A stretch of DNA of 64,000 bases from an uncultured Pelagibacteraceae bacterium (lineage in GTDB: Bacteria > Pseudomonadota > Alphaproteobacteria > Pelagibacterales > Pelagibacteraceae): assembly GCA_902595795.1 (NCBI GenBank), contig CACJRK010000004.1, positions 1-64,000 of the forward strand, read 5' to 3'. Below, one piece after another: positions 1 through 64,000 of this stretch. Position numbers and translations under genes: made by a program. The notes below the pieces were generated by a model that was not told where the DNA came from, ran no database searches, and saw only the letters and a program-made list of their open reading frames with translations. The stretch's first letter is position 1. Each line of letters opens with the position of its first letter.

Positions 1-2
1 TT

Positions 3-701
3 CTAATTTCAGCAACAGTCGTAATAACTTGGATAGTATTACCATCTATGACTTTAGTTCTTTTTTTAACAATCGCCTCCTACCACTTTGGTAAAGAAGA
101 TACACAATTTTTAATAAATGATAGATCTTATTTCACTCAAATACTTTATTTTTTTAAAGGATTTTTAATTATACTTGCACCTTTATATTTTAATTTTCAG
201 GAAACTATAGCTATTTTCAAATTATTATTAATTGATAATGAGGTATTTTATTCAAGTTTAAATTTTATTGAGACAAATAAAGTAATTCAAATAGGAATCA
301 TCAGCAGCACATTGTCTAGTATTTTTCTTTTCTTTAAGAATTTTGAAATCAAAAAATTTGTAATTTTTTTAGATTATTTTTCAATTTTAATATTAAATTA
401 CTATTTATCTCCCCTACTAGCTTTTACTGTTTACTTCTGTTTTTTACATTCCATTAGGCATTCAATTTCACTAGCTATTGAGCTTGATTCAAATAGTGTA
501 GCTAATGGATTTAAATTGTTTGTTAAAAAAGCTTTACCTTTAACCATTATGACAGGTGTTTTTTCTTTTATTGCACTATATCTGCTGAGTAATTCATACA
601 ATTTAGATAGTGCAATTTTAAAAATAATATTTATAGGTTTGGCGTCTTTAACCTTTCCACATATATTGCTGGAATATTTTTTAGAAAAAAATGAAAAATA
701 A
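3..701 (+). CDS. blh: Brp/Blh-type beta-carotene 15,15'-dioxygenase, 5' partial
   Basis: This is probably the membrane enzyme that cleaves beta-carotene to retinal, the chromophore of proteorhodopsin. The frame is open back to the window edge with no stop before the first ATG at 48, so the true start lies upstream. What is visible is a hydrophobic protein with several membrane segments. The early motif SYHFGKED and the later CFLHSIRH match the histidine-containing family motifs (HFG.D and FCFLHS.RH) that hold the catalytic iron. Its last 11 bases overlap ispH, which makes isoprenoid precursors, so the two are likely cotranscribed. Carotenoid genes would be expected just outside the window. 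The family call rests on the short motifs and hydrophobic pattern. Confidence 0.82.
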   Translation, partial: LISATVVITWIVLPSMTLVLFLTIASYHFGKEDTQFLINDRSYFTQILYFFKGFLIILAPLYFNFQETIAIFKLLLIDNEVFYSSLNFIETNKVIQIGIISSTLSSIFLFFKNFEIKKFVIFLDYFSILILNYYLSPLLAFTVYFCFLHSIRHSISLAIELDSNSVANGFKLFVKKALPLTIMTGVFSFIALYLLSNSYNLDSAILKIIFIGLASLTFPHILLEYFLEKNEK

Positions 702-1635
702 AGAATTAAAAATATTATTATCTGCACCTCGTGGATTTTGTGCTGGGGTAGAAAGAGCAATTGAAATAGTTGAAAAATCTATACAAAAATTTGGAGCTCC
801 AGTTTATGTGCGTCATGAAATAGTCCATAACAAGTATGTTGTAGATGATTTAAAAAATAAAGGGGCAATATTTGTCGAAGAGCTGGAGGAGATTAAAGAT
901 AAATCAAGACCAGTAATTTTTTCAGCACATGGTGTTCCAAAAAAAATACCTGAAGATGCAAAAAATTATAAAATGACTTATGTTGATGCAACATGTCCAC
1001 TTGTTTCTAAGGTTCATAGAGAAGCAGAAAATCTTAATAAAGCTGGTTACCATATAATTTTAATTGGTCATGAAAATCATCCAGAAGTAATTGGAACTAT
1101 GGGTCAATTAAATGAAGGTTCTATAGATCTAATCCAAAATGAGGAAGATGCTACAAAATATCAAAATAAAATAGATAAAAAATTGGCATATATTACTCAG
1201 ACTACTTTGTCAGTTGATGATACAAAAGAAATAATCAAAATTTTAAAAAACAATTTTCCTAATATAAAAGAACCAATGAAAGAAGATATTTGTTATGCAA
1301 CTACTAACCGTCAAATGGCAGTAAAAAATATTGCAAAAAATTGTGACATGTTTTTTGTTATTGGAAGTAGAAACTCTTCAAATTCTGTTAGACTAGTTGA
1401 AGTGGCAAAAAAATCAGGCTGTGAAAATTCACAACTTATTCATTCAGAAAGCTCAATACCGTTTGATCTAATAGAAAATTGCAATACTATAGGTATATCC
1501 TCAGGAGCATCTGCGCCAGAAATATTGGTTGAAAATTTTATTAATGATTTAAAAAATAAATTTTCTATAAGTATCGATGAAGTTGAAATAATTAAAGAAG
1601 ATGTAGTATTTAAAGCTCCCAAAAAATTAAATTAA
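691..1635 (+). CDS. ispH: 4-hydroxy-3-methylbut-2-enyl diphosphate reductase
   Basis: This is the last enzyme of the non-mevalonate (MEP) pathway. It reduces HMBPP to IPP and DMAPP with a 4Fe-4S cluster. The protein is 314 residues, normal for the family. The three cluster cysteines are visible in GFCAGVERAI (near residue 17), DATCPLV (near 100) and DICYATTNRQ (near 200), and the SAHGVP motif is present. The start overlaps the end of the blh-like gene and the next gene begins two bases after its stop, so it sits in a compact operon. Placement beside a retinal-forming gene fits a role in feeding carotenoid synthesis as well as quinone side chains. Confidence 0.97.
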   Translation: MKNKELKILLSAPRGFCAGVERAIEIVEKSIQKFGAPVYVRHEIVHNKYVVDDLKNKGAIFVEELEEIKDKSRPVIFSAHGVPKKIPEDAKNYKMTYVDATCPLVSKVHREAENLNKAGYHIILIGHENHPEVIGTMGQLNEGSIDLIQNEEDATKYQNKIDKKLAYITQTTLSVDDTKEIIKILKNNFPNIKEPMKEDICYATTNRQMAVKNIAKNCDMFFVIGSRNSSNSVRLVEVAKKSGCENSQLIHSESSIPFDLIENCNTIGISSGASAPEILVENFINDLKNKFSISIDEVEIIKEDVVFKAPKKLN

Positions 1636-1637
1636 AA

Positions 1638-2603
1638 ATGGCTGTCTATACAAAAATAAATCAAAAAGAAATTAATATTATTAATAAAAATTTTAATATT
1701 AATAAAGTAATAAGTTTTAAAGGTATCAAGCAAGGAATAGAAAACACAAACTATCTTCTTAAATCAAAAAAGAAAAAATACATTTTAACTATATTTGAAA
1801 AAAGAGTTTTACAAAAAGAAATACCTTTTTTTATGAAATTGATGGATAATTTAAATAATTCAAAAATAAATTGTCCTAAGCCTCTGAAAACTAGAAATAA
1901 TAAATATCTTATTAAATTAAAAAATAAAACTGCATGTATTGTATCATTCTTAGAAGGTAAAGATAAAAAAATATTAAATATAAATGATTGTTATACAGTT
2001 GGTAAAACAATTGCACGAATGCATGTGGTCACAAATACAATGAAGCTTAATAGAAAAAATTCGATGGGTATTAAGAATTTAAAACCTTTGTTGGAAAGTA
2101 TTAAATTTAAGTCAAAAAAGTTTTCAAATTTAAAATTATTCTTAAACAATAACCTAAAAGATATTAATAAAAATTGGCCTAAACAATTGCCCAAAGGTAT
2201 TATCCATGGTGACTTATTTATAGATAATATCTTCTTCAAAAATAATAAACTTTCTGGAATTATTGATTTCTATTTTGCCGCTAATGATTATTTTATGTAT
2301 GAAATTGCTATATGCATCAATGCTCTTTGTTTTGATCATAAAAAGAGGAAATTCCATTTAAATAAAAAAAAAATTAAAAATTTAATCAAAGGGTATGAAA
2401 GCGTTAAAAAAATTTCAATGAAAGAAAAAAAATCTATAAATATTTTGTGTAGAGGCGCAGCATTAAGATATTTATTAACAAGATTGTATGATTACTCTAA
2501 TACACCAAAAACAGCATTGATTAAAATTAAAGACCCTAATGAATATTATCAAAAATTACTTTCTCACAATAATTTAATTTCATTTAAAGATTATTTAAAT
2601 TAA
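1638..2603 (+). CDS. thrB: homoserine kinase, ThrB type II (APH-fold)
   Basis: The protein belongs to the aminoglycoside-phosphotransferase-like homoserine kinases, which phosphorylate homoserine in threonine synthesis. The N-terminus contains the conserved GIKQGIENTNYLL stretch. The catalytic loop GIIHGDLFIDNIFF and the following IIDFYFA (DFG-like) motif are intact. At 321 residues the length is typical. It lies two bases after ispH, and its TAA stop overlaps the rnhA start as TAATG, suggesting translational coupling. The next pathway enzyme, threonine synthase, lies about 1 kb downstream on the opposite strand. Other APH-fold kinases are possible, but the N-terminal signature and the nearby thrC favour homoserine kinase. 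Confidence 0.9.
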   Translation: MAVYTKINQKEINIINKNFNINKVISFKGIKQGIENTNYLLKSKKKKYILTIFEKRVLQKEIPFFMKLMDNLNNSKINCPKPLKTRNNKYLIKLKNKTACIVSFLEGKDKKILNINDCYTVGKTIARMHVVTNTMKLNRKNSMGIKNLKPLLESIKFKSKKFSNLKLFLNNNLKDINKNWPKQLPKGIIHGDLFIDNIFFKNNKLSGIIDFYFAANDYFMYEIAICINALCFDHKKRKFHLNKKKIKNLIKGYESVKKISMKEKKSINILCRGAALRYLLTRLYDYSNTPKTALIKIKDPNEYYQKLLSHNNLISFKDYLN

Positions 2604-3028
2604 TGATTACAATTTATACAGACGGTTCTTGTTTAACAAATCCGGGTAATGGTGGATGGGCTGCAATTATAAATGATGGAAAAGAAATAAAAAAAATTAG
2701 TGGTAACGAAAAAAATACAACAAATAATAGAATGGAGTTGTTAGCCCCAATTAATGCATTGAAAGATATGAAGCCTGGTGTTGAAATAAAAATATATACT
2801 GACTCTCAATATGTAAAAAATGGAATAACTGAATGGATTAATACTTGGTTAGCTAATAATTGGAAAACCTCAAAAAAAGAAGATGTTAAAAATAAAGATT
2901 TATGGATTGATCTATATAATTTAAATAAATCGCTTAATATTGAATGGAATTGGGTTAAAGCTCATGATGGAAACCCTTTAAATGAAGAGGTGGACTTACT
3001 AGCTAAAAAAGCAGCAAATTTAGATTAA
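2603..3028 (+). CDS. rnhA: ribonuclease HI
   Basis: RNase HI degrades the RNA strand of RNA-DNA hybrids during replication and primer removal. The 141-residue protein shows all catalytic elements: YTDGSC at the N-terminus (Asp), NRMELLAPINAL (Glu), IYTDSQYV (Asp), and WVKAHDGNPLNEEVDLLAKKAA, which carries the flexible His and the last Asp. The start overlaps the homoserine kinase stop by one base. The 3' end overlaps the convergent peroxiredoxin gene by nine bases, so there is no room for a separate terminator. Confidence 0.97.
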   Translation: MITIYTDGSCLTNPGNGGWAAIINDGKEIKKISGNEKNTTNNRMELLAPINALKDMKPGVEIKIYTDSQYVKNGITEWINTWLANNWKTSKKEDVKNKDLWIDLYNLNKSLNIEWNWVKAHDGNPLNEEVDLLAKKAANLD

Positions 3029-3508
3029 TTTTAAAAAATTTTGAGCTGCTGAAATTTCACAAGTGGCAGTATCTTCTTCTGCTTGTATTTTCTTTACAAC
3101 ATTGTCGTCAATTAACATTGTATATCTTGCTGACCTCATTCCCTGACCCCGATCGTGTCTATCTATTTCTGCTCCAATTGATTTAGTAAATTCACAATAT
3201 GGGTCTGCAGCCATAAATATTTTATCTTCAACTTTTTGACTATCACCCCATGCTTTCATCACATTTGGATCATTAACTGAAACACAAATAATTTTTGTAA
3301 CCCCTTTATTCTTTGCTTCCTCGTAATTATTAACATACCCTGGAAGATGTTTTGCGGAACAAACTTTTGTAAATGCTCCAGGAACACCAATCACAATTGT
3401 TTTATGGTTTTTAAAAACTTCTGCTGTAGTTATTTTTTTTGCTGCTCCACTTGAGTCTAAATAATAAAATTCTGAATTTGGAAGTTGTTCCCCTTCTTTA
3501 ATTTTCAT
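3020..3508 (-). CDS. peroxiredoxin, Prx5-like family
   Basis: This is a cytoplasmic thiol peroxidase of the Prx5/hybrid type that reduces hydrogen peroxide or organic peroxides. The motif GVPGAFTKVCSAKHLPGYV carries the peroxidatic cysteine in the PxxxTxxC arrangement typical of this subfamily. A second cysteine near the C-terminus (DTATCEISAAQ) could act as the resolving residue, though a glutathione-dependent mechanism is also possible. At 162 residues the length is standard. Its ATG overlaps the stop of threonine synthase (ATGA), making it the last gene of the long minus-strand run that includes the cytochrome oxidase genes. Removing peroxide next to respiration genes is plausible but inferred. 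Confidence 0.93.
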   Translation of the reverse strand: MKIKEGEQLPNSEFYYLDSSGAAKKITTAEVFKNHKTIVIGVPGAFTKVCSAKHLPGYVNNYEEAKNKGVTKIICVSVNDPNVMKAWGDSQKVEDKIFMAADPYCEFTKSIGAEIDRHDRGQGMRSARYTMLIDDNVVKKIQAEEDTATCEISAAQNFLKLI

Positions 3509-4887
3509 TTTGTTTTACCTTTAATGTAGTTTTTAATTTTTTCTAAATTATTTTCAATTATATCATATTCTTCTTTTTCATTCAAAATAAACTCAAGTTC
3601 TTTTGGTAAATCAGATTTTAAATTAATAGCTTTGAAAACAGCATCAGGAAATTTACATGGATGTGCAGTTGCTAGTACAATATTATTTCCTTTTAAGTTA
3701 TGTTTTTCGAAAGCACCATATCCAATTGCTGTGTGTGGATCTAAAACTACAGAAAATTTTTCATACACCTTTTTAATAACCTCCAAAGTCTCATTCTCAC
3801 TCAGACTAGCGGATAAAAAATTTTCTCTAATTTTATTTAATTTATCATCACCAATTAAATATTTTCCCTTCTCTTTAATATTTTTCATATCTAAAGAAGT
3901 CTGTTCATCGTCCTTATTATTAAGATCGAATATAAGTCTCTCGAAATTACTAGCTATTTGAATATCCATACTAGGAGAAATAGTTTCTGAAACCTTTTCT
4001 GCTTCATAACTACCTTTTGATATTGCTCTATGTAAAATGTCGTTTTGATTAGTTGCAACAATTAATTTATTTATAGGCAAGCCCATTTTTTTGGCTAAAT
4101 ATCCAGCATAAACATCTCCAAAATTTCCTGTTGGTACTGAAAAATTTGTTGGTTCTCCTGTATTTTCAACCAATGAATAACTATAAAAATAATAAACACT
4201 TTGAGCAATAATCCTCGCCCAATTAATAGAATTTACCCCTGACATTTTGATATCATTTGAAAACTGCTTATCTGCAAACATAGATTTAACCAGGTTTTGG
4301 CAATCATCAAAATTTCCCTTTATAGCTATATTAAATACATTTTCATGTTTACCTGTTGTCATTAATTTTCTTTGCACTGGTGAAACACGATTATCTGGAT
4401 GAAGCACAAAAATATTAACATTTTTTTTACCTTTAATTGCATCAATTGCTGCAGCACCAGTGTCTCCAGATGTGGCAACAACAATATTAATTTTTTGATT
4501 TTCATTGTTTAGGTAATATTCGTAAAAGTTACCTAAAAGTTGCATTGCAACATCTTTAAAAGCTAGAGTAGGACCATGAAATAATTCTAATATTGTTTTG
4601 TCTCCAATCTTTATGGAATCTACAATGTTGTCTTTTCTAAATGTGGAGTAAGATTTATCAATAATTTTACTTAATTCAGCCTCTGACATAAAATTTCCAA
4701 TAAATGGATAAACAATTTTTTTAGCTAGATCTGAATAGCTTAGTTTTTTAAAATCATTAACTTCATTTTCGCTATATTTCACTAATGCTTCTGGAATAAA
4801 TAAACCTCCATCATCGGCAAGACCTTTAATGAAAACGTCTTTAAATTCAAAGGTTTTTGATGTGTCTCTTGTACTTACGTATCTCAT
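3505..4887 (-). CDS. thrC: threonine synthase
   Basis: This PLP enzyme converts O-phosphohomoserine to threonine, the step after homoserine kinase. The 460-residue length matches the long proteobacterial/fungal class. The N-terminus RYVSTRD and the motif LELFHGPTLAFKDVAMQLLG, which contains the PLP-binding lysine, are characteristic, and VVATSGDTGAAAI forms the phosphate-binding region. It follows surf1 directly (adjacent coordinates) and overlaps the peroxiredoxin gene by four bases. A thrC-surf1 linkage at the end of the cytochrome oxidase operon is, to my knowledge, common in alphaproteobacteria. Confidence 0.97.
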   Translation of the reverse strand: MRYVSTRDTSKTFEFKDVFIKGLADDGGLFIPEALVKYSENEVNDFKKLSYSDLAKKIVYPFIGNFMSEAELSKIIDKSYSTFRKDNIVDSIKIGDKTILELFHGPTLAFKDVAMQLLGNFYEYYLNNENQKINIVVATSGDTGAAAIDAIKGKKNVNIFVLHPDNRVSPVQRKLMTTGKHENVFNIAIKGNFDDCQNLVKSMFADKQFSNDIKMSGVNSINWARIIAQSVYYFYSYSLVENTGEPTNFSVPTGNFGDVYAGYLAKKMGLPINKLIVATNQNDILHRAISKGSYEAEKVSETISPSMDIQIASNFERLIFDLNNKDDEQTSLDMKNIKEKGKYLIGDDKLNKIRENFLSASLSENETLEVIKKVYEKFSVVLDPHTAIGYGAFEKHNLKGNNIVLATAHPCKFPDAVFKAINLKSDLPKELEFILNEKEEYDIIENNLEKIKNYIKGKTK

Positions 4888-5541
4888 TTAATAATTTTTT
4901 TTCCTAAAATATAAATATATCAAAAGAATTGAAATCGCCATAGAAAACCAAGTAATTGCATACTTCTTATGATTATTTGAAATTTTAGCAGTAATCACTC
5001 TTGGTTTTGGAATTTTATAATCACCGTTTAAATAAATGACATACTCTGAAAAATTTCTACCAGTAAATTTTAAAATATCTTCTCTATCCAAAGTAAACCA
5101 ATAATTTTTTTTAATATCATTTTCAGGCTTGAATGTACTTGGTTTAGTTTGTAGCATAAGAGTGCCGACTATTTGATTTTGATTAACTATATTTATTTCA
5201 GGCAGATTTTTTTTCTCAAACGATATCCATCCCCTATTAACTAAGTAATTTTCATCACCAATTTTTATTGGATTAATTACCTCAAATCCAGGTTTGCCTA
5301 CATCATTTAAATTGTACAAGTATATTTGTTTGTCAAAATCAATATCTCCACTCGTCTTTATTCTAAGATAGTTTTTTTTTTCAACGTTGGATAATTCCAC
5401 TGGGTCGTTTTTTAAAGAATTTTCTATTTGCTCAATTAATTCTAATTTCCAATTTAATCTATAAATTTGCCAAAACCCTAGGAAGATAAGAGTTAAAATA
5501 ATAAAATAAACAAATACTGAAAATAGAAATTTATTCTTCAA
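4888..5541 (-). CDS. SURF1 family cytochrome oxidase assembly protein
   Basis: SURF1 proteins help insert heme a during assembly of cytochrome c oxidase subunit I in the inner membrane. The protein has one N-terminal membrane segment followed by LGFWQIYRLNWK, the family signature, and a C-terminal membrane segment (ITWFSMAISILLIYLYF), with a periplasmic domain between. The NRGWI motif in the middle is also typical. The length of 217 residues is normal. The start is TTG (codons TTG AAG AAT). No in-frame ATG occurs before the first membrane segment, and a GGGAAG stretch overlapping the ctaE stop could serve as ribosome binding site. Confidence 0.92.
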   Translation of the reverse strand: MKNKFLFSVFVYFIILTLIFLGFWQIYRLNWKLELIEQIENSLKNDPVELSNVEKKNYLRIKTSGDIDFDKQIYLYNLNDVGKPGFEVINPIKIGDENYLVNRGWISFEKKNLPEINIVNQNQIVGTLMLQTKPSTFKPENDIKKNYWFTLDREDILKFTGRNFSEYVIYLNGDYKIPKPRVITAKISNNHKKYAITWFSMAISILLIYLYFRKKNY

Positions 5542-5550
5542 GGATAAATA

Positions 5551-6339
5551 TTAACTTCCCCAAATATATATTGCAGCAAATAAGAAGAGCCACACTACGT
5601 CAACAAAATGCCAGTACCAAGCAGCTGCTTCAAATCCAAAATGATGATCTTTTGTGAAATGACCAAGCCTTCCTCTCCACAAACATACCGCCAAAAAAAT
5701 TGTTCCAATTATTACGTGAAAACCATGGAAACCTGTTGCCATATAAAATACTGCTCCATAAATATGGCCCGAGTAGGTAAAAGTAGCATGATGGTATTCA
5801 TATGCTTGTAATAACGTAAAAAAGAAACCTAGTATTACTGTTAAAGTTAACCCTTGTATAAATCCTTTTCTATCATCCTCCAATAAAGAGTGATGGGCCC
5901 AAGTGACAGTTGTTCCTGATAATAATAAAACTAAAGTGTTTATCAAAGGGATATCCCAAGGATCAAATGTTTCTATATCCTTTGGTGGCCATACATTTCC
6001 AACAAATTCATTTGGAAATAAACTTATATCAAAATATGCCCAGAACCATGCAACAAAGAACATTACCTCTGAAGCAATAAATAAAGTCATTCCATATCTA
6101 TGATGAATTTGGACCACTGGTGTATGATGTCCTTGATGCTCTGCTTCGATTACAACATCTCTAAACCACATGTAAGCACCATAAATTAATAGAGCTAAAC
6201 CAAGATACATTCCCCATGAAATACCATTATGCATATAAAAAATTGCACCTATTGCTAATACTAAACATGCAAAAGAGGTATAGATTGGCCAAGGACTTGG
6301 ATCAACTAAGTGGTAATCGTGTTTTTTTTCTGCTGACAT
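5551..6339 (-). CDS. ctaE: cytochrome c oxidase subunit III
   Basis: This is subunit III of the aa3-type terminal oxidase, a seven-helix membrane protein that stabilises the catalytic core and its proton uptake. The N-terminus KKHDYHLVDPSPWPI, the segment EVMFFVAWFWAYF with the conserved glutamate, and the C-terminal FGFEAAAWYWHFVDVVWLFLFAAIYIWGS are diagnostic. It is 262 residues long, as expected. It lies ten bases after ctaG and ten bases before surf1 in the oxidase operon. Confidence 0.98.
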   Translation of the reverse strand: MSAEKKHDYHLVDPSPWPIYTSFACLVLAIGAIFYMHNGISWGMYLGLALLIYGAYMWFRDVVIEAEHQGHHTPVVQIHHRYGMTLFIASEVMFFVAWFWAYFDISLFPNEFVGNVWPPKDIETFDPWDIPLINTLVLLLSGTTVTWAHHSLLEDDRKGFIQGLTLTVILGFFFTLLQAYEYHHATFTYSGHIYGAVFYMATGFHGFHVIIGTIFLAVCLWRGRLGHFTKDHHFGFEAAAWYWHFVDVVWLFLFAAIYIWGS

Positions 6340-6348
6340 TTTTCGTGA

Positions 6349-6882
6349 TTATGATTGTTTATAGTAATCTGTCGAGAAAAAAGTGTAAGACATAGTTACA
6401 TCTTGTAAATTTTTTGTTGTTGGATCATTTACCAGTTCAGGATCTAAATAAAAAGTCATGACGTAAGTTGCTTTCTCTCCAGCCTTCAACTCTTGTTTTT
6501 CAAAGCAAAAACATCCTAATTTACTATAATATTTACCAAAACTAGCAGGTGAAACATTGAAGCTCGCTACTCCAAAAGTAGTGTCATCACCATAGTTTTC
6601 AACCTCGAACTCTATTCTATTAACTTGCCCAACTTTAACATCAATCACATTCGATTTTGCTTTAAAATCCCATTCTAGATTGTTCACATTTGTATCAAAT
6701 CTTACACTTACTACTTTATCTAATACTATATCTGGAGCTTCTTTTGAAACCTGTGTAGTTCCTCCAAATCCAGTTACCCTACAAAATAAATCGTATAAAG
6801 GCACTGCAGCAAATGACAAACCTAACATCAGGACAAAAATTCCTGCTAACAATATTGGGGTTAATGTTTTACCTTTCATCAT
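6349..6882 (-). CDS. ctaG: cytochrome c oxidase copper chaperone CtaG/Cox11
   Basis: Cox11 delivers copper to the CuB site of oxidase subunit I. The protein has one N-terminal membrane anchor and a periplasmic immunoglobulin-like domain. The copper-binding motif is visible as KLGCFCFEKQEL, and VPLYDLFCRVTGFGG follows the anchor as in other Cox11 proteins. At 177 residues it is normal length. The start could be either of two consecutive ATG codons. The first overlaps the stop of the 41-residue membrane ORF upstream as ATGA, indicating translational coupling. Confidence 0.97.
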   Translation of the reverse strand: MMKGKTLTPILLAGIFVLMLGLSFAAVPLYDLFCRVTGFGGTTQVSKEAPDIVLDKVVSVRFDTNVNNLEWDFKAKSNVIDVKVGQVNRIEFEVENYGDDTTFGVASFNVSPASFGKYYSKLGCFCFEKQELKAGEKATYVMTFYLDPELVNDPTTKNLQDVTMSYTFFSTDYYKQS

Positions 6883-7004
6883 ATCTGCCTATCAAATACT
6901 CCAACGTTATAAAGAGTAAAAACAAATAAAAAAACCATAAATGCTAATATTGCTATTGCAGTTAGTATATTTTTTTTCTTTGTTTTCTTATCAGGTGTTA
7001 TCAT
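6879..7004 (-). CDS. CoxF-like small membrane protein (41 aa) of the cta operon
   Basis: This ORF is too short for the supplied track. Translating the minus strand between ctaB and ctaG gives a 41-residue protein starting MITPDKKTKKKNIL. It has a lysine-rich N-terminus, one membrane helix (about residues 13-31) and a short tail ending YNVGVFDRQI. Its ATG overlaps the ctaB stop by four bases, and its TGA overlaps the ctaG ATG by four bases, the layout of a coupled, expressed gene. Alphaproteobacterial oxidase operons often carry a tiny single-helix ORF (called CoxF in some annotations) at exactly this place. Its function is unproven but probably in oxidase assembly. Confidence 0.82.
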   Translation of the reverse strand: MITPDKKTKKKNILTAIAILAFMVFLFVFTLYNVGVFDRQI

Positions 7005-7912
7005 AAAATCTTATCTATTAAAAAAAGAACAAATATTAAGAATAAATATAAAATTGAATATCCAAATATTGTTTTTGCTTTTTTTGCATCAAATTTGTTT
7101 TTCTTAAATTTATAAAGTTCGAAACATAAATAATTATAATAAATTGTCAAAATTAAAGATGGTATTAAAAACGCCATACCTACAAAATTAATAGCATATG
7201 GTAAAATAACTACTGGGAGCATTAATAGTGAATAAACAAATATATTTAACTTTGTACTCTCTACACCATCAGTAAGTGGAAGCATTGGTATTTTTGCTTT
7301 CTTGTAATCATCAGATTTATACAAACTTAAAGCCCAGAAATGTGATGGGGTCCAAAAAAATATAATTAAAAAGAATGTAATTGGCTCTAAAGAAAGAGAA
7401 TTAGTAGCTATAGTCCAGCCAATAACAGGTGGTAATGCTCCTGCAGCACCACCAATAACAATATTTTGTGGAGTTTTTCTCTTTAACCATATTGTATAAA
7501 CGAAAACATAAAACAAAATAGTAAACAGTAATAAAGCGGCTGATATTCTATTTGAGTAAAAATCAAGTGCAATTACAGAAAATATCGAAAGAGAAATTCC
7601 AAAAACTAAAGCTTGATTTTTATTAACTTTACCTGTGGGAATTGGTCTAAGACAAGTTCTTGTCATTAGTGCATCAAGATCAGACTCATACCACATATTT
7701 AAAGCTCCAGCAGCACCTGCGCCAATTGAAACTAAAATAATTCCAATTATTGCATCCTTTGTTGGAATAATATTTGGAGCCATTAATAAACCAACTGCAC
7801 AAGTAAATATAACCAAAGACATAACTCTTGGCTTCATTAACTTAAACAATTCAGATAAATTAAAAGCGTCTTCTTGACTTAAATTTCTATTTTTTAATTT
7901 AGACTTAATCAT
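7001..7912 (-). CDS. ctaB: protoheme IX farnesyltransferase (heme O synthase)
   Basis: CtaB/CyoE adds a farnesyl group to heme b to give heme O, the precursor of heme A. It is a polytopic prenyltransferase of the UbiA superfamily. The first Asp-rich motif appears in NMWYESDLDALMTRTCLRPIPTG, and LMKPRVMSLVIFT near the N-terminus is typical. The HFWALSLYKSDDYKKAKIPMLPLTDG stretch is also family-specific. Length (303 residues) is normal. It lies between ctaD and the small CoxF-like ORF, whose start overlaps its stop. Confidence 0.97.
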   Translation of the reverse strand: MIKSKLKNRNLSQEDAFNLSELFKLMKPRVMSLVIFTCAVGLLMAPNIIPTKDAIIGIILVSIGAGAAGALNMWYESDLDALMTRTCLRPIPTGKVNKNQALVFGISLSIFSVIALDFYSNRISAALLLFTILFYVFVYTIWLKRKTPQNIVIGGAAGALPPVIGWTIATNSLSLEPITFFLIIFFWTPSHFWALSLYKSDDYKKAKIPMLPLTDGVESTKLNIFVYSLLMLPVVILPYAINFVGMAFLIPSLILTIYYNYLCFELYKFKKNKFDAKKAKTIFGYSILYLFLIFVLFLIDKIL

Positions 7913-7944
7913 TAATTTAAAAGTTAAAAAATCTAAATAAATCT

Positions 7945-10396
<2,452 letters not shown>

Positions 10397-10457
10397 TTTT
10401 TTACCCTATATAGAGCGTCTTTTAAAAAAATACACTTTTACTTTTAGCGACAAAATA

Positions 10458-11156
10458 TCAATTAATGGCGTAATTTATGATCGATAGAGCAGAAATTACA
10501 GCCGTTTCAGATCTCAGGATGTTTTCATTGATTTTAATAGGCTGAACGCCATTAAATTTGAGAATCTCTTCCCTCTCCTCCTCAGAAAAATCTCCTTCAG
10601 GTCCTATGATTACACACGTAGGCTTTGTTGTTAACTTTTTAATATCAATTTTAGTATTAGTTGTGTTGAGATCAGTAAATATTAAATCCATATCATTACT
10701 TAGAAAATGTTTTAATTTCTGTGGCTCCTCTATTGTTGGAACAGTTATTCTATTTGACTGTTCAGCAGCTTCTATGATTACTTTTTCTAATCTCTCTTTG
10801 TTGATTTTTCTAACAATTGTTCTATCAAAAATAATTGGTGAAAACTTTGTTACACCAAGCTCTGTAGATTTTTGAATCATGAAATTAAAATAGTTTGATT
10901 TAATAGGGGAAAAAGCCAACCAAAGCTCTTTAGTATTTTCTTTCTTTCTTAATTGTTTTGTAACATTAAACTTAATTATACTTTTAGATATATTCATAAT
11001 TCTGGCTTCCCATTCGCCACTACTATTAAATAAAGAAAAAAATTCATTCTCTTTAACTCTCATAACTTTTGAAACATAGTGAGATTGAGATTTATTAAGA
11101 GTGGCTGTCAAATTAAGTGATAAACTTTCACTATAAAATAATCTAATATTACTCAT
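10458..11156 (-). CDS. rsmE: 16S rRNA (uracil-1498-N3)-methyltransferase
   Basis: RsmE is a SPOUT-class methyltransferase that modifies U1498 of 16S rRNA. The 232-residue protein has an N-terminal PUA-like domain (HYVSKVMRVKENE) and a C-terminal knot fold with CVIIGPEGDFSEEEREEI and the terminal ILRSETAVISALSIINY, both hallmarks of the family. It lies upstream of and in the same direction as ctaC, with a 61-base gap. The divergent dehalogenase-like gene starts 17 bases from its ATG, so the two promoters must be interleaved. Confidence 0.96.
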   Translation of the reverse strand: MSNIRLFYSESLSLNLTATLNKSQSHYVSKVMRVKENEFFSLFNSSGEWEARIMNISKSIIKFNVTKQLRKKENTKELWLAFSPIKSNYFNFMIQKSTELGVTKFSPIIFDRTIVRKINKERLEKVIIEAAEQSNRITVPTIEEPQKLKHFLSNDMDLIFTDLNTTNTKIDIKKLTTKPTCVIIGPEGDFSEEEREEILKFNGVQPIKINENILRSETAVISALSIINYAIN

Positions 11157-11172
11157 TTAGATAAGTTTAATT

Positions 11173-11835
11173 ATGAAAAATATTAAAGCAATAATTTTTG
11201 ATGCTTATGGCACTTTATTTGATGTAAATTCAGCTGCTGAAAAATGTAAAGATAAAATAGGTGATAAGTGGGAAGGTTTTGCCGATTATTGGAGAACCAC
11301 ACAATTAGAATATACTTGGCTAAGAAGTTTAATGAAACGTCATAAGGATTTTTGGCAAGTGACAGAGGACAGTTTAGATAAATCAATGAAGACTTATGAA
11401 ATAGATTCTTCTATGAGAAATGAATTATTGGATCTTTATAAAATTCTTTCACCATTTAAAGAAGTTCCTGAAGTTTTAAAATTACTTAAAGAAAAAAATT
11501 TTAAAGTTGCAATTCTTTCTAATGGTGCTCCTTCCCTTCTTAATGAACTGGTTAAGAGCAATAATTTAGAAAATATATTTGATGATATTTTTTCAATTGA
11601 GGAAGTTGGAGTTTATAAACCAGACTCTAAAGTTTACGACATTCCAATAAAAAAATATCAAATTCAAAAAAATGAAGTTGCTTTTTTAAGTGCAAATACT
11701 TGGGATGTTTCTGGCGCTGGAAATTATGGTTACAATTCTATTTGGGTGAAAAGAAATAATAATATTTTTGATAATTTAGACTTTGTGCCAAAACATGAAA
11801 TTCAAAATCTTAGTAAGTTACTTGATATAATATAA
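11173..11835 (+). CDS. haloacid dehalogenase type II-like hydrolase
   Basis: The protein matches the L-2-haloacid dehalogenase branch of the HAD superfamily. Motif I is FDAYGTLFDV with the nucleophile Asp near residue 10, motif II is ILSNGAP, the lysine is in VYKPDSKVY, and motif IV is LSANTWDVSGAGNYGYNSIWVKR, close to the dehalogenase form rather than that of phosphatases. Such enzymes release halide from 2-halo acids such as chloroacetate, which occur in seawater. Some relatives act on phosphate esters, so substrate is not settled. Length (220 residues) is normal. The next gene, a pirin, begins 21 bases downstream. Confidence 0.88.
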   Translation: MKNIKAIIFDAYGTLFDVNSAAEKCKDKIGDKWEGFADYWRTTQLEYTWLRSLMKRHKDFWQVTEDSLDKSMKTYEIDSSMRNELLDLYKILSPFKEVPEVLKLLKEKNFKVAILSNGAPSLLNELVKSNNLENIFDDIFSIEEVGVYKPDSKVYDIPIKKYQIQKNEVAFLSANTWDVSGAGNYGYNSIWVKRNNNIFDNLDFVPKHEIQNLSKLLDII

Positions 11836-11856
11836 ATACTTCTTATATCGTTTAAT

Positions 11857-12693
11857 ATGAAAAATATTGAAGTTGACAAAATTATTGACCCTATCCAAGC
11901 ATCTGATGGAGCTGGAGTTAAATTAAAAAGAAGTATTGGTGTTGAGCCAAATTACTTTGATCCTTTCTTAATGCTTGATGAATTTGGATCAGAAAATAGC
12001 GAAGATTATGTTGCGGGCTTTCCACCACACCCTCATAGAGGAATAGAAACAGTGACTTATATGTTGGCTGGAGAATTTGAACATAAAGATAGTACAGGCG
12101 GTGAAGGTAGAATGACTGCAGGTGATGTACAGTGGATGAAAACAGGAAGTGGAATTATTCATTCTGAAATGCCTGCAATGAAAGAAGGGAAGCTTCATGG
12201 TTTTCAATTATGGATCAATATGCCTGCTAAATTAAAGATGAGTAAGCCTGAATATATTTATATTGATGCAGATAAAATGAGTGTTCATAAAGATGATGAT
12301 AAACAAGTTAAAGTAATTGCTGGAAAATTTGAAAAAGCTGAAGGACCAGTAAAAGGTCATAACGTTGATCCGGTTTATTTTGACGTTGAACTTAACAAGG
12401 ATAAAGAATTTAATTTTAAATTATCATCTACCCACAATACTTTTATTTATTTAATTAATGGAGAAATTGAAATTGGTAAAAATAAACATGAAAATGTTAA
12501 AGACAGTACTTTAATACTTTTAAAAAAGGGTGAGGACTTAGCCGTTAAGGCTAAATCAAATTCTAAGTTTTTAGTGATTTCAGGTAAACCAATTAATGAG
12601 GAAATAGCTAGAGGTGGACCATTTGTGATGAATACTAAAGCAGAAATCTTGCAAGCAGTTCAAGATTATCATAATGGTACATTTGTAAAATAA
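11857..12693 (+). CDS. pirin family protein
   Basis: Pirins are iron-binding bicupin proteins. Bacterial members may act as quercetinases or as modulators of metabolic enzymes, but many have no known role. The metal site is visible in the N-terminal cupin: FPPHPHRGIETVTYMLAGEFEHKDSTGG provides the first two histidines, and GSGIIHSEMP provides the third His and the Glu. The C-terminal domain (PINEEIARGGPFVMNTKAEILQAVQDY) is standard. Length is 278 residues. It is closely spaced with the dehalogenase-like gene upstream and the quinone oxidoreductase gene three bases downstream, suggesting cotranscription. Confidence 0.95.
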   Translation: MKNIEVDKIIDPIQASDGAGVKLKRSIGVEPNYFDPFLMLDEFGSENSEDYVAGFPPHPHRGIETVTYMLAGEFEHKDSTGGEGRMTAGDVQWMKTGSGIIHSEMPAMKEGKLHGFQLWINMPAKLKMSKPEYIYIDADKMSVHKDDDKQVKVIAGKFEKAEGPVKGHNVDPVYFDVELNKDKEFNFKLSSTHNTFIYLINGEIEIGKNKHENVKDSTLILLKKGEDLAVKAKSNSKFLVISGKPINEEIARGGPFVMNTKAEILQAVQDYHNGTFVK

Positions 12694-12696
12694 ATT

Positions 12697-13671
12697 ATGA
12701 AAGCTGTAGAAATTAATAAAACTGGTGGACCTGAAGTTTTAGAAGTTAAAGATATTTCTTTAGATAAGCCAGGTCCTGATCAAGTAACAATTGAACAAAA
12801 AGCAATTGGACTCAACTACATTGATACATACCATAGATCAGGTTTGTATCCATTAAAACTACCGATAGGTTTGGGATTAGAAGGCGCTGGTATCATTACT
12901 GATGCTGGAGAAAACGTAAAAAATTTTAAAGTTGGAGATAAAATTTCTTACGCTGGTATTCCTTTGGGTTCTTATTCCTCACATAGAAACTATACTACTA
13001 AAAATTTAGTAAAAGTACCTGACGGTATAGATCTTGAAATAGCAGCAACTTTAATGACAAAAGGATTAACAACTTTTTACCTTTTGCACAAAACTTATCC
13101 GGTTAAAACAGGAGAAACCATTTTATTTCATGCAGCAGCTGGCGGTGTTGGTCAAATTTTTGGACAATGGGCAAAAAGTTTAGGCTGTACTGTTATAGGT
13201 ACGGTTGGATCTGACAAAAAAGTAAGTATAGCAAAAGAAAATGGTTATGATCATGTCATTAATTATAACAAAGAAGATTTTGCAAAACAAGTTTTGGAAA
13301 TTACTAATGGCAAAGGTGTCCCTGTTGTCTACGATGGTGTTGGTAAAGATACATTAGATGGGTCAATTGAGTGTTTGGCAGTTAGAGGAATGATGGTTTC
13401 ATTTGGTAATGCATCTGGACCGTTATCTGATATAAATGTACCTAAGGTAATTCAGCCAAAAGGGCTTTATCTTGTAAGACCTTCTATGCAACAATACTTA
13501 TCAACGAGAATGGAGCTAGATGAAGCATCAAAAATAATGTTTGAAAAAATTAGCTCTGGTAAAATAAAAATTAAAATTTTTAAAAGGTATAAGTTAGAAG
13601 AAGTTATTCAAGCACATCAAGATCTTGAAGGAAGAAAAATTTTAGGACCAGCTGTTTTAATTCCTAATTAA
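12697..13671 (+). CDS. NADPH:quinone oxidoreductase, zeta-crystallin type
   Basis: This is a zinc-free medium-chain dehydrogenase/reductase of the quinone oxidoreductase (Qor) branch, which reduces quinones or enals with NADPH. The GroES-like N-terminal domain contains NYIDTYHRSGLYPLKLPIGLGLEGAG. The Rossmann domain begins with LFHAAAGGVGQIFGQWAKSLG, the Qor-type nucleotide loop. The zinc-ligand cysteines of alcohol dehydrogenases are absent. At 324 residues it is of normal length. It follows the pirin gene by three bases, and its 3' end overlaps the convergent DUF2721 gene by eight bases. Confidence 0.92.
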   Translation: MKAVEINKTGGPEVLEVKDISLDKPGPDQVTIEQKAIGLNYIDTYHRSGLYPLKLPIGLGLEGAGIITDAGENVKNFKVGDKISYAGIPLGSYSSHRNYTTKNLVKVPDGIDLEIAATLMTKGLTTFYLLHKTYPVKTGETILFHAAAGGVGQIFGQWAKSLGCTVIGTVGSDKKVSIAKENGYDHVINYNKEDFAKQVLEITNGKGVPVVYDGVGKDTLDGSIECLAVRGMMVSFGNASGPLSDINVPKVIQPKGLYLVRPSMQQYLSTRMELDEASKIMFEKISSGKIKIKIFKRYKLEEVIQAHQDLEGRKILGPAVLIPN

Positions 13672-14068
13672 CATCGACATCCATATCAGACATATGAAGT
13701 TTCAATGCATTTGTTGAAATTTGAATTTCTCTAATAAAGAATATTATTGAGATGATCATAGATAAACAACAAGATCCAAAAATTACTCTTGCTAATAAAA
13801 CTTCATCCAAATAAAGAGCGAATACAGTCAACATATTAAATAAAAATCCAAAAGCAGCAAATAGTATTGTCCATCTTAAAAGAGTTATTCTTCCACTTAA
13901 ATTAATAAACTGCTTTTTCCACTCAGGTGGAATATGCTTTTCATAAACATGTTCATCATGTAATTGTCTAATTAAAATACTTAGAGAATGAAACCTATTA
14001 CTATATACTCCCATTAATAACGGAATAGCAGGAAACATTAATGCTGTGACTGTATAATCTATATTCAT
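13664..14068 (-). CDS. DUF2721 membrane protein
   Basis: This is a small inner-membrane protein of unknown function. I place the start at the ATG at 14068 (MNIDYTVTALMFPAIP), because the track start three codons upstream is a TTG. The 134-residue product has an N-terminal hydrophobic segment, a central charged region with FHSLSILIRQLHDEH, and two membrane segments in the C-terminal half (WTILFAAFGFLFNMLTVFALYL and VIFGSCCLSMIISIIFF). This pattern matches DUF2721. It stands alone, converging on the quinone oxidoreductase gene and divergent from ubiA. Confidence 0.78.
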   Translation of the reverse strand: MNIDYTVTALMFPAIPLLMGVYSNRFHSLSILIRQLHDEHVYEKHIPPEWKKQFINLSGRITLLRWTILFAAFGFLFNMLTVFALYLDEVLLARVIFGSCCLSMIISIIFFIREIQISTNALKLHMSDMDVDVN

Positions 14069-14117
14069 ACGAATCAAATTGATTATGAATCTAGCCTTCG
14101 TTATTTACAAGTAAATT

Positions 14118-14984
14118 ATGAGCCAGATAAAGTTATTTATTGAACTTACAAGATTGAAAAGGCCAATTGGCTTTATGCTGTTGTTTTGGCCATGCCTATG
14201 GGGACTTACAATAGCTTATGATTTTAATTCAAATTTATTAATTTATTTTTTTTATTCTGCACTTTTTCTTTGTGGATCAATACTAATGAGATCAGCTGGA
14301 TGTATAGTGAACGACATAGCAGATAAAAATTTTGATAAAAAAGTTGAAAGAACTAAAAATAGACCCATCGCTTCAAACAAAGTATCTATAAAACGCGCAT
14401 CAGTTTATGCATTATTTTTATGTGCATTTGCTTTTTTGATATTAATTAATTTTAACAATTTTACGATTTTAATGGCTCTAATCTCAATGCCTTTAGCTTT
14501 TACTTATCCATTGATGAAAAGATTTACTTATTGGCCTCAATTATTTCTGGGAATTACATTTAATTATGGGTTATTTTTAGCTTGGATTTCAATTACAAAT
14601 GAAGTCTCAATAGTTCCAATTATATTTTATCTAGGAGCCATATTTTGGACACTAGGCTACGACACAATTTATGGATTTCAAGATATTAAAGATGATGAAA
14701 TAATAGGAGTAAAATCAACTTCAATAAAGTTTAAAGATGATCCAAAAAAATTTTTGTTTATTTCATACTCTATTTTCATCATATCTTTATTTTTAGTAGG
14801 AATATTAATGACATTTAAAATTTATTATTTTTTATTTATGATTATCCCTATTTTGCAGCTACTTGTATTTCAGGTTAAAAAATTAAATACCAATCAATCA
14901 ATTGATTGTTTATCAAAATTTAAAAGTAACAATTTTTTAGGATTAATTATTTTCATTAATATTCTTATTGGAAAATTAATATAA
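14118..14984 (+). CDS. ubiA: 4-hydroxybenzoate polyprenyltransferase
   Basis: UbiA attaches the polyprenyl tail to 4-hydroxybenzoate in ubiquinone synthesis. The protein has about eight membrane helices. The first Asp-rich motif is RSAGCIVNDIADKNFDKKVERTKNRPIAS, and the second is GYDTIYGFQDIKDDEIIGVKSTSIKF, both the versions typical of UbiA rather than heme O or chlorophyll synthases. Length (288 residues) is normal. It precedes the MsbA-like gene by seven bases and so heads a five-gene envelope run. The ATG follows a short AT-rich gap after the divergent DUF2721 gene. Confidence 0.95.
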   Translation: MSQIKLFIELTRLKRPIGFMLLFWPCLWGLTIAYDFNSNLLIYFFYSALFLCGSILMRSAGCIVNDIADKNFDKKVERTKNRPIASNKVSIKRASVYALFLCAFAFLILINFNNFTILMALISMPLAFTYPLMKRFTYWPQLFLGITFNYGLFLAWISITNEVSIVPIIFYLGAIFWTLGYDTIYGFQDIKDDEIIGVKSTSIKFKDDPKKFLFISYSIFIISLFLVGILMTFKIYYFLFMIIPILQLLVFQVKKLNTNQSIDCLSKFKSNNFLGLIIFINILIGKLI

Positions 14985-14991
14985 AAAAATT

Positions 14992-16731
14992 ATGAAAGTA
15001 AAAATATTTAAAAGACTTTATCAAGAATATACGAAAAAATTTATTAGCAAAATATTGTTAGCTGCTCTATTTTCAATAATAGTAGCTCTAAGTACTTCTG
15101 CAACAGCTTGGCTCTTAGATCCAGCAATTGAAAAAATATTTATTAACAAAGATCAAACTTTAATTATTCTTATTCCGATAGCAATTATAATAGCTTTTAG
15201 TGCTAAAGGTATATCTCTTTATTATGCAAAACTACTGATGATTAATGTATCAGAGGAAGTTAAAAAAATTTTACAGACAGATATGCTTAAGTCTTTTATT
15301 ATGGCTGATACTGAGATCATCGAAAGTAAACATTCTGGTAAATATATTTCAAATTTAAATTTTGATGTAAATCAAATTACAAAAATGTTAGCTGACGCAT
15401 TTCTAAGTATTTTTAAAGATGGTCTTACATTATTAGGATTGCTTTGTGTAATGTTTTTTCAAAACTGGAAGCTTTCATTAATTGCAATTATTATGATTCC
15501 TCTTGCATCAGTAACTGCAAAAGTTTTAGGGAAAAGAATGAGTAAAATATCAACACAAGCTCAAGAAAAATCTGGAGATTTAAATAGATATCTAATTGAC
15601 CTTTTTAAAAATCATAAAATAATAAAAATTTTTCAAAGAGAAAACTTTGAAAATATGAGATCTGAAAAATTTGTTAATGATTTAAAAGAAAAATCTGCAA
15701 AAATTTCAGCAGTTTATATTAGATCTGCACCTATAATGGAAATATTAACAGGAATAATGATTGCCATATTAATATTTTATTCTGGAAAATTAATAATTAG
15801 TGGTGAGTTAGCAATTAATAACTTTTTCTCATTTCTTGCTGCGATGATGTTAGCATATCAGCCTGTAAAAACACTTACCAAAGTCAATGTCGCAATTGAA
15901 CAAGGTCTTGCGGCCGCAAATAGAATTCTTCCAATTATAGACATAAACAATGAAATTAATTTAAACGAGGATAAAGATGAATTTAATATTTCAGAGGGAA
16001 ATATTATTTTTGAAAATGTTAACTTTAGCTACAAATCTAATCCAGAGAATAAAGTCCTTCAAAATGTTAATGTAAATTTTACCGGTGGTAAAATGACAGC
16101 ATTGGTTGGTCATAGTGGATCGGGTAAATCAACATTATTAAATATGATTCCAAGAATTTATGCTCCAAATGATGGTAATATTCATTTGGATGACCAAGAT
16201 ATATCAAAATTTAATTTAGCATCTTTAAGAGGCCAAATATCAATAGTTGATCAAAACACAACATTATTTGACGATACAGTTATAAATAATATTAAATATG
16301 CTAGACCACAGGCTAGTAATGAAGATGTATATGAAGCAGCAGAAAAATCAATGTGCAGTGAATTCATTAACAATTTAGAGAATGGATATGAAACCATGAT
16401 TGGAGAAAATGGAGTAAAATTGTCTGGTGGAGAAAAGCAAAGACTTTCAATAGCAAGAGCTTTTCTAAAAAAAAGTAAAATAATATTACTAGATGAAGCA
16501 ACTTCGTCATTAGATTCAAAAACTGAAGAAAAGATTCAAAAAGCACTAAGTCAATTAACTTTAAACAAAACAACAATTGTAATTGCTCACAGATTATCAA
16601 CAATTCTTAACTCGGATAAAATATATGTTGTAGATAATGGTAAAATCATTGACTCAGGAGATCATGAAGAGCTTTTAATGAAATCAAAAGTTTACAAAAA
16701 ATTTTATGAGCGACAAGTTAAAGAGCACTGA
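14992..16731 (+). CDS. MsbA-like lipid A export ABC transporter (fused permease-ATPase)
   Basis: This is an ABC half-transporter with six N-terminal membrane helices (about residues 1-300) and a C-terminal ATPase. The Walker A motif is GHSGSGKST, the signature is KLSGGEKQRLSIARA, and Walker B is KIILLDEATSSLD. The protein is 579 residues, the usual MsbA size. Location upstream of waaA, lpxK and an lpxL-like gene argues that it flips lipid A-core across the inner membrane. The fold alone could also fit other lipid or peptide exporters, so the symbol is left blank. Its TGA overlaps the waaA ATG by one base. Confidence 0.88.
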   Translation: MKVKIFKRLYQEYTKKFISKILLAALFSIIVALSTSATAWLLDPAIEKIFINKDQTLIILIPIAIIIAFSAKGISLYYAKLLMINVSEEVKKILQTDMLKSFIMADTEIIESKHSGKYISNLNFDVNQITKMLADAFLSIFKDGLTLLGLLCVMFFQNWKLSLIAIIMIPLASVTAKVLGKRMSKISTQAQEKSGDLNRYLIDLFKNHKIIKIFQRENFENMRSEKFVNDLKEKSAKISAVYIRSAPIMEILTGIMIAILIFYSGKLIISGELAINNFFSFLAAMMLAYQPVKTLTKVNVAIEQGLAAANRILPIIDINNEINLNEDKDEFNISEGNIIFENVNFSYKSNPENKVLQNVNVNFTGGKMTALVGHSGSGKSTLLNMIPRIYAPNDGNIHLDDQDISKFNLASLRGQISIVDQNTTLFDDTVINNIKYARPQASNEDVYEAAEKSMCSEFINNLENGYETMIGENGVKLSGGEKQRLSIARAFLKKSKIILLDEATSSLDSKTEEKIQKALSQLTLNKTTIVIAHRLSTILNSDKIYVVDNGKIIDSGDHEELLMKSKVYKKFYERQVKEH

Positions 16732-17969
16732 TGTATTTTTTTTACAATATACTTACAAACTTAACTATTATCATATCACCTATAATAATTATTTATCGAA
16801 TATTTAAGGGTAAAGAAGATATTAAAAGAGTTGGAGAAAAATTTTGTATTTATTCTCAAAAAAAAATAAAAAAAAAAATTTGGGTACATGCGACGAGTGT
16901 TGGAGAGCTAATGAGTATAGTTCCAATTATTAAAAAATTAGAGGAAAATAAAAAAATAAAAGGTATTTTACTTTCAACGTCAACTACAAGTTCAGCAAAG
17001 ATTTTTAAAAAACTTAGATTAAAAAAAACATCGCACGTATATTTTCCATTAGACAATAACTATATAATAAAGAGATTTATTAGATTTTGGCAGCCAGAAA
17101 TTGCAATTTTTATTGATTCAGAAATATGGCCTAATATGTTCAAAAATTTACATTTAAACAATATTCCAATCATAATTATGAATGCAAGAATTACAAAACG
17201 TAGTTTTAATAAATGGCAAATTTTTCCAAACTTTGCCAACCAGGTATTCGGAAAAATATCACTAGCATTACCTCAAAACCTAGAAACTTTAAAATATCTT
17301 AAATTATTAAAAGTTAAAAATATAAAGTCAGCAGGTAATTTGAAATATTATGGTCAAAAAAATAATCAGAGCCATCTAGTAAAATCATTAAAAAATAAAT
17401 TCAGAAATTTTAAAGTATGGTGTGCAGCTAGTACTCATAAAGACGAAGAAATATTAATTGGAAAATTACATAGGAAATTAAAAAAGATAGAAAAAAAATT
17501 AATTACAATAATTATTCCAAGACACATTAATAGAACTAATGAAATTATAGATGATTTGAATAATCTTGATCTTAATTGCATTACACATTCTTCAAATCAA
17601 AAACTTCGAAAAGATACTGACATATATTTAGTTGATAGCTATGGTGAGACTTCTAGTTTTTACAGTTTAACAAATGTATCTTTTGTAGGTGGATCAATAA
17701 TAAAACATGGTGGTCAAAATCCACTTGAACCCGCAAGATTAGGAAATTATATAATTAATGGACCTAATGTAAAAAACTTCAAAGAAATATATGCTTTTTT
17801 AAATAAACTTAAAATGTCATCATCTACATCTAATATTTTAAAAATGGAAAATTTAATATTAAAAAAATTAAAAAATAAGACCACAAATAAAAATATAAAA
17901 AAAATTATTAAGATAGGAAATGATGTTCTTGAAAAAAATTTATTTTATATAAATAAATATTTAGTATGA
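16731..17969 (+). CDS. waaA: 3-deoxy-D-manno-octulosonic acid (Kdo) transferase
   Basis: WaaA/KdtA transfers Kdo from CMP-Kdo to lipid IVA at the inner membrane. The N-terminal membrane anchor is followed by IWVHATSVGELMSIVPII, which holds the catalytic glutamate. IDSEIWPNMFKNL, NARITKRSF and, near the C-terminus, GGSIIKHGGQNPLEPARLG are diagnostic of the family. The protein is 412 residues and unusually rich in lysine and asparagine, as are its neighbours. The ATG overlaps the MsbA-like stop and its own stop overlaps lpxK by four bases. Its presence suggests that this organism makes Kdo-containing lipopolysaccharide. Confidence 0.95.
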   Translation: MYFFYNILTNLTIIISPIIIIYRIFKGKEDIKRVGEKFCIYSQKKIKKKIWVHATSVGELMSIVPIIKKLEENKKIKGILLSTSTTSSAKIFKKLRLKKTSHVYFPLDNNYIIKRFIRFWQPEIAIFIDSEIWPNMFKNLHLNNIPIIIMNARITKRSFNKWQIFPNFANQVFGKISLALPQNLETLKYLKLLKVKNIKSAGNLKYYGQKNNQSHLVKSLKNKFRNFKVWCAASTHKDEEILIGKLHRKLKKIEKKLITIIIPRHINRTNEIIDDLNNLDLNCITHSSNQKLRKDTDIYLVDSYGETSSFYSLTNVSFVGGSIIKHGGQNPLEPARLGNYIINGPNVKNFKEIYAFLNKLKMSSSTSNILKMENLILKKLKNKTTNKNIKKIIKIGNDVLEKNLFYINKYLV

Positions 17970-18889
17970 AATTAATCAAGCCTAAATTTTGGGAAACAAA
18001 AAATTTTATTTCGTTTATACTATATCCTTTATCAGCAATTACATATTTAATTAATCTCATAAAAAAATTTTCTACTAAGAAAAACTTTGAAATTAAGACT
18101 ATTTGTATTGGCAATATATTTATTGGAGGAACAGGCAAAACATCTTTAGCAATAGAAATCAATGAATTGCTTAGAAAAAAATTTAAGACAGTATTTATAA
18201 AAAAAAATTATGAAAATCAGCTAGATGAAATTAATTTATTATATAATAAGGGTAAGATTATATCGTCAAATAATAGAGAGGATGCACTTTTAGCCGCTTC
18301 AAAGAAAAAATATCAAGTAGCAATTTTAGATGATGGCTTACAACAAAAAAATATAAATTATGATTTAAAAATCGTATGTTTTAATTCTGAATATGCGCTT
18401 GGTAATGAGTATATACTTCCAGCAGGACCTTTAAGAGAAAAACTTGATACAGTAAAAAATTATGATTTAATTTTCTTAAATGGAGAGAAAAAAAATAACA
18501 AACTTTTATCTAAATTAAAATCAATAAATAAAAATTTTAAAATATTTGAAGGAAAGTATAGGCCTTTAAATTTAAAAAAATTTAATTTAAAAAAAAAATA
18601 TTTAATGTTTTGTGGAATTGGAAATCCACATGAGTTTGAAAAAACATTAATTAAATATAAATTTAATATTGTTAAAAAAATAATTTTTCCTGATCACCAC
18701 AAACTTACAAAAATTGATCTAAATAAATTAAAAAATAAAGCCAAAAAATATAATTTAACGTTAGTAACAACCGAAAAAGATTTTTTTAGGTTAAATAAAA
18801 TTCAAAGAAAAAATATTAAATTTTTAAAAATTAAGCTAGAAATCAAAAATAAAAAAAACTTAAATAAAATTCTAATATCAAAATTATGA
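17966..18889 (+). CDS. lpxK: tetraacyldisaccharide 4'-kinase
   Basis: LpxK phosphorylates the 4' position of the lipid A disaccharide precursor. After an N-terminal membrane-associated helix, the P-loop appears as ICIGNIFIGGTGKTSLAIEI. The catalytic region VAILDDGLQQKNINYDLKIVCF matches the DDGxQ motif, and VTTEKDFFRL near the C-terminus is also conserved. At 307 residues it is slightly short but complete. It is coupled by four-base overlaps to waaA upstream and the lpxL-like gene downstream. Confidence 0.95.
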   Translation: MKLIKPKFWETKNFISFILYPLSAITYLINLIKKFSTKKNFEIKTICIGNIFIGGTGKTSLAIEINELLRKKFKTVFIKKNYENQLDEINLLYNKGKIISSNNREDALLAASKKKYQVAILDDGLQQKNINYDLKIVCFNSEYALGNEYILPAGPLREKLDTVKNYDLIFLNGEKKNNKLLSKLKSINKNFKIFEGKYRPLNLKKFNLKKKYLMFCGIGNPHEFEKTLIKYKFNIVKKIIFPDHHKLTKIDLNKLKNKAKKYNLTLVTTEKDFFRLNKIQRKNIKFLKIKLEIKNKKNLNKILISKL

Positions 18890-19746
18890 AAAAAATAGCT
18901 TACTTTTTAGAATTCATTTTAATTAAAATTTTATTTATTTTATTTCAACTATTGGGATACCGACTTTCATCTAATTTAGGTTTTTTTATCGGGAAGACAA
19001 TAGGGCCAGTATTTAGATCAAAAAAAATAATTATTCAAAATTTAAAAAAAGCAAATATTAAACAACCTAGCAATCCATCAAAAATAGCTTCGAATGTACT
19101 TGGCAATTATGGAAGAATTTTTGCTGAATATGTATATTTAAAAAAATTTAGAAATAATGAGCTGAAAAAATATCTATCGATAGATGGTTTAGAGCATTTG
19201 GAAAATCTAAAAAAACATAATAAAAAGGCGGTATTTATTTCAGGTCATTTTAATAATTTTGAACTTATGGCAATGGAAATAGAAAAGGCCGGAATAGATC
19301 TTGCAGCTATATATAGGCCTTTAAATAATATTTATTTAAATAAAACGATGGAGAAAATTAGAAGAGAACACATTTGTAAAAATCAGATTAAAAAAGGTAG
19401 AGCTGGTAGTCGTGAAATAATAAAAAATTTGATTGAAGGTAAATCTATAGCCCTGATGATAGATCAGCGAGTTAGAGAAGGTGAAAAAGTAAAATTTTTT
19501 AACAATTTAGCAACAACAACAACTATACCTGCTCAACTAGTAAAGAAATATAATTGTGAGTTAGTACCTATTTATATTGAGAGAAAAAAATCAAATTATT
19601 TTAAAATTTATATCTCAAAACCAATCAAAGTAAGCAAAACAAAGTCGATTTCGGAAATTACTGAGTTTCTCAATAATGTTCTTGAAAAGATGATTTTAAA
19701 AAATGTTGACCAGTGGATTTGGACACATGATCGATGGAAAAGTTAA
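18886..19746 (+). CDS. lipid A late acyltransferase, LpxL/HtrB family
   Basis: The protein belongs to the LPLAT-type lipid A acyltransferases, which add secondary acyl chains to Kdo2-lipid IVA. It has an N-terminal membrane segment, then ISGHFNNFELMAMEI with the catalytic HX4E motif, AIYRPLNN, and ALMIDQRVREGEKVKFFN, followed by the late WIWTHDRWK. Length is 286 residues. It ends the envelope gene run and its stop overlaps, in a TTAA palindrome, the stop of the convergent DUF2093 gene. Whether it acts as LpxL or LpxM cannot be told from sequence alone. Confidence 0.92.
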   Translation: MKKIAYFLEFILIKILFILFQLLGYRLSSNLGFFIGKTIGPVFRSKKIIIQNLKKANIKQPSNPSKIASNVLGNYGRIFAEYVYLKKFRNNELKKYLSIDGLEHLENLKKHNKKAVFISGHFNNFELMAMEIEKAGIDLAAIYRPLNNIYLNKTMEKIRREHICKNQIKKGRAGSREIIKNLIEGKSIALMIDQRVREGEKVKFFNNLATTTTIPAQLVKKYNCELVPIYIERKKSNYFKIYISKPIKVSKTKSISEITEFLNNVLEKMILKNVDQWIWTHDRWKS

Positions 19747-19937
19747 CTATCTTCTTTTTCTCTTTTAACTGAAGACTCAATATATGAAAAATAAGCCTCT
19801 TGTTTTTCAACATTCCAATAATTTAAATTTTCTAAAGGTATTTTTTTTTTTGAAATAGCACAAATTACATGGTCACCCTCTTCAATAATTTTAAAATTAT
19901 TGGGAATATATTTTAATTTAGCTAATTTATTTTTCAT
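19743..19937 (-). CDS. DUF2093 small protein
   Basis: This 64-residue protein matches the short alphaproteobacterial family DUF2093 as I remember it. The conserved core is visible in KYIPNNFKIIEEGDHVICAISKKKIPLENLNYWNVEKQEAY. It has no membrane segment or signal peptide, and its function is unknown. It is divergent from purD (gap of 23 bases) and convergent with the lpxL-like gene through a four-base overlap of stop codons. Family conservation, rather than ORF length, is the reason for calling it real. Confidence 0.82.
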   Translation of the reverse strand: MKNKLAKLKYIPNNFKIIEEGDHVICAISKKKIPLENLNYWNVEKQEAYFSYIESSVKREKEDS

Positions 19938-19960
19938 TTATAAGATATATAAATGTTAAT

Positions 19961-21223
19961 ATGAAAATTGCAATTATAGGCAGCGGTGGTAGAGAACACG
20001 CATTAGTAGCAACAATATCTAAATCTTCTAGAATAAATGAAATTTTTTGTATCCCTGGAAATGCAGGGACTTCAAAAATTGCAACTAATATTGATATAGA
20101 TATAAATGAATTCGATAAAGTGTATAAATTCATTGACGACAATTCTATAGATTTAGTTGTTATAGGTCCTGAACAACCACTGGTGAATGGAATTGTAGAT
20201 TATTTAGAAAAATTTAATATAAAAGTATTTGGGCCTAACAAAATTGCTTCTCAACTAGAGGGTTCTAAAATTTTTACTAAAAAACTCTGTCAAGATTACG
20301 GAATTCCTACTGCCAAATTTGGTATTTTTGAAAATAGAATTGATGCAAAAAAATTTTTAGAAAATACAAAATACCCCAATGTAATCAAAGCTGACAACTT
20401 AGCTGCAGGCAAGGGAGTTTATATTTGCAATAATGAACAAGAAAGTTTCATGGCAGTCGAGGAAATATTTGATGGAAAATTTGGAGAAGCTAAAAATGTA
20501 CTTATAGAGGAATTTCTTAAAGGTGAAGAAATGAGCTATTTTATAATTAGTGATGGGATTACTATTAAAAGCTTTGAAACTGCACAAGATCATAAAAGGG
20601 TTCTTGAAGGAGATAATGGCAAAAATACTGGTGGCATGGGAGCCTACTCGCCTTCTCGACTAATAAGTGCTGATTTGAAAAATAAAATTTTAAGTAAAAT
20701 CATTAAACCTACACTTAAAGGGCTCTCAAATCTTGGTACTGAGTATAAAGGCTTTTTGTATGCTGGTTTGATGATTGTTGAAAATGAACCTTATCTAATC
20801 GAATACAATGTCCGTATGGGCGATCCTGAGTGTCAAACCATTCTTCCAAAACTAAAAACTGATTTAGTAGAAATACTTAAGGCTTGTTGTAACAAAAAAC
20901 TTGCAGACGTAAATATTGAGTGGAATAGTAAAAAAAGTTTGTGTGTTGTTTTGTGTTCAAAAGGATATCCAGATACATATGAAAAAAATGTTTTAATAAA
21001 TAATCTTGAAAATTTTACTGTAAACGAAAATAGTTTTCTATTTCATGCTGGAACTAAAAAAGAAAATAATAAAATATATGCTACTGGTGGACGTGTGCTA
21101 AACTTTATTTCACTCTCTGATAATTTTTTAAAAGCTAGAAATGAAGTACATCAATGTATAAAGAAATTAGATTGGAATGGTGGATTTCACAGAAGAGATA
21201 TTGGTTTTAAAGTTATTGATTAA
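19961..21223 (+). CDS. purD: phosphoribosylamine-glycine ligase
   Basis: PurD catalyses the second step of de novo purine synthesis, joining phosphoribosylamine and glycine with ATP. The 420-residue ATP-grasp protein starts MKIAIIGSGGREHALV and contains VVIGPEQPLVNGIVDYL, IKADNLAAGKGVYI, DHKRVLEGDNGKNTGGMGAYSPS and the metal-binding EYNVRMGDPECQ. All are standard. The TAA stop overlaps the rsmD start (TAATG). Its presence shows that this genome can also make purines, so the purine island farther along serves for scavenging rather than to cover an auxotrophy at this step. Confidence 0.98.
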   Translation: MKIAIIGSGGREHALVATISKSSRINEIFCIPGNAGTSKIATNIDIDINEFDKVYKFIDDNSIDLVVIGPEQPLVNGIVDYLEKFNIKVFGPNKIASQLEGSKIFTKKLCQDYGIPTAKFGIFENRIDAKKFLENTKYPNVIKADNLAAGKGVYICNNEQESFMAVEEIFDGKFGEAKNVLIEEFLKGEEMSYFIISDGITIKSFETAQDHKRVLEGDNGKNTGGMGAYSPSRLISADLKNKILSKIIKPTLKGLSNLGTEYKGFLYAGLMIVENEPYLIEYNVRMGDPECQTILPKLKTDLVEILKACCNKKLADVNIEWNSKKSLCVVLCSKGYPDTYEKNVLINNLENFTVNENSFLFHAGTKKENNKIYATGGRVLNFISLSDNFLKARNEVHQCIKKLDWNGGFHRRDIGFKVID

Positions 21224-21786
21224 TGAGAATTATTGGTGGCAAATTTAAGGGGAAAAAACTACTTGAACCACAGGATAAAAAAACTAGGCCTTTAAAAGAT
21301 CTTACAAAAGAGTCTATATTCAACATAATCAATCATTCAAATAAGTTTTCAATTAATATAAAAAAATCATACGTTTTGGACCTATTTTCTGGAGTAGGTT
21401 CTTTTGGTATTGAATGTCTTTCTCAAGGCGCTAATCATGTTACGTTTATAGAAAAATATGAAAGAGTTTTACCCATTCTCCAAAAAAATCTAAATAATTT
21501 AAAATCAGAAATTAATTATGAAATTATTGTATCAGATATTTTAAACAAGTTTGAATTTAAAAGTTTAAAATTGAGATATGATATTATTTTTTTAGATCCA
21601 CCTTACAAGGAAAAAAATTTAGAAAATATTCTAAACAAAATAATTAGTGATAAAATACTTAAAGAAAACGGTATAATTATTATTCATAGACATAAAAAAG
21701 AGATTGATACTTTTCCAGAGAATTTTCATTTAATTGACGAAAAAAAATATGGAAATTCAAAGATAATATTTGGATCGTATATTTAA
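21223..21786 (+). CDS. rsmD: 16S rRNA (guanine-966-N2)-methyltransferase
   Basis: RsmD methylates G966 in 16S rRNA during 30S assembly. The 187-residue protein begins MRIIGGKFKGKKL and contains RPLKDLTKESIFNII. The SAM-binding LDLFSGVGSFGIECLSQGA and the catalytic IIFLDPPYKE (DPPY type) are both present. It is translationally coupled to purD by TAATG. Its stop overlaps that of the convergent pgi gene in a TTAA sequence. Confidence 0.95.
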   Translation: MRIIGGKFKGKKLLEPQDKKTRPLKDLTKESIFNIINHSNKFSINIKKSYVLDLFSGVGSFGIECLSQGANHVTFIEKYERVLPILQKNLNNLKSEINYEIIVSDILNKFEFKSLKLRYDIIFLDPPYKEKNLENILNKIISDKILKENGIIIIHRHKKEIDTFPENFHLIDEKKYGNSKIIFGSYI

Positions 21787-22937
21787 ATTAAAATTTTATT
21801 TGTTTCTTTTTTAATTAGTTCAACAGCTGGCTGATCAAAAGGGTTAATCTTTAATGCTTTTCCAAGTAATATTGTCTCTAGAATAAAAAAACAGAAAAGC
21901 TCACCTAAAGTTTTTTCATTTCTTTTTTTGATTTCAAAACTCCTAAAAGGAATCTTTTTTTTTGTAAAAACATTTTCTGTAGCTTTTTTTTGAGCATAAA
22001 TAATTTCACTCACATTTTTATTTTTTAAAAATTTATATTCTTCTAGAATTTCACTATTAAGTATCTTAGATAAATTATTTTCTTTAACATAAAAAAAAGT
22101 AAAGAAGTTATTCTTAAAACCATCTAAATATAACTGCATAACACTATGATTGTCTTTAGGCATAAGAGAAATAATTGGTAGCAAACCAATTTTATTTTTA
22201 CCTAAACTTTCAGCTAATAATTGTTGATACCAATTAAACAAACTAACAGATTGTTGATCATAGTTAAGTATTACAGAATTAAATTTTTTATTTTTAATTA
22301 AAAAAATTGTTGCTTCAACATTGGAAATTAATGCATTCATAAAAGATTTATTTTTTATTATATTATTTAATTGTCTAAAAGTTTTTGAATTTAAGCCCAT
22401 TAATTCTGCTGGTAACATTCCAACTTCGGATAAAACAGAATATCTTCCTCCTATAAAATTGTTATGATCTATTACTTTAGCTTTCAATTTATTTGCAAGC
22501 TCACGAAGATAACTTTTTTTATAATCTGTTAAAAATAAATTTTTATCGCTTTTTTTTATTAAAATATTTGAATTAACAATTGTTTCAATGGTATTTCCTG
22601 ATTTTGAAATTACAAGATTATTAAATCTTTTTTTTATATTCTTATTTTTTATGCCTTGAAGATTATCAACAAAAATAAAATTTTTCTTAATTTTGCTTTT
22701 TAAAAAATCATAAATTGCTTGAGCACCAAGAGAAGAACCACCCATACCTATAATTCGATAATCTAATTCTTTTTTAAAAAATTTAGTTAATTTTTTATTA
22801 AAGTTATTTTTGTATTTTTTGCTTAGTGATAAGATTATTTGGTTATTTTCTTTTAAAATTAATTTTAAATATTTTTTAACATTGGATTTTTTTTTTTTAA
22901 CTTTAAAATTTATAAAATTTATATTGTTAGTTAACAT
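21783..22937 (-). CDS. pgi: glucose-6-phosphate isomerase, short form
   Basis: This enzyme interconverts glucose 6-phosphate and fructose 6-phosphate. Family motifs include IIGMGGSSLGAQAIYDFL, VISKSGNTIET, the signature NFIGGRYSVLSEVGMLPA and the C-terminal INPFDQPAVELIKKETN. I use the ATG at 22937; the track start one codon upstream is TTG. The product is 384 residues, clearly shorter than the usual 450-550, yet the main sugar-phosphate and signature motifs remain. It is the last gene of the minus run that includes ileS and lspA, and overlaps the stop of the lipoprotein gene upstream by one base. Confidence 0.9.
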   Translation of the reverse strand: MLTNNINFINFKVKKKKSNVKKYLKLILKENNQIILSLSKKYKNNFNKKLTKFFKKELDYRIIGMGGSSLGAQAIYDFLKSKIKKNFIFVDNLQGIKNKNIKKRFNNLVISKSGNTIETIVNSNILIKKSDKNLFLTDYKKSYLRELANKLKAKVIDHNNFIGGRYSVLSEVGMLPAELMGLNSKTFRQLNNIIKNKSFMNALISNVEATIFLIKNKKFNSVILNYDQQSVSLFNWYQQLLAESLGKNKIGLLPIISLMPKDNHSVMQLYLDGFKNNFFTFFYVKENNLSKILNSEILEEYKFLKNKNVSEIIYAQKKATENVFTKKKIPFRSFEIKKRNEKTLGELFCFFILETILLGKALKINPFDQPAVELIKKETNKILI

Positions 22938-23266
22938 CAATTGCTTTTGATTTTATCCAATATCAATTTTTCGAAGTCTATATCAGAACTTTCTTTTTCG
23001 GTTGATTGGTCTCCATTGTTATCATTCTCAGTAATAAAAAATTTAATATCTTCACCTTGATCTTGATTAATTTGCTTGTCATTTCGAGGAACTGGTAATT
23101 TTTCAAAATCTGGCGGCATGGAAAGTGGAGATTTTTTTTCAACTAAAAACTCTTCTGTGCTATTTTTTCTTTGTGGATCAAATGCTTCTTTAACTGTATT
23201 ACAGCCATAAAGAAACAAACTCATCATCCCTATAAAAATCAAAAGTTTAAATTTTTTTATCAACAT
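22937..23266 (-). CDS. DUF3035-like lipoprotein
   Basis: The 109-residue product starts at the ATG at 23266 (the track start is a TTG six codons earlier) and has a lipoprotein signal peptide ending LFLYGC. After the lipidated cysteine comes NTVKEAFDPQRKNSTEEFLVEKKSPLSMPPDFEKLPVPRN, which resembles the DUF3035 family of alphaproteobacteria, sometimes linked to the outer-membrane assembly (Bam) machinery. The C-terminal half is acidic and low in complexity. It lies between lspA, the lipoprotein signal peptidase gene, and pgi, overlapping lspA by 20 bases. The family call is from memory of the SPLxxPPDF motif. Confidence 0.72.
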   Translation of the reverse strand: MLIKKFKLLIFIGMMSLFLYGCNTVKEAFDPQRKNSTEEFLVEKKSPLSMPPDFEKLPVPRNDKQINQDQGEDIKFFITENDNNGDQSTEKESSDIDFEKLILDKIKSN

Positions 23267-23753
23267 TATTTTTATTATTAGCAATTATTTCTAAAATAAT
23301 CATTCCAATTACACCAATAGTTATAAATATATCTGATACATTAAAAATAAACCAATGAAAATCACCTATATGAAAATCTATAAAGTCTGGGACAGCAGAA
23401 TAGTACAAACGATCATGTAAGTTACCAAGTGCTCCTCCAATAACAATTAAAATAGAGAATCTTTTTAAACCTGAGTTTTTAATTGCCATTATTATAAGTA
23501 TAAAAACTATAAATGCTATAACAGCGCTCAATACATTATAAAAAGAATCTCTATCAAAAGAAAAAAGTCCAAAAGCTATTCCTCTATTCCAAATTAGAGT
23601 AATGTTAAGGTATGTAGATGTAAATATTTCTGAATTAAAGTTATTTTTATCAAGATAAATTATATAAAGTTTTGATATTCTATCAAAACCATAGACCAAA
23701 GCTACAATTAACAAATTTAAATAAAAATTTTTGGTTAATTTTTTTGAAATCAT
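23247..23753 (-). CDS. lspA: lipoprotein signal peptidase (signal peptidase II)
   Basis: LspA is the inner-membrane aspartic protease that cleaves prolipoproteins at the lipobox. The 168-residue protein has four membrane helices. The conserved elements NRGIAFGLF, GGALGNLHDRL (first catalytic Asp) and FNVSDIFITIG (second catalytic Asp) are all visible. It overlaps the stop of ileS by four bases and the start of the lipoprotein gene by 20 bases. The ribF-ileS-lspA order is widespread in Proteobacteria. Confidence 0.97.
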   Translation of the reverse strand: MISKKLTKNFYLNLLIVALVYGFDRISKLYIIYLDKNNFNSEIFTSTYLNITLIWNRGIAFGLFSFDRDSFYNVLSAVIAFIVFILIIMAIKNSGLKRFSILIVIGGALGNLHDRLYYSAVPDFIDFHIGDFHWFIFNVSDIFITIGVIGMIILEIIANNKNNVDKKI

Positions 23754-26467
23754 TCAGAATGTCTTGAGCATGCCTCTTCAGTAATTTTCCAACATACTGG
23801 GCATTTTGAACCCTCGGCTTTTATTGTTTCAACACTTATATCTGAGTTTTGATTGAAAGCTATTTCTGCACTGGAAGTAATGCATAGCTCTGAAAAATCA
23901 ATGTTTTTTGTAATTTCAGATAATTTTTGGTCTAAATTAATTTTTAATTTTGCTTCTAGACTTGACCCAATTTCTTTACTTGCTCGTTTTTCTTCTATGC
24001 TAATATTACATACATTTCTTATCTTAATAAGTTCTAACCATTTTTCATTAAGTTTTTCATTTTTAAATTTATCAGGGAATTCTACAAACTTTTCAAGGTG
24101 AATACTTTTTTGACCCTTAAATAATAATCTAAAAATTTCTTCAGTAGTAAAAGACAAAATAGGAGCAAACCATTTTAAAAGAGCATTTAAAATAATATTA
24201 AGAGTTAAAATTGTTGATTTTCTTTTTTTTGAGTCAATAGGATCACAATAGAGATTGTCTTTTCTAATATCAAAGTAGAAAGAAGATAAATCAACGGTAC
24301 AAAAATTTAATAATTCTTTATACAAATTATGAAAATCGTAATTGCTAAAATATCTTTTAAAATTATTATTTAAAACATAAATTTTATGTAACATTAGCTG
24401 TTCTAACTCAGGTAAATCGTTTACATTGAGTGCATCAAAATTTATTTTTTCAAAATTATCGTTTATATTTCCAAGTAAATATCTAAAAGTATTTCTAATT
24501 TTTCTATAAGATTCAGCATGCTGATCTAGAATTGAATAATCAATTCTTAAATCCTCTGCATAATTTGATGATGCTACCCAAATTCTTAAAATGTCAGCGC
24601 CATACTTTTTTAAGATATCATCAGGTGCAATTACATTTCCTAGTGATTTTGACATTTTTAATCCTTTGCCATCCACAACAAAACCGTGAGATAGAATAGA
24701 TTCAAATGGAGCTCTTCCTCTAGTCCCACATGACTCTAAAAGTGATGAATGAAACCATCCCCTGTGTTGATCAGATCCCTCTAAATACATTGAAGCTGGC
24801 CATTTTAAATCTTCTCTTTTTTCTAATACAAATGAATGAGTTGATCCACTATCAAACCAAACCTCAACGATATCGCTTAATTTATCAAACTCTTCAGCTT
24901 TATATTTATTACCTAAAAATCTCTGAGGATCATCTGAAAACCAGCAATCTGAACCCTCATTCTCATAGATTGAAGCAATATTTTCAATAACATCATCATC
25001 TACTAAAATTTCTTTAGTTTTTTTATTTACGAAAATAGGAAGAGGTACACCCCAAACTCTTTGTCTTGATACACACCAATCAGGCCTAGTTTCGATCATT
25101 GATTTTAATCTCTCCTTACCTTTGCTTGGAAAAAAAACTGTTTCATCTATTGCCTTTAAAGCTTTAGATCTTAATTTATGACTTTCCATAGAAATAAACC
25201 ATTGAGGTGTTGCTCTATGGACAAGTGGTGCTTTAGATCGCCATGAATGTGGATAAGAATGAACTAATTCACCATTAGATAATAAATTTTTTTGCTCTTT
25301 AAGTTTTTCAATTACAATTAAGTTTGCTTTAAAAATATGGATGCCCTCAAACAGTTTAACATTGTTTGTATATTTTCCATCTCCATCAACCGTTTCTATT
25401 GCTTTAATTCCATTGTTTAAGCATAAATTAAAATCATCAGGTCCATGACTTGGGGCACAATGAACAATTCCTGTTCCTTGGTCAGTTGTAACAAATCTCG
25501 CTTCAAGCATTGGAATATCATATTCATACCCAATTTTAATAAAAGGATGGTTACAGATAGTATTTTTAAATTCTTTTCCTTTTAAAGTATGAATTTTTTT
25601 ATAATCTTTTATTCCACAATCTTTAAGAACCGACTCTAATAGAGCTTCCGCAACAACTATTTTTCTGTTTTTAAAATCACCATCATCTCCTAGTTGTAAT
25701 ATCACATAATTGAGAGATTCATTATATGCTAAAGCTTTATTGGCTGGAATTGTCCACGGTGTTGTTGTCCAAATAACAATATCGCTTCCAACTAATTCTT
25801 TTAGATTAGATGATTTAACTGAAAAAGATGTATAAATAGTATCAGATTTATGATCTTGATATTCAACTTCTGCATCTGCAAGAGCTGTTTTTTCAACTGT
25901 TGACCATAAAACTGGTTTGAAACCTCTATATAAACTTCCCTCTTTTAAAAACTTTCCTAGCTCTCTTACAATTTGGGCTTCGGCTCCAAAACTCATAGTG
26001 GAATAATAATTTTCCCAATCTCCTACAACGCCTAAACGTTTAAATTGAGACTTATGAACTTCAATCCATTTTTCTGCAAATGATCGACACTCTTTTCTAA
26101 ACTCAACTACAGGAATTTCATTTTTATTTTTTTTACTTTTTTTATATTGTTCCTCTATTTTCCATTCAATGGGTAGACCATGACAGTCCCATCCTGGGAC
26201 ATATATGCTGTCTTTGCCATCCATTTGATGAAATTTTACAATAATATCTTTCAAGATTTTATTAAGAGCTGTACCCATATGAATATTTCCATTCGCATAA
26301 GGTGGGCCATCGTGAAGAACAAACTTTTCTTTTCCTTTACTTGAGTTTCTTATTTCTTCATAAAGATTTATATTTTGCCAATAATCTAAAATTTCAGGTT
26401 CTCTTGTTGGTAAATTGGCCTTCATAGAAAAAGCTGTTTTTGGCAGATTAATTTGTGATTTACTCAT
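23750..26467 (-). CDS. ileS: isoleucyl-tRNA synthetase
   Basis: IleS charges tRNA-Ile and edits mis-activated valine. It is a class I synthetase of 905 residues. The nucleotide-binding motif is GPPYANGNIHMGTALNKILKD, where the final His of the HIGH signature is replaced by Thr, a known variant form. The editing domain contains WTTTPWTIPANKALAY, and KMSKSLGN is the second signature. The C-terminal zinc-finger region keeps KCPVCWK but ends early at EACSRHSE, so it looks shortened. It is coupled by four-base overlaps to ribF and lspA. Confidence 0.98.
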   Translation of the reverse strand: MSKSQINLPKTAFSMKANLPTREPEILDYWQNINLYEEIRNSSKGKEKFVLHDGPPYANGNIHMGTALNKILKDIIVKFHQMDGKDSIYVPGWDCHGLPIEWKIEEQYKKSKKNKNEIPVVEFRKECRSFAEKWIEVHKSQFKRLGVVGDWENYYSTMSFGAEAQIVRELGKFLKEGSLYRGFKPVLWSTVEKTALADAEVEYQDHKSDTIYTSFSVKSSNLKELVGSDIVIWTTTPWTIPANKALAYNESLNYVILQLGDDGDFKNRKIVVAEALLESVLKDCGIKDYKKIHTLKGKEFKNTICNHPFIKIGYEYDIPMLEARFVTTDQGTGIVHCAPSHGPDDFNLCLNNGIKAIETVDGDGKYTNNVKLFEGIHIFKANLIVIEKLKEQKNLLSNGELVHSYPHSWRSKAPLVHRATPQWFISMESHKLRSKALKAIDETVFFPSKGKERLKSMIETRPDWCVSRQRVWGVPLPIFVNKKTKEILVDDDVIENIASIYENEGSDCWFSDDPQRFLGNKYKAEEFDKLSDIVEVWFDSGSTHSFVLEKREDLKWPASMYLEGSDQHRGWFHSSLLESCGTRGRAPFESILSHGFVVDGKGLKMSKSLGNVIAPDDILKKYGADILRIWVASSNYAEDLRIDYSILDQHAESYRKIRNTFRYLLGNINDNFEKINFDALNVNDLPELEQLMLHKIYVLNNNFKRYFSNYDFHNLYKELLNFCTVDLSSFYFDIRKDNLYCDPIDSKKRKSTILTLNIILNALLKWFAPILSFTTEEIFRLLFKGQKSIHLEKFVEFPDKFKNEKLNEKWLELIKIRNVCNISIEEKRASKEIGSSLEAKLKINLDQKLSEITKNIDFSELCITSSAEIAFNQNSDISVETIKAEGSKCPVCWKITEEACSRHSE

Positions 26468-27387
26468 TTGATATTTTTTGCAATTTTTAAATCAGTTTTT
26501 ATTTGAGCTTTTAATTGATTAACATTTTTAAATTTTTTTTCTTTTCTAATAAACTTTAAAAACTCTACTGATAAAAGTTTATTATAAAGATTTCCAGAAA
26601 AATTAAATAAATGAACTTCTAATAAGATTTTTTTTTGATTAAATGTAGGTCTAAATCCTAAATTAGCAATTCCTTTAAGATATTTAATATTATTTTTCCT
26701 TAGAACTTTAACAGCATAAACACCTGGTTTAGCCAAAACATAATCATGAATATCTATATTGCAGGTTGGGAAACCAATTTTTTTCCCAACTTGTCTCCCC
26801 TTTCTGACAATTCCTTCTATAGTCCAGTTTCTTTCAAGAAGTTTATTTGCTTTTGTTAAAAATCCATTTTCCAAAAGATTTCTTATTAAAGAAGATGATA
26901 CAATTTTTTTATCTTTTATTAATGGTTTTGGTTTAACAACTTTATAATCATAGCTTTTTTCATTTTCAATTAACAAATTAACATTTCCCTCTCTATTATT
27001 TCCAAATCTAAAGTTATTACTTACAAAAATAAATTTAGAATTTAATTTTTTATTAAGAATTTCTTTTATAAAATTTAATGCTTTAGTTTTTGAAAATTTT
27101 TTATCAAATTTTTTTGTTATCACAAAATCAACTTTTAATTTACTAAGTAATTTAATTTTTTGCTCAACATTTGAGAGTCTAAAATTTTTTATTTTTTTAT
27201 TAAAAAACATTTTGGGCATCGGATCAAAATTAATTACACCAATATTTAAATTATGTTTTTTTTTGTATGATTGCGCTAACTTAAATAATTTTTGATGACC
27301 CTTATGTAGACCATCAAAATTACCGATTAAGATAATCGAGCCTTTATGCTTTTTTTGAATATTAAAATTAGAGTAATGTTTTACCAT
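26464..27387 (-). CDS. ribF: bifunctional riboflavin kinase/FAD synthetase
   Basis: RibF phosphorylates riboflavin to FMN and adenylates FMN to FAD. The N-terminal nucleotidyltransferase domain contains LIGNFDGLHKGHQKLFKLA and NFDPMPKMFF. The C-terminal flavokinase domain contains GRQVGKKIGFPTCNIDI and ANLGFRPTF. At 307 residues both domains are complete. Its stop overlaps the ileS ATG by four bases, and it overlaps the HAD gene upstream by seven bases, so the run is compact. Confidence 0.96.
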   Translation of the reverse strand: MVKHYSNFNIQKKHKGSIILIGNFDGLHKGHQKLFKLAQSYKKKHNLNIGVINFDPMPKMFFNKKIKNFRLSNVEQKIKLLSKLKVDFVITKKFDKKFSKTKALNFIKEILNKKLNSKFIFVSNNFRFGNNREGNVNLLIENEKSYDYKVVKPKPLIKDKKIVSSSLIRNLLENGFLTKANKLLERNWTIEGIVRKGRQVGKKIGFPTCNIDIHDYVLAKPGVYAVKVLRKNNIKYLKGIANLGFRPTFNQKKILLEVHLFNFSGNLYNKLLSVEFLKFIRKEKKFKNVNQLKAQIKTDLKIAKNIK

Positions 27388-28199
27388 TTTAAATCCGACT
27401 GAATAAAATTTACTATCACCTCATATTCTTTTGCAACTTTTTCAATACCTTTATTATTGATTTCATCTTTATGTATTCCATTAGAGATCAATAAGCAGTC
27501 ATAATTTAATAAATTTGCACCTCTTATATCTGTATTTAAATTATCACCAATTGCTAATATTTTTTTATTATTATTATTAGTCGATTGATTATAAACTTCT
27601 GGATGAGGTTTTCCAAAATAAATTACTTGCCCACCCATTTTTTCAAAAACCATAGCAACTGAGCCAGCACACAGCTCTCTTACATTTCCACGATCGACAA
27701 TTAAGTCTGGATTTGTACAAATCATTCTTTTGTTTAAATGATTAGCAAATAAATCTTTGTAATAATTTAAGTCTTTATCAAACTCCTCAAATAAACCAGT
27801 GCATAACAAATACTCACTCTCTTTAATGTCTTCACTTTTATTATCTTTAAATAAATTAAATAAATCAAAATCTCTAGGTGGACCAATATGATAAAATTTT
27901 TTAGATAAAAAATTTTTTTTTAAATAACTTAGTGCTGCCTCACCTGAAGTAAATACATGATCTCTTAAATCTTTATCCATACCCATTTTTTCCAAGAAAT
28001 TTTTAACAGTTTCATTTGGTCTTGGTGCATTTGTTAAAAGTACAAAACTTTTATTTTTTTTTAAAAGTTCTTTAAGAGCAATTATTGCTTTTTCATGTAA
28101 TTTAATTCCATTATGAATTACACCCCATAGGTCTATATAGAAAAGATCGTAATTATCAGCTATTGACTTCAGTCCTGATATATCTAATTTTTTAGTCAT
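27381..28199 (-). CDS. HAD-IIA family hydrolase (TIGR01459-like)
   Basis: This is a class IIA haloacid dehalogenase-fold phosphatase resembling the alphaproteobacterial group TIGR01459, as I recall it. Motif I is FYIDLWGVIHNG, motif II lies in FVLLTNAPRPNETV, and motif III-IV appear as YFGKPHPEVYNQ and KILAIGDNLNTDIRGANLL. The length is 272 residues. The substrate is unknown; relatives act on sugar phosphates, nucleotides or pyridoxal phosphate. It heads the minus-strand run ending at pgi, and its ATG is separated from groES by 132 bases carrying the groES promoter on the other strand. Confidence 0.88.
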   Translation of the reverse strand: MTKKLDISGLKSIADNYDLFYIDLWGVIHNGIKLHEKAIIALKELLKKNKSFVLLTNAPRPNETVKNFLEKMGMDKDLRDHVFTSGEAALSYLKKNFLSKKFYHIGPPRDFDLFNLFKDNKSEDIKESEYLLCTGLFEEFDKDLNYYKDLFANHLNKRMICTNPDLIVDRGNVRELCAGSVAMVFEKMGGQVIYFGKPHPEVYNQSTNNNNKKILAIGDNLNTDIRGANLLNYDCLLISNGIHKDEINNKGIEKVAKEYEVIVNFIQSDLKW

Positions 28200-28266
28200 A
28201 TTTTTAAGGTATAAACCATAAAATCTCTAATTTACTAGCTTTTTAATAAATCTGTATGAGACTCAT

Positions 28267-28295
28267 CTTGAAATAGACAGCGAAATATCTATATG
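28267..28295 (+). promoter_or_regulatory. candidate RpoH (sigma-32) promoter of groES-groEL
   Basis: CTTGAAA at 28267-28273 matches the sigma-32 -35 element exactly. After 14 bases comes TCTATATG (28288-28295), an acceptable alphaproteobacterial -10. The same -35 element with the same 14-base spacer occurs before the hsp20 gene in this window. No CIRCE inverted repeat (TTAGCACTC-N9-GAGTGCTAA) is present, so HrcA control is not indicated here. Confidence 0.7.
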
Positions 28296-28331
28296 AAGCT
28301 CATATTTATAAAGATTTATTAAGGAGATATT

Positions 28332-28622
28332 ATGAAATTTAAACCGTTACATGACAGAGTTTTAATAGAAGTACTAGATAGCAGTGAAAAAACCGCTGGT
28401 GGAATAATTATCCCTGATACAGCGCAAGAAAAACCTCAAGAAGGAAAAGTTGTTGCTATAGGTGGTGGTGCTAAAACTGAGGATGGAAAAATAATTCCAA
28501 TGGATGTGAAAGTTGGTGATAAAGTTTTATTTGGCAAATGGTCAGGAACTGAAGTCAAAATTAATGGGAAAGAATACAGCATAATGAAAGAGTCAGACAT
28601 TATGGGTATTTCAACTAAATAA
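28332..28622 (+). CDS. groES: co-chaperonin GroES
   Basis: GroES forms the heptameric lid of the GroEL folding chamber in the cytoplasm. The 96-residue protein begins [15 protein letters not shown], the mobile-loop region [28 protein letters not shown] is intact, and [21 protein letters not shown] follows. The ribosome binding site AAGGAGAT lies just before the ATG. It is followed 24 bases later by groEL, and a heat-shock-type promoter precedes it. Confidence 0.98.
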
Positions 28623-30308
<1,686 letters not shown>

Positions 30309-30333
30309 TCCCTCATTTTTTTAAATAAAATTT

Positions 30334-30363
30334 AAAAGGCCATCTTATGATGGCCTTTTTTTT
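30334..30363 (+). terminator. intrinsic terminator after groEL
   Basis: The sequence AAAAGGCCATC-TTAT-GATGGCCTTTT forms an 11-base-pair perfect stem with a four-base loop, followed by further T residues. It lies directly after the groEL stop. The same AAAAGGCC...GGCCTTTT framework recurs in the terminator after the BMP gene near 52870. Confidence 0.93.
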
Positions 30364-30378
30364 ATGTGAAGTTGAATT

Positions 30379-30495
30379 ATGTCGAAAAGATATAGCGGTA
30401 AATCATTCAAAGATTCTAGTGTTAAAAAAAAACCTAAATTAAACTTTAAAGAAAAAAGAAAAATTAAAAAAGATAAGCAAAAAAAGACAAATTAA
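30379..30495 (+). CDS. small basic protein (38 aa), unknown function
   Basis: This ORF is below the track cut-off. It encodes a 38-residue, strongly basic peptide starting MSKRYSGKSFKDSS, followed by a lysine-rich tail ending KKDKQKKTN. It lies between the groEL terminator and typA with no overlap to any other gene. No clear Shine-Dalgarno sequence precedes the ATG, and the lysine-rich tail is the kind of product any A-rich stretch could give. I do not recognise a family. The non-repetitive N-terminus and its place in otherwise unexplained sequence favour a real gene, but only weakly. Confidence 0.42.
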   Translation: MSKRYSGKSFKDSSVKKKPKLNFKEKRKIKKDKQKKTN

Positions 30496-30580
30496 TCCTA
30501 AATTTTGAAAATTATTCAAGCCAGATATGAGTTTTTTTGAGTTTTAATATTCTTTTAAATATGTATAAGAGCCAGAATTT

Positions 30581-32407
30581 ATGAGCAATAATATCAGAAA
30601 CATCACAATCATAGCCCATGTTGATCATGGCAAAACTACTTTAATTGATAATTTAATGAAACAAAGTGGTTCATTTAGAGATAATGAAGTAGTTGATGAA
30701 AGATTAATGGACTCGGGAGAGCTTGAAAAAGAGAGAGGAATTACAATTTTAGCAAAACCTGCTTCAATTAATTGGAACAATTCAAGAATAAATATTATAG
30801 ATACTCCAGGCCACAGAGATTTCGCTGCTGAAGTTGAAAGAGTTTTAAGTATGGCTGATGGAGCTCTTTTATTGATAGACTCTGCTGAAGGTGTAATGCC
30901 TCAAACAAAGTTTGTATTATCAAAAGCACTCAAACAAGGATTAAAACCAATTGTTGTTATTAACAAATTAGATAAAGCTGATCAAAGAGCAAATGAAGTT
31001 TTAGATGAAACATTTGATTTATTTGTAAGCTTAGACGCAAATGAAGAACAATTAGATTTTCCAGTTATATATGCAAGTGGAAGATCAGGTTGGGCAGATC
31101 ATGAAGTTGATGGTCCAAGAGAAAATTTAAATCCTTTGTTAAATTTAATTGTTGGTCATGTAAAACCTGCTGAACTTGATAAAACTAAACCTTTTGCAAT
31201 GTTATCAACGCTACTTTATGCAGATAGTTTTTTAGGAAGAAGTTTAGTTGGAAAAATTACACAAGGGACTGCAAAAGCTAATCAATCTATAAAAGCAATT
31301 AATTTAAATGGTGAAAAAGTTGATGAAGGAAAATTAACAAAAATTTTTAGATATGAAGGAACAAAAAAAGTTCCAATAGATGTTGGCGAGGCAGGAGATA
31401 TTGTAGTTGTTGCTGGATTAGAAAAAGCAAACGTTGCTGATACAATATGCGATCTAGAGATTAATAAGCCTATTCCTGCTACTCCGATAGATCCTCCTAC
31501 AATGTCAATTACGATTACTGTTAATACTTCACCTTTAGCTGGAACTGAAGGTAAAAAATTAACCAGTACCCAAATAAGAGATAGATTAGTTCAAGAGGCT
31601 CAAAATAATGTTGGAATTACATTTTCAGAAGACGAGGGAAAGGACTCATTTGTTGTTAGTGGCAGAGGTGAGTTGATGTTGGAAATTCTTTTAACTCAAA
31701 TGAGAAGAGAAGGTTTTGAAATGACAGTAAGCCCTCCAAAAGTTTTATACAAAACTGATGAAAGTGGAAATAAACTTGAGCCAATTGAAGAAATTACAAT
31801 AGACCTTGATGAAGAACATTCATCAAAAGTGATTGATTCGATGAATAGAAGAAAAGGTAAATTAATAGAATTAAAAGACACTGGTACCAATAAAAAAAGA
31901 TTAATTTTTCATGCACCTACTAGAGGCTTAATGGGGTACACAAGTAGATTTCTTACACTTACAAAAGGAAATGGAGTGATCAATAGAATATTCCATAGCT
32001 TTGGTCCTTTTGAAGGTGAAATGGAAGGTAGAAGAAATGGAGCATTAATATCTATGGAACAAGGAAAAGCTGTTGCATTCGCAATATTTAACTTACAGGC
32101 ACGAGGAGAAATGTTTGTTACACATAATGACTCTGTTTATCCTGGAATGATTGTTGGTCTTTCACCTAAACCAGGTGATATGATTATTAATGTAATGAAG
32201 GGTAAGAAATTGACCAATATGAGAACTCAGGGTACTGATGAGAATGTTGCACTTACACCTGTAAGAAAAATGTCAATTGCAGAGCAATTAAGTATGCTTA
32301 ATATAGATGAAGCTCTAGAGATAACTCCAGATTCTTGTAGATTGAGAAAAGCAATTCTAGATCCACACGAAAGAAAAAAAAGCGAAAAAGCTATAGCCGC
32401 AGCTTAA
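30581..32407 (+). CDS. typA: ribosome-associated GTPase TypA/BipA
   Basis: TypA/BipA is an EF-G-like GTPase that acts on the ribosome, needed for subunit assembly and growth under stress. The 608-residue protein has the GTPase motifs AHVDHGKTTLIDNL (G1), ERGITI (G2), IIDTPGHRDF (G3) and VVINKLDKAD (G4). The C-terminal domain region GRGELMLEILLTQMRREGFE and the BipA-specific NMRTQGTDENVALTP are present. Its TAA stop overlaps the stop of the convergent membrane-protein gene in a TTAA sequence. Confidence 0.97.
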   Translation: MSNNIRNITIIAHVDHGKTTLIDNLMKQSGSFRDNEVVDERLMDSGELEKERGITILAKPASINWNNSRINIIDTPGHRDFAAEVERVLSMADGALLLIDSAEGVMPQTKFVLSKALKQGLKPIVVINKLDKADQRANEVLDETFDLFVSLDANEEQLDFPVIYASGRSGWADHEVDGPRENLNPLLNLIVGHVKPAELDKTKPFAMLSTLLYADSFLGRSLVGKITQGTAKANQSIKAINLNGEKVDEGKLTKIFRYEGTKKVPIDVGEAGDIVVVAGLEKANVADTICDLEINKPIPATPIDPPTMSITITVNTSPLAGTEGKKLTSTQIRDRLVQEAQNNVGITFSEDEGKDSFVVSGRGELMLEILLTQMRREGFEMTVSPPKVLYKTDESGNKLEPIEEITIDLDEEHSSKVIDSMNRRKGKLIELKDTGTNKKRLIFHAPTRGLMGYTSRFLTLTKGNGVINRIFHSFGPFEGEMEGRRNGALISMEQGKAVAFAIFNLQARGEMFVTHNDSVYPGMIVGLSPKPGDMIINVMKGKKLTNMRTQGTDENVALTPVRKMSIAEQLSMLNIDEALEITPDSCRLRKAILDPHERKKSEKAIAAA

Positions 32408-33051
32408 TCAAAAGTTTTATCAACTAAATAAAGTCCTAACGCAACACATGGTCCTATACCAAATGCAAATAATAATGTTCCAATCCCTACTGTACCTCCT
32501 AAATACCATCCAATACTAACAACTGAAATTTCTAATGTTGCTCTCACTACAGCTATAGGAAAATTAGTTAATTTTTGTAATCCTATCATTAGTCCATCTC
32601 TAGGACCGGCTCCTAAATTTGATACCAGGTAAATACCCCCGCCTATTCCAACCATGATTACAGAAATTATAGCTAACATTAATTGATAAATATAATTTGA
32701 TGGTGTTGGAATATATTTTACGCAAAGATCAATCATAATTGCAATTATCAAAGCATTAAATATTGTACCCATCCCCGGTTTTTGTCCAAGAGGGATCCAT
32801 AAAATTAAAACAGCAATACTTATTAACAATGTGATAGTTCCAATACTTAAATTAATATTTAAGGAAATACCTTGGGCCAAAACACTCCAAGGAGAGGCTC
32901 CTGTGAATGAAACAATTAACAATCCTTCGCCTAATCCAAATAAAGACAAACCAAAACATAAGAAAAAAAATGTAGAAAACTTTGGTTTAAAATTAAATGG
33001 TTTTTCTGAGCTCCATTTTACTTTTGGAATATTTTTTATTTTTAAAAACAT
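32404..33051 (-). CDS. YczE/YitT-like integral membrane protein
   Basis: The 215-residue protein has about five to six membrane helices. GEGLLIVSFTGASPWSVLAQGISLN near the N-terminus and GIGGGIYLVSNLGAGPRDGLMIGLQK in the middle are repeated-type motifs (G-S/A-P-W/R-D) characteristic of the YczE membrane family. Function is unknown, and links to transport are speculative. It converges on typA with a four-base overlap of stop codons and is divergent from the following secreted-protein gene (53-base gap). Confidence 0.82.
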   Translation of the reverse strand: MFLKIKNIPKVKWSSEKPFNFKPKFSTFFFLCFGLSLFGLGEGLLIVSFTGASPWSVLAQGISLNINLSIGTITLLISIAVLILWIPLGQKPGMGTIFNALIIAIMIDLCVKYIPTPSNYIYQLMLAIISVIMVGIGGGIYLVSNLGAGPRDGLMIGLQKLTNFPIAVVRATLEISVVSIGWYLGGTVGIGTLLFAFGIGPCVALGLYLVDKTFD

Positions 33052-33104
33052 AATTGTAATAAGCTATATCTATTGATGAAAAATTCTAATATTGTAATCA
33101 GCAA

Positions 33105-33785
33105 ATGAAAAAGTTTGCAGTTATTTTAGTTGTTGTGTTTTTCTCATCAATTTCTTTAGCCCATATAGGTCATTATAACAAATTTGACAAAATAGAAATG
33201 GAGATCTTGAGAAATGATGAAGTAATTGGGTATAATAATTATTTTTTTAAAAGAGATGGTGAAAAAACTATAGTAAAAAATCAATATAAATTTGAGGTAA
33301 AATTACTATCTGCAACAATATTCAAAGTAGAAGGATACGGTGAAGAAATTTATTTAAAAGATAATTTAATATCTTTTCAGTCAAAAACGCTTCAAAATAA
33401 AAAAGAAAAATTCGTAAATTTAAAATTAGATAAAAATAATAAAAAGTTTGATATCAAGGGATCTTCATATTCAGGTGAAGCTTCTATTAAAAATATTATT
33501 GGAAATTGGTGGAGTCATAAAATTTTACAAGCAGAAAGCCAAATAAGTCCTATTTCTGGAAGTATAAAAGAACAAATAGTTACTTTTATTGGGAAGGAAA
33601 ATATTTCAATTAATGGCAAACAATACGAAACAGATCATTTCAAACTTACATCTAAAGATATGTCTCTTCCTGAAGATAAAAAATTAAATTTTAACATTTG
33701 GCTTGATAAAAAAACTTCAGTTATTGTTAAAATTACATATAAGAGAATGGGTAATTGGGAATATCGCTTAAAAAATCTTGAATAA
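33105..33785 (+). CDS. exported DUF6134-like protein
   Basis: The protein has a signal peptide (MKKFAVILVVVFFSSISLA) and a mature part of about 205 residues with alternating strands, suggesting a periplasmic beta-sandwich or lipocalin-like fold. The stretch ASIKNIIGNWWSHKILQAESQISPISGSI and the closing WLDKKTSVIVKITYKR resemble DUF6134, a family of unknown function. It stands alone between two minus-strand genes, ending two bases before the stop of the convergent FAD oxidoreductase gene. The family assignment is tentative. Confidence 0.68.
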   Translation: MKKFAVILVVVFFSSISLAHIGHYNKFDKIEMEILRNDEVIGYNNYFFKRDGEKTIVKNQYKFEVKLLSATIFKVEGYGEEIYLKDNLISFQSKTLQNKKEKFVNLKLDKNNKKFDIKGSSYSGEASIKNIIGNWWSHKILQAESQISPISGSIKEQIVTFIGKENISINGKQYETDHFKLTSKDMSLPEDKKLNFNIWLDKKTSVIVKITYKRMGNWEYRLKNLE

Positions 33786-33787
33786 AA

Positions 33788-34759
33788 TTATTTATTTATT
33801 TTTTTAAAAAGATCGTTTGCACTTATCCATCCGGCCTCTACTCTAGGACCTACAAACCAATCTGCACACACACCTAAATTAAATTTAGTATTCCAATAAC
33901 TTTTAACTTTTAAGGGTTTAGAATTTGAAGAATATTTCCAACCATGATTTAATGAAGTTAATATTTTTTTTTTTTCAATTCCAGTAAGTTGAAAAAAACG
34001 ATCAATCAAAATCTTTGAATTTTTTTCTTTATTTTCTCTATTTTTATTTATTTTTTTGTTTGACCATAGGCTTGTGCTTTGTAAAGTCCATAAATCATAA
34101 TTACTTTTAAATCTTTTTTTACTATTTTCTTTAGCAGCCCACCCTAAAATTTTGTCGTCAAATAAATAACTCGATATGTTTTTATTTGTTTTTTGCATTT
34201 CAATCATGACTGTAATATTTGCATCCATTTTAATATTTTGTTTGATGAATGGATCTTTTATAAATTTTTTTGATAATTTTTTTAATTGTGGGAATGGGCA
34301 AGTTAATATCAATTTATCATAATATTTTATTTGGTTGTTCTTAAAATATAATTTCCATTTATGATTTATAAATTTAATCTTATCTAACTCACTTTGAAAA
34401 TTACATTTTATATTCTTTATTAAATGTTTGCTAATATCGTTGTTGCCTTTACAGCCAATTATTTTAACATGATTTTTATTTTCTTTTTTTAATTTGTTTA
34501 AAAAAATATGTTTGCCACTCCATTTTTTTAGAATTTTTTTTTTACATAAAATTGTAATAAATTTTTTAAATTGAATTGATTTTGGAGAAATATATTGTGC
34601 TCCGTGGTCAAATCCTTTTGACTTATTTAATCTTTTAAAAGAAGATCTGCCACCCGGACCTCGAGCTTTATCATAAATATGTACAGAATTTTTTTTGCTT
34701 AAAAGATTGGCTATTGTCGCTCCTGAAATTCCAGAGCCAATGACACAATAACTGCTCAT
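33788..34759 (-). CDS. FAD-dependent amine oxidase/renalase-like oxidoreductase
   Basis: The N-terminus SSYCVIGSGISGATIANLLSKKNSVHIYDKARGPGGRSSFKR is a classic FAD-binding Rossmann motif, followed by the GG-doublet of the monoamine oxidase/renalase group. KGFDHGAQYISP and a C-terminal LGVCADWFVGPRVEAGWISANDL (second FAD contact) complete the pattern. The 323-residue length fits bacterial renalase-like proteins. The substrate is not known. Its ATG overlaps the pmbA stop by four bases, so it is likely translated with tldD-pmbA. Confidence 0.85.
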   Translation of the reverse strand: MSSYCVIGSGISGATIANLLSKKNSVHIYDKARGPGGRSSFKRLNKSKGFDHGAQYISPKSIQFKKFITILCKKKILKKWSGKHIFLNKLKKENKNHVKIIGCKGNNDISKHLIKNIKCNFQSELDKIKFINHKWKLYFKNNQIKYYDKLILTCPFPQLKKLSKKFIKDPFIKQNIKMDANITVMIEMQKTNKNISSYLFDDKILGWAAKENSKKRFKSNYDLWTLQSTSLWSNKKINKNRENKEKNSKILIDRFFQLTGIEKKKILTSLNHGWKYSSNSKPLKVKSYWNTKFNLGVCADWFVGPRVEAGWISANDLFKKINK

Positions 34760-36072
34760 TTTCCTGCAACAGTCATACCTTCTATCATCATAGTGGGTGA
34801 GTTGACTGAATATTCAAATTCTAAATCATTAGCTAAAATTATATTTTTGAACATATCCTTAAAATTACCAGCAATTGTTATTTCGTTAACAGGATATTTA
34901 AATTCTCCATCTTCAACTAAAAAACCATTGGCACCTACTGAATAATCTCCTGTCACAAGGTTAGATCCGTGACCAATAGTTTCAGTAATATAAAGACTTC
35001 TCGAATTCTTACTCATAAGATCTTCATAACTAATATTTCCATTTTCAAAATATAGATTAGTAGTTCCACCACTTCTTCCATTTGATTTTAAATTTAATTT
35101 TTTTCCGTTATATGTATCTACAAGATAATTTTTAAGTATTCCATTCTCTATAAGTTTTAATGTATTTGAATTTACACCTTCTGAATCAAAACTTTGAGAA
35201 CCCATTCCTTTAATTATATCTGGTTTATCAATTACATTTATCGAATTAGCAAAAACCTGTTGATCAATTTTATCCTTTAAAAATGAAGTACCTCTAGCAA
35301 TTGCAGAGGCAGATATTGCACTTGCAAATTCACTTAACATTATTTTTGAAATTCTTTTATCAAAAATTATGCTGATCTTCTCACTTCCAATTTTTTTTGG
35401 GCTCAATTTTCTAATAGTTTGTTTGGCAGCTTTATTTCCAAGATCTGTTGCTTGCTTAATATCAGATAAATGTCTTTTACTTGAAAATTCATAGTCTCTT
35501 TCCATGCTTTTTTCATCTTTTGCAACTGTTACGCAGGAAGCAGTAAAAGATGAGGTTTTATAACCGCCACAAAAACTATCGCTATTAGCTAAAATAAAAT
35601 TAGACTTATTTTCAGTGAAACTAGATTCTGTATTTATGATTTGATTATCTGATGAAGCAGATTCCTCTAAATCTTTTAAATATTTTATTTTTTTATCGTT
35701 TTCGAACCTTGTTTCATCATACAAATTAAGGCTACTAATTTGTTTCGCTAATAAATTTTTATCAGGCAAAGAATTAAATTCATCCTCTGGTGTAATTTTT
35801 GTAGTTTCAAAGCACTTTTCAATTAAAGTTTTTATATTTTCATCTAGTAAATTTGATGATGAAATTGATGATCTTCTTTTACCTAAATAAGTTTCTATAC
35901 TTAATGCCAATCCATCTGATCTATCCGAGGCTTCTAAGGATTTATTTCTAAAATTAACTGTTTCTGAAATTGAGTGACCAACTGTAACACTTGCATCAGT
36001 TGCTCCCATTTTTTTTGCTAAATCTAAACAATATGAAGCTTTCGATTTTAGAAATTCTTGATCCTTAACCAT
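34756..36072 (-). CDS. pmbA: TldE/PmbA metalloprotease subunit
   Basis: PmbA (TldE) is the partner of TldD in a heterodimeric protease that unravels and cleaves short or modified peptides. The 438-residue protein shows SISETVNFRNKSLEASDRSDGLALSIE near the N-terminus, and SRSLYITETIGHGSNLVTGDYSVGANGFLVEDGEFKYPVNEITIAGN near the C-terminus, both typical. PmbA lacks the zinc motif, as expected. It follows tldD by six bases. Confidence 0.95.
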   Translation of the reverse strand: MVKDQEFLKSKASYCLDLAKKMGATDASVTVGHSISETVNFRNKSLEASDRSDGLALSIETYLGKRRSSISSSNLLDENIKTLIEKCFETTKITPEDEFNSLPDKNLLAKQISSLNLYDETRFENDKKIKYLKDLEESASSDNQIINTESSFTENKSNFILANSDSFCGGYKTSSFTASCVTVAKDEKSMERDYEFSSKRHLSDIKQATDLGNKAAKQTIRKLSPKKIGSEKISIIFDKRISKIMLSEFASAISASAIARGTSFLKDKIDQQVFANSINVIDKPDIIKGMGSQSFDSEGVNSNTLKLIENGILKNYLVDTYNGKKLNLKSNGRSGGTTNLYFENGNISYEDLMSKNSRSLYITETIGHGSNLVTGDYSVGANGFLVEDGEFKYPVNEITIAGNFKDMFKNIILANDLEFEYSVNSPTMMIEGMTVAGK

Positions 36073-36078
36073 AATACT

Positions 36079-37491
36079 TTAAAGTTTTGTTCCACCAACT
36101 GTCATTTTATCGATCAAAATTGAAGGTTGAGCAACTCCCACCGGAACTCCTTGTCCAGCTTTTCCACAAGTTCCTATACCTGGATCTAGCATCATATCAT
36201 TTCCTACCATTGATACTTCTTTAAGTATTGATGGTCCATCACCAATAAGTGTTGCGCCTTTAATTGGAGATCCAATTTTTCCATTATTTATTTCGTAAGC
36301 TTCAGTACAATTAAATACAAATTTACCAGATGTAATATCTACCTGGCCACCTCCAAAACTTACTGCAAAAATTCCTTTATCAACAGATTTGATCATTTCA
36401 TCTTGAGTTTGATTGCCACTTAACATCATTGTATTTCTCATCCTTGGCAAAACAATATGTCTATAATTTTCTCTTCTTCCTGATCCGGTAGATCTTGTAT
36501 TCATTAATCTTGCATTGTGCCTGTCTTGCATAAAGTTTTTAAGAATACCATTTTCAATTAAAACTGTTCGCTCGGTTGGCGTTCCCTCATCATCAATAGT
36601 TAAACTACCTCTTTTATTATCAATCGTACCATCATCAACAATTGTTACTCCCTCACTTGCAACTTTTTTTCCCATAAGATCATGAAATGCTGATGTTTTT
36701 TTTCTATTAAAATCTCCTTCTAGACCATGACCAATTGCTTCATGAATTAATATAGCAGGCCAACCTGGTCCTAAGACTACTTTCATCTCACCAGCAGGTG
36801 CTGGTTTGCTTTCTAAATTTACTGATGCAATTCTAAAAGCCTCTTCACAAACAGTTTTCCAATTATCATTTTTTAAATAATCATCATAAGATTGTCTGCC
36901 ACCAATTCCATATACTCCCGTTTCTTTTCTTCCATTTTTTTCCAACATTACAGAGACATTAAATCTAATTAATGGACGTACATCAGTGAGCGCTTCTCCA
37001 CCTGATCGAATAATTTCAATTGATTTTTGCTCACCAGCAAAACTAGCAGTTACTTGTTTTACTGATCCATCTTTTTTTCTTAAAAAATCGTTTACTTTAT
37101 TTAAAACTTCTAATTTCGAGTCTAAAGTTTTTTGTTCAATTGGATTAATATCTTTATAAAATTTTTTATTAGATTTTGGAATTTGATGATTATATGTGCC
37201 TTTAATTGATTTAAGGGTTGATTTAAGATTTTCTGAGGAATTTTTTAGTGAATCTTTTGATATTTCGTTTGAATATGAATAGGCAACAACCTCGTTTGAA
37301 ATAGCTCTGAAGCCAAATCCTAAATCAGAACTATAGTTTGAGCTTTTTATTTTGTTGTCATCTAGCAAAATTGACTCTGATTTAGACTCCTCTAAATAAA
37401 GCTCACCATCATCACAATTATTTAGTGTTTCAGATACTATTTTATCTGCATCTTGTCTTGTTAAATCAGATTTGTTAAAGAAATTACTCAT
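36079..37491 (-). CDS. tldD: TldD metalloprotease, catalytic subunit
   Basis: TldD carries the zinc site of the TldD/TldE peptidase. The HExxxH motif is visible in PAILIHEAIGHGLEGDFNRKKTS (about residues 250-270), with further family motifs RMRNTMMLSGN and VSFGGGQVDITSGKFVFNCTEAYEI. The protein is 470 residues. Known roles include processing of microcin and PQQ-type precursors and general degradation of short peptides. No precursor-peptide genes are seen nearby, so housekeeping peptide turnover is more likely here. Confidence 0.96.
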   Translation of the reverse strand: MSNFFNKSDLTRQDADKIVSETLNNCDDGELYLEESKSESILLDDNKIKSSNYSSDLGFGFRAISNEVVAYSYSNEISKDSLKNSSENLKSTLKSIKGTYNHQIPKSNKKFYKDINPIEQKTLDSKLEVLNKVNDFLRKKDGSVKQVTASFAGEQKSIEIIRSGGEALTDVRPLIRFNVSVMLEKNGRKETGVYGIGGRQSYDDYLKNDNWKTVCEEAFRIASVNLESKPAPAGEMKVVLGPGWPAILIHEAIGHGLEGDFNRKKTSAFHDLMGKKVASEGVTIVDDGTIDNKRGSLTIDDEGTPTERTVLIENGILKNFMQDRHNARLMNTRSTGSGRRENYRHIVLPRMRNTMMLSGNQTQDEMIKSVDKGIFAVSFGGGQVDITSGKFVFNCTEAYEINNGKIGSPIKGATLIGDGPSILKEVSMVGNDMMLDPGIGTCGKAGQGVPVGVAQPSILIDKMTVGGTKL

Positions 37492-37576
37492 TCATCTTAA
37501 ATAGTGGTTTGTTGATAATTTTCAACTGATCATTTTACGCATGTACAATTTATTACTTAAAGTTAATTATTGTTAA

Positions 37577-37924
37577 ATGAAAGTATTTTTTAATAACTCT
37601 TGTAAAATCTGTAGATCAGAAATTAACTTATATAAAAAAGAAAATATCAAAGATATTGACTGGATAGATATAACAAATAATTCAGATGCTGAAAAAGAAA
37701 CATCTAGAAATGATAAAGAGTTATTAAGAAGATTACATGTTAAAGATAATGGTAAAATTATTCAAGGTGCGGAGGCATTTCTTTATGTTTGGAAAAAAAT
37801 TCCAAAGTATAAATTTTTATATAAATTTTTTAAATTACCAATAATTTTCACAATCTTTAAATATGGGTACGAAATGATTGCCTTTTTTTTATATTTAAAG
37901 AATAAAAAACAACTTAAAAACTAA
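37577..37924 (+). CDS. DCC family thiol-disulfide oxidoreductase-like protein (DUF393)
   Basis: The 115-residue protein begins MKVFFNNSCKICRSEINLYKKE, which holds the CxxC pair at the start of a thioredoxin-like fold, as in the DCC (DUF393) family. LHVKDNGKIIQGAEAFLYVWKKIPKYKFLYKF is also typical. The C-terminus is hydrophobic. A redox role is likely from the CxxC but the substrate is unknown. It is divergent from tldD, and its stop overlaps that of the convergent 97-residue membrane protein by four bases. Confidence 0.85.
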   Translation: MKVFFNNSCKICRSEINLYKKENIKDIDWIDITNNSDAEKETSRNDKELLRRLHVKDNGKIIQGAEAFLYVWKKIPKYKFLYKFFKLPIIFTIFKYGYEMIAFFLYLKNKKQLKN

Positions 37925-38214
37925 GATAAGAAAAATATTAAAAACTCACTTAGTAAAGACATAGATAATAAAAACATTATTAATAAAATTGAATACATAA
38001 GAGTTATAATTCTATTTCTTTTTCTCCTTAGTCTAACAAAAATTTTATCATCTAGATCTGAAATATCTCTTTCACCAACTACAGGATAATCATAACTCCA
38101 TCGCCATGTAGATTGACCTAATCTAGAATCTAGGCCATTAAAATACCTTATCCACGCAAGAACATATTTTAATATTAAATATAAAATAATCATTAAAATT
38201 GAAGAAAGTAACAT
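37921..38214 (-). CDS. small two-helix membrane protein, unknown function
   Basis: I do not recognise this 97-residue protein. It has an N-terminal membrane helix (LSSILMIILYLILKYVLAWI), a polar middle with GLDSRLGQSTWRWSYDYPVVGERDISDLDDKIFVRLRRKRNR, and a C-terminal membrane helix (ITLMYSILLIMFLLSMSLL). The tryptophan/tyrosine-rich middle and the strongly basic stretch before the second helix look non-random, which supports a real gene. It lies 30 bases downstream of the lysine-rich coiled-coil gene in the same direction. Confidence 0.65.
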   Translation of the reverse strand: MLLSSILMIILYLILKYVLAWIRYFNGLDSRLGQSTWRWSYDYPVVGERDISDLDDKIFVRLRRKRNRIITLMYSILLIMFLLSMSLLSEFLIFFLS

Positions 38215-38244
38215 TCTAAATAATACTTAATTATATAAGATAAC

Positions 38245-39438
38245 TTAATTGATATTTTTGGCTCTTTTTCTTGCAATTAATTGTGTAAGAGCATCAACCA
38301 TAGTATCTGAGGCCGTAAATATTTCATTATTTTTAAACTCATGAGAAATATTTTTTTCAGGGTTTGTTTTGTCTTCAATAACTATTCCTTCATCTGGTGA
38401 ATTATTTTTTATATAAATTAATAAAAGCCACTCATCATCTGAAGCTTCATCCCATTTAACAAATATTTCTCCTGTTTCAAACCTTCTATCTATGCATCTA
38501 AGGATAGACATATGTCTTGTTATATGTCTTTTGTTTAATTGGAATACTAAGCTGCTGGCACTTCTATAAAAACTTTCAAGTGCAAACTCAATTTTTTGTC
38601 TTGCTAAAGTATATTCTTTTTCTTTTTGTAAAAGTGTTTCTCTATCTTCATCTCCTTGAATTTTAACTCCTAAGGCCTCCACTCTTTCTCTAATCTTTTG
38701 ATCTCTTAAAATTCGATATTTTTCTTTTAATTTTTCGATTCTTTGTTGTAAACCAGCATAATCTTCTCTTTTTTCTTGTAGTGAAATTTTTTCTAATTTT
38801 TCTAATTCTTTAACTTCCCTAACTCTAAATTTTTCTATTTGCTTATCTAGTTTTAGTTGCTGTAAAAATCGTTTTTGTTTTTCCGCTTGTTCTATTCTTA
38901 GAAGAGCTTGTTCTTTTCTTAAAAATAATTTTATTTCTTTTGTTCTTTGCTTTTCTAACCTAATTTCATCTTTTAAAGTTTGTTCTTTAAATTTAACTTT
39001 TAATTCTGCTTCTTTTTGTTTTTCTTTTACGATTTTAATCTTTTCTAACCTTTCTTTTTCTTGTTTTTCTAATTTTAGTCTTCTTGCTTCATCCTTTTTA
39101 AGAATTCTGTATTGAGAAATTGTATCTGCTATTTTGTCGAAAAATGCTTGAATATATTTTTCAAAACCTAAATTTATTTTAAACTTTATTTCAGGTTTTA
39201 ATGAATTTTGAAAATTTATTAACTTTAAAAGAAAATCCGGTTGCTTTGATTTTATTGATTTAAATTTTTTTATTAGTTTTTTTGTTTTTTTAACTTTATT
39301 TTTTTTTTTGGATTTTCTTGGTTTTGCTTTTCTTATTTTTATATTTCTTTTTTTAGGTTTTTTAAAAGCCTTTTTATTTTTTTGTTTATTTTTGTTTTTA
39401 GAAACGTTTTTTTTTAACTTTTTTTTCTTTTTTTTCAT
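38245..39438 (-). CDS. lysine-rich coiled-coil protein, unknown function
   Basis: I do not recognise this protein. I place the start at the ATG at 39438, since the track start is TTG and gives no better ribosome site. The product has about 397 residues. Roughly the first 65 are almost entirely lysine, asparagine and arginine (runs such as KKKKKKLKKN). A long charged coiled coil follows to about residue 290 (repeats of KLEKQEKERLEKIK type), and then a globular C-terminal domain with ALESFYRSASSLVFQLNKRHITRHMSILRCIDRRFETGEIFVKWDEASDDEWLLLIYI. The basic head could bind nucleic acid or membrane. It lies between cfa-like and small membrane-protein genes. Confidence 0.72.
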   Translation of the reverse strand: MKKKKKKLKKNVSKNKNKQKNKKAFKKPKKRNIKIRKAKPRKSKKKNKVKKTKKLIKKFKSIKSKQPDFLLKLINFQNSLKPEIKFKINLGFEKYIQAFFDKIADTISQYRILKKDEARRLKLEKQEKERLEKIKIVKEKQKEAELKVKFKEQTLKDEIRLEKQRTKEIKLFLRKEQALLRIEQAEKQKRFLQQLKLDKQIEKFRVREVKELEKLEKISLQEKREDYAGLQQRIEKLKEKYRILRDQKIRERVEALGVKIQGDEDRETLLQKEKEYTLARQKIEFALESFYRSASSLVFQLNKRHITRHMSILRCIDRRFETGEIFVKWDEASDDEWLLLIYIKNNSPDEGIVIEDKTNPEKNISHEFKNNEIFTASDTMVDALTQLIARKRAKNIN

Positions 39439-39466
39439 TTTAAGGAAATTAATATCTATCAATAAT

Positions 39467-40657
39467 TTATTGATAAATATAGTCTCTTGTAACTGGTGTT
39501 GATGAATAATTTTTTGTTAATTGAAATTGATATACAACTTGGTCACCCCATTTAAATGCCATCTCACAACCAGCAAGATAAAATTCCCACATTCTAAAAA
39601 ATCTTTCATCAAACATTTGAATTATTTTCTCTTTATTTTTGAGACAATTTTCCTTCCAATGTCTTAGCGTATGAGAGTAATGAAATCTTAAAACCTCAAT
39701 ATCTGCAACAATTAAACCAGCTTTTTCAATTGGTGTTGTTACTTCACTTAAGCTCGGAGTATATCCACCTGGAAAAATATACTTAGTAATCCACGGATGT
39801 GGATCCCTTGGCGGATTTACTGAACCTATGGTGTGAATTAATGATACCCCATCATCTTTAAGAAGTTTTTCAACTTGTGAAAAAAATTTCCTGTAAAATT
39901 TTCTTCCAACATGTTCAAACATTCCGACACTAACTATTCTGTCAAACTTTTCATTAAGTTCCCTATAATCCATTAGCTTAAAGTTTAATTGATTTTCCAA
40001 ATTAAGTTCTTTTGCTCTTTTATTACAGTAGTTAAATTGATTTTCTGAAAGTGTGATACCTGTTACTTCGCAATTTGCACTTTTTGCAATATCTATTGCT
40101 AAAGATCCCCATCCACATCCTATGTCTAAAACTTTCTGATCTGATTTTATATTAAGTTTTTTGATTATATGTTGAATTTTATTATTTTGGGCTGTTTCTA
40201 ATGTATCTGTTTCATTCTTAAAATATGCACAAGAGTATTGTCTCTTAGGATCTAAAAATAAATCATATAAATCATCTGATATATCATAATGATGAGACAC
40301 ATTCATTTTAGATTTTTTTATAAAATTAAAATTTGTTAAATATCTATAAGATCCTCTCAATCTATTTAATAAATAACTAAAAAAATTTAAATTTCCTCTA
40401 CCAAAATTCATTAGGGAAAGATCAAGAAAATCAGTCAAACTTCCATTTTCAATTATTATATCTCCGTCTGTATAAGCTTCTCCAAAATAAAGATCTGGAT
40501 AAAATAACAATTTGTAATGTAGATTTTTTTTTAAAATTTTTACTTTAATTGGATTTTCTTTTATAGGATTTCCAATAATATAATTTTTTGAATTTGCATC
40601 AACTAATATAAAGCCATCCTTTTTAAAAATACTATTTAAAAATCTTGCAAGCTGCAT
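39467..40657 (-). CDS. cyclopropane-fatty-acyl-phospholipid synthase family methyltransferase
   Basis: The protein belongs to the Cfa family, which transfers a methyl or methylene group from SAM to unsaturated acyl chains of phospholipids. NVSHHYDISDDLYDLFLDPKRQYSCAYF, the SAM motif VLDIGCGWGSLAIDIAK, and VGMFEHVGRKFYRKFF are conserved, and the C-terminal FYLAGCEMAFKWGDQVVYQFQL is typical of the longer Cfa class. The length is 396 residues. The DapA-like gene lies directly upstream (one base apart). Whether it makes cyclopropanes or another methylated lipid cannot be told. Confidence 0.92.
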   Translation of the reverse strand: MQLARFLNSIFKKDGFILVDANSKNYIIGNPIKENPIKVKILKKNLHYKLLFYPDLYFGEAYTDGDIIIENGSLTDFLDLSLMNFGRGNLNFFSYLLNRLRGSYRYLTNFNFIKKSKMNVSHHYDISDDLYDLFLDPKRQYSCAYFKNETDTLETAQNNKIQHIIKKLNIKSDQKVLDIGCGWGSLAIDIAKSANCEVTGITLSENQFNYCNKRAKELNLENQLNFKLMDYRELNEKFDRIVSVGMFEHVGRKFYRKFFSQVEKLLKDDGVSLIHTIGSVNPPRDPHPWITKYIFPGGYTPSLSEVTTPIEKAGLIVADIEVLRFHYSHTLRHWKENCLKNKEKIIQMFDERFFRMWEFYLAGCEMAFKWGDQVVYQFQLTKNYSSTPVTRDYIYQ

Positions 40658-40658
40658 A

Positions 40659-41537
40659 TTAAGCCGCCATTGATGGTTTTAATGAAAAATTTAATTTACC
40701 TAAATTATTGGTTAAATCTTTTTCATCTTTGGAATTCAAAATACTTAGAGGTGGTAAAAGATTTCTATAACTCTTATCTTCTTTTCCAAAGTAAGTATGG
40801 AGACCTGAAATTAGATTATACTTTTCAAATTCTAATCTTACATCACACAAATTTTGATTTATTGTTTGCTCATTTCCTGCTTGAAAGTCATCATATACTT
40901 TTCTCGCTAATTGTGATGTAGCGTTACATGTGGCTGTGATAATTCCAGAACAGCCTAATTGAAGTCCTTTATACAACTTTGATTCAGAGCCTGGCAAAAC
41001 TGAAAAATTATCTAATTCTAAATTCTCAAAAAGATTATAAGAACTATCTTTAACTCCTACAATATTTTCTGGAAATTTTTTAACAAGTTCTTTTACACAC
41101 TCAATACTAAATTTATATCCACACAATTTTTCAAAATTGTATAAAATAATTTGACTGTCTGGAAGTGATCTAATTATTTTACTATAAAAATCAATTACCT
41201 CTTTATCTCCATATTTATAATACGCAGGAGGCATAATTAAAAATTTATTAAAACTTAACGATTTAGATACTCTCATTAAACTTATTGTTTCACCTAAAGA
41301 ATTTAATCCAGTACCAATTATATATTTTTCTTTATGTTTGCTGAAAATTAAGTGATTAATTAAATTAATCTTTTCTGACACGGGAATTAATTGTGCTTGA
41401 CCTGTGCTTCCAAAAATTGCAACACCATGGCATCCATTATCAATGACCATTTCAGCATGTTGAATGGTTTTTTTAATATCAAGTGTCAAGTCCTCATTCA
41501 AGACCGACATTGAGGCTGCATAAATGCCTTTAATCAT
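40659..41537 (-). CDS. dihydrodipicolinate synthase/N-acetylneuraminate lyase family aldolase
   Basis: This is a class I aldolase of the DapA/NanA superfamily. HGVAIFGSTGQAQLIPVSEK resembles the GTTGE motif but with GSTGQ, the tyrosine is in IILYNFEKLCGYKF, and the Schiff-base lysine is in NIVGVKDSSYN. The protein is 292 residues. The divergence from true DapA motifs suggests a substrate other than aspartate semialdehyde, for example a keto-acid sugar. It is flanked by the Cfa-like and glycosyltransferase genes in the same direction, so it could be linked to lipid or surface sugar metabolism, but this is only inference. Confidence 0.85.
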   Translation of the reverse strand: MIKGIYAASMSVLNEDLTLDIKKTIQHAEMVIDNGCHGVAIFGSTGQAQLIPVSEKINLINHLIFSKHKEKYIIGTGLNSLGETISLMRVSKSLSFNKFLIMPPAYYKYGDKEVIDFYSKIIRSLPDSQIILYNFEKLCGYKFSIECVKELVKKFPENIVGVKDSSYNLFENLELDNFSVLPGSESKLYKGLQLGCSGIITATCNATSQLARKVYDDFQAGNEQTINQNLCDVRLEFEKYNLISGLHTYFGKEDKSYRNLLPPLSILNSKDEKDLTNNLGKLNFSLKPSMAA

Positions 41538-41549
41538 AATTATAAAAGA

Positions 41550-42530
41550 TTATTTTATTAATATTTTTTTGTAAATACTAGTTATTGACTGACAATTTTT
41601 TTTATAATCAAACATTTTTAGGTTGTAATTCTTTTTCTTATATTTGGCCTTATATAACTTTAAGATATATTTTTTTAGTTTAGCTTCATTTCCCTGATTA
41701 ATTTGAAATATTGAAAATTTATCTATCCAATCCTTATTTCCAATATGTTTAGTAGTAATAATTGGTAATCTAAATTTCATTCCTTCTATCAAACAATAAC
41801 CAAATGTCTCCCACCTAGACAAAAATAACCCAGCATCAAATAAATTATAATAGTTAGATACATTTTCTACATGTCCAACAATTCTTAAATTTTTATTATT
41901 TTTTTGAAATTTTATAAACTCATCATGTCCATCACCAATTAAAATAAGAGCACAGTTAGGTAAATTTAGATCTTGGAATACTTTAATAAGAATATCAAAA
42001 CCTTTTTGATGATGAAACCTTCCAATGGAACCAAAAACAAAATCTTTAGAAGAAATTTTTAATTTTGATTTTAATTTTGATTTAGAAATATTTATTTTTG
42101 GTGTATTAATCCATAAGTAAGACTTAAATAACTTCCCTTTAAAATTTTTTTTTATTTCTTTAAATTGTGTGTTATTTGAAACTATTATAGCATCTGAATT
42201 TTTATAATCTTTAGCTCTATAATTCATGTGCATAGTGGATACAATTTTATATTTTGGAGATTTATTGATATTTTTTATTGCATCTCCTAAGTGAGTATGA
42301 ATGATATCAGGATTTATTTTTTTAATTAAATCATTAATAAAAAATTTTTTAAAAAAATCGCTTATCTCGAAAGTTTTAATTTCTTTTTTTAATAATTTAT
42401 TAAGAGTCTGATTTTTTTTAGAAATAATTGCATAGACCTTATTTTTTGTCTTTTGGTATTTCACTAAATCTAGTACATATTTTTCTGACCCAACAAATCC
42501 TTTAGATAAAATTATGTGAATAATTATCAT
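41550..42530 (-). CDS. GT4-type glycosyltransferase
   Basis: The protein is a group 1 (GT-B fold) glycosyltransferase. It starts with the HIILSKGFVGSEKYVLDLVKYQ segment. The C-terminal half shows FVFGSIGRFHHQKGFDILIKVF and LFLSRWETFGYCLIEGMKFRLPIITT, with the E...E donor-binding motif. At 326 residues it is of normal size. The sugar and acceptor are unknown; a role in lipopolysaccharide or glycolipid synthesis is the usual expectation. It lies between the DnaJ-domain protein gene and the aldolase gene in one run. Confidence 0.9.
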   Translation of the reverse strand: MIIIHIILSKGFVGSEKYVLDLVKYQKTKNKVYAIISKKNQTLNKLLKKEIKTFEISDFFKKFFINDLIKKINPDIIHTHLGDAIKNINKSPKYKIVSTMHMNYRAKDYKNSDAIIVSNNTQFKEIKKNFKGKLFKSYLWINTPKINISKSKLKSKLKISSKDFVFGSIGRFHHQKGFDILIKVFQDLNLPNCALILIGDGHDEFIKFQKNNKNLRIVGHVENVSNYYNLFDAGLFLSRWETFGYCLIEGMKFRLPIITTKHIGNKDWIDKFSIFQINQGNEAKLKKYILKLYKAKYKKKNYNLKMFDYKKNCQSITSIYKKILIK

Positions 42531-42536
42531 TTTTTT

Positions 42537-43034
42537 TTATTTTATAAGAACCTCTTTAGCCTGATTAACTATAGAAGCAAGTCTATTAAGTTCCGGACTC
42601 ACATCTGGGTGTATTTTTTTCATTATCTTTTTATAAGAACTTAAAATTTCATCCTTCGAATAATCTTTATTAGGATCTAAATTAAGTATCCGACACGCCT
42701 CATCTCTAGACATTTCTTGATGATTTGCTTTTATATTATTCTTAAAATTAAATCGACCTGTGTTTTGTAGTGTTTTAATTAGTGTCCAGAGTCTAAACAG
42801 TTGAAGTAGTGTTATTCCTGCTTTTGTTTTAATTAACGGTAATATTGCTAAAAGAAAAGGTAAAGAAAAAATATAACGCCCTGCTACAATTGCTATTATT
42901 GCTAAAATTATAGAACCAGAAATAATGGATTTTCGAAAAAAATCACTTAATTTTTTAGATGAAGATTTAGCAAACCAACTTAAAAAAATGTAAATTAAAA
43001 TTAAAAATATTATTGTTAGAAAAAAAATATTCAT
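42537..43034 (-). CDS. DnaJ-domain membrane protein
   Basis: I use the ATG at 43034, because the track start is a TTG that would overlap the divergent oligopeptidase gene. The 165-residue product has an N-terminal membrane helix (NIFFLTIIFLILIYIFLSWF), a second hydrophobic region near residue 40-70, and a C-terminal J-domain. There the sequence DEACRILNLDPNKDYSKDEILSSYKKIMKKIHPDVSPELNRLASIVNQAKEVL contains the HPD tripeptide that stimulates DnaK. The arrangement resembles Tim14/DjlA-like membrane J-proteins. The client is unknown. Confidence 0.87.
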   Translation of the reverse strand: MNIFFLTIIFLILIYIFLSWFAKSSSKKLSDFFRKSIISGSIILAIIAIVAGRYIFSLPFLLAILPLIKTKAGITLLQLFRLWTLIKTLQNTGRFNFKNNIKANHQEMSRDEACRILNLDPNKDYSKDEILSSYKKIMKKIHPDVSPELNRLASIVNQAKEVLIK

Positions 43035-43052
43035 ATAATCAAACTTATTAAA

Positions 43053-45128
43053 ATGAAAATACCACAATTAAAAAAAAAATTAGAGATAAAATCTTGCCAC
43101 AATATAGAATGGGAAGATAATTATAGCTGGATTCATCAAGATAATATATTGGAAGTTCTTAAAGATAAAAGTAGGTTAGATCCTGAGGTCAAAAAATATC
43201 TAGAAGATGAAAATGTTTATACAGAGCATCATCTAAAAGATACAAAAGATATCCAAAATAAATTGTTTGATGAGATTAAAGCAAGAATTAAATTAGATGA
43301 TGAATCTTTACATTATAAAGATCATACCTATGAGTATTGGACAAAAACTACAACAAAAGGAAATTATTCCATAAAACTTAGAAAAAAAATTGGTTCAGAA
43401 ATTATAGAAGAAATATGGAATGGGGATAAAGAAAAAGAAAAACTTAAAACTGAATATTTTGGAGTTGGAGATTTAGAGGTAAGCAATAATGATAAATACC
43501 TAGGATACTCTTTAGATCTTAAAGGTTCTGAGTATTATACAATTTATTTAAGGGATATAAAAACAAACAAAATTATTTCAAAAGAAATTACTGAAACATC
43601 AGGTGGAATAACATTTAGTTTAGATGATAAATATATTTTTTATTCTAAACTTGATGAAAATCATAGAGCAAGAAAAATATATAGGCACAAAATAGGAGAT
43701 TTTAATGGCAAAGATGAATTAATATTTGAGGAGAAAAGCGAGGCTTTTACAGTAGGAATTGGAAAAAGCTCAGATGAAAAATATTATTTTATAAATACTT
43801 CTGACCACAATACATCAGAGCAATATTACTTTAAATCAGGTGAATTAAATCCATCTCCAAAACTTATTATTAAAAGGGAAAGAGGTGTTCTATATTCTGT
43901 TAATTCATGGGATGGTAAATTTTATAATCATACAAATAAAAATGCTGAAGACTTTAAAATTGATATTTGTGACAATTTAAGAAATCAAAATTGGAAAACA
44001 TATATCCCAGCAAAAGATGAAGTTTTAATTGGTGGATTAACATTTCTTAAAAATTGGATTATTCGTGGTGAAACATCAGATGCACTAGATAAATTATTTG
44101 TCAAAAATATTTCTACAAATATAGAAGAAGAATTAATTTTTTCTGATGAATCTGTTTATGTTCCAGGAGTAAGCTTAACTCAAAAAGATAGAAATACTGA
44201 TGAAGTTCATTTAGGATACTCCTCACCTAAAACTCCTTCTAGAGTATTTAAATATAATTTAGCAACAAAATCTAAAGAACTTGTTAAAGAACAAGAGATC
44301 CCATCTGGTCATAATAAAGATGACTATATTGTTGAGAGAGTTGAGTTTAAATCTCATGACGGAAGAATGGTTCCATTAACAATTACTAGACACAAAAAAA
44401 CAAAAATTGATGGGTCTGCAAATGTTTTATTGTATGGATATGGGTCTTATGGAAATTCTATGTCCCCAAGTTTTTCTTCTACAAGATTAAGTCTTATCAA
44501 TAGAGATATAATTTGGGCCACAGCCCACATCAGAGGTGGTATGGAAAAAGGTATGAAGTGGTGGAAAGAGGGAAAATTAATAAACAAAAAAAATACTTTT
44601 GAAGATTATATTTACGCAGCAAAATATTTGATCGAAAAGAATTATACGTCAAAAGGAAATATTATTGGAATGGGTGGATCGGCTGGAGGATTATTAATGG
44701 GAGCTGTAGTCAATCAATCTCCTGAATTATTTTTAGGAATTATTATGGCTGTTCCTTTTGTAGATTCTTTAACAACAAATCTAGATCATTCTTTACCTTT
44801 AACCGTTGGAGAATTTGACGAATTTGGAAATGCAAAAGAGAATAAAGAACACTTTGATTATATTTTTTCATATGCGCCCTACAACAATATTAAAAAAATG
44901 GATTATCCACATATTTTTATTACAACAAGTTTAAGTGATAATAGAGTTTTATTTGATGAACCTGCAAAGTTTACAGCAAAACTTAGAGACTATAAAACAG
45001 ATAATAATTTGCTTCTCTTGAAAACCGAAATGAATGCTGGTCATGGTGGAAAATCAGGAAGAGATGGCGCAATAGAAGAAATTGCTATTGACTATGCATT
45101 TGCATTAAAAATTTCCAAAAAAATTTAG
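43053..45128 (+). CDS. ptrB: oligopeptidase B (S9A family)
   Basis: Oligopeptidase B is a cytoplasmic serine peptidase that cuts short peptides after basic residues. The 691-residue protein has an N-terminal beta-propeller and a C-terminal alpha/beta hydrolase domain. The catalytic Ser is in IIGMGGSAGGLLMGAVVNQSP, Asp in ITTSLSDNRVLFDEPAKF, and His in TEMNAGHGGKSGRDG. Upstream, NVLLYGYGSYGNSMSPSFS and ATAHIRGGMEKGMKWW are family hallmarks. It is a single gene, divergent from the DnaJ-domain gene and followed by the heat-shock promoter of hsp20. Confidence 0.93.
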   Translation: MKIPQLKKKLEIKSCHNIEWEDNYSWIHQDNILEVLKDKSRLDPEVKKYLEDENVYTEHHLKDTKDIQNKLFDEIKARIKLDDESLHYKDHTYEYWTKTTTKGNYSIKLRKKIGSEIIEEIWNGDKEKEKLKTEYFGVGDLEVSNNDKYLGYSLDLKGSEYYTIYLRDIKTNKIISKEITETSGGITFSLDDKYIFYSKLDENHRARKIYRHKIGDFNGKDELIFEEKSEAFTVGIGKSSDEKYYFINTSDHNTSEQYYFKSGELNPSPKLIIKRERGVLYSVNSWDGKFYNHTNKNAEDFKIDICDNLRNQNWKTYIPAKDEVLIGGLTFLKNWIIRGETSDALDKLFVKNISTNIEEELIFSDESVYVPGVSLTQKDRNTDEVHLGYSSPKTPSRVFKYNLATKSKELVKEQEIPSGHNKDDYIVERVEFKSHDGRMVPLTITRHKKTKIDGSANVLLYGYGSYGNSMSPSFSSTRLSLINRDIIWATAHIRGGMEKGMKWWKEGKLINKKNTFEDYIYAAKYLIEKNYTSKGNIIGMGGSAGGLLMGAVVNQSPELFLGIIMAVPFVDSLTTNLDHSLPLTVGEFDEFGNAKENKEHFDYIFSYAPYNNIKKMDYPHIFITTSLSDNRVLFDEPAKFTAKLRDYKTDNNLLLLKTEMNAGHGGKSGRDGAIEEIAIDYAFALKISKKI

Positions 45129-45140
45129 TACATTTTTAAT

Positions 45141-45169
45141 CTTGAAAAAAATAAATTAATTCCCATATA
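45141..45169 (+). promoter_or_regulatory. RpoH (sigma-32) promoter of the hsp20 gene
   Basis: CTTGAAA (45141-45147), a 14-base spacer, and CCCATATA (45162-45169) form a near-consensus sigma-32 promoter. It lies about 60 bases before the hsp20 start codon, leaving a 5' UTR of roughly 55 bases that contains two possible hairpins. Confidence 0.85.
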
Positions 45170-45177
45170 AATTTTGT

Positions 45178-45230
45178 AAGTCGCCTAATGGGGCTTTCAT
45201 AAATAAACTTGCTTAACAAAGGAGAATATT
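45178..45230 (+). promoter_or_regulatory. ROSE-like RNA thermometer candidate in the hsp20 5' UTR
   Basis: Two hairpins can be drawn. The first pairs AAGTC(G)CC (45178-45185) with GGGGCTT (45190-45196) around a TAAT loop, with one bulged G. The second pairs CTTGCTT (45208-45214) with AAGGAG (45219-45224) around AACA and so hides the ribosome binding site. It includes the TTGCT anti-Shine-Dalgarno sequence (UYGCU), with a G opposite G and a bulged C, that defines ROSE thermometers of small heat-shock genes. This is a hand-drawn fold. Confidence 0.6.
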
Positions 45231-45677
45231 ATGACAAGTAAGGATCTATCTATATTTAACTCACTTAGACCTTTTTCAATTGGTTTTGATGATATGTTTG
45301 ACCAATTTGAAAATATGTTGGGAAATGGAAATTTGACGATGCAGTCAAATTATCCACCATATAACATTCGAAAAACAGGTAAAGACAACTATGCAATAGA
45401 AGTAGCATTAGCTGGCTTTAGCAAAAAAGACGTTGAGGTTGAGTTCGAGGACAACTTATTAACAGTAAGAACAAAACAAGTTAATAAGTCTGAGGACAGT
45501 GATGTTAATGGAGAAATTATTCATAAAGGTATTTCTCAAAGACAATTTGCAAGATCATTCACTATTGCTGATGATGTAAAAGTTAATGGTGCTGAGCTTA
45601 AAGACGGTCTTTTAACAATATCTTGTGAAAGAATAATTCCAGAACATAAAAAAAAGAAGCTTATTGAAATTAAATAA
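45231..45677 (+). CDS. small heat-shock protein, Hsp20/IbpA type
   Basis: This is an alpha-crystallin-domain chaperone that holds unfolding proteins. The 148-residue protein begins with the N-terminal segment LRPFSIGFDDMFDQFENML, as in proteobacterial IbpA. The alpha-crystallin domain runs from PPYNIRKTGKDNYAIEVALAGFSKKDVEVEFEDNLLTVRTKQ to GAELKDGLLTISCERIIPEHKKKKLIEIK, with the GLLTI element near the end. A sigma-32 promoter and a ROSE-like leader precede it, and a strong bidirectional hairpin follows. Confidence 0.96.
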   Translation: MTSKDLSIFNSLRPFSIGFDDMFDQFENMLGNGNLTMQSNYPPYNIRKTGKDNYAIEVALAGFSKKDVEVEFEDNLLTVRTKQVNKSEDSDVNGEIIHKGISQRQFARSFTIADDVKVNGAELKDGLLTISCERIIPEHKKKKLIEIK

Positions 45678-45690
45678 GTCTTAAACCTTG

Positions 45691-45714
45691 CTTGTGGGGA
45701 TTTCTCCCCACAAG
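45691..45714. terminator. bidirectional intrinsic terminator between hsp20 and NCS2 permease genes
   Basis: CTTGTGGGGA-TTTC-TCCCCACAAG is a perfect ten-base-pair stem with a four-base loop in the 47-base gap between two convergent genes. T-rich sequence follows on the plus side (TTTGAATTAATTATTT) and A-rich sequence precedes it, so it can serve both directions. The GC-rich stem stands out in this AT-rich genome. Confidence 0.85.
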
Positions 45715-45724
45715 TTTGAATTAA

Positions 45725-47047
45725 TTATTTCTTTGCCATTATAGCATTCAAAGCAAATGCTAATAATCCAGCAGGTATAAGTCCAGTTGTTAACAATAGT
45801 TTTAAACTTATTCCAAAATCTGGAATATTTTTTACAAAGTCTGGTAACAGTGACATCCCAATTCCAAAAGACAAAGAAAGAGCTAAGATTAATAAATTTC
45901 TTTGATCCATTTCTGCCCTTGAAATCAATTTAATTCCAGCAGCTACAATCATACCAAACATAATGATTGCTGCTCCACCAATCACAGACTCTGGCATTGC
46001 AGCGATTATTCCACCTAATTTTGGAAATAATCCCATTAGAACCAAGGCTATTCCTGCAATAGTTCCAACGTGCCTACTTACCACACCTGTAAACGCAACT
46101 AGTCCAGCATTTTGTGAATAGGATGTGTTTGGCATCGCATTAAATATTGCACCAAATGCAGTACCCACACCATCTGCCATAATTCCACCTGATATTTCTT
46201 TATCAGTTGCTTCTCGTTTAGCACCACCCATTGTCGTAGCACTTATGTCTCCAATTGTTTCAATTGTTGTAACAACTGACATAAACAACATTAGAATTAT
46301 TGCACCAGGTACAAAATCAATTCCATATTGAAGTGGCATTGGAAATGCAAACCATGCTGCAGATGCAATTTTGCCATAGTTAACCATTCCTAGTGCTGCT
46401 GCAACTATGAAACCAGCTACTATTCCAATTAAAATTGAGGCTGCAGAAGCCATTCCTTTTCCTCTAAGATTGAAAAAGATAGCAACTATGAACACTGAGG
46501 CGGCAACTGTTAAGTGATTTGCATTTGCAAAGATTTCAGGTTTATTGTTCATTAACCATCCACCTCCACCAGCATACATAAAACCAACTTTAAGCAAACT
46601 AAATCCGATCATTAACACAACTATACCAGTGACTAATGGTGGAAATAGATGCCTTATTGGTTTTAAAACTTTTCCAATAAAAATTTGAAAAATTCCTCCA
46701 ATGAACGCAGCTGTAAATACTGCACCTAATCCTGCTGCTTTAAATGGTAGCATGATTGGTATAAATGCAAAACTTGTTCCTTGAACAATAGGAAGTCTTG
46801 CGCCAATTTCTTTATATCCAACAGTTTGGATAATTGTTGCAACTCCCGCTACAAACAAAGCCATTTGAATCAAAAATATTTTTTGCTCAGGCGTTTGACC
46901 AAAAACTCCAGCCACAATAATAGGAACAGTTATGTTACCAGCAAACATTGCTAGTACGTGCTGAATTCCTAAAGGTATGGATTTATTTAATGGAAGTTTT
47001 TTATCCGGACTGTTTGTAGAGCCCGCTTTTGTTTTTCTTGAAGCCAT
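45725..47047 (-). CDS. NCS2 family nucleobase (xanthine/uracil) permease
   Basis: The 440-residue protein is a nucleobase:cation symporter of the uracil-xanthine (NCS2) family with about 12-14 membrane segments. Conserved features are SIPLGIQHVLAMFAGNITVPIIVAG at the N-terminus, PIVQGTSFAFIPIM, and the family signature region MGGAKREATDKEISGGIMADGVGTAFGAIFNAMPNTSYSQNAGLVAFTGVVSR. The NTSYSQN form resembles xanthine/urate permeases more than UraA, which fits its place beside purine catabolism genes. Substrate remains inferred. A strong GGAGG ribosome site lies before the ATG. Confidence 0.92.
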   Translation of the reverse strand: MASRKTKAGSTNSPDKKLPLNKSIPLGIQHVLAMFAGNITVPIIVAGVFGQTPEQKIFLIQMALFVAGVATIIQTVGYKEIGARLPIVQGTSFAFIPIMLPFKAAGLGAVFTAAFIGGIFQIFIGKVLKPIRHLFPPLVTGIVVLMIGFSLLKVGFMYAGGGGWLMNNKPEIFANANHLTVAASVFIVAIFFNLRGKGMASAASILIGIVAGFIVAAALGMVNYGKIASAAWFAFPMPLQYGIDFVPGAIILMLFMSVVTTIETIGDISATTMGGAKREATDKEISGGIMADGVGTAFGAIFNAMPNTSYSQNAGLVAFTGVVSRHVGTIAGIALVLMGLFPKLGGIIAAMPESVIGGAAIIMFGMIVAAGIKLISRAEMDQRNLLILALSLSFGIGMSLLPDFVKNIPDFGISLKLLLTTGLIPAGLLAFALNAIMAKK

Positions 47048-47186
47048 ATAACCTCCGTCGTTAACTAAATAGACGTTACATTATTGGCTATGAATTAATA
47101 TAAAAAAACTGATTAGTTTAGAATAACTCCACTTTAGATAGTGAAAAAAAACCTATAATGAGCAGATTTATTTTAATTAATAAATT

Positions 47187-47492
47187 TTAAAAGCAACCGT
47201 TTGAAACAAAACCCACAACTATATTTTCTGAATTTATTTCAAACCTACGTTCACATGGAACAAGGTATTTTTTGCTATTATAAACAAACTCAAAATTGCC
47301 TTTAGCATTTTTAAAGTCTTCGTCTGGTTTTCCAAGCTCCATCTGAAGTTCACTAGCTGATTTTCCAAGAAATTTACTTAATTTTTCATTTTCCTTTTCA
47401 ACAATAGCATCTGTTTTATTTTTAACAGTTTGGCACCCTGAAAAAAAAATTAATACAATTACAAGACTTATTGCTGATTTAAGTTTTGACAT
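47187..47492 (-). CDS. small lipoprotein, unknown function
   Basis: The 101-residue product has a lipoprotein signal peptide with the lipobox LIFFSGC. The mature part contains FLGKSASELQMELGKPDEDFKNAKGNFEFVYNSKKYLVPCERRFEINSENIVVGFVSNGCF. The sequence around SELQMELGKPD resembles the small SmpA/OmlA-like (BamE) fold, where a GxP turn precedes strands, and two cysteines could form a disulfide. I do not recognise a specific family. It is isolated between the permease gene (same strand, 139-base gap) and the divergent deaminase gene. Confidence 0.7.
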   Translation of the reverse strand: MSKLKSAISLVIVLIFFSGCQTVKNKTDAIVEKENEKLSKFLGKSASELQMELGKPDEDFKNAKGNFEFVYNSKKYLVPCERRFEINSENIVVGFVSNGCF

Positions 47493-47618
47493 AAGTTTAA
47501 ATTAACATTTTTTGTTTAATAAATTATTAACTTTTAAGTTGTATAAATAATTTATTTCTTATTACTTTTAAGTTTAATTATAGTAACAATTGTGTTCTTT
47601 ATTTGATGGTTCAAGCGT

Positions 47619-48209
47619 ATGAATGAAAAAGCCCTAGAAAAGATACTAAATATATTTTCAAAAAAGGTTTTACCCTTAACTGAAAAAGGTGTTGCTAAAG
47701 GTAGTAAAGTATTTGGTGCCGCAATAATTAAAAAAGTTGATTTATCGCTTATAGTTGCAGAAACAAATAATGAAATAGAAAATCCATTGTGGCATGGAGA
47801 AATGCATACTCTCAAAAAATTTTATGAATTAGATGCAAATACAAGACCAAAAGAAAAAGACTGCATGTTCTTAAGTTCACACGAGCCCTGTAGTATGTGT
47901 TTGAGTGCAATCACATTTTCTGGATTTGATAATTTTTATTATTTGTTTCCTTATACTGCTACAAATGATGAATTTTATATTCCACACGATTTAAATATAC
48001 TCAAAGAAGTATTTAAAATTAATGATGGAGAATATAATAAAGAAAATTCTTACTGGAAAAGTCAAAATATAAACTTACTTATTGAAAATTTACCTACTTC
48101 AAAAAAAGAAAATATTTTAAAACAATTAGACGAAATTAAAAAAAAATATCAAACTTTATCAAATCAATATCAGGAAAATAAGGATGGGAATTCTATACCA
48201 TTAAATTAA
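47619..48209 (+). CDS. cytidine/deoxycytidylate deaminase-fold nucleoside deaminase
   Basis: This is a zinc-dependent deaminase of the CDA superfamily. The zinc-binding site is seen as WHGEMHTLKKF (HxE) and SSHEPCSMCLSAITF (PCxxC). At 196 residues it is longer than the guanine deaminase gene farther along the island, with an N-terminal helical region and a C-terminal extension. Its stop is three bases before the ABC ATPase gene, so it opens the nucleoside transporter operon. A role on an imported nucleoside or base such as adenine, adenosine or cytidine is likely, but the substrate is unknown. Confidence 0.83.
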   Translation: MNEKALEKILNIFSKKVLPLTEKGVAKGSKVFGAAIIKKVDLSLIVAETNNEIENPLWHGEMHTLKKFYELDANTRPKEKDCMFLSSHEPCSMCLSAITFSGFDNFYYLFPYTATNDEFYIPHDLNILKEVFKINDGEYNKENSYWKSQNINLLIENLPTSKKENILKQLDEIKKKYQTLSNQYQENKDGNSIPLN

Positions 48210-48212
48210 GTA

Positions 48213-49703
48213 ATGAATACAAACCTTAAAATTTTAAATGTAACTAAAATATATCCTGGGTGTGTTGCAAACGACAATGTTTCACTCGAATTTAATAGTG
48301 GTAAAATTTATGCTCTTCTTGGAGAAAATGGTGCTGGAAAATCTACACTAGTTAAAATTCTATCAGGCGTCATCATTCCTGACGAAGGTAACATTTATTT
48401 AAATGAAAATAATCTAAAGCTCAATTCACCATTAGATGCAAAAAAAAATGATATCGGAATGGTATTCCAGCATTTTAATCTTTTTGAAACTTTGTCCGTA
48501 TTTGAAAACTTAATAATAGACTCAGATGACGAAAGGGAAAGTTTAAGAGAAAAAATTGATACAATTATGAAAAAATATAATTTTTCAATTGATCTTGATA
48601 TTCCTGTTCTAAATCTATCAGCAGGTCAAAAACAGAAAGTGGAAATAATAAGATGCCTAATAAGAAGTCCAAAAGTTTTAATTATGGATGAACCAACATC
48701 TGTATTAACAGAACAAGAAACGAGTGAATTATTCTTATCTTTGAAAAAATTTTCAGAAGAAGGAATTTTAATTATTTATATTACACATAAACTAAAGGAA
48801 GTTATGCAGCTTTGTGATGAAGTTGCTGTAATGAGAAGAGGAAAGTTAGTTTCTGTAAGTGAAATAAATAACGAAAATATTGAGTCACTTGCTAACAAAA
48901 TGGTGGGTCAGAACCTAAAAACAATTAAGAAAAAAAAAACAAAAACTTCATCAGATCAGTTAATTAAAATAACTAATCTTAATTTTACAAGTGAAGATCC
49001 TTTTGAAACAAATTTAATGGATATTAATTTTTCTGTTAATCGAGGAGAGTGTTTAGGAATTGCTGGTATATCAGGAAACGGACAAAGTGAATTATTTCAA
49101 GTATTAAGTGGTGAAATTATTTCGAAAAAGAACTCTATAGAATTTAATAAAAATTATATAGGAGATTTAAATCCTCAAGAAAGAAGAGAATATTTGATGG
49201 CCTTTTCTCCAGAGGATAGGCTTGAGCAGGCTGCAATTCCACAAATGAAAATTTTTGAAAATGTAGCTCTAAACAATTTTAAATCATCAAATTTTTTTAA
49301 TAACGGATTAATAAACGAAAACAAAATTAAAGAGCATTCCAAAAAAATAATTTCAGATTTTAATGTTAATACAGATAACATAGAGTTAAAAAGCCAATTT
49401 TTGTCTGGAGGTAATCTTCAAAAATTAATTATTGGAAGAGAATTAATAACTTCTCCAGATTTATTAATTTGTTTTAATCCAACTTGGGGTCTAGATGTTG
49501 GAGCAATAAATTATATCCACGAAACATTGATTAAAATCAATGAACAAAATAAATCAATTATATTAATATCTACAGACACTGATGAGTTATTAAAATTAAG
49601 TGATAAAATTTCAGTAATTCATAAAGGAAAATTGTCAAAAATTATGAATTCTGAAGAAGTTACCTCTGAAAAACTTGGGATACTAATGGGAGGAGCAAAT
49701 TGA
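48213..49703 (+). CDS. nucleoside/simple-sugar ABC transporter ATPase (two ATPase domains)
   Basis: The 496-residue protein is a tandem ATPase of the RbsA/NupA type. The N-terminal domain has Walker A GENGAGKST, signature LSAGQKQKVEI and Walker B VLIMDEPTSVLT. The C-terminal domain has the degenerate GISGNGQSELF in place of Walker A, then signature LSGGNLQKLIIGREL and FNPTWGLDVGA, as is usual in this class. With the two permeases and BMP protein it forms a BmpA-NupABC-type importer. The next gene starts in its stop region. Confidence 0.93.
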   Translation: MNTNLKILNVTKIYPGCVANDNVSLEFNSGKIYALLGENGAGKSTLVKILSGVIIPDEGNIYLNENNLKLNSPLDAKKNDIGMVFQHFNLFETLSVFENLIIDSDDERESLREKIDTIMKKYNFSIDLDIPVLNLSAGQKQKVEIIRCLIRSPKVLIMDEPTSVLTEQETSELFLSLKKFSEEGILIIYITHKLKEVMQLCDEVAVMRRGKLVSVSEINNENIESLANKMVGQNLKTIKKKKTKTSSDQLIKITNLNFTSEDPFETNLMDINFSVNRGECLGIAGISGNGQSELFQVLSGEIISKKNSIEFNKNYIGDLNPQERREYLMAFSPEDRLEQAAIPQMKIFENVALNNFKSSNFFNNGLINENKIKEHSKKIISDFNVNTDNIELKSQFLSGGNLQKLIIGRELITSPDLLICFNPTWGLDVGAINYIHETLIKINEQNKSIILISTDTDELLKLSDKISVIHKGKLSKIMNSEEVTSEKLGILMGGAN

Positions 49704-50764
49704 TTAAAATCGTAAAACGAGATCAACCATCAAGAGCTATTTTTTTCTTTACACCTGTGTTAGCTATTTTTCTAACATTAGTAGCGGGAGGTTTGATTTT
49801 TTTTATTTTAGGTTTTAAACCATTTGAAGCTCTTAAATTTTTTTTCATAGTTCCAATTGCAGATAAATATGGTTTCAGTGAATTACTATTAAAAGCTACA
49901 CCTCTTTGTTTAATTGCAATCGGTTTATCTTTTTGTTTTAAAAGTAATAACTGGAATATTGGAGCCGAAGGGCAATTAACTTTCGGGGCGATAGTTTCAG
50001 GAGGAGTTGCATTATTGTTTTATGAGCAAGAAGGTTTTTATATTCTTCCAATAGTAATTTTAGCTGGTGCAATCGGTGGTATGCTGTATGCGTCAATACC
50101 CGCAATTTTAAAAACTTACTTTAATACAAATGAAATATTAGTAAGTCTTATGTTGGTATATGTTTCAAAATTAATTTTGGACTATCTTGTTGTTGGTCCT
50201 TGGAGCAATCCAGAGGGATTTAATTTTCCTGAAACCAGACAGTTCAGTGACTCTGCTAAACTTCCGTTATTATTTGAAGGACTAAGAATTCACGCAGGAA
50301 TATTTTTAGCTTTAGCTGCAGTGGTTATCAGTTGGTTTGTTTTTTATAAAACGTATTTAGGGTTCCAAATGAAAGTTTCAGGTTTTAGTTTAAAGACAGC
50401 AAAATATGCCGGATACAAAGGTAAAAAAATGATCATTCTCGTTTTTTTAATTAGTGGTGCTTGCGCAGGTTTAGCTGGAGTTGGAGAAATAACTGGACCT
50501 ATTGGTCAGCTTCACAGAGAAATTTCTCCAGATTATGGTTTTACTGCTATAATTGTAGCGTTTTTGGGTCGTTTACATCCTGTTGGTATTATCTTTGCAT
50601 CACTAGTTGTTGCAATAACTTATTTGGGTGCTGAAACAGCTCAAATATTTATGCAAATTCCTAAATATACTGGTCAGGTTTTTCAAGGAATGATTTTATT
50701 TTTTCTTCTTGCATCAGATTATTTACTTTTTTTCAAAATTAAATTTATAGGTTCAAAAAAATGA
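49700..50764 (+). CDS. nucleoside ABC transporter permease (NupB/YufP type)
   Basis: This inner-membrane permease of 354 residues has eight or more helices. Its NWNIGAEGQLTFGAI motif, the ANTNEILVSLMLVYV-like FNTNEILVSLML stretch and GACAGLAGVGEITGPIGQL are characteristic of branched/nucleoside-type (BPD_transp_2) permeases that work with BMP proteins. The start is TTG, with a strong GGAGGAG ribosome site six bases before it, and overlaps the ATPase stop. Its stop overlaps the next permease ATG by four bases. Confidence 0.92.
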   Translation: MIKIVKRDQPSRAIFFFTPVLAIFLTLVAGGLIFFILGFKPFEALKFFFIVPIADKYGFSELLLKATPLCLIAIGLSFCFKSNNWNIGAEGQLTFGAIVSGGVALLFYEQEGFYILPIVILAGAIGGMLYASIPAILKTYFNTNEILVSLMLVYVSKLILDYLVVGPWSNPEGFNFPETRQFSDSAKLPLLFEGLRIHAGIFLALAAVVISWFVFYKTYLGFQMKVSGFSLKTAKYAGYKGKKMIILVFLISGACAGLAGVGEITGPIGQLHREISPDYGFTAIIVAFLGRLHPVGIIFASLVVAITYLGAETAQIFMQIPKYTGQVFQGMILFFLLASDYLLFFKIKFIGSKK

Positions 50765-51693
50765 TCATTGATATAAATTTTATTGGACTGATAATTGCAT
50801 CAATAATGGCTTCCGCTGTTCCTTTGATCCTAGCGTCCTGTGGTGAACTTATTACAGAAAGATCCGGTGTTCTAAACCTTGGTGTTGAAGGAATGATGAT
50901 CATTGGGGCTATATCAGGCTTCGCACTAATGACAGTGACAGGAAGTTTGATTATTGCAGTTTTTGGTGCAATGTTAGCTGGAGTTCTAATTTCAACTATT
51001 TTTGCATTCCTTACTCAAACATTAATCACTAATCATGTTGCTACTGGTTTGGCGCTTACCATATTTGGAATTGGTATTTCTGCGATGATAGGAAAAAATT
51101 TTGTAGGTATTCCTGGAAAAGAGTTTCCTGTTTTGTTTGAAGGTTTAAAAGATACAATACCACTTTTCGGCCCAATATTATTTGGACATTCAATTGTTTT
51201 TTATTTTGCTTTTGCCCTTCCCTTCATAACTAGCTATTTTTTAAAAAAAACGAAAATTGGATTAATTGTAAGAGCTGTAGGAGACTCACCTGAGTCTGCG
51301 TCTAATCAAGGAATAAATGTTAGGTTAGTTCGTTACGCTTGTATACTTTATGGAGGCGCAATGAGTGGACTTGCTGGTGCATATTTATCCATGATTTATA
51401 CTCCTCAGTGGATTGAAAATATGACGGGTGGAAGAGGTTGGATCGCATTAGCTCTGGTGGTTTTCTCAACGTGGAACCCAATTAAAATTTTAATTGGCGC
51501 TATGATTTTTGGTGGATTAACAATTATTCAATTTCATATGCAAGCAATTGGAGTAAGAATTCCTGTGCAATTTTTAACAGCTCTACCTTACATCGTTACA
51601 ATAATAGTTTTGGTTGTAATTTCTCGTGATAGTAGAAAAATAAGGCTAAGTACTCCTAGTTCTCTGGGGAAATCTTTTCATAAAGACAATTAA
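50761..51693 (+). CDS. nucleoside ABC transporter permease (NupC/YufQ type)
   Basis: The second permease of the importer, 310 residues. The motif ERSGVLNLGVEGMMIIGAISGF near the N-terminus, LTNHVATGLALTIFGIG-like TNHVATGLALTIFG in the middle and RAVGDSPESASNQGINV are typical of the smaller partner permease in BMP-dependent transporters. The ATG overlaps the first permease stop. It is followed by a 78-base gap before bmpA that has a short AT hairpin and a T-run. Confidence 0.92.
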   Translation: MIIDINFIGLIIASIMASAVPLILASCGELITERSGVLNLGVEGMMIIGAISGFALMTVTGSLIIAVFGAMLAGVLISTIFAFLTQTLITNHVATGLALTIFGIGISAMIGKNFVGIPGKEFPVLFEGLKDTIPLFGPILFGHSIVFYFAFALPFITSYFLKKTKIGLIVRAVGDSPESASNQGINVRLVRYACILYGGAMSGLAGAYLSMIYTPQWIENMTGGRGWIALALVVFSTWNPIKILIGAMIFGGLTIIQFHMQAIGVRIPVQFLTALPYIVTIIVLVVISRDSRKIRLSTPSSLGKSFHKDN

Positions 51694-51716
51694 TTATAAA
51701 ATAATTATTTTTTTTT
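51691..51716 (+). terminator. weak hairpin with T-run between permease and BMP genes
   Basis: TAATTAT-AAA-ATAATTA (51691-51707) followed by nine T residues can form a seven-base-pair A-T stem with a U-tail right after the permease stop. A stem made only of A-T pairs would be weak, so this may be a partial terminator or mRNA 3' end feature, or chance in AT-rich sequence. Confidence 0.3.
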
Positions 51717-51771
51717 AGATAATTTAATCTAAGTTTAGTCTTATTAAAAAATCAAAAGGGGAAATAAATTT

Positions 51772-52842
51772 ATGCATAAATTTTTTATTCGTTCTTTCGT
51801 CTCTTCTTTAGTTTTATTATTTACGTTTACTGTAGCTGCAATTGCAAAAGATGTTAAAGCAGCATTTGTTTATATTGGCCCAACTGGTGACCATGGATGG
51901 ACATATCAGCATGATGTAGGTAGAAAAGCTGTTGAAGCTGCCGGATTTAAAACAACTTACGTAGAAGGTGTTCCAGAAAGTGCTGATGCTGAGAGGGTTC
52001 TTAGACAATTAGCTAATTCTGGTCATGATGTTATCTTTACAACTAGTTTTGGATACATGAATCCAACTAACAAAGTTGCAAAAGAGTTTCCAAATGTAAA
52101 ATTTGAACATGCTACTGGATATAAAAGAGAACATCCAAATGTTTCTACATACGCAGCTAGATTTTACGAAGGTAGAACAATCTTAGGAACAATCGCTGGA
52201 ACTATGACAAAATCAAATGTTATTGGTTATGTGGCATCTTTTCCAATTCCTGAAGTTATCAGGGGTATCAATTCATTTACTTTAGCGGCTCAAAAAGTTA
52301 ATCCAAATATTAAAACTAAAATTGTTTGGGCTTTCACTTGGTACGATCCAGGTAAAGAAGCAGAAGCAGCAAAAGCTTTAATTGACCAAGGTGCTGATGT
52401 AATTGCTCAACATACAGATAGTACTGCTATTGTTCAAATTGCTGAAAAAGCTGGAGTATATGCTTTTGGACAAGCAAGTGATATGGACAAGTTTGCTCCT
52501 AAAGCTGTATTGACTTCAGTTGAAAACAATTGGGGCCCATATTACGTAGACAGAGTTAAAGCTGTTGCAAACGGTACATGGAGCCAAAAAGATACTTGGC
52601 ATGGTATTGGAGACGGTATGGTGGTGATATCAGATTTAGATTCACAAATGCCAGCTGACCTAAGATCAAAAGTTAAAAAACTTCAAGCAGATTTAGCATC
52701 TGGTAAAGTTCATTCTTTCACAGGACCAATTTATGACCAGAAAGGTAATTTAATGGTAGCAGAAGGAAAAACTGCAGATGATGGAATGCTTGCGGGTATG
52801 ATGACTTATGTTAAAGGTGTTGAAGGAGATATACCTAAGTAA
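51772..52842 (+). CDS. BMP family ABC transporter substrate-binding protein
   Basis: This is the periplasmic ligand-binding component of the nucleoside importer. The signal peptide is MHKFFIRSFVSSLVLLFTFTVAAIAK, and the mature protein is about 330 residues. It shows AFVYIGPTGDHGWTYQHDVGRKAVE, the BMP family start, then FTTSFGYMNPTNKVAKEFPNVKFEHATGYK and WYDPGKEAEAAKALIDQGADVIAQHTDS. BMP proteins in this type bind nucleosides or purine bases. A strong ribosome site (AAAGGGG) and a good terminator suggest high expression, as expected for a binding protein. Confidence 0.94.
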   Translation: MHKFFIRSFVSSLVLLFTFTVAAIAKDVKAAFVYIGPTGDHGWTYQHDVGRKAVEAAGFKTTYVEGVPESADAERVLRQLANSGHDVIFTTSFGYMNPTNKVAKEFPNVKFEHATGYKREHPNVSTYAARFYEGRTILGTIAGTMTKSNVIGYVASFPIPEVIRGINSFTLAAQKVNPNIKTKIVWAFTWYDPGKEAEAAKALIDQGADVIAQHTDSTAIVQIAEKAGVYAFGQASDMDKFAPKAVLTSVENNWGPYYVDRVKAVANGTWSQKDTWHGIGDGMVVISDLDSQMPADLRSKVKKLQADLASGKVHSFTGPIYDQKGNLMVAEGKTADDGMLAGMMTYVKGVEGDIPK

Positions 52843-52865
52843 TCAGTTTTCAATTTAAAAATTTT

Positions 52866-52895
52866 AAAAGGCCGGTTTTTTAACTGGCCTTTTTT
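52866..52895 (+). terminator. intrinsic terminator after the BMP gene
   Basis: AAAAGGCCGGTT-TTTT-AACTGGCCTTTTTT forms a stem of about 12 base pairs (one G-T pair) followed by T residues, 24 bases after the bmpA stop. The AAAAGGCC...GGCCTTTT frame matches the groEL terminator. It touches the 3' end of the convergent phosphoribosyltransferase gene and may serve both strands. Confidence 0.9.
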
Positions 52896-53418
52896 ATATC
52901 TGATGTTTTTTTTTGATTTCTTCAATCCTTAATTCTTCATAAATTTCAAAGGGCTGTACTATCCAAGGATTATCAGGAAGTCTATTTGCACAGAAGTCTG
53001 GCTCAAATGTTGATTTCTTTTTTTTAAATAATGTTGCAGTTTTAATATCTTCTATTTTATCTTTAATGGGTTCATATTTTTTTAACCAATCTATACTTTT
53101 GTTAAAAGTAATTCCTGTATCAGATAAATCATCACATAAAAGTATTTTTCCACCCATATTAGGTGCTATAGAACTCATTTCTCTTGAGAACACAATATCA
53201 CCTTGCTCATCCTCCACTCCCTTACCACTGTAAGACTCAACTGCAAGATAAGCACATTTTAATTTAAAAATTCTACTTAAAACATCTATCATCGGTGCTG
53301 CTCCACGCATAATGCCAACTAGTATTGTTGGTTTGTATCCACTCTCATCAATTTGAATTGCTAGTTTCTCAACAGTTTTGTTGTACTCATCCCAGCTGAC
53401 AATCATTTTTTCAGACAT
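52894..53418 (-). CDS. purine phosphoribosyltransferase (Gpt/xanthine type)
   Basis: The 174-residue protein has the type I phosphoribosyltransferase fold. The PRPP motif is GKILLCDDLSDTGITFNKSIDWLKK, with the conserved acidic pair, and ILVGIMRGAAPMIDVLSRIF precedes it. The closing NPWIVQPFEIYEEL is like Gpt-type xanthine/guanine/hypoxanthine enzymes. In this setting it likely salvages imported purine bases to nucleotides, competing with breakdown by the neighbouring genes. Substrate preference is not clear from sequence. Confidence 0.88.
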   Translation of the reverse strand: MSEKMIVSWDEYNKTVEKLAIQIDESGYKPTILVGIMRGAAPMIDVLSRIFKLKCAYLAVESYSGKGVEDEQGDIVFSREMSSIAPNMGGKILLCDDLSDTGITFNKSIDWLKKYEPIKDKIEDIKTATLFKKKKSTFEPDFCANRLPDNPWIVQPFEIYEELRIEEIKKKHQI

Positions 53419-53434
53419 AATTTTTTATATCTAG

Positions 53435-54343
53435 TTATTTAAATAATAAAACTAAAACTGCAAGAACGATAAGTGCTATTATTGAGGAAATTAAAATATA
53501 CAACCTGTGAATGTTTCTTCCTCTTAAATTAAAATAATGTCTTGCCACCCCAGAAATAATTGCAATCGCACACAATATTAACCAATTATATTGGTGATAA
53601 ACTAAAAAGCTAGAATGCCCAGATAGCATTATAAACAATACTAAAAAAGTTGAATAATTATTATGAATTGACCGTTGTTTGGCTGCTAAGGATAAACTCA
53701 TGTCAAATTTTTCACCTCTTTCGCTACTACTAATTATATTCATTTGATTGGGTATAATTACTGTAAAAACATTACCAAACATATTAGTACCAATGATTAA
53801 CCCAACGCTCAAAATTGCAAATTTAGGTCCAAATAATTTTGTGAGACCAAAAGATACAAGTGTTAACAGAATTATTCCTGTGAATATAAATAAAATATTA
53901 TTCTCAATTAATTTTGATTTGCATAAAAGATCATAAATAAACCAAGCAACAATTAATGATAAAAGCGAAATAATAATGGCATAACTAGGAGGCATTAATA
54001 AAACACGTTTATCAACCATTAATACACCAGCATTATAATAGTAAATTACAACTAAGAGCAACATTCCAGTTACAAAAGTTAAGTAACTTTGCCATTTAAA
54101 GATTACTAATCTATTTAAATAATCCTGAGGTGGAGATGTTTTTAACCTTGAAAGTTTATAAAAAAAACCAGAATGCATCAGATATCCTTCACCATCGATA
54201 TCATCACTTGTTATATTTTTATTTAAATTATTATCTAAATAATTAAATAAAAAACTATTACCTACCCACAATATTGCAAATAAAACATGGCCCCATCTAA
54301 GAATAACTTCTAACCATTTTATTGTATAAGGTAAAAATTCCAT
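53435..54343 (-). CDS. puuD: PuuD-type urate hydroxylase, membrane domain only
   Basis: PuuD (Urate_ox_N family) is a membrane-bound urate hydroxylase that converts urate to 5-hydroxyisourate and passes electrons to a cytochrome c. The 302-residue product has about eight membrane helices and begins MEFLPYTIKWLEVILRWGHVLFAILWVGNSFLFNYLD, the family signature. I use the ATG at 54343, one codon inside the track start. Usual PuuD proteins continue into a C-terminal cytochrome c domain, but this one ends after the last helix with no CxxCH anywhere. A separate small cytochrome c gene lies at 61827-62150 in the same island. It overlaps the guanine deaminase stop by one base. Confidence 0.88.
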   Translation of the reverse strand: MEFLPYTIKWLEVILRWGHVLFAILWVGNSFLFNYLDNNLNKNITSDDIDGEGYLMHSGFFYKLSRLKTSPPQDYLNRLVIFKWQSYLTFVTGMLLLVVIYYYNAGVLMVDKRVLLMPPSYAIIISLLSLIVAWFIYDLLCKSKLIENNILFIFTGIILLTLVSFGLTKLFGPKFAILSVGLIIGTNMFGNVFTVIIPNQMNIISSSERGEKFDMSLSLAAKQRSIHNNYSTFLVLFIMLSGHSSFLVYHQYNWLILCAIAIISGVARHYFNLRGRNIHRLYILISSIIALIVLAVLVLLFK

Positions 54344-54813
54344 CAATATTTTATTTTATCTACTTTTTTATCCCAAATTTCAAATGCTTTTAAAGCTTCA
54401 TCTCTAAATATTTGTATCATTTCAATTTTCCTATCATCAATTTTTTTTGGAATCTCTTTATAAATAAACGAGTCATCGAAATCTATATTTTTTGCATCTT
54501 CTCGGGTGTTTGCATAATATATTTTATCTAATCTAGACCAATAAATTGCTGAAAGACACATGGGGCAAGGTTCACAAGAAGTATAAATCTCACATCCAGA
54601 AAGATTAAATGTATTTAATTTTTTACAGGCCTCCCGAATTGCTACTATCTCTCCATGGGCTGTTGGATCATTTGAATAAGTTACTTTATTAGATCCCTCT
54701 GCAATAATTTTGTTATCCTTAACTATGACACTTCCAAAAGGACCACCAATAGTATTTGCGCTATTGATTGAAAGTTCAATTGCTTTTGCCATAAATATTT
54801 TTTTATCTTCCAT
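54343..54813 (-). CDS. guaD: guanine deaminase (CDA-fold, GuaD type)
   Basis: This 156-residue zinc deaminase would convert guanine to xanthine. Its zinc site is AHGEIVAIREACKKLNTFNLSGCEIYTSCEPCPMCLSAIYWSRLDKIYYANTREDA, which closely matches Bacillus-type GuaD (TSCEPCPMC and the DAxxIGFDD region, here DAKNIDFDD). The nearby xanthine dehydrogenase and urate genes support guanine as the substrate. A tRNA adenosine deaminase is less likely given the C-terminal region and location. It lies two bases after xdhB and is coupled to puuD by TGATG. Confidence 0.92.
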   Translation of the reverse strand: MEDKKIFMAKAIELSINSANTIGGPFGSVIVKDNKIIAEGSNKVTYSNDPTAHGEIVAIREACKKLNTFNLSGCEIYTSCEPCPMCLSAIYWSRLDKIYYANTREDAKNIDFDDSFIYKEIPKKIDDRKIEMIQIFRDEALKAFEIWDKKVDKIKY

Positions 54814-54814
54814 T

Positions 54815-57118
54815 TTAATTTTTTATTTTATTTTTAATTTTATTTATACTCATTAAAATTCTTTCAGGTGTTGCTGGTGCATTAAGTTCTGGTGTAAACT
54901 GATAATTTCCAATTGAAGCAACTGCATCTTTAATTGCATAAAAAACGCTCATTGCTAGCATCAAAGGAGGTTCTCCAGTTGTTTTTGCTTTATTAACAAC
55001 TTTTTCTTTGTTTAATCCCTCTTTAAAAATTTCTACATTAAATTTTTTTGGAATATCACTTACAGCAGGTATTTTGTAAGTTGATGGAGAAAAAGTTGTA
55101 ATCTGACCATCTGATTTCCACTTTAATTCTTCTATTGTTAACCAACCTTGTCCTTGCACAAAACCACCCTCTATCTGGCCTAATTCTAGTGCTGGATTTA
55201 TTGGTTTACCGGCATCATGTAAAATATCTACTCTTTCCAAGATATTTTCACCAGTCAATGTATCTACAGTTACTTCTGAAACAGCTGCGCCATAACAAAA
55301 ATAATAAAAAGGCCTTCCTCTAAATTTTTTTTTATCAAAATTAATTTTTGGTGTTGAGTAGAAACCTGAAGATGAAAGGGAAATTCTATTTAAATATGCC
55401 TCTTGAATTATACTTTTAAATTCGAATTGTCTATTTCCAAATATTATATATTGATCTTTATAAACTGCTTCTAGATTATAAATTTTATATTTTTTCTTAA
55501 TAAATTTTTCTAAATTTAATTTAATTTTTGCTACTGCATTTAATGCTGCAGCACCATTAAGATCAGTAGTTGAGGAAGCAGCACTAGCTGAAGTATTTGG
55601 AACCTTAGCTGTATTTGTTGATGAAATATGAACTAAACTATAGGGTAATCCTAAAGAATTGGCTACTAATTGAGCTATCTTTGTATGAGTCCCCTGACCC
55701 ATTTCTATTCCTCCATGATTTAAATGCACACTTCCATCTGTGTAAATATGAACTAAGGCTCCAGCTTGATTTAAATGAATAGTTGTAAATGAAATACCAA
55801 ATTTTAAAGGTGTAATAGCTATACCCTTCTTTTTAAATTTATTTTTTTCATTGAATTTTCTAATATCTAAATATCTTTTTTTATAATTAGATTTATTTTC
55901 TAAATTTTTAAATATTTCGTTAATTACATTATCTTCAATAGTCATCCCATAATGAGTTACATTTCTTTTATCTTTTTGATAAAAATTTTTTTTTCTAACT
56001 TCTATAGGATCTTTTTTTAAATACCTTGAAATATTATCTATAATATTTTCTATGGCCATCATACCTTGATTTCCACCGAAGCCTCTAAATGCAGTTGAAG
56101 TTGGAATATTTGTTTTGCATAAATTATTTGTTACCTCAATATCCGAAATATAATATGCGTTGTCTATATGAAGCAAAGCTCTCTCATTTATTGCAACTGA
56201 TAAATCAGGTGACATTCCACAATTTGAAGATAAGTTTATTTTTAATCCTTCAATAATTCCATCATCATTAAAACCAACTTCATATTCAGATAAAAATTCG
56301 TGTCTTTTACCAGTCAATATTATATCATCATCTCTATCTAATCTTAATTTGACTGGCTGACCTGATTTTTTTGCCAACAACGCACAAATACACGCTGTCA
56401 TAAAATTTGTTTCCTTTCCTCCAAACCCACCTCCAATTCTTCTCACTTCAACATTTATTGAATTACTTTTTTGATTGAACATTTTTGCAATTAATTGTTG
56501 TGTTTCTGATGGATGTTGTGTCGAACTATAAACTAAAAAATTATCATCTTCTTTAGGAACAACAAAAGCCGCCTGGCCCTCTAAATAAAAATGCTCTTGG
56601 CTTCCAGTTGTAAAATTTCCTTTTAAATTATTTTTTGAATTTTTTATTTTTTTAGAAGGGTTACCTTTTTTAACTTTTCTAGGTTTAAATAAAAATTGCT
56701 TCTTATTTAAAGCTTCTTTTATTGTGATAACCGGTTTTAAATCTTTATAGGTAACTTTAGCTTTTAATACTGCCTTCCTAGCAAGCTCTGTAGTTGTAGC
56801 AGCTACAGCAAATAATGGCTGGCCAAAAAACTCTACTTTTTTTTCTGTAAAAATTGGATCACCTTCAAAAACTGGACCCACGTCATTTCTACCAGGGATA
56901 TCACTTTGAGTAACTACTGATATCACTCCTTCACTTTTTTTTACTTCAGTGAGGTCTATATTTTTGATTATTGCATGTGCTTTTTTGCTTAAACCAATAG
57001 CTCCATAAATTGTATTTTTTGGTTCATTAATATCATCAGTATATTCTGCATAACCACTTACATGCTTATAGGCACTATCATGTGGTCTTATTTCCTCAAT
57101 GTAGTTCTCTTTGCTCAT
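54815..57118 (-). CDS. xdhB: xanthine dehydrogenase, molybdopterin-binding subunit
   Basis: XdhB is the large subunit that oxidises hypoxanthine and xanthine to urate at a molybdenum centre. The 767-residue protein carries GGGFGGKE (about residue 229-235), TAFRGFGGNQG (about 343), GGIEMGQGTHTK (about 475) and the active-site glutamate in TTGEPPLMLAMSVFYAI (near 717). These are the Moco-contacting loops of the family. It follows xdhA directly and precedes guaD by two bases. Molybdenum cofactor synthesis genes must be elsewhere, as none is in the window. Confidence 0.97.
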   Translation of the reverse strand: MSKENYIEEIRPHDSAYKHVSGYAEYTDDINEPKNTIYGAIGLSKKAHAIIKNIDLTEVKKSEGVISVVTQSDIPGRNDVGPVFEGDPIFTEKKVEFFGQPLFAVAATTTELARKAVLKAKVTYKDLKPVITIKEALNKKQFLFKPRKVKKGNPSKKIKNSKNNLKGNFTTGSQEHFYLEGQAAFVVPKEDDNFLVYSSTQHPSETQQLIAKMFNQKSNSINVEVRRIGGGFGGKETNFMTACICALLAKKSGQPVKLRLDRDDDIILTGKRHEFLSEYEVGFNDDGIIEGLKINLSSNCGMSPDLSVAINERALLHIDNAYYISDIEVTNNLCKTNIPTSTAFRGFGGNQGMMAIENIIDNISRYLKKDPIEVRKKNFYQKDKRNVTHYGMTIEDNVINEIFKNLENKSNYKKRYLDIRKFNEKNKFKKKGIAITPLKFGISFTTIHLNQAGALVHIYTDGSVHLNHGGIEMGQGTHTKIAQLVANSLGLPYSLVHISSTNTAKVPNTSASAASSTTDLNGAAALNAVAKIKLNLEKFIKKKYKIYNLEAVYKDQYIIFGNRQFEFKSIIQEAYLNRISLSSSGFYSTPKINFDKKKFRGRPFYYFCYGAAVSEVTVDTLTGENILERVDILHDAGKPINPALELGQIEGGFVQGQGWLTIEELKWKSDGQITTFSPSTYKIPAVSDIPKKFNVEIFKEGLNKEKVVNKAKTTGEPPLMLAMSVFYAIKDAVASIGNYQFTPELNAPATPERILMSINKIKNKIKN

Positions 57119-58555
57119 TTAATTCACTCTTGATAACTTATTGGAATTTATTTCTATAAAGCATTTCATCAATAAATTTTTTGCTATCTCTAATCTGTAT
57201 TCTTTGCTTGCTCTCATGTCTCCAATAGGACTTAAATCTTTTTCTAAATAATTTTTTGCTTGATCAAAAGTATTGACAGTAAGAGGCTTATTTTTAAGAA
57301 TTTTTTCACATGCTTTAGCTCTTTTTGGTACAGCAGCCATACCCCCATATGCAATATAAGCCTCTTTAATTTTATTATTATTAATTTCAAAATTAAAAGA
57401 TCCACAAACAGAGGAAATATCATCATCAAATCTTTTTGATATTTTAAATGCCTTAAAAATATTTTTCTTAAATAATGGTATTTTTATTGAGTGAATAAAT
57501 TCGTTCTTTTTTAATTTAGTTTTTCTGTAATCAAGGAAAAAATTATTTAAAGGCAAAACTTTTCTTTTATTAAAGCTTTCAACTAAAACCTCTGCATTTA
57601 AAGATAATAGAATTGGCAGTGAATCACCAATTGGAGATGCTGTTGCAATATTGCCACCTATAGTTCCAACATTTCGAATTTGAACAGAGCCATATCTTTT
57701 TAGAACTAAATAAAAATCTGGATAATATTTTTTAATTTCTTTTTCAAATTTTATTAAAGGTGTAGCGGAACCAACTTCTAAATAATTTTTACTTACTTTG
57801 ATAAAATCTAATTCATCAATTTCTTTTAAATCAATTATAAATGGAATTTTTTTTCTCTCTTTTGTAACTTTTAAAGATAAGTCAGTTCCACCAGCAAGAA
57901 AACTAAAATTAGAATGTTTTTTAATTACACCTTTTAAATCCTTAATATTTTTTGGTGAAAAATAAATTTTATCATCTTTTTTAATATAAATATTTTTCGG
58001 TTTAATTTTTTTTAATTGCTGAATAACTTTATTTTTATTTTTAGAAAATTGATCATTCTTATTTATCTTATTTAAACTTTTGGCAGCATCAATTATAGGT
58101 CTATAGCCAGTACAACGACATAAATTACCTGATATAGAATCTGTTATTAATTCATTATCAAGACTTTTATTATTTTTAAACATTGAAAATAAAGACATAA
58201 CAAATCCTGGCGTACAGAAACCACATTGAGAACCATGAAATTTTACCATCGCATCTTGAACTGGGTGAAGTTTTCCATTTTCAGAAACTAAATCTTCAAC
58301 AATTATAAGTTGCTTACCATTCAATGATGGGACAAATGAAATACAAGAATTGATTGCTTTATAGATAATGTTATTATCGACTAATTCACCCAAAACAATT
58401 GTACATGCACCACAACCACCCTCTGAGCATCCTTCTTTAGTTCCAGTCTTTTTTAATTCAGTTCTAATATAATTAAGTAATGTTTGATTTGGATCAGGAT
58501 TTTTGATTACTATGAGCTTATCATTTAATAAAAACTTAACAGAATTCGATATCAC
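57119..58555 (-). CDS. xdhA: xanthine dehydrogenase, FAD and 2Fe-2S subunit
   Basis: XdhA carries two 2Fe-2S clusters and FAD and passes electrons to NAD. The N-terminal ferredoxin domain has GCSEGGCGACTIVLG, the second cluster domain has GFCTPGFVMSLFSM and GNLCRCTGYRPIIDAA, and the FAD domain starts near residue 215 with FLAGGTDLSL and continues with RNVGTIGGNIATASPIGDSLP. The protein is 478 residues. The start codon is GTG, immediately after the uraH stop, and no ATG lies before the ferredoxin domain. It is one operon with uraH upstream and xdhB downstream. Confidence 0.97.
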   Translation of the reverse strand: MISNSVKFLLNDKLIVIKNPDPNQTLLNYIRTELKKTGTKEGCSEGGCGACTIVLGELVDNNIIYKAINSCISFVPSLNGKQLIIVEDLVSENGKLHPVQDAMVKFHGSQCGFCTPGFVMSLFSMFKNNKSLDNELITDSISGNLCRCTGYRPIIDAAKSLNKINKNDQFSKNKNKVIQQLKKIKPKNIYIKKDDKIYFSPKNIKDLKGVIKKHSNFSFLAGGTDLSLKVTKERKKIPFIIDLKEIDELDFIKVSKNYLEVGSATPLIKFEKEIKKYYPDFYLVLKRYGSVQIRNVGTIGGNIATASPIGDSLPILLSLNAEVLVESFNKRKVLPLNNFFLDYRKTKLKKNEFIHSIKIPLFKKNIFKAFKISKRFDDDISSVCGSFNFEINNNKIKEAYIAYGGMAAVPKRAKACEKILKNKPLTVNTFDQAKNYLEKDLSPIGDMRASKEYRLEIAKNLLMKCFIEINSNKLSRVN

Positions 58556-58906
58556 TTAACTGCCTCTATAAGTAGAATAACTCCAAGGTGAGACAAGTAA
58601 AGGAACATGATAATGCTGTAAGGGATCTGAAATACCAAATCTGATAACAACGTCATCCAAGAATGGTACATCGCTAGCTGAAGATGTATTTTTAAAATAA
58701 TCACCAATATAAAAAACTAATTCATATTTACCCTTAACAAAAACATCTCCCTCTACTAATGGTGAGTTAGCTCTACCATCTTCATTGAGTTTTGTTGACG
58801 TTAATTTTTTTCGTTCTGAATTATTAATATAAAACAACTCAACCAGGATACCTTTGCCAGGTTTACCAGAATACACATCTAAAACATGAGTTGTGAGCTT
58901 TGTCAT
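58556..58906 (-). CDS. uraH: 5-hydroxyisourate hydrolase
   Basis: UraH (PucM, transthyretin-like) hydrolyses 5-hydroxyisourate to OHCU, the step after urate oxidation. The 116-residue protein has the N-terminal TTHVLDVYSGKPGKGILVEL and the C-terminal YHVPLLVSPWSYSTYRGS, with the YRGS tetrapeptide that separates HIU hydrolases from transthyretin. The catalytic His and Arg positions are intact. It is the first gene of the minus-strand purine operon and is divergent from uraD. Confidence 0.97.
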   Translation of the reverse strand: MTKLTTHVLDVYSGKPGKGILVELFYINNSERKKLTSTKLNEDGRANSPLVEGDVFVKGKYELVFYIGDYFKNTSSASDVPFLDDVVIRFGISDPLQHYHVPLLVSPWSYSTYRGS

Positions 58907-58953
58907 AAAATTATAGTATCATTTAATTTCAAACTTAAATTATTTAAAGTTAT
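58907..58953. promoter_or_regulatory. divergent promoter region between uraH and uraD operons
   Basis: This 47-base AT-rich gap must contain the promoters of two divergent purine-degradation operons, uraH-xdhA-xdhB-guaD-puuD on one strand and uraD-alc-allA-puuE on the other. It includes an imperfect dyad AACTTAAAT-TA-TTTAAAGTT that could be an operator. No -35 or -10 boxes are convincing by eye. The function is inferred from gene layout. Confidence 0.45.
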
Positions 58954-59451
58954 ATGAGAACAATAGATAACATTAACGATCTTAACAAGTCTGATTTTTT
59001 GTCTGTATTTGGTAATGTTTTTGAAAAAACTGAATCAGTAGCTGTAGAAGCTTTTGAGTCAAAACCATTTAAAAACTTCGAAGATATTATGTTTAAAATG
59101 CTTGATATTTATGAAAATTACGAAAAAAATAAAATTTTAGAGATTTTAAATGCACATCCAGAGCTTGCTGTAGCAAAAAAAATGACCTCTGAGTCTATAT
59201 CAGAACAAGCCTCTGCAAAATTAAACCAATGTTCTAATGATGAATATGAGGAATTTAAAAAATTAAATTCAGAATATAAAAAAAAGTTTAATTTTCCTTT
59301 TATAATTGCCGTAAAAGGTAAAGATAAAAATGAAATTTTGAATAATTTTAGACAAAGAATACAAAGTGATGTAGAAAGTGAATTCCTTGAAGCAAAAAAA
59401 CAAGTAAAAAAAATCGCAACCTTTCGCTTGAATGAAATAAATAAAAAATGA
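58954..59451 (+). CDS. uraD: OHCU decarboxylase
   Basis: UraD decarboxylates 2-oxo-4-hydroxy-4-carboxy-5-ureidoimidazoline to S-allantoin. The 165-residue helical protein contains ILNAHPELAVAKKM with the catalytic His, EQASAKLNQCSNDEYEEFKKLNSEYKKKFNFPFIIAVKGKDKNEIL and a closing EFLEAKKQVKKIATFRL, matching the family. It heads the plus-strand operon. Its stop overlaps the allantoicase ATG by four bases. Confidence 0.95.
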   Translation: MRTIDNINDLNKSDFLSVFGNVFEKTESVAVEAFESKPFKNFEDIMFKMLDIYENYEKNKILEILNAHPELAVAKKMTSESISEQASAKLNQCSNDEYEEFKKLNSEYKKKFNFPFIIAVKGKDKNEILNNFRQRIQSDVESEFLEAKKQVKKIATFRLNEINKK

Positions 59452-60434
59452 AAAAATTTATAAGTGCAAAAATGATTAACTTAGCTGATCCAAGAATTGG
59501 ATCTAAAATTATATTCAAGACTGACGATTTTTTTGCAGCTGCTCATAGAATATTAAACATCGAAACTCCAGTTTTTAAAGATGGACTATTTGACAAACAT
59601 GGTAAATGGATGGATGGATGGGAAACAAGGAGAAAAAGATCAAAAGGTTTTGATTATTTAATTTTAAAACTTGGTAAACCTGGAAAGATATTTGATATAG
59701 ATATTGACACAACGCACTTCAATGGAAACCAACCCACACATGCTTCGTTAGAGGGTTGCTTAAGTAAAACAAAGCCTAATAAGAAAACAAAATGGATTTC
59801 TTTACTGAGCAAAAAAAAACTTGGGCCAAGCCAAAACCATAGCTTCAAATCAAAAAACAAATCTGTTTTTAATTATATAAGACTAAACATTTTTCCAGAT
59901 GGTGGAGTTGCAAGACTTAGGCTTTATGGAAAAATTGAAATGGAAAAAAACTTTTCAAGTAAAAAAACTATCAACCTTTCATCTGTTTTAAATGGTGCTT
60001 CAATTATTGGTTGTAATAATGAACATTTTGGCAGGGCTGAAAATATTATAGCACCTGGTAAAGGAAAAAATATGGGAGATGGTTGGGAAACTAGAAGAAG
60101 TAGAGGAAAAAACTTTGATTGGCTTATAATAAAATTTGGAAAACCAGGATTAATAAAAAAACTAGAGATAGATACCCATCATTTTAAAGGAAACTACCCC
60201 GATAGTTTTTCAATTCAAACTACAAATATTACAAAGGATCTATCTAATCAATCAATTGTAAAAAATTCAAAAAGTTGGAAATATATATTAAATAAATCAA
60301 AACTGTCAGCTCACAAGAAACATATTTTTAAAAAATTCTTAATTAAAAGAAGTAAGGAAAATTATCTTAGAATAAATATCTACCCAGATGGTGGAATTTC
60401 AAGAATAAGAGCATTTGGAAATTTTGTAAAATGA
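59448..60434 (+). CDS. alc: allantoicase
   Basis: Allantoicase hydrolyses allantoate to ureidoglycolate and urea. The 328-residue protein consists of two related halves, as known for the family. The repeated core is visible as KWMDGWETRRKRSKGFDYLILKLGKPGKIFDIDIDTTHFNGNQP in the first half and MGDGWETRRSRGKNFDWLIIKFGKPGLIKKLEIDTHHFKGNYP in the second, each followed by a NIFPDGGVARLRLYG-type end. It is translationally coupled on both sides by four-base overlaps. Confidence 0.96.
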   Translation: MKKFISAKMINLADPRIGSKIIFKTDDFFAAAHRILNIETPVFKDGLFDKHGKWMDGWETRRKRSKGFDYLILKLGKPGKIFDIDIDTTHFNGNQPTHASLEGCLSKTKPNKKTKWISLLSKKKLGPSQNHSFKSKNKSVFNYIRLNIFPDGGVARLRLYGKIEMEKNFSSKKTINLSSVLNGASIIGCNNEHFGRAENIIAPGKGKNMGDGWETRRSRGKNFDWLIIKFGKPGLIKKLEIDTHHFKGNYPDSFSIQTTNITKDLSNQSIVKNSKSWKYILNKSKLSAHKKHIFKKFLIKRSKENYLRINIYPDGGISRIRAFGNFVK

Positions 60435-60922
60435 ACATAATAAAAGCAAAAAAAATAACTAAAAAAAATTTTTCTAAATTTGGTCAATTAATCGATACGT
60501 CTAAAAAAAATCCTATAAATATAAATGATGGGTATGCTCAAAGATTTGATAATTTGATAAACATAGATGCCTCTAAAAAAAATGGGAAAGCAATTGTTAG
60601 TATTTTTAAAGCGAAAAAAAGAAAGTTTCCTATGAAAATTGATATGATGGAAAAACATCCTTTAGGAAGCCAAGCCTTTATACCAATGGAAGATACAAAA
60701 TTTTTAGTATTTGTAGCGCCGAGAGGAGATAAACCGGATATAAATAAAATCGAATCCTTTTTGGTCCCCAAACAAACTGGAGTTAATTACAATGCCGGTA
60801 TTTGGCACTTTCCACTTATTTCTATGAAAAATATGAATTTTCTAATTGTTGATAGAAAGGGAAAAGGAAAAAATCTTGTAATTTATAAATTTAAAAAAGA
60901 TAAAATTATTTTAAAAAAATGA
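60431..60922 (+). CDS. allA: ureidoglycolate lyase
   Basis: AllA splits ureidoglycolate into glyoxylate and urea, ending the ureide pathway. The 163-residue cupin-like protein contains MEKHPLGSQAFIPMEDTKFLVFVAPRGDKPD and GVNYNAGIWHFPLISM, the conserved catalytic and metal-site segments. The N-terminus ITKKNFSKFGQLID is also typical. It overlaps the genes on both sides by four bases. Glyoxylate could enter the glyoxylate shunt or glycine synthesis, which would be of use to SAR11 cells that need glycine sources. Confidence 0.95.
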   Translation: MNIIKAKKITKKNFSKFGQLIDTSKKNPININDGYAQRFDNLINIDASKKNGKAIVSIFKAKKRKFPMKIDMMEKHPLGSQAFIPMEDTKFLVFVAPRGDKPDINKIESFLVPKQTGVNYNAGIWHFPLISMKNMNFLIVDRKGKGKNLVIYKFKKDKIILKK

Positions 60923-61818
60923 AAAAAAAATATCCAAGAGATTTGGTGGGATATGGTTCCAAAAAAATTAAAGTAAGGTGGCCTGGTAATGCTAAGTTAG
61001 CTTTGCAATTTGTACTAAATTATGAAGAAGGAGCAGAGAATTGTACTCTTCATGGTGATAGAACTTCAGAAGTATTTTTATCAGAAATTATAGGAGCAAA
61101 ACCAATTAAAGGTCGACACTTAAACATGGAGTCAATTTATGAATATGGATCAAGAAGAGGGTTTTGGAGAATTCACGATCTATTTAATAAAAAAAAAATT
61201 CCACTTACTATTTTTGGAGTTGGTATGGCCTTAGAGAGAAATAAAGAAGTTTGTACAGCTATCAAAAAAGCAAAGTATGAAGTTGCTTGTCATGGGTGGA
61301 GATGGATTGATTATCAAAATGTATCAAAGAAAAAAGAAAAGAATGACATGAAACTTGCAGTAAAATCTATAAAAAAGATTTTTGGAACTCAACCTACTGG
61401 TTGGTACACTGGTAGATGTAGTACAAATACTTTAGATTTAGTAATTGATAATGGTAATTTTTTATACTGTAGCGATACATACAGTGATGATCTTCCTTAT
61501 TGGATAAAAAAAGGTAATAAAAAACAACTCATGGTTCCTTACACACTTGATAACAATGATATGAGATTTGCAACTAATCAAGGATTTAATTCGGGTGAAC
61601 AATTTTATAATTATTTAAAAGATAGTTTCGATGCTCTTTACGAGGAAGGAAAAACATCACCAAAGATGATGTCGGTTGGCTTACATTGTAGATTAATTGG
61701 AAGACCTGGGAGAATACAGTCCCTTAAAAAATTTTTAAATTACATCACAAAATTTAAGGATATTTGGATTTGCAAAAGAGTAGATATAGCTAAACATTGG
61801 ATAAAAAATTATAGTTAA
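60919..61818 (+). CDS. puuE: allantoinase, PuuE (polysaccharide-deacetylase-like) type
   Basis: PuuE hydrolyses allantoin to allantoate and is unrelated to the metal amidohydrolase AllB. The 299-residue protein begins KYPRDLVGYGSKKIKVRWPGNAKLALQFVLNYEEGAENCTLHGD, which matches PuuE almost word for word, followed by MESIYEYGSRRGFWRIHDLF and ACHGWRWIDYQN. It is the last gene of the uraD-alc-allA-puuE operon. The convergent cytochrome c gene ends eight bases away. Confidence 0.95.
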   Translation: MKKKYPRDLVGYGSKKIKVRWPGNAKLALQFVLNYEEGAENCTLHGDRTSEVFLSEIIGAKPIKGRHLNMESIYEYGSRRGFWRIHDLFNKKKIPLTIFGVGMALERNKEVCTAIKKAKYEVACHGWRWIDYQNVSKKKEKNDMKLAVKSIKKIFGTQPTGWYTGRCSTNTLDLVIDNGNFLYCSDTYSDDLPYWIKKGNKKQLMVPYTLDNNDMRFATNQGFNSGEQFYNYLKDSFDALYEEGKTSPKMMSVGLHCRLIGRPGRIQSLKKFLNYITKFKDIWICKRVDIAKHWIKNYS

Positions 61819-61826
61819 AATTTTTA

Positions 61827-62150
61827 TTATTGTTCTGCAGCTATAGAAGTGTAGTGAGCAACCGCTTCTATTTCCTCATCAGTTAGTATACCCTCCATTG
61901 CGGGCATTACTCCTATACCGTTTCTAACTGCCATTATAATTCTTTGAATATCAGGTCTAATTTCATTTAAATTTGGACCAACCATTGCGTTTGATCCAGC
62001 ATCTGAGAGCATATGGCATGCTGCACAATTACCAGCCTCTAGAAAAACTTCTTTTCCTTTATTAAATAATTCATCAGCATTAACTTGTGTTAATGATGAA
62101 AATATCAAAAATACCAATGTGCCAAATAAATTTAAAAATAATTTTTTCAC
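61827..62150 (-). CDS. small periplasmic cytochrome c
   Basis: The 107-residue protein has a signal peptide (KKLFLNLFGTLVFLIFSSLTQVNA) and a single heme site GNCAACHML, with the axial methionine probably in GIGVMPAMEGILTDEEI. It is a class I monoheme cytochrome c of about 80 mature residues. The start is GTG; no ATG precedes the signal peptide in a suitable place. Its position inside the purine island, and the lack of a cytochrome domain on PuuD, suggest it accepts electrons from urate hydroxylase. It is divergent from the DUF1330 gene. Confidence 0.93.
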   Translation of the reverse strand: MKKLFLNLFGTLVFLIFSSLTQVNADELFNKGKEVFLEAGNCAACHMLSDAGSNAMVGPNLNEIRPDIQRIIMAVRNGIGVMPAMEGILTDEEIEAVAHYTSIAAEQ

Positions 62151-62193
62151 ATAAATTTGGTATCATAATTAAAAAAATTTAAAAAGGAGAATT

Positions 62194-62481
62194 ATGAAAG
62201 CTTATTGGATTGCGAATTATACTGAAATAAAAGATGAAGAAAGACTTAAAAAATATGCCGTTAAAGCTAAAGAGGCAGTTGAAAAATATTCTGGAAGAAT
62301 ATTGGCTAGAAGTGCAAATAATATAACTTTGGTAGGTAGGGAAATGGTTAGAGTGGCTCTTGCAGAATTTCCAGATATTAAAACTGCAAAAAATTGTTAC
62401 AATTCCGAAGAGTATGTTGAGGCCAGAAAACACTTAGAAAATAATGCCGTTAGAGAGCACATTATTTTTGAAGGAATGTAA
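62194..62481 (+). CDS. DUF1330 family protein
   Basis: The 95-residue protein is a ferredoxin-like alpha/beta-barrel (dimeric) of DUF1330, with MKAYWIANYTEIKDEERLKKYAVKAKEAVEKYSGRILARSANNITLVG and ALAEFPDIKTAKNCYNSEEYVEARKHLENNAVREHIIFEG. The fold is shared with small monooxygenases and isomerases, but DUF1330 has no established reaction. A good ribosome site (AAAAAGGAGAAT) precedes it. It lies between the cytochrome c and XdhC genes, so a role in purine use is likely by association but unproven. Confidence 0.9.
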   Translation: MKAYWIANYTEIKDEERLKKYAVKAKEAVEKYSGRILARSANNITLVGREMVRVALAEFPDIKTAKNCYNSEEYVEARKHLENNAVREHIIFEGM

Positions 62482-62501
62482 AATTCAAAATAATTTAATA
62501 A

Positions 62502-62831
62502 ATGACAAAATCATTAAAAAATACGATTTTAGAAGAAGCAATTTCATGGATTAAGTCTGGTCAACAAGTAGCTCTTGCAACCGTGGTTGAAACTTGGGGA
62601 TCGTCTCCATTCCAAATTGGAAGCAAAATGATAATTAATGAAAAAGGTAATTTTTTAGGATCAGTTTCTGGTGGTTGTGTAGAAACAAGCGTAATTACTG
62701 AATGTTTGGAATTAATAAAAAATAAAAATTCATTTAAGAAAATTGATTTCAAAGTCTCTGATGAAAATGCTTGGGACGTAGGGCTTGCATGTGGAGGAGA
62801 AATGACTGTTTTTATAGAGCAAATAAATTAA
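62502..62831 (+). CDS. XdhC/CoxI N-terminal domain protein (split XdhC)
   Basis: XdhC binds molybdenum cofactor, helps sulfurate it, and inserts it into xanthine dehydrogenase. This 109-residue protein corresponds to the N-terminal XdhC_CoxI domain, with VALATVVETWGSSPFQIGSKMIINEKGNFLGSVSGGCVETSVITECLE and WDVGLACGGEMTVFIEQIN. It ends at that domain boundary. Its stop overlaps the start of the next gene (TAATG), which carries the C-terminal half. The pair thus makes a two-protein XdhC. Confidence 0.9.
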   Translation: MTKSLKNTILEEAISWIKSGQQVALATVVETWGSSPFQIGSKMIINEKGNFLGSVSGGCVETSVITECLELIKNKNSFKKIDFKVSDENAWDVGLACGGEMTVFIEQIN

Positions 62832-63520
62832 TGAAAATAGAAACACTTAAAGAAATAATAAAAAAAAAGTTATCTAATGAACAATTTGCTGTTTTAACTA
62901 ATTTAAATAACGGATCCTCTGAAATATTTAAATTAGGAACACCAATTAGTAAAAATTTTATTAATTATAAAAATGAAATACAGAGTTATTATAATCTAAA
63001 AAAAAGTGGTATTATTGATGGTACTGAGATTTTTATTCAAAATTATATTAAGCCAGTTGAAGTAATCATAGTTGGTGCAGTACATATTACACAATATTTA
63101 ATTCAATATTTAAAAGATCTAAATTTTAATGTTATTGTTGTTGATCCAAGAGAATACTTCATAACTAAACAAAAATTTCAAAACATTAAAATTATCAATG
63201 AATGGCCTGAAGAATTTTTTAAAAAAATTGAAACTAGCTCTAATACTGCATTAATTACTTTGACTCATGATCCAAAAATTGACGAACCAGCGTTAAAATA
63301 TGCTTTAGAAAAAAAATTTTTTTATATAGGTGCTCTAGGAAGTAAAAAAACCCACGAGAATAGATGCAAAAGATTAAAAGAAGAGGGATTTAACGATGAG
63401 GAAATTGCCTCAATACATGGACCAATTGGAATTAAAATAGGAGGAAAATCTGCTCCTGAAATAGCTTTATCGATTGTTGCTCAATTAATTTTTGAAACAA
63501 ACAAATATAAAACGATTTAG
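62831..63520 (+). CDS. XdhC C-terminal Rossmann domain protein (split XdhC)
   Basis: The 229-residue product is the second half of XdhC. The track extends it to 62771, but that region only overlaps the previous gene, so the ATG at 62831 is used. After a linker comes the XdhC_C Rossmann domain with VEVIIVGAVHITQYLIQYLKDLNFNVIVVDPREYF, then ALITLTHDPKIDEPALKYAL and FFYIGALGSKKTHENRCKRLKEEGFNDEEIASIHGPIGIKIGGKSAPEIALSIVAQLI. All are standard. Its TAG stop overlaps that of the convergent glycosylase gene by four bases. Confidence 0.92.
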   Translation: MKIETLKEIIKKKLSNEQFAVLTNLNNGSSEIFKLGTPISKNFINYKNEIQSYYNLKKSGIIDGTEIFIQNYIKPVEVIIVGAVHITQYLIQYLKDLNFNVIVVDPREYFITKQKFQNIKIINEWPEEFFKKIETSSNTALITLTHDPKIDEPALKYALEKKFFYIGALGSKKTHENRCKRLKEEGFNDEEIASIHGPIGIKIGGKSAPEIALSIVAQLIFETNKYKTI

Positions 63521-64000
63521 TACTGAATAGGTTCAGGATCTATACTTCGCCACAAATACCAAGTTGCTACAGAACAGTAAGGAGAAAATTTTTTGTTTAA
63601 ATACTTTACATAACTTTCTGGTGGTAAATATTTTTTATTAAAGTTTTTTGATATAGCTCTCAAAAGTCCAATATCTTGTGTGGGCCAAATATTTGGTCGA
63701 TTATAAGTAAACAATAAGATCATTTCTGCAGACCATCTTCCGATTTGTCTAAGTTGTGAAAGATAAATAATAGCATCCTCATCAGACATTTTTGAAATCA
63801 GTCTTGGATTAAACTCTTTATTCAATACTTGTTTTGCTAAACTTTTAATTCCTTTTACCTTCTGTCTACTTAGACCACAGCTTTTTAATTGTGTATTTGA
63901 TAACTTGTTAACTACCTTTGCATTAATTTTATTTTTACATTTTTTTTTAAATTTTAAAAAAACTGAATTAGCAGCAGCAACACTAATTTGTTGACCAATA
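63517..64000 (-). CDS. DNA-3-methyladenine glycosylase II (AlkA-type, HhH-GPD), 5' partial
   Basis: This base-excision repair glycosylase removes alkylated bases. The track begins at an internal TTG (63825), but the frame is open back to the window end and reads IGQQISVAAANSVFLKFKKKC and SCGLSRQKVKGIKSLAKQVL upstream, both conserved in AlkA, so the gene starts outside the window. The helix-hairpin-helix LRQIGRWSAEMILLFTYNRPNIWPTQDIGLLRAI contains the catalytic Asp. At least 161 residues are present. It converges on the XdhC C-terminal gene and has no evident link to it. Confidence 0.88.
   Translation of the reverse strand, partial: IGQQISVAAANSVFLKFKKKCKNKINAKVVNKLSNTQLKSCGLSRQKVKGIKSLAKQVLNKEFNPRLISKMSDEDAIIYLSQLRQIGRWSAEMILLFTYNRPNIWPTQDIGLLRAISKNFNKKYLPPESYVKYLNKKFSPYCSVATWYLWRSIDPEPIQY

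Follow-up and report, generated by a model that had tools for sequence, protein, structure and literature searches.

The hsp20 gene and its promoter

The window, by which we mean the whole stretch of 64,000 nucleotides that was analysed, carries hsp20, a gene for a small heat-shock protein and the sole Hsp20 copy found in this genome (1.1 Mb). The ATG lies at 45231 and an upstream open reading frame of 691 amino acids ends at 45128; promoter and leader are located in between (Table 1). The encoded protein is identical to the Hsp20 of several named Pelagibacteraceae single-cell genomes (SAR11), and 81 of 101 related genomes have an orthologue, as do 80 named contigs.

Table 1. Features of the hsp20 locus (positions in the window)
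Feature	Position	Strand	Basis or detail
Sigma-32 -35 element CTTGAAA	45141..45147	+	direct read and conservation
Sigma-32 -10 element CCCATATA	45162..45169	+	14 nt 3' of CTTGAAA
Predicted transcription start	45175..45177	+	predicted from the spacing to the -10 element
Hairpin 1	45176..45198	+	GTAAGTC-G-CC TAAT GG GGCTTTC; bulged G 45183; UAAU loop
Anti-Shine-Dalgarno strand CTTGCTT	45208..45214	+	ROSE motif UUGCU at 45209-45213
Shine-Dalgarno AAGGAG, forming the 3' side of hairpin 2	45219..45224	+	opposite 45208-45214 when paired as in ROSE
hsp20, small heat-shock protein, 148 aa, regulated gene	45231..45677	+	Pfam HSP20, 62 bits
AAGTAAG in codons 2-4, possible competitor for the anti-Shine-Dalgarno strand	45236..45242	+	complementary to CTTGCTT

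An earlier reading of the sequence alone (hereafter the sequence-only reading) had described CTTGAAA-N14-CCCATATA as a near-perfect heat-shock promoter, and our own reading agrees. Across the genus, TTGAA is kept in 125 of 126 hsp20 upstream regions, the remaining one being cut by the contig end. In the 125 leaders, the -10 element matches CCATATA at a mean of 6.4 of 7 positions, and the spacer between the two elements has a single length in 115. Furthermore, a gene for RpoH is present elsewhere in the genome of the window. The exact pattern CTTGAA-N13-16-CCATAT occurs at three sites in this genome, and the other two are found inside long open reading frames, on the opposite strand. The hsp20 leader of about 55 nt starts about 7 nt downstream of CCCATATA, and the transcript would begin at the foot of hairpin 1.

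Two hairpins in the leader and their conservation

The sequence-only reading had further proposed a short leader with two hairpins, the first of them bulged, and this can be read directly from the sequence. Hairpin 1 of the window genome has one U.U mismatch in its outer stem and is followed by a linker to the CTTGCTT strand. For hairpin 2, CTTGCTT had been placed over AAGGAG with G opposite G and a bulged C. The placement of the strands stands, whereas the G.G pair is one of two readings: it is permitted by the sequence, but the nearest-neighbour model favours an isomer in which a G is bulged and a C-G pair forms, and calculations of this kind are unreliable for G.G pairs. A syn G.G pair with a bulged C is an NMR feature of ROSE1.

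Taken by itself, the window leader proves little, since its fold is unremarkable and its motif common. The folding energy is ordinary compared to shuffled sequences (z = -1.1), and when the RNA is folded alone with the coding start, the anti-Shine-Dalgarno strand pairs with codons 2-4 and not with the Shine-Dalgarno sequence. The genome contains 112 instances of TTGCT-N3-11-AGGA, eight of them followed by an ATG. We thus rejected the motif alone as evidence, as it is too frequent, and regard single-sequence folding as uninformative.

The comparison across leaders is more telling. CTTGCT is invariant and the core of hairpin 1 is present in 126 of 126 same-genus leaders. GGAG is likewise found in all of these, 5-8 nt from the ATG, and only one leader lacks an A directly before it. 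In the order, every leader tabulated contains U(U/C)GCU, so that the TTGCT element on which the sequence-only reading depended is indeed a conserved part of SAR11 hsp20 leaders.

Hairpin 1 shows a strong signal of compensatory change. Among 46 diverse leaders, its positions are 95.2% paired (slid registers: 23-64%), with 21 double-change cells versus 4.4 in shuffles. On the gene tree of 72 leaders, we counted 24 double pair-keeping substitutions, 59 single ones and 28 that break a pair, whereas shifted registers yield at most five double pair-keeping substitutions. The bulged G of hairpin 1 is the same throughout. Within the genus, there is next to no variation in hairpin 2, which thus has little covariation of its own there. 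Its core, U(U/C)GCU/AGGA, is constant across the order and in phages, and covariation is limited to one core pair, which changes from U-G to C-G in genus g6 and family f2, and to the closing pair next to the core. In family f1 this closing pair is C-G, in f2 it is A-U, and phages have C-G, U-G, G-C or A-U. Since MAFFT put the anti-Shine-Dalgarno and Shine-Dalgarno sequences wrongly in some leaders, two other approaches were used to tabulate hairpin 2, namely the motif and an alignment by covariance model. The latter, with 85 distinct leaders, has 96-98% pairing in both helices, a figure to be read with the leaning of such an alignment towards its own structure. A swap of inner and outer pairs in hairpin 2 was also considered as proof of covariation; it goes in the right direction, but with about five changes on the tree it is too rare for significance.

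A covariance model built from 20 SAR11 leaders has exactly one match in each of 218 of the 297 genomes of the order, covering 7 of 11 genera. Hsp20 adjoins all 30 of the 30 model matches that were retrieved. Of 30 genomes from other genera, 19 contain both a model match and Hsp20, and the remaining 11 contain neither. Detectable Hsp20 and leader are both absent from two complete or near-complete SAR11 genomes of genus g7 (G115 and G213), from which we conclude that the whole module can be lost. Leaders of family f2 are longer, with two upstream hairpins followed by a UUAAUCGCUUAAGGAGGAUUAA hairpin that hides the Shine-Dalgarno sequence; their scores with the SAR11 model are weak (17-23 bits), but the matches are correctly placed. 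In these three-hairpin leaders (L049-L070), the two upstream hairpins also appear to have a bulged G.

A second hsp20, with 56% identity, was observed on a contig of uncertain and possibly phage origin (L048/L248, G057:C12), next to clpX-like, clpS-like and glutaredoxin-like genes. It has a sigma-70-type promoter, TTGACA-N16-TATAAT, and UUGCU stands opposite AGGA inside hairpin 1 itself.

Comparison to ROSE thermometers and possible modes of control

ROSE-like elements are defined by U(U/C)GCU against the Shine-Dalgarno sequence, by two to four hairpins and by a small heat-shock gene (PMC3669281, PMC4166951). The SAR11 leader lies in the 5' UTR of such a gene and has two hairpins, with strong covariation in hairpin 1 and limited covariation in hairpin 2; the 3'-proximal one contains the Shine-Dalgarno sequence with U(U/C)GCU opposite to it. 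By these features, the SAR11 leaders are ROSE-like. A fourU thermometer is ruled out, as the anti-Shine-Dalgarno strand is CUUGCUU, without four consecutive U opposite the Shine-Dalgarno sequence.

A default Rfam scan of the window gave no match at gathering thresholds. When the full window leader was compared to 4,227 Rfam families, in line with the ROSE-family search that the sequence-only reading had suggested, the best family was ROSE_3 (RF02523), with 23.0 bits and E = 0.0044, which is below the curated gathering cut-off of 43 bits. ROSE_3 recurs in 8 of 17 further leaders of the same family (18-28 bits, full length, sense strand) and is the only Rfam family that recurs across independent leaders. 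Both of its hairpins are in register with the SAR11 leader, including the bulged G of hairpin 1. By the Rfam rule, the SAR11 leaders are nevertheless non-members of RF02523, since none reaches 43 bits, and Rfam would not annotate them. Across the class, ROSE_3 gave just two weak matches in 289 genomes; thus, the Rfam model misses the SAR11 elements in a genome-wide search. In another alphaproteobacterium (L226, G404), a weak ROSE_3 match of 32.8 bits lies directly upstream of a clpB-like gene and may be due to chance.

The closest studied case is ibpA of Pseudomonas, which has a sigma-32 promoter and a leader of 61-62 nt with two hairpins, only the second of which melts; deletion of the conserved G strongly represses its expression (PMC3669281). 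The SAR11 leader shares with it the small heat-shock gene, the sigma-32 promoter, a stable hairpin 1, a single-stranded linker, a hairpin 2 in which U(U/C)GCU faces the Shine-Dalgarno sequence, and a free start codon. In contrast to ibpA, the SAR11 hairpin 2 is A+U-rich and predicted to be weaker, and codons 2-4 of hsp20 in the SAR11 genus contain a frozen stretch that is complementary to the anti-Shine-Dalgarno strand. Classical ROSE elements (rhizobia, ibpA of Escherichia coli) have three to four hairpins, as opposed to two in the window; the anti-Shine-Dalgarno motif and the type of target gene are the same, and f2 has three hairpins. No Rfam ROSE family other than ROSE_3 was reported for the window. 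A 'possible RNA thermometer' has been mentioned for SAR11 strain HIMB5 from a screening of intergenic regions by G+C content (Stav et al. 2019, PMC6429828). The main text of that study names neither gene nor structure, and the candidate may be the same leader; part of our finding may thus have been seen before.

As the core U(U/C)GCU/AGGA stays while the adjacent closing pair changes, we assign the SAR11 leader to the short ROSE-type elements, by analogy to Pseudomonas ibpA, with melting at the Shine-Dalgarno sequence as the presumed response. We consider it very probable that hsp20 is doubly controlled, by an RpoH promoter and by a ROSE-type thermometer in its leader, as the sequence-only reading had supposed. 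The promoter, the conserved TTGCT, the covariation and the ROSE_3 match argue for this combination, and the link of the two hairpins to hsp20 is observed directly. RpoH would transcribe hsp20 from the CTTGAAA/CCCATATA promoter. At the 5' end, hairpin 1 would be stable and conserved in structure. In hairpin 2, AGGA within the Shine-Dalgarno sequence would pair imperfectly with UUGCU (G opposite G, a bulged base). In a cool cell the ribosome site would be hidden, and upon warming hairpin 2 would open and Hsp20 would be made. That hairpin 2 melts in the relevant temperature range and thereby affects translation is the part of the scheme taken over from studied ROSE elements; by nearest-neighbour energies it is a weak helix, with the coding region as an alternative partner.

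This alternative partner raises the question whether the leader might instead be a bistable switch, in which warming moves CTTGCTT from the Shine-Dalgarno sequence (closed) to AAGUAAG of codons 2-4. Codons 2-4 read ACA-AGT-AAG (45234-45242) in nearly all of 128 distinct SAR11 hsp20 genes, with a synonymous entropy of 0-0.07 bits compared to a mean of 0.78 elsewhere, and they are thus nearly frozen although AGT (12%) and AAG (24%) are minority codons. In silico, the accessibility of the Shine-Dalgarno sequence also depends more on temperature when the coding region is included (between 5 and 37 C, the mean rises from 0.33 to 0.57) than when it is left out (0.18 to 0.25 over the same range). In many species, real coding starts outpair synonymous shuffles with the anti-Shine-Dalgarno strand; however, a good share of the tested species show little or none of this effect, and the coding partner is missing in family f2, several other genera and phages. 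Furthermore, the alternative helix encloses both the Shine-Dalgarno sequence and the AUG and could itself block ribosomes, and the G.G pair is poorly treated by the energy model. We regard a bistable switch as unlikely. Codons 2-4 may act as a competitor that sharpens the response, or they may be constrained for another reason.

The leader could also hide the Shine-Dalgarno sequence without being a thermometer, by acting as a constitutive brake, by binding a protein or by stabilising the mRNA through its 5' structure. Covariation proves structure and not a response to temperature, and, as PMC3669281 discusses, a conserved 5' hairpin can make an mRNA more stable. The U(U/C)GCU/AGGA core, the small heat-shock gene, the sigma-32 promoter and the recurrence of ROSE_3, however, fit a thermometer, which makes these non-thermometer roles quite improbable. 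Chance resemblance in an A+T-rich leader, to which the many genomic TTGCT-AGGA sites and a fold no better than that of shuffles could point, has a negligible probability, because CTTGCT is invariant in 126 of 126 leaders, hairpin 1 covaries and the model has one match per genome in 218 of 297 genomes. We know of no other leader class that fits the features of the SAR11 hsp20 leader.

SAR11 bacteria are among the commonest marine cell types and have very few regulators. A heat-shock promoter and an RNA thermometer on one gene would show what a streamlined genome still pays for, and the SAR11 leaders offer a natural set of variants for studying how ROSE hairpins may be tuned to sea temperatures.

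hsp20 leaders of marine phages

The distribution of the leader in phages is more surprising than the proposed SAR11 thermometer. Searching viral contigs with the window Hsp20 yielded 66 contigs, most of which have the same two-hairpin leader. The SAR11 model gave 56 matches over 65 viral sources, and almost all of them fall on the hsp20 leader. Strong covariation of hairpin 1 is also seen among the phage leaders (on the model's own alignment). In 373 kb of phage loci, 71 of 74 sites of the form U(U/C)GCU-AGGA-ATG are located at hsp20; these contigs are partly redundant and near-identical ones inflate such pattern counts, which is why distinct leaders were listed as well. A control with the reversed motif was set aside, as it also matches TCGCT. 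The leaders examined come from IMG/VR contigs (L249-L312) and from isolate phages (L315-L338). The two-hairpin hsp20 leader is found in the Pelagibacter phages Mosig, HTVC008M, HTVC115P and HTVC103P, in cyanophages (e.g. S-PM2, syn9, P-TIM40 and S-RSM4), in a Methylophilales phage and in a Sinorhizobium jumbo phage, and Pseudomonas phage Ettore has a variant leader motif, UUGCG. Of these isolates, HTVC008M and Mosig have HTCC1062 as their culture host, and S-PM2 and syn9 have Synechococcus.

The upstream regions of these genes differ from that of the window. A sigma-32-like promoter was found at three of the phage leaders, whereas TAAATA stands upstream of 60 of 80 compared to 6.7% of random stretches. 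TAAATA is the core of T4-type late promoters. As TAAATA mostly replaces the sigma-32 promoter, the phages would keep the translational thermometer and swap the transcriptional control. We lean towards the view that Hsp20 and a ROSE-type thermometer form a module common to SAR11 bacteria and marine T4-like phages, the phages mostly having TAAATA where SAR11 has the sigma-32 promoter. Should the phage elements be functional, chaperone synthesis in marine phages would be gated by temperature. No report of ROSE-like hsp20 leaders in phages was found in the literature searched, which covered few subscription papers.

Some phage leaders have a third design for hiding the Shine-Dalgarno sequence, UUAACUGUCUAACAAGGAGGUUAA, which is without the ROSE core and keeps the two-hairpin layout (L288, L292, L293, L295-L297 and L304-L312). 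Two other structured RNAs were observed on the viral contigs: a glutamine riboswitch shortly 3' of hsp20 (L272:1197-1247, 64 bits) and a manA RNA (L303:144-347, 57.6 bits).

Follow-up and report, generated by a model that had tools for sequence, protein, structure and literature searches.

Every full-length PuuD urate oxidase has been described as bearing a C-terminal cytochrome c with invariant haem residues (Doniselli 2015, PMC4562309), and a functional paper on PuuD argues that this fused cytochrome is an essential component. A purine-catabolism island from a SAR11 bacterium, in which PuuD has the same membrane domain and purine context as in that study but no fused cytochrome c, therefore raises the question of what takes the electrons of urate oxidation. 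We addressed this question using a window of 64,000 nucleotides from an uncultured Pelagibacteraceae bacterium (GCA_902595795.1, CACJRK010000004.1:1-64000). The host was assigned to SAR11, as loci with PuuD at 94–99% identity all came from Pelagibacteraceae or Pelagibacter records.

Positions 45725–63520 (~18 kb) of the window contained ORFs, all intact, for every stage from purine uptake to glyoxylate and two ureas (Table 1). Gene identities were assigned using Pfam and NCBIfam profile matches together with PDB sequence matches; the NCBIfam cut-offs were exceeded by XdhB, XdhA, UraH, UraD, Alc, and PuuE. The island thus has the complete enzyme set from guanine or xanthine to glyoxylate and urea, with transporters, that defines the aerobic purine-degradation operon of SAR11. 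Each purine uptake or degradation gene named in an earlier note on this DNA was recovered as an intact ORF with matches far above chance, with two amendments. First, of the two deaminases it listed, GuaD matches a guanine deaminase strongly, and the other has the deaminase fold but only a weak placement within it, so that its substrate is uncertain. Second, XdhC is present but is encoded by two overlapping ORFs; since the same pair lies outside the island in a relative (L142:1716-2725), the split form is a real and stable two-gene arrangement whose location varies.

Table 1. Features of the purine-catabolism island, with coordinates counted from the first nucleotide of the window
Feature	Coordinates	Strand	Evidence or remark
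NCS2 nucleobase permease, xanthine-permease-like	45725..47047	-	PF00860 300 bits; PbuX subfamily TIGR03173 407.6, just under its cut-off of 414
Small lipoprotein-like ORF	47187..47492	-	core-locus member, found in island-less genomes
Second deaminase, cytidine/guanine deaminase fold	47619..48209	+	PF00383 39.6 bits; weakly similar to 1wkq, a guanine deaminase
nupN-like ATPase of the ABC importer, with two ABC domains	48213..49703	+	PF00005 x2
ABC importer permease 1	49700..50764	+	PF02653 153 bits
ABC importer permease 2	50761..51693	+	PF02653 120 bits
BMP/PnrA-type substrate-binding protein	51772..52842	+	PF02608 181 bits; PDB 3s99 8e-120, 6pi5 2e-109
Purine phosphoribosyltransferase (prt), core-locus gene	52894..53418	-	PF00156; kept in island-less genomes, 61-64% identity
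PuuD urate oxidase, membrane domain only, 303 aa	53435..54346	-	PF06181 (Urate_ox_N) 285 bits
Guanine deaminase GuaD, B. subtilis type	54343..54813	-	PF00383; B. subtilis guanine deaminase 1wkq 2.7e-49 over 151 residues
Xanthine dehydrogenase Mo subunit XdhB	54815..57118	-	TIGR02965 1107 bits; R. capsulatus XDH 1jro 3e-208
Xanthine dehydrogenase FeS/FAD subunit XdhA	57119..58555	-	TIGR02963 578 bits
5-Hydroxyisourate hydrolase UraH	58556..58906	-	TIGR02962 124 bits; C-terminal YRGS
OHCU decarboxylase UraD	58954..59451	+	TIGR03164 162 bits
Allantoicase Alc	59448..60434	+	TIGR02961 391 bits
Ureidoglycolate lyase AllA	60431..60922	+	PF04115 (Ureidogly_lyase) 167 bits; NCBIfam 174 bits, below its cut-off
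Allantoinase PuuE	60919..61818	+	TIGR03212 485 bits
Secreted mono-haem cytochrome c, SorU type	61827..62150	-	CAACH, distal Met, mature pI 4.4; SorU 4pw9_B 1.3e-20
DUF1330 protein, core-locus gene	62194..62481	+	PF07045; found in island-less genomes
XdhC N-terminal (CoxI) half, XDH maturation	62502..62831	+	PF02625 78.6 bits
XdhC C-terminal Rossmann half	62831..63520	+	PF13478 135 bits

The uptake and enzyme steps of the pathway follow from family membership. The NCS2 permease and the BMP-type ABC importer would bring in purines, GuaD would deaminate them, and XdhAB, matured by the two-piece XdhC and supplied with molybdenum cofactor (Moco) from a moa cluster elsewhere in the genome, would make urate. 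PuuD, UraH, and UraD would then convert urate to allantoin, from which PuuE, Alc, and AllA would produce glyoxylate and two ureas. The earlier note had placed the interest in the full gene set and its layout, but this set has already been described. Haro-Moreno (PMC7318151) reported the SAR11 purine-degradation island as a single operon in genomospecies Ia.3/V (HIMB083), an aerobic purine-degradation cluster like that of the window, and Braakman 2025 (PMC11698098) described a system sharing the enzymes, transporters, phosphoribosyltransferase, xanthine dehydrogenase (XDH) accessory protein, modular variants, and urea release. The offshore SAR11 genera Xanthinipelagibacter and Alipelagibacter, which carry xdhAB and nupNOPQ (PMC12636525), have the xanthine dehydrogenase and the nucleoside ABC importer in common with the window. 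These three papers jointly cover the island, its modules, urea release, and the frequent absence of urease; both the pathway and its ecology (purines as energy, carbon, or nitrogen, with urea returned to neighbours) are thus published. A cytochrome like that of the window island is not mentioned in the main text of either Haro-Moreno or Braakman, and PMC12636525 does not discuss a cytochrome for the urate step.

To place the island among its relatives, we used a sample of 59 same-genus genomes, 11 with and 48 without PuuD. The resulting frequency (11/59, ~19%) agrees with the literature figure of about 18–22% of SAR11 with the island, so the earlier view that such a pathway is rare in these streamlined genomes did not hold. 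PuuD-negative genomes (L143–L148) display the order prolyl-oligopeptidase, hsp20, lipoprotein, phosphoribosyltransferase, DUF1330, alkA; since this flanking order is kept, the catabolic genes look as though they were added to a core purine-salvage locus. Three loci (L127, L128, and L092) have puuD-guaD-xdhBA-uraH/uraD with neither importer nor cytochrome, three others (L069, L081, and L086) have a further layer containing the ABC importer and the cytochrome, and most relatives' loci carry alc-allA-puuE in addition. Among the 50 fully spanned loci, alc-allA-puuE was found in 47, the cytochrome in 49, and a local xdhC pair in 17. Because relatives carry layered subsets, the block is not all-or-nothing, contrary to the suggestion that it is gained or lost as a single unit; judged from gene order, its modules look layered onto the salvage locus.

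The membrane part of PuuD is well preserved, with 47 of the 59 near-invariant residues of the DUF989 (Urate_ox_N) domain kept, but all eight near-invariant columns of the C-terminal cytochrome c (CXXCH, distal Met) are absent. The earlier account of PuuD as intact thus stands for the membrane domain and fails for the cytochrome domain, and it had missed the separate cytochrome c gene at 61827–62150. PuuD cannot have a hidden C-terminal domain, since prt starts 16 bp downstream of its end. A CXXCH motif was found in the tail of all 30 fused alphaproteobacterial PuuDs checked, and it was absent from the window PuuD and from 18 other SAR11 PuuD frames checked. Of the 65 strong matches to full-length PuuD in a class-wide sample, 63 had frames of 395 aa or longer, and the two short frames were those of this genome (306) and of G325 (308). 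In genera g3 and g6, PuuD is ~280 aa long and the last transmembrane helix is also gone, which would fit a protein no longer bearing a periplasmic domain. The AlphaFold prediction for PuuD had a pLDDT of 39, too low for use. The G325 frame (L136, G325:C33) belongs to another alphaproteobacterial family and also has no cytochrome domain, perhaps through an independent loss; no CXXCH ORF was found near it. Most SAR11 genomes also encode a short DUF989 paralogue of ~200 aa (here outside the window, G000:C2:26136-26369) that resembles the 4-helix variant mentioned by Doniselli 2015 (PMC4562309).

A PuuD without a domain described as invariant, together with a split XdhC, might indicate a pathway that is decaying or non-functional through absent cofactors or lost domains. 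Several observations make this extremely unlikely. Besides the retention of the PuuD membrane-domain residues, each gene was free of internal stops in all of the related Pelagibacteraceae loci compared (up to 80 per gene), and the median dN/dS across island genes was 0.02–0.17 (up to 80 SAR11 loci), well below 1 and indicative of purifying selection. The cofactor is also accounted for: MoaA, encoded in the same genome outside the island, adjoins MoaC and MoaE and a weak MoaD-like match. The earlier note had expected Moco genes to accompany the island and had named their absence as evidence against the pathway; their presence argues against decay, and with MoaA, MoaC, and MoaE in the genome, Moco is likely available to XDH. 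The components of a molybdenum xanthine dehydrogenase, namely a Mo subunit with the XDH active-site region, a 2Fe-2S/FAD subunit, and a likely Moco supply, were therefore all found. The moa genes (L125, G000:C8) also adjoin an MsrPQ-like pair, which consists of a membrane protein resembling ferric reductases and a molybdopterin oxidoreductase.

We then asked what kind of protein the island cytochrome is. It has a signal peptide, and its best PDB match is SorU of Sinorhizobium meliloti, with which it shares the properties of a small, secreted, acidic, mono-haem cytochrome (PMC4760952; PDB 4PW9); with the SorU model it scored 86 bits, under the NCBIfam equivalog cut-off of 100. The cytochrome could in principle be the C-terminal domain of PuuD split off by gene fission, as each is a cytochrome c with a single haem and the domain is missing from PuuD. 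However, an HMM of the fused domain gave only 4 bits with the island cytochrome, no more than with other SorU-like proteins, and the best fused-domain match in BLAST had an E value of 0.006 versus 1e-14 to 1e-23 for SorU-type relatives. Fission is thus disfavoured as the origin of the gene and is the least probable of the explanations that we weighed.

The family relationship suggests a different source. The island copies and a copy in G014 form a clade with a support of 0.95, and the G014 copy adjoins a TauE-type sulfite exporter; this grouping suggests that the island cytochrome was recruited from sulfite metabolism. One might then suppose that it still serves as the electron acceptor of a SorT encoded elsewhere and lies here by chance, especially as a homologue sits directly behind SorT in several relatives. 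Unlike the SorT/SorU system (PMC4760952), however, the island cytochrome gene lies among purine genes, and a search for SorT in this genome and in the seven other genomes of the genus sample that carry the island cytochrome found none. Since the island copies also form their own clade, we consider a role as a SorT partner very unlikely.

Within the genus, the distribution of the cytochrome largely follows that of PuuD. All eight genus-sample genomes with strong matches to the island cytochrome have PuuD, and a SorU-type cytochrome of any kind was found in 9 of the 11 PuuD-positive versus 3 of the 48 PuuD-negative genomes, a comparison in which Fisher values overstate independence because the PuuD-positive genomes are mutually related. 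In the two PuuD-positive genomes with no detected cytochrome (G158 and G197), the contigs stop before its expected place. The gene is retained in loci without alc-allA-puuE. Conversely, in several PuuD-positive loci the island cytochrome is missing (L092, L127, L128, and the g3 and g6 genomes), indicating that it is not strictly required and that PuuD must make do with a different carrier in these cases. Most of the genomes concerned encode a SorU-type cytochrome at another site, and some PuuD-negative relatives encode one as well. Stand-alone SorU-like cytochromes with no SorT nearby occur in g3 and g6 (L152, L156, L157, and L161); being present in PuuD-positive and PuuD-negative genomes alike, they were uninformative as a marker of PuuD.

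These exceptions bear on the most serious alternative, in which the island is the ordinary published operon, the cytochrome is a passenger or a general electron carrier, and PuuD uses any periplasmic respiratory cytochrome c. The match of the island to the published gene set, the PuuD-positive loci without the cytochrome, and the position of its gene at the edge of the island, where a passenger could lie, all accord with this explanation. Against it, the gene is under purifying selection (dN/dS 0.14), is kept in 49 of the 50 fully spanned loci, and shows a strong association with PuuD in the genus sample. On balance, we regard the passenger or general-carrier explanation as rather unlikely.

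We instead favour, with reasonable though far from full confidence, a purine-catabolism island set into a salvage locus in which PuuD would pass its electrons to a recruited SorU-type cytochrome. In the fuller islands, this cytochrome c would take the electrons of PuuD in the periplasm and hand them to a terminal oxidase, so that urate oxidation would be coupled to respiration and would presumably yield no H2O2. We put slightly better than even odds on a SAR11 urate oxidase of two components, namely a membrane PuuD stripped of its cytochrome and a cytochrome c taken over from sulfite oxidation. The loss of the PuuD cytochrome together with a separate SorU-type cytochrome is not described in the main texts of the SAR11 purine papers and looks new. 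In SAR11, the part of PuuD that catalyses and the part that carries electrons are naturally separate, and two small genes would be enough to test whether and how the cytochrome is needed. If the proposed electron path is true, respiration receives electrons from urate oxidation in a group that is among the most abundant in the ocean, and peroxide is avoided; if the two-component structure is true, the fused cytochrome domain can be replaced, and the same type of carrier has been re-used for a second oxidase.

The fate of the two ureas was also considered. The earlier note had reported no urease and suggested urea export, an idea already published as urea release by SAR11 purine catabolism (PMC11698098). 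No urease alpha subunit was detected in the assembly of this genome, which is 84% complete, unlike in Xanthinipelagibacter, where urease is present in 6 of 8 genomes (PMC12636525). The absence is nonetheless uncertain because close relatives have urease: it occurs in 5 of 11 PuuD-positive versus 0 of 48 PuuD-negative genomes of the genus sample (Fisher 9e-5, inflated by relatedness). A urease hidden at the site that it occupies in the near relative G174 (L124) was rejected, since this genome also contains the left flank of that site, followed there by another gene (beta-lactamase-like by eye) in place of ureG. Urease is likely absent from this genome, although an assembly gap elsewhere may hide it.

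Finally, we looked for signs of regulation. No Rfam family reached its gathering score in the window, three weaker matches in the island, all below threshold, were judged to be chance and set aside as candidates for riboswitch or other RNA control, and no regulator gene was seen in the island. The spacer between the divergent uraH and uraD (58907–58953; TATAGTATCAT) is nearly constant in 65 loci, at 46–48 bp. This spacer and the one between the cytochrome and DUF1330 genes (GGTATCAT) are possibly shared promoters or operators.
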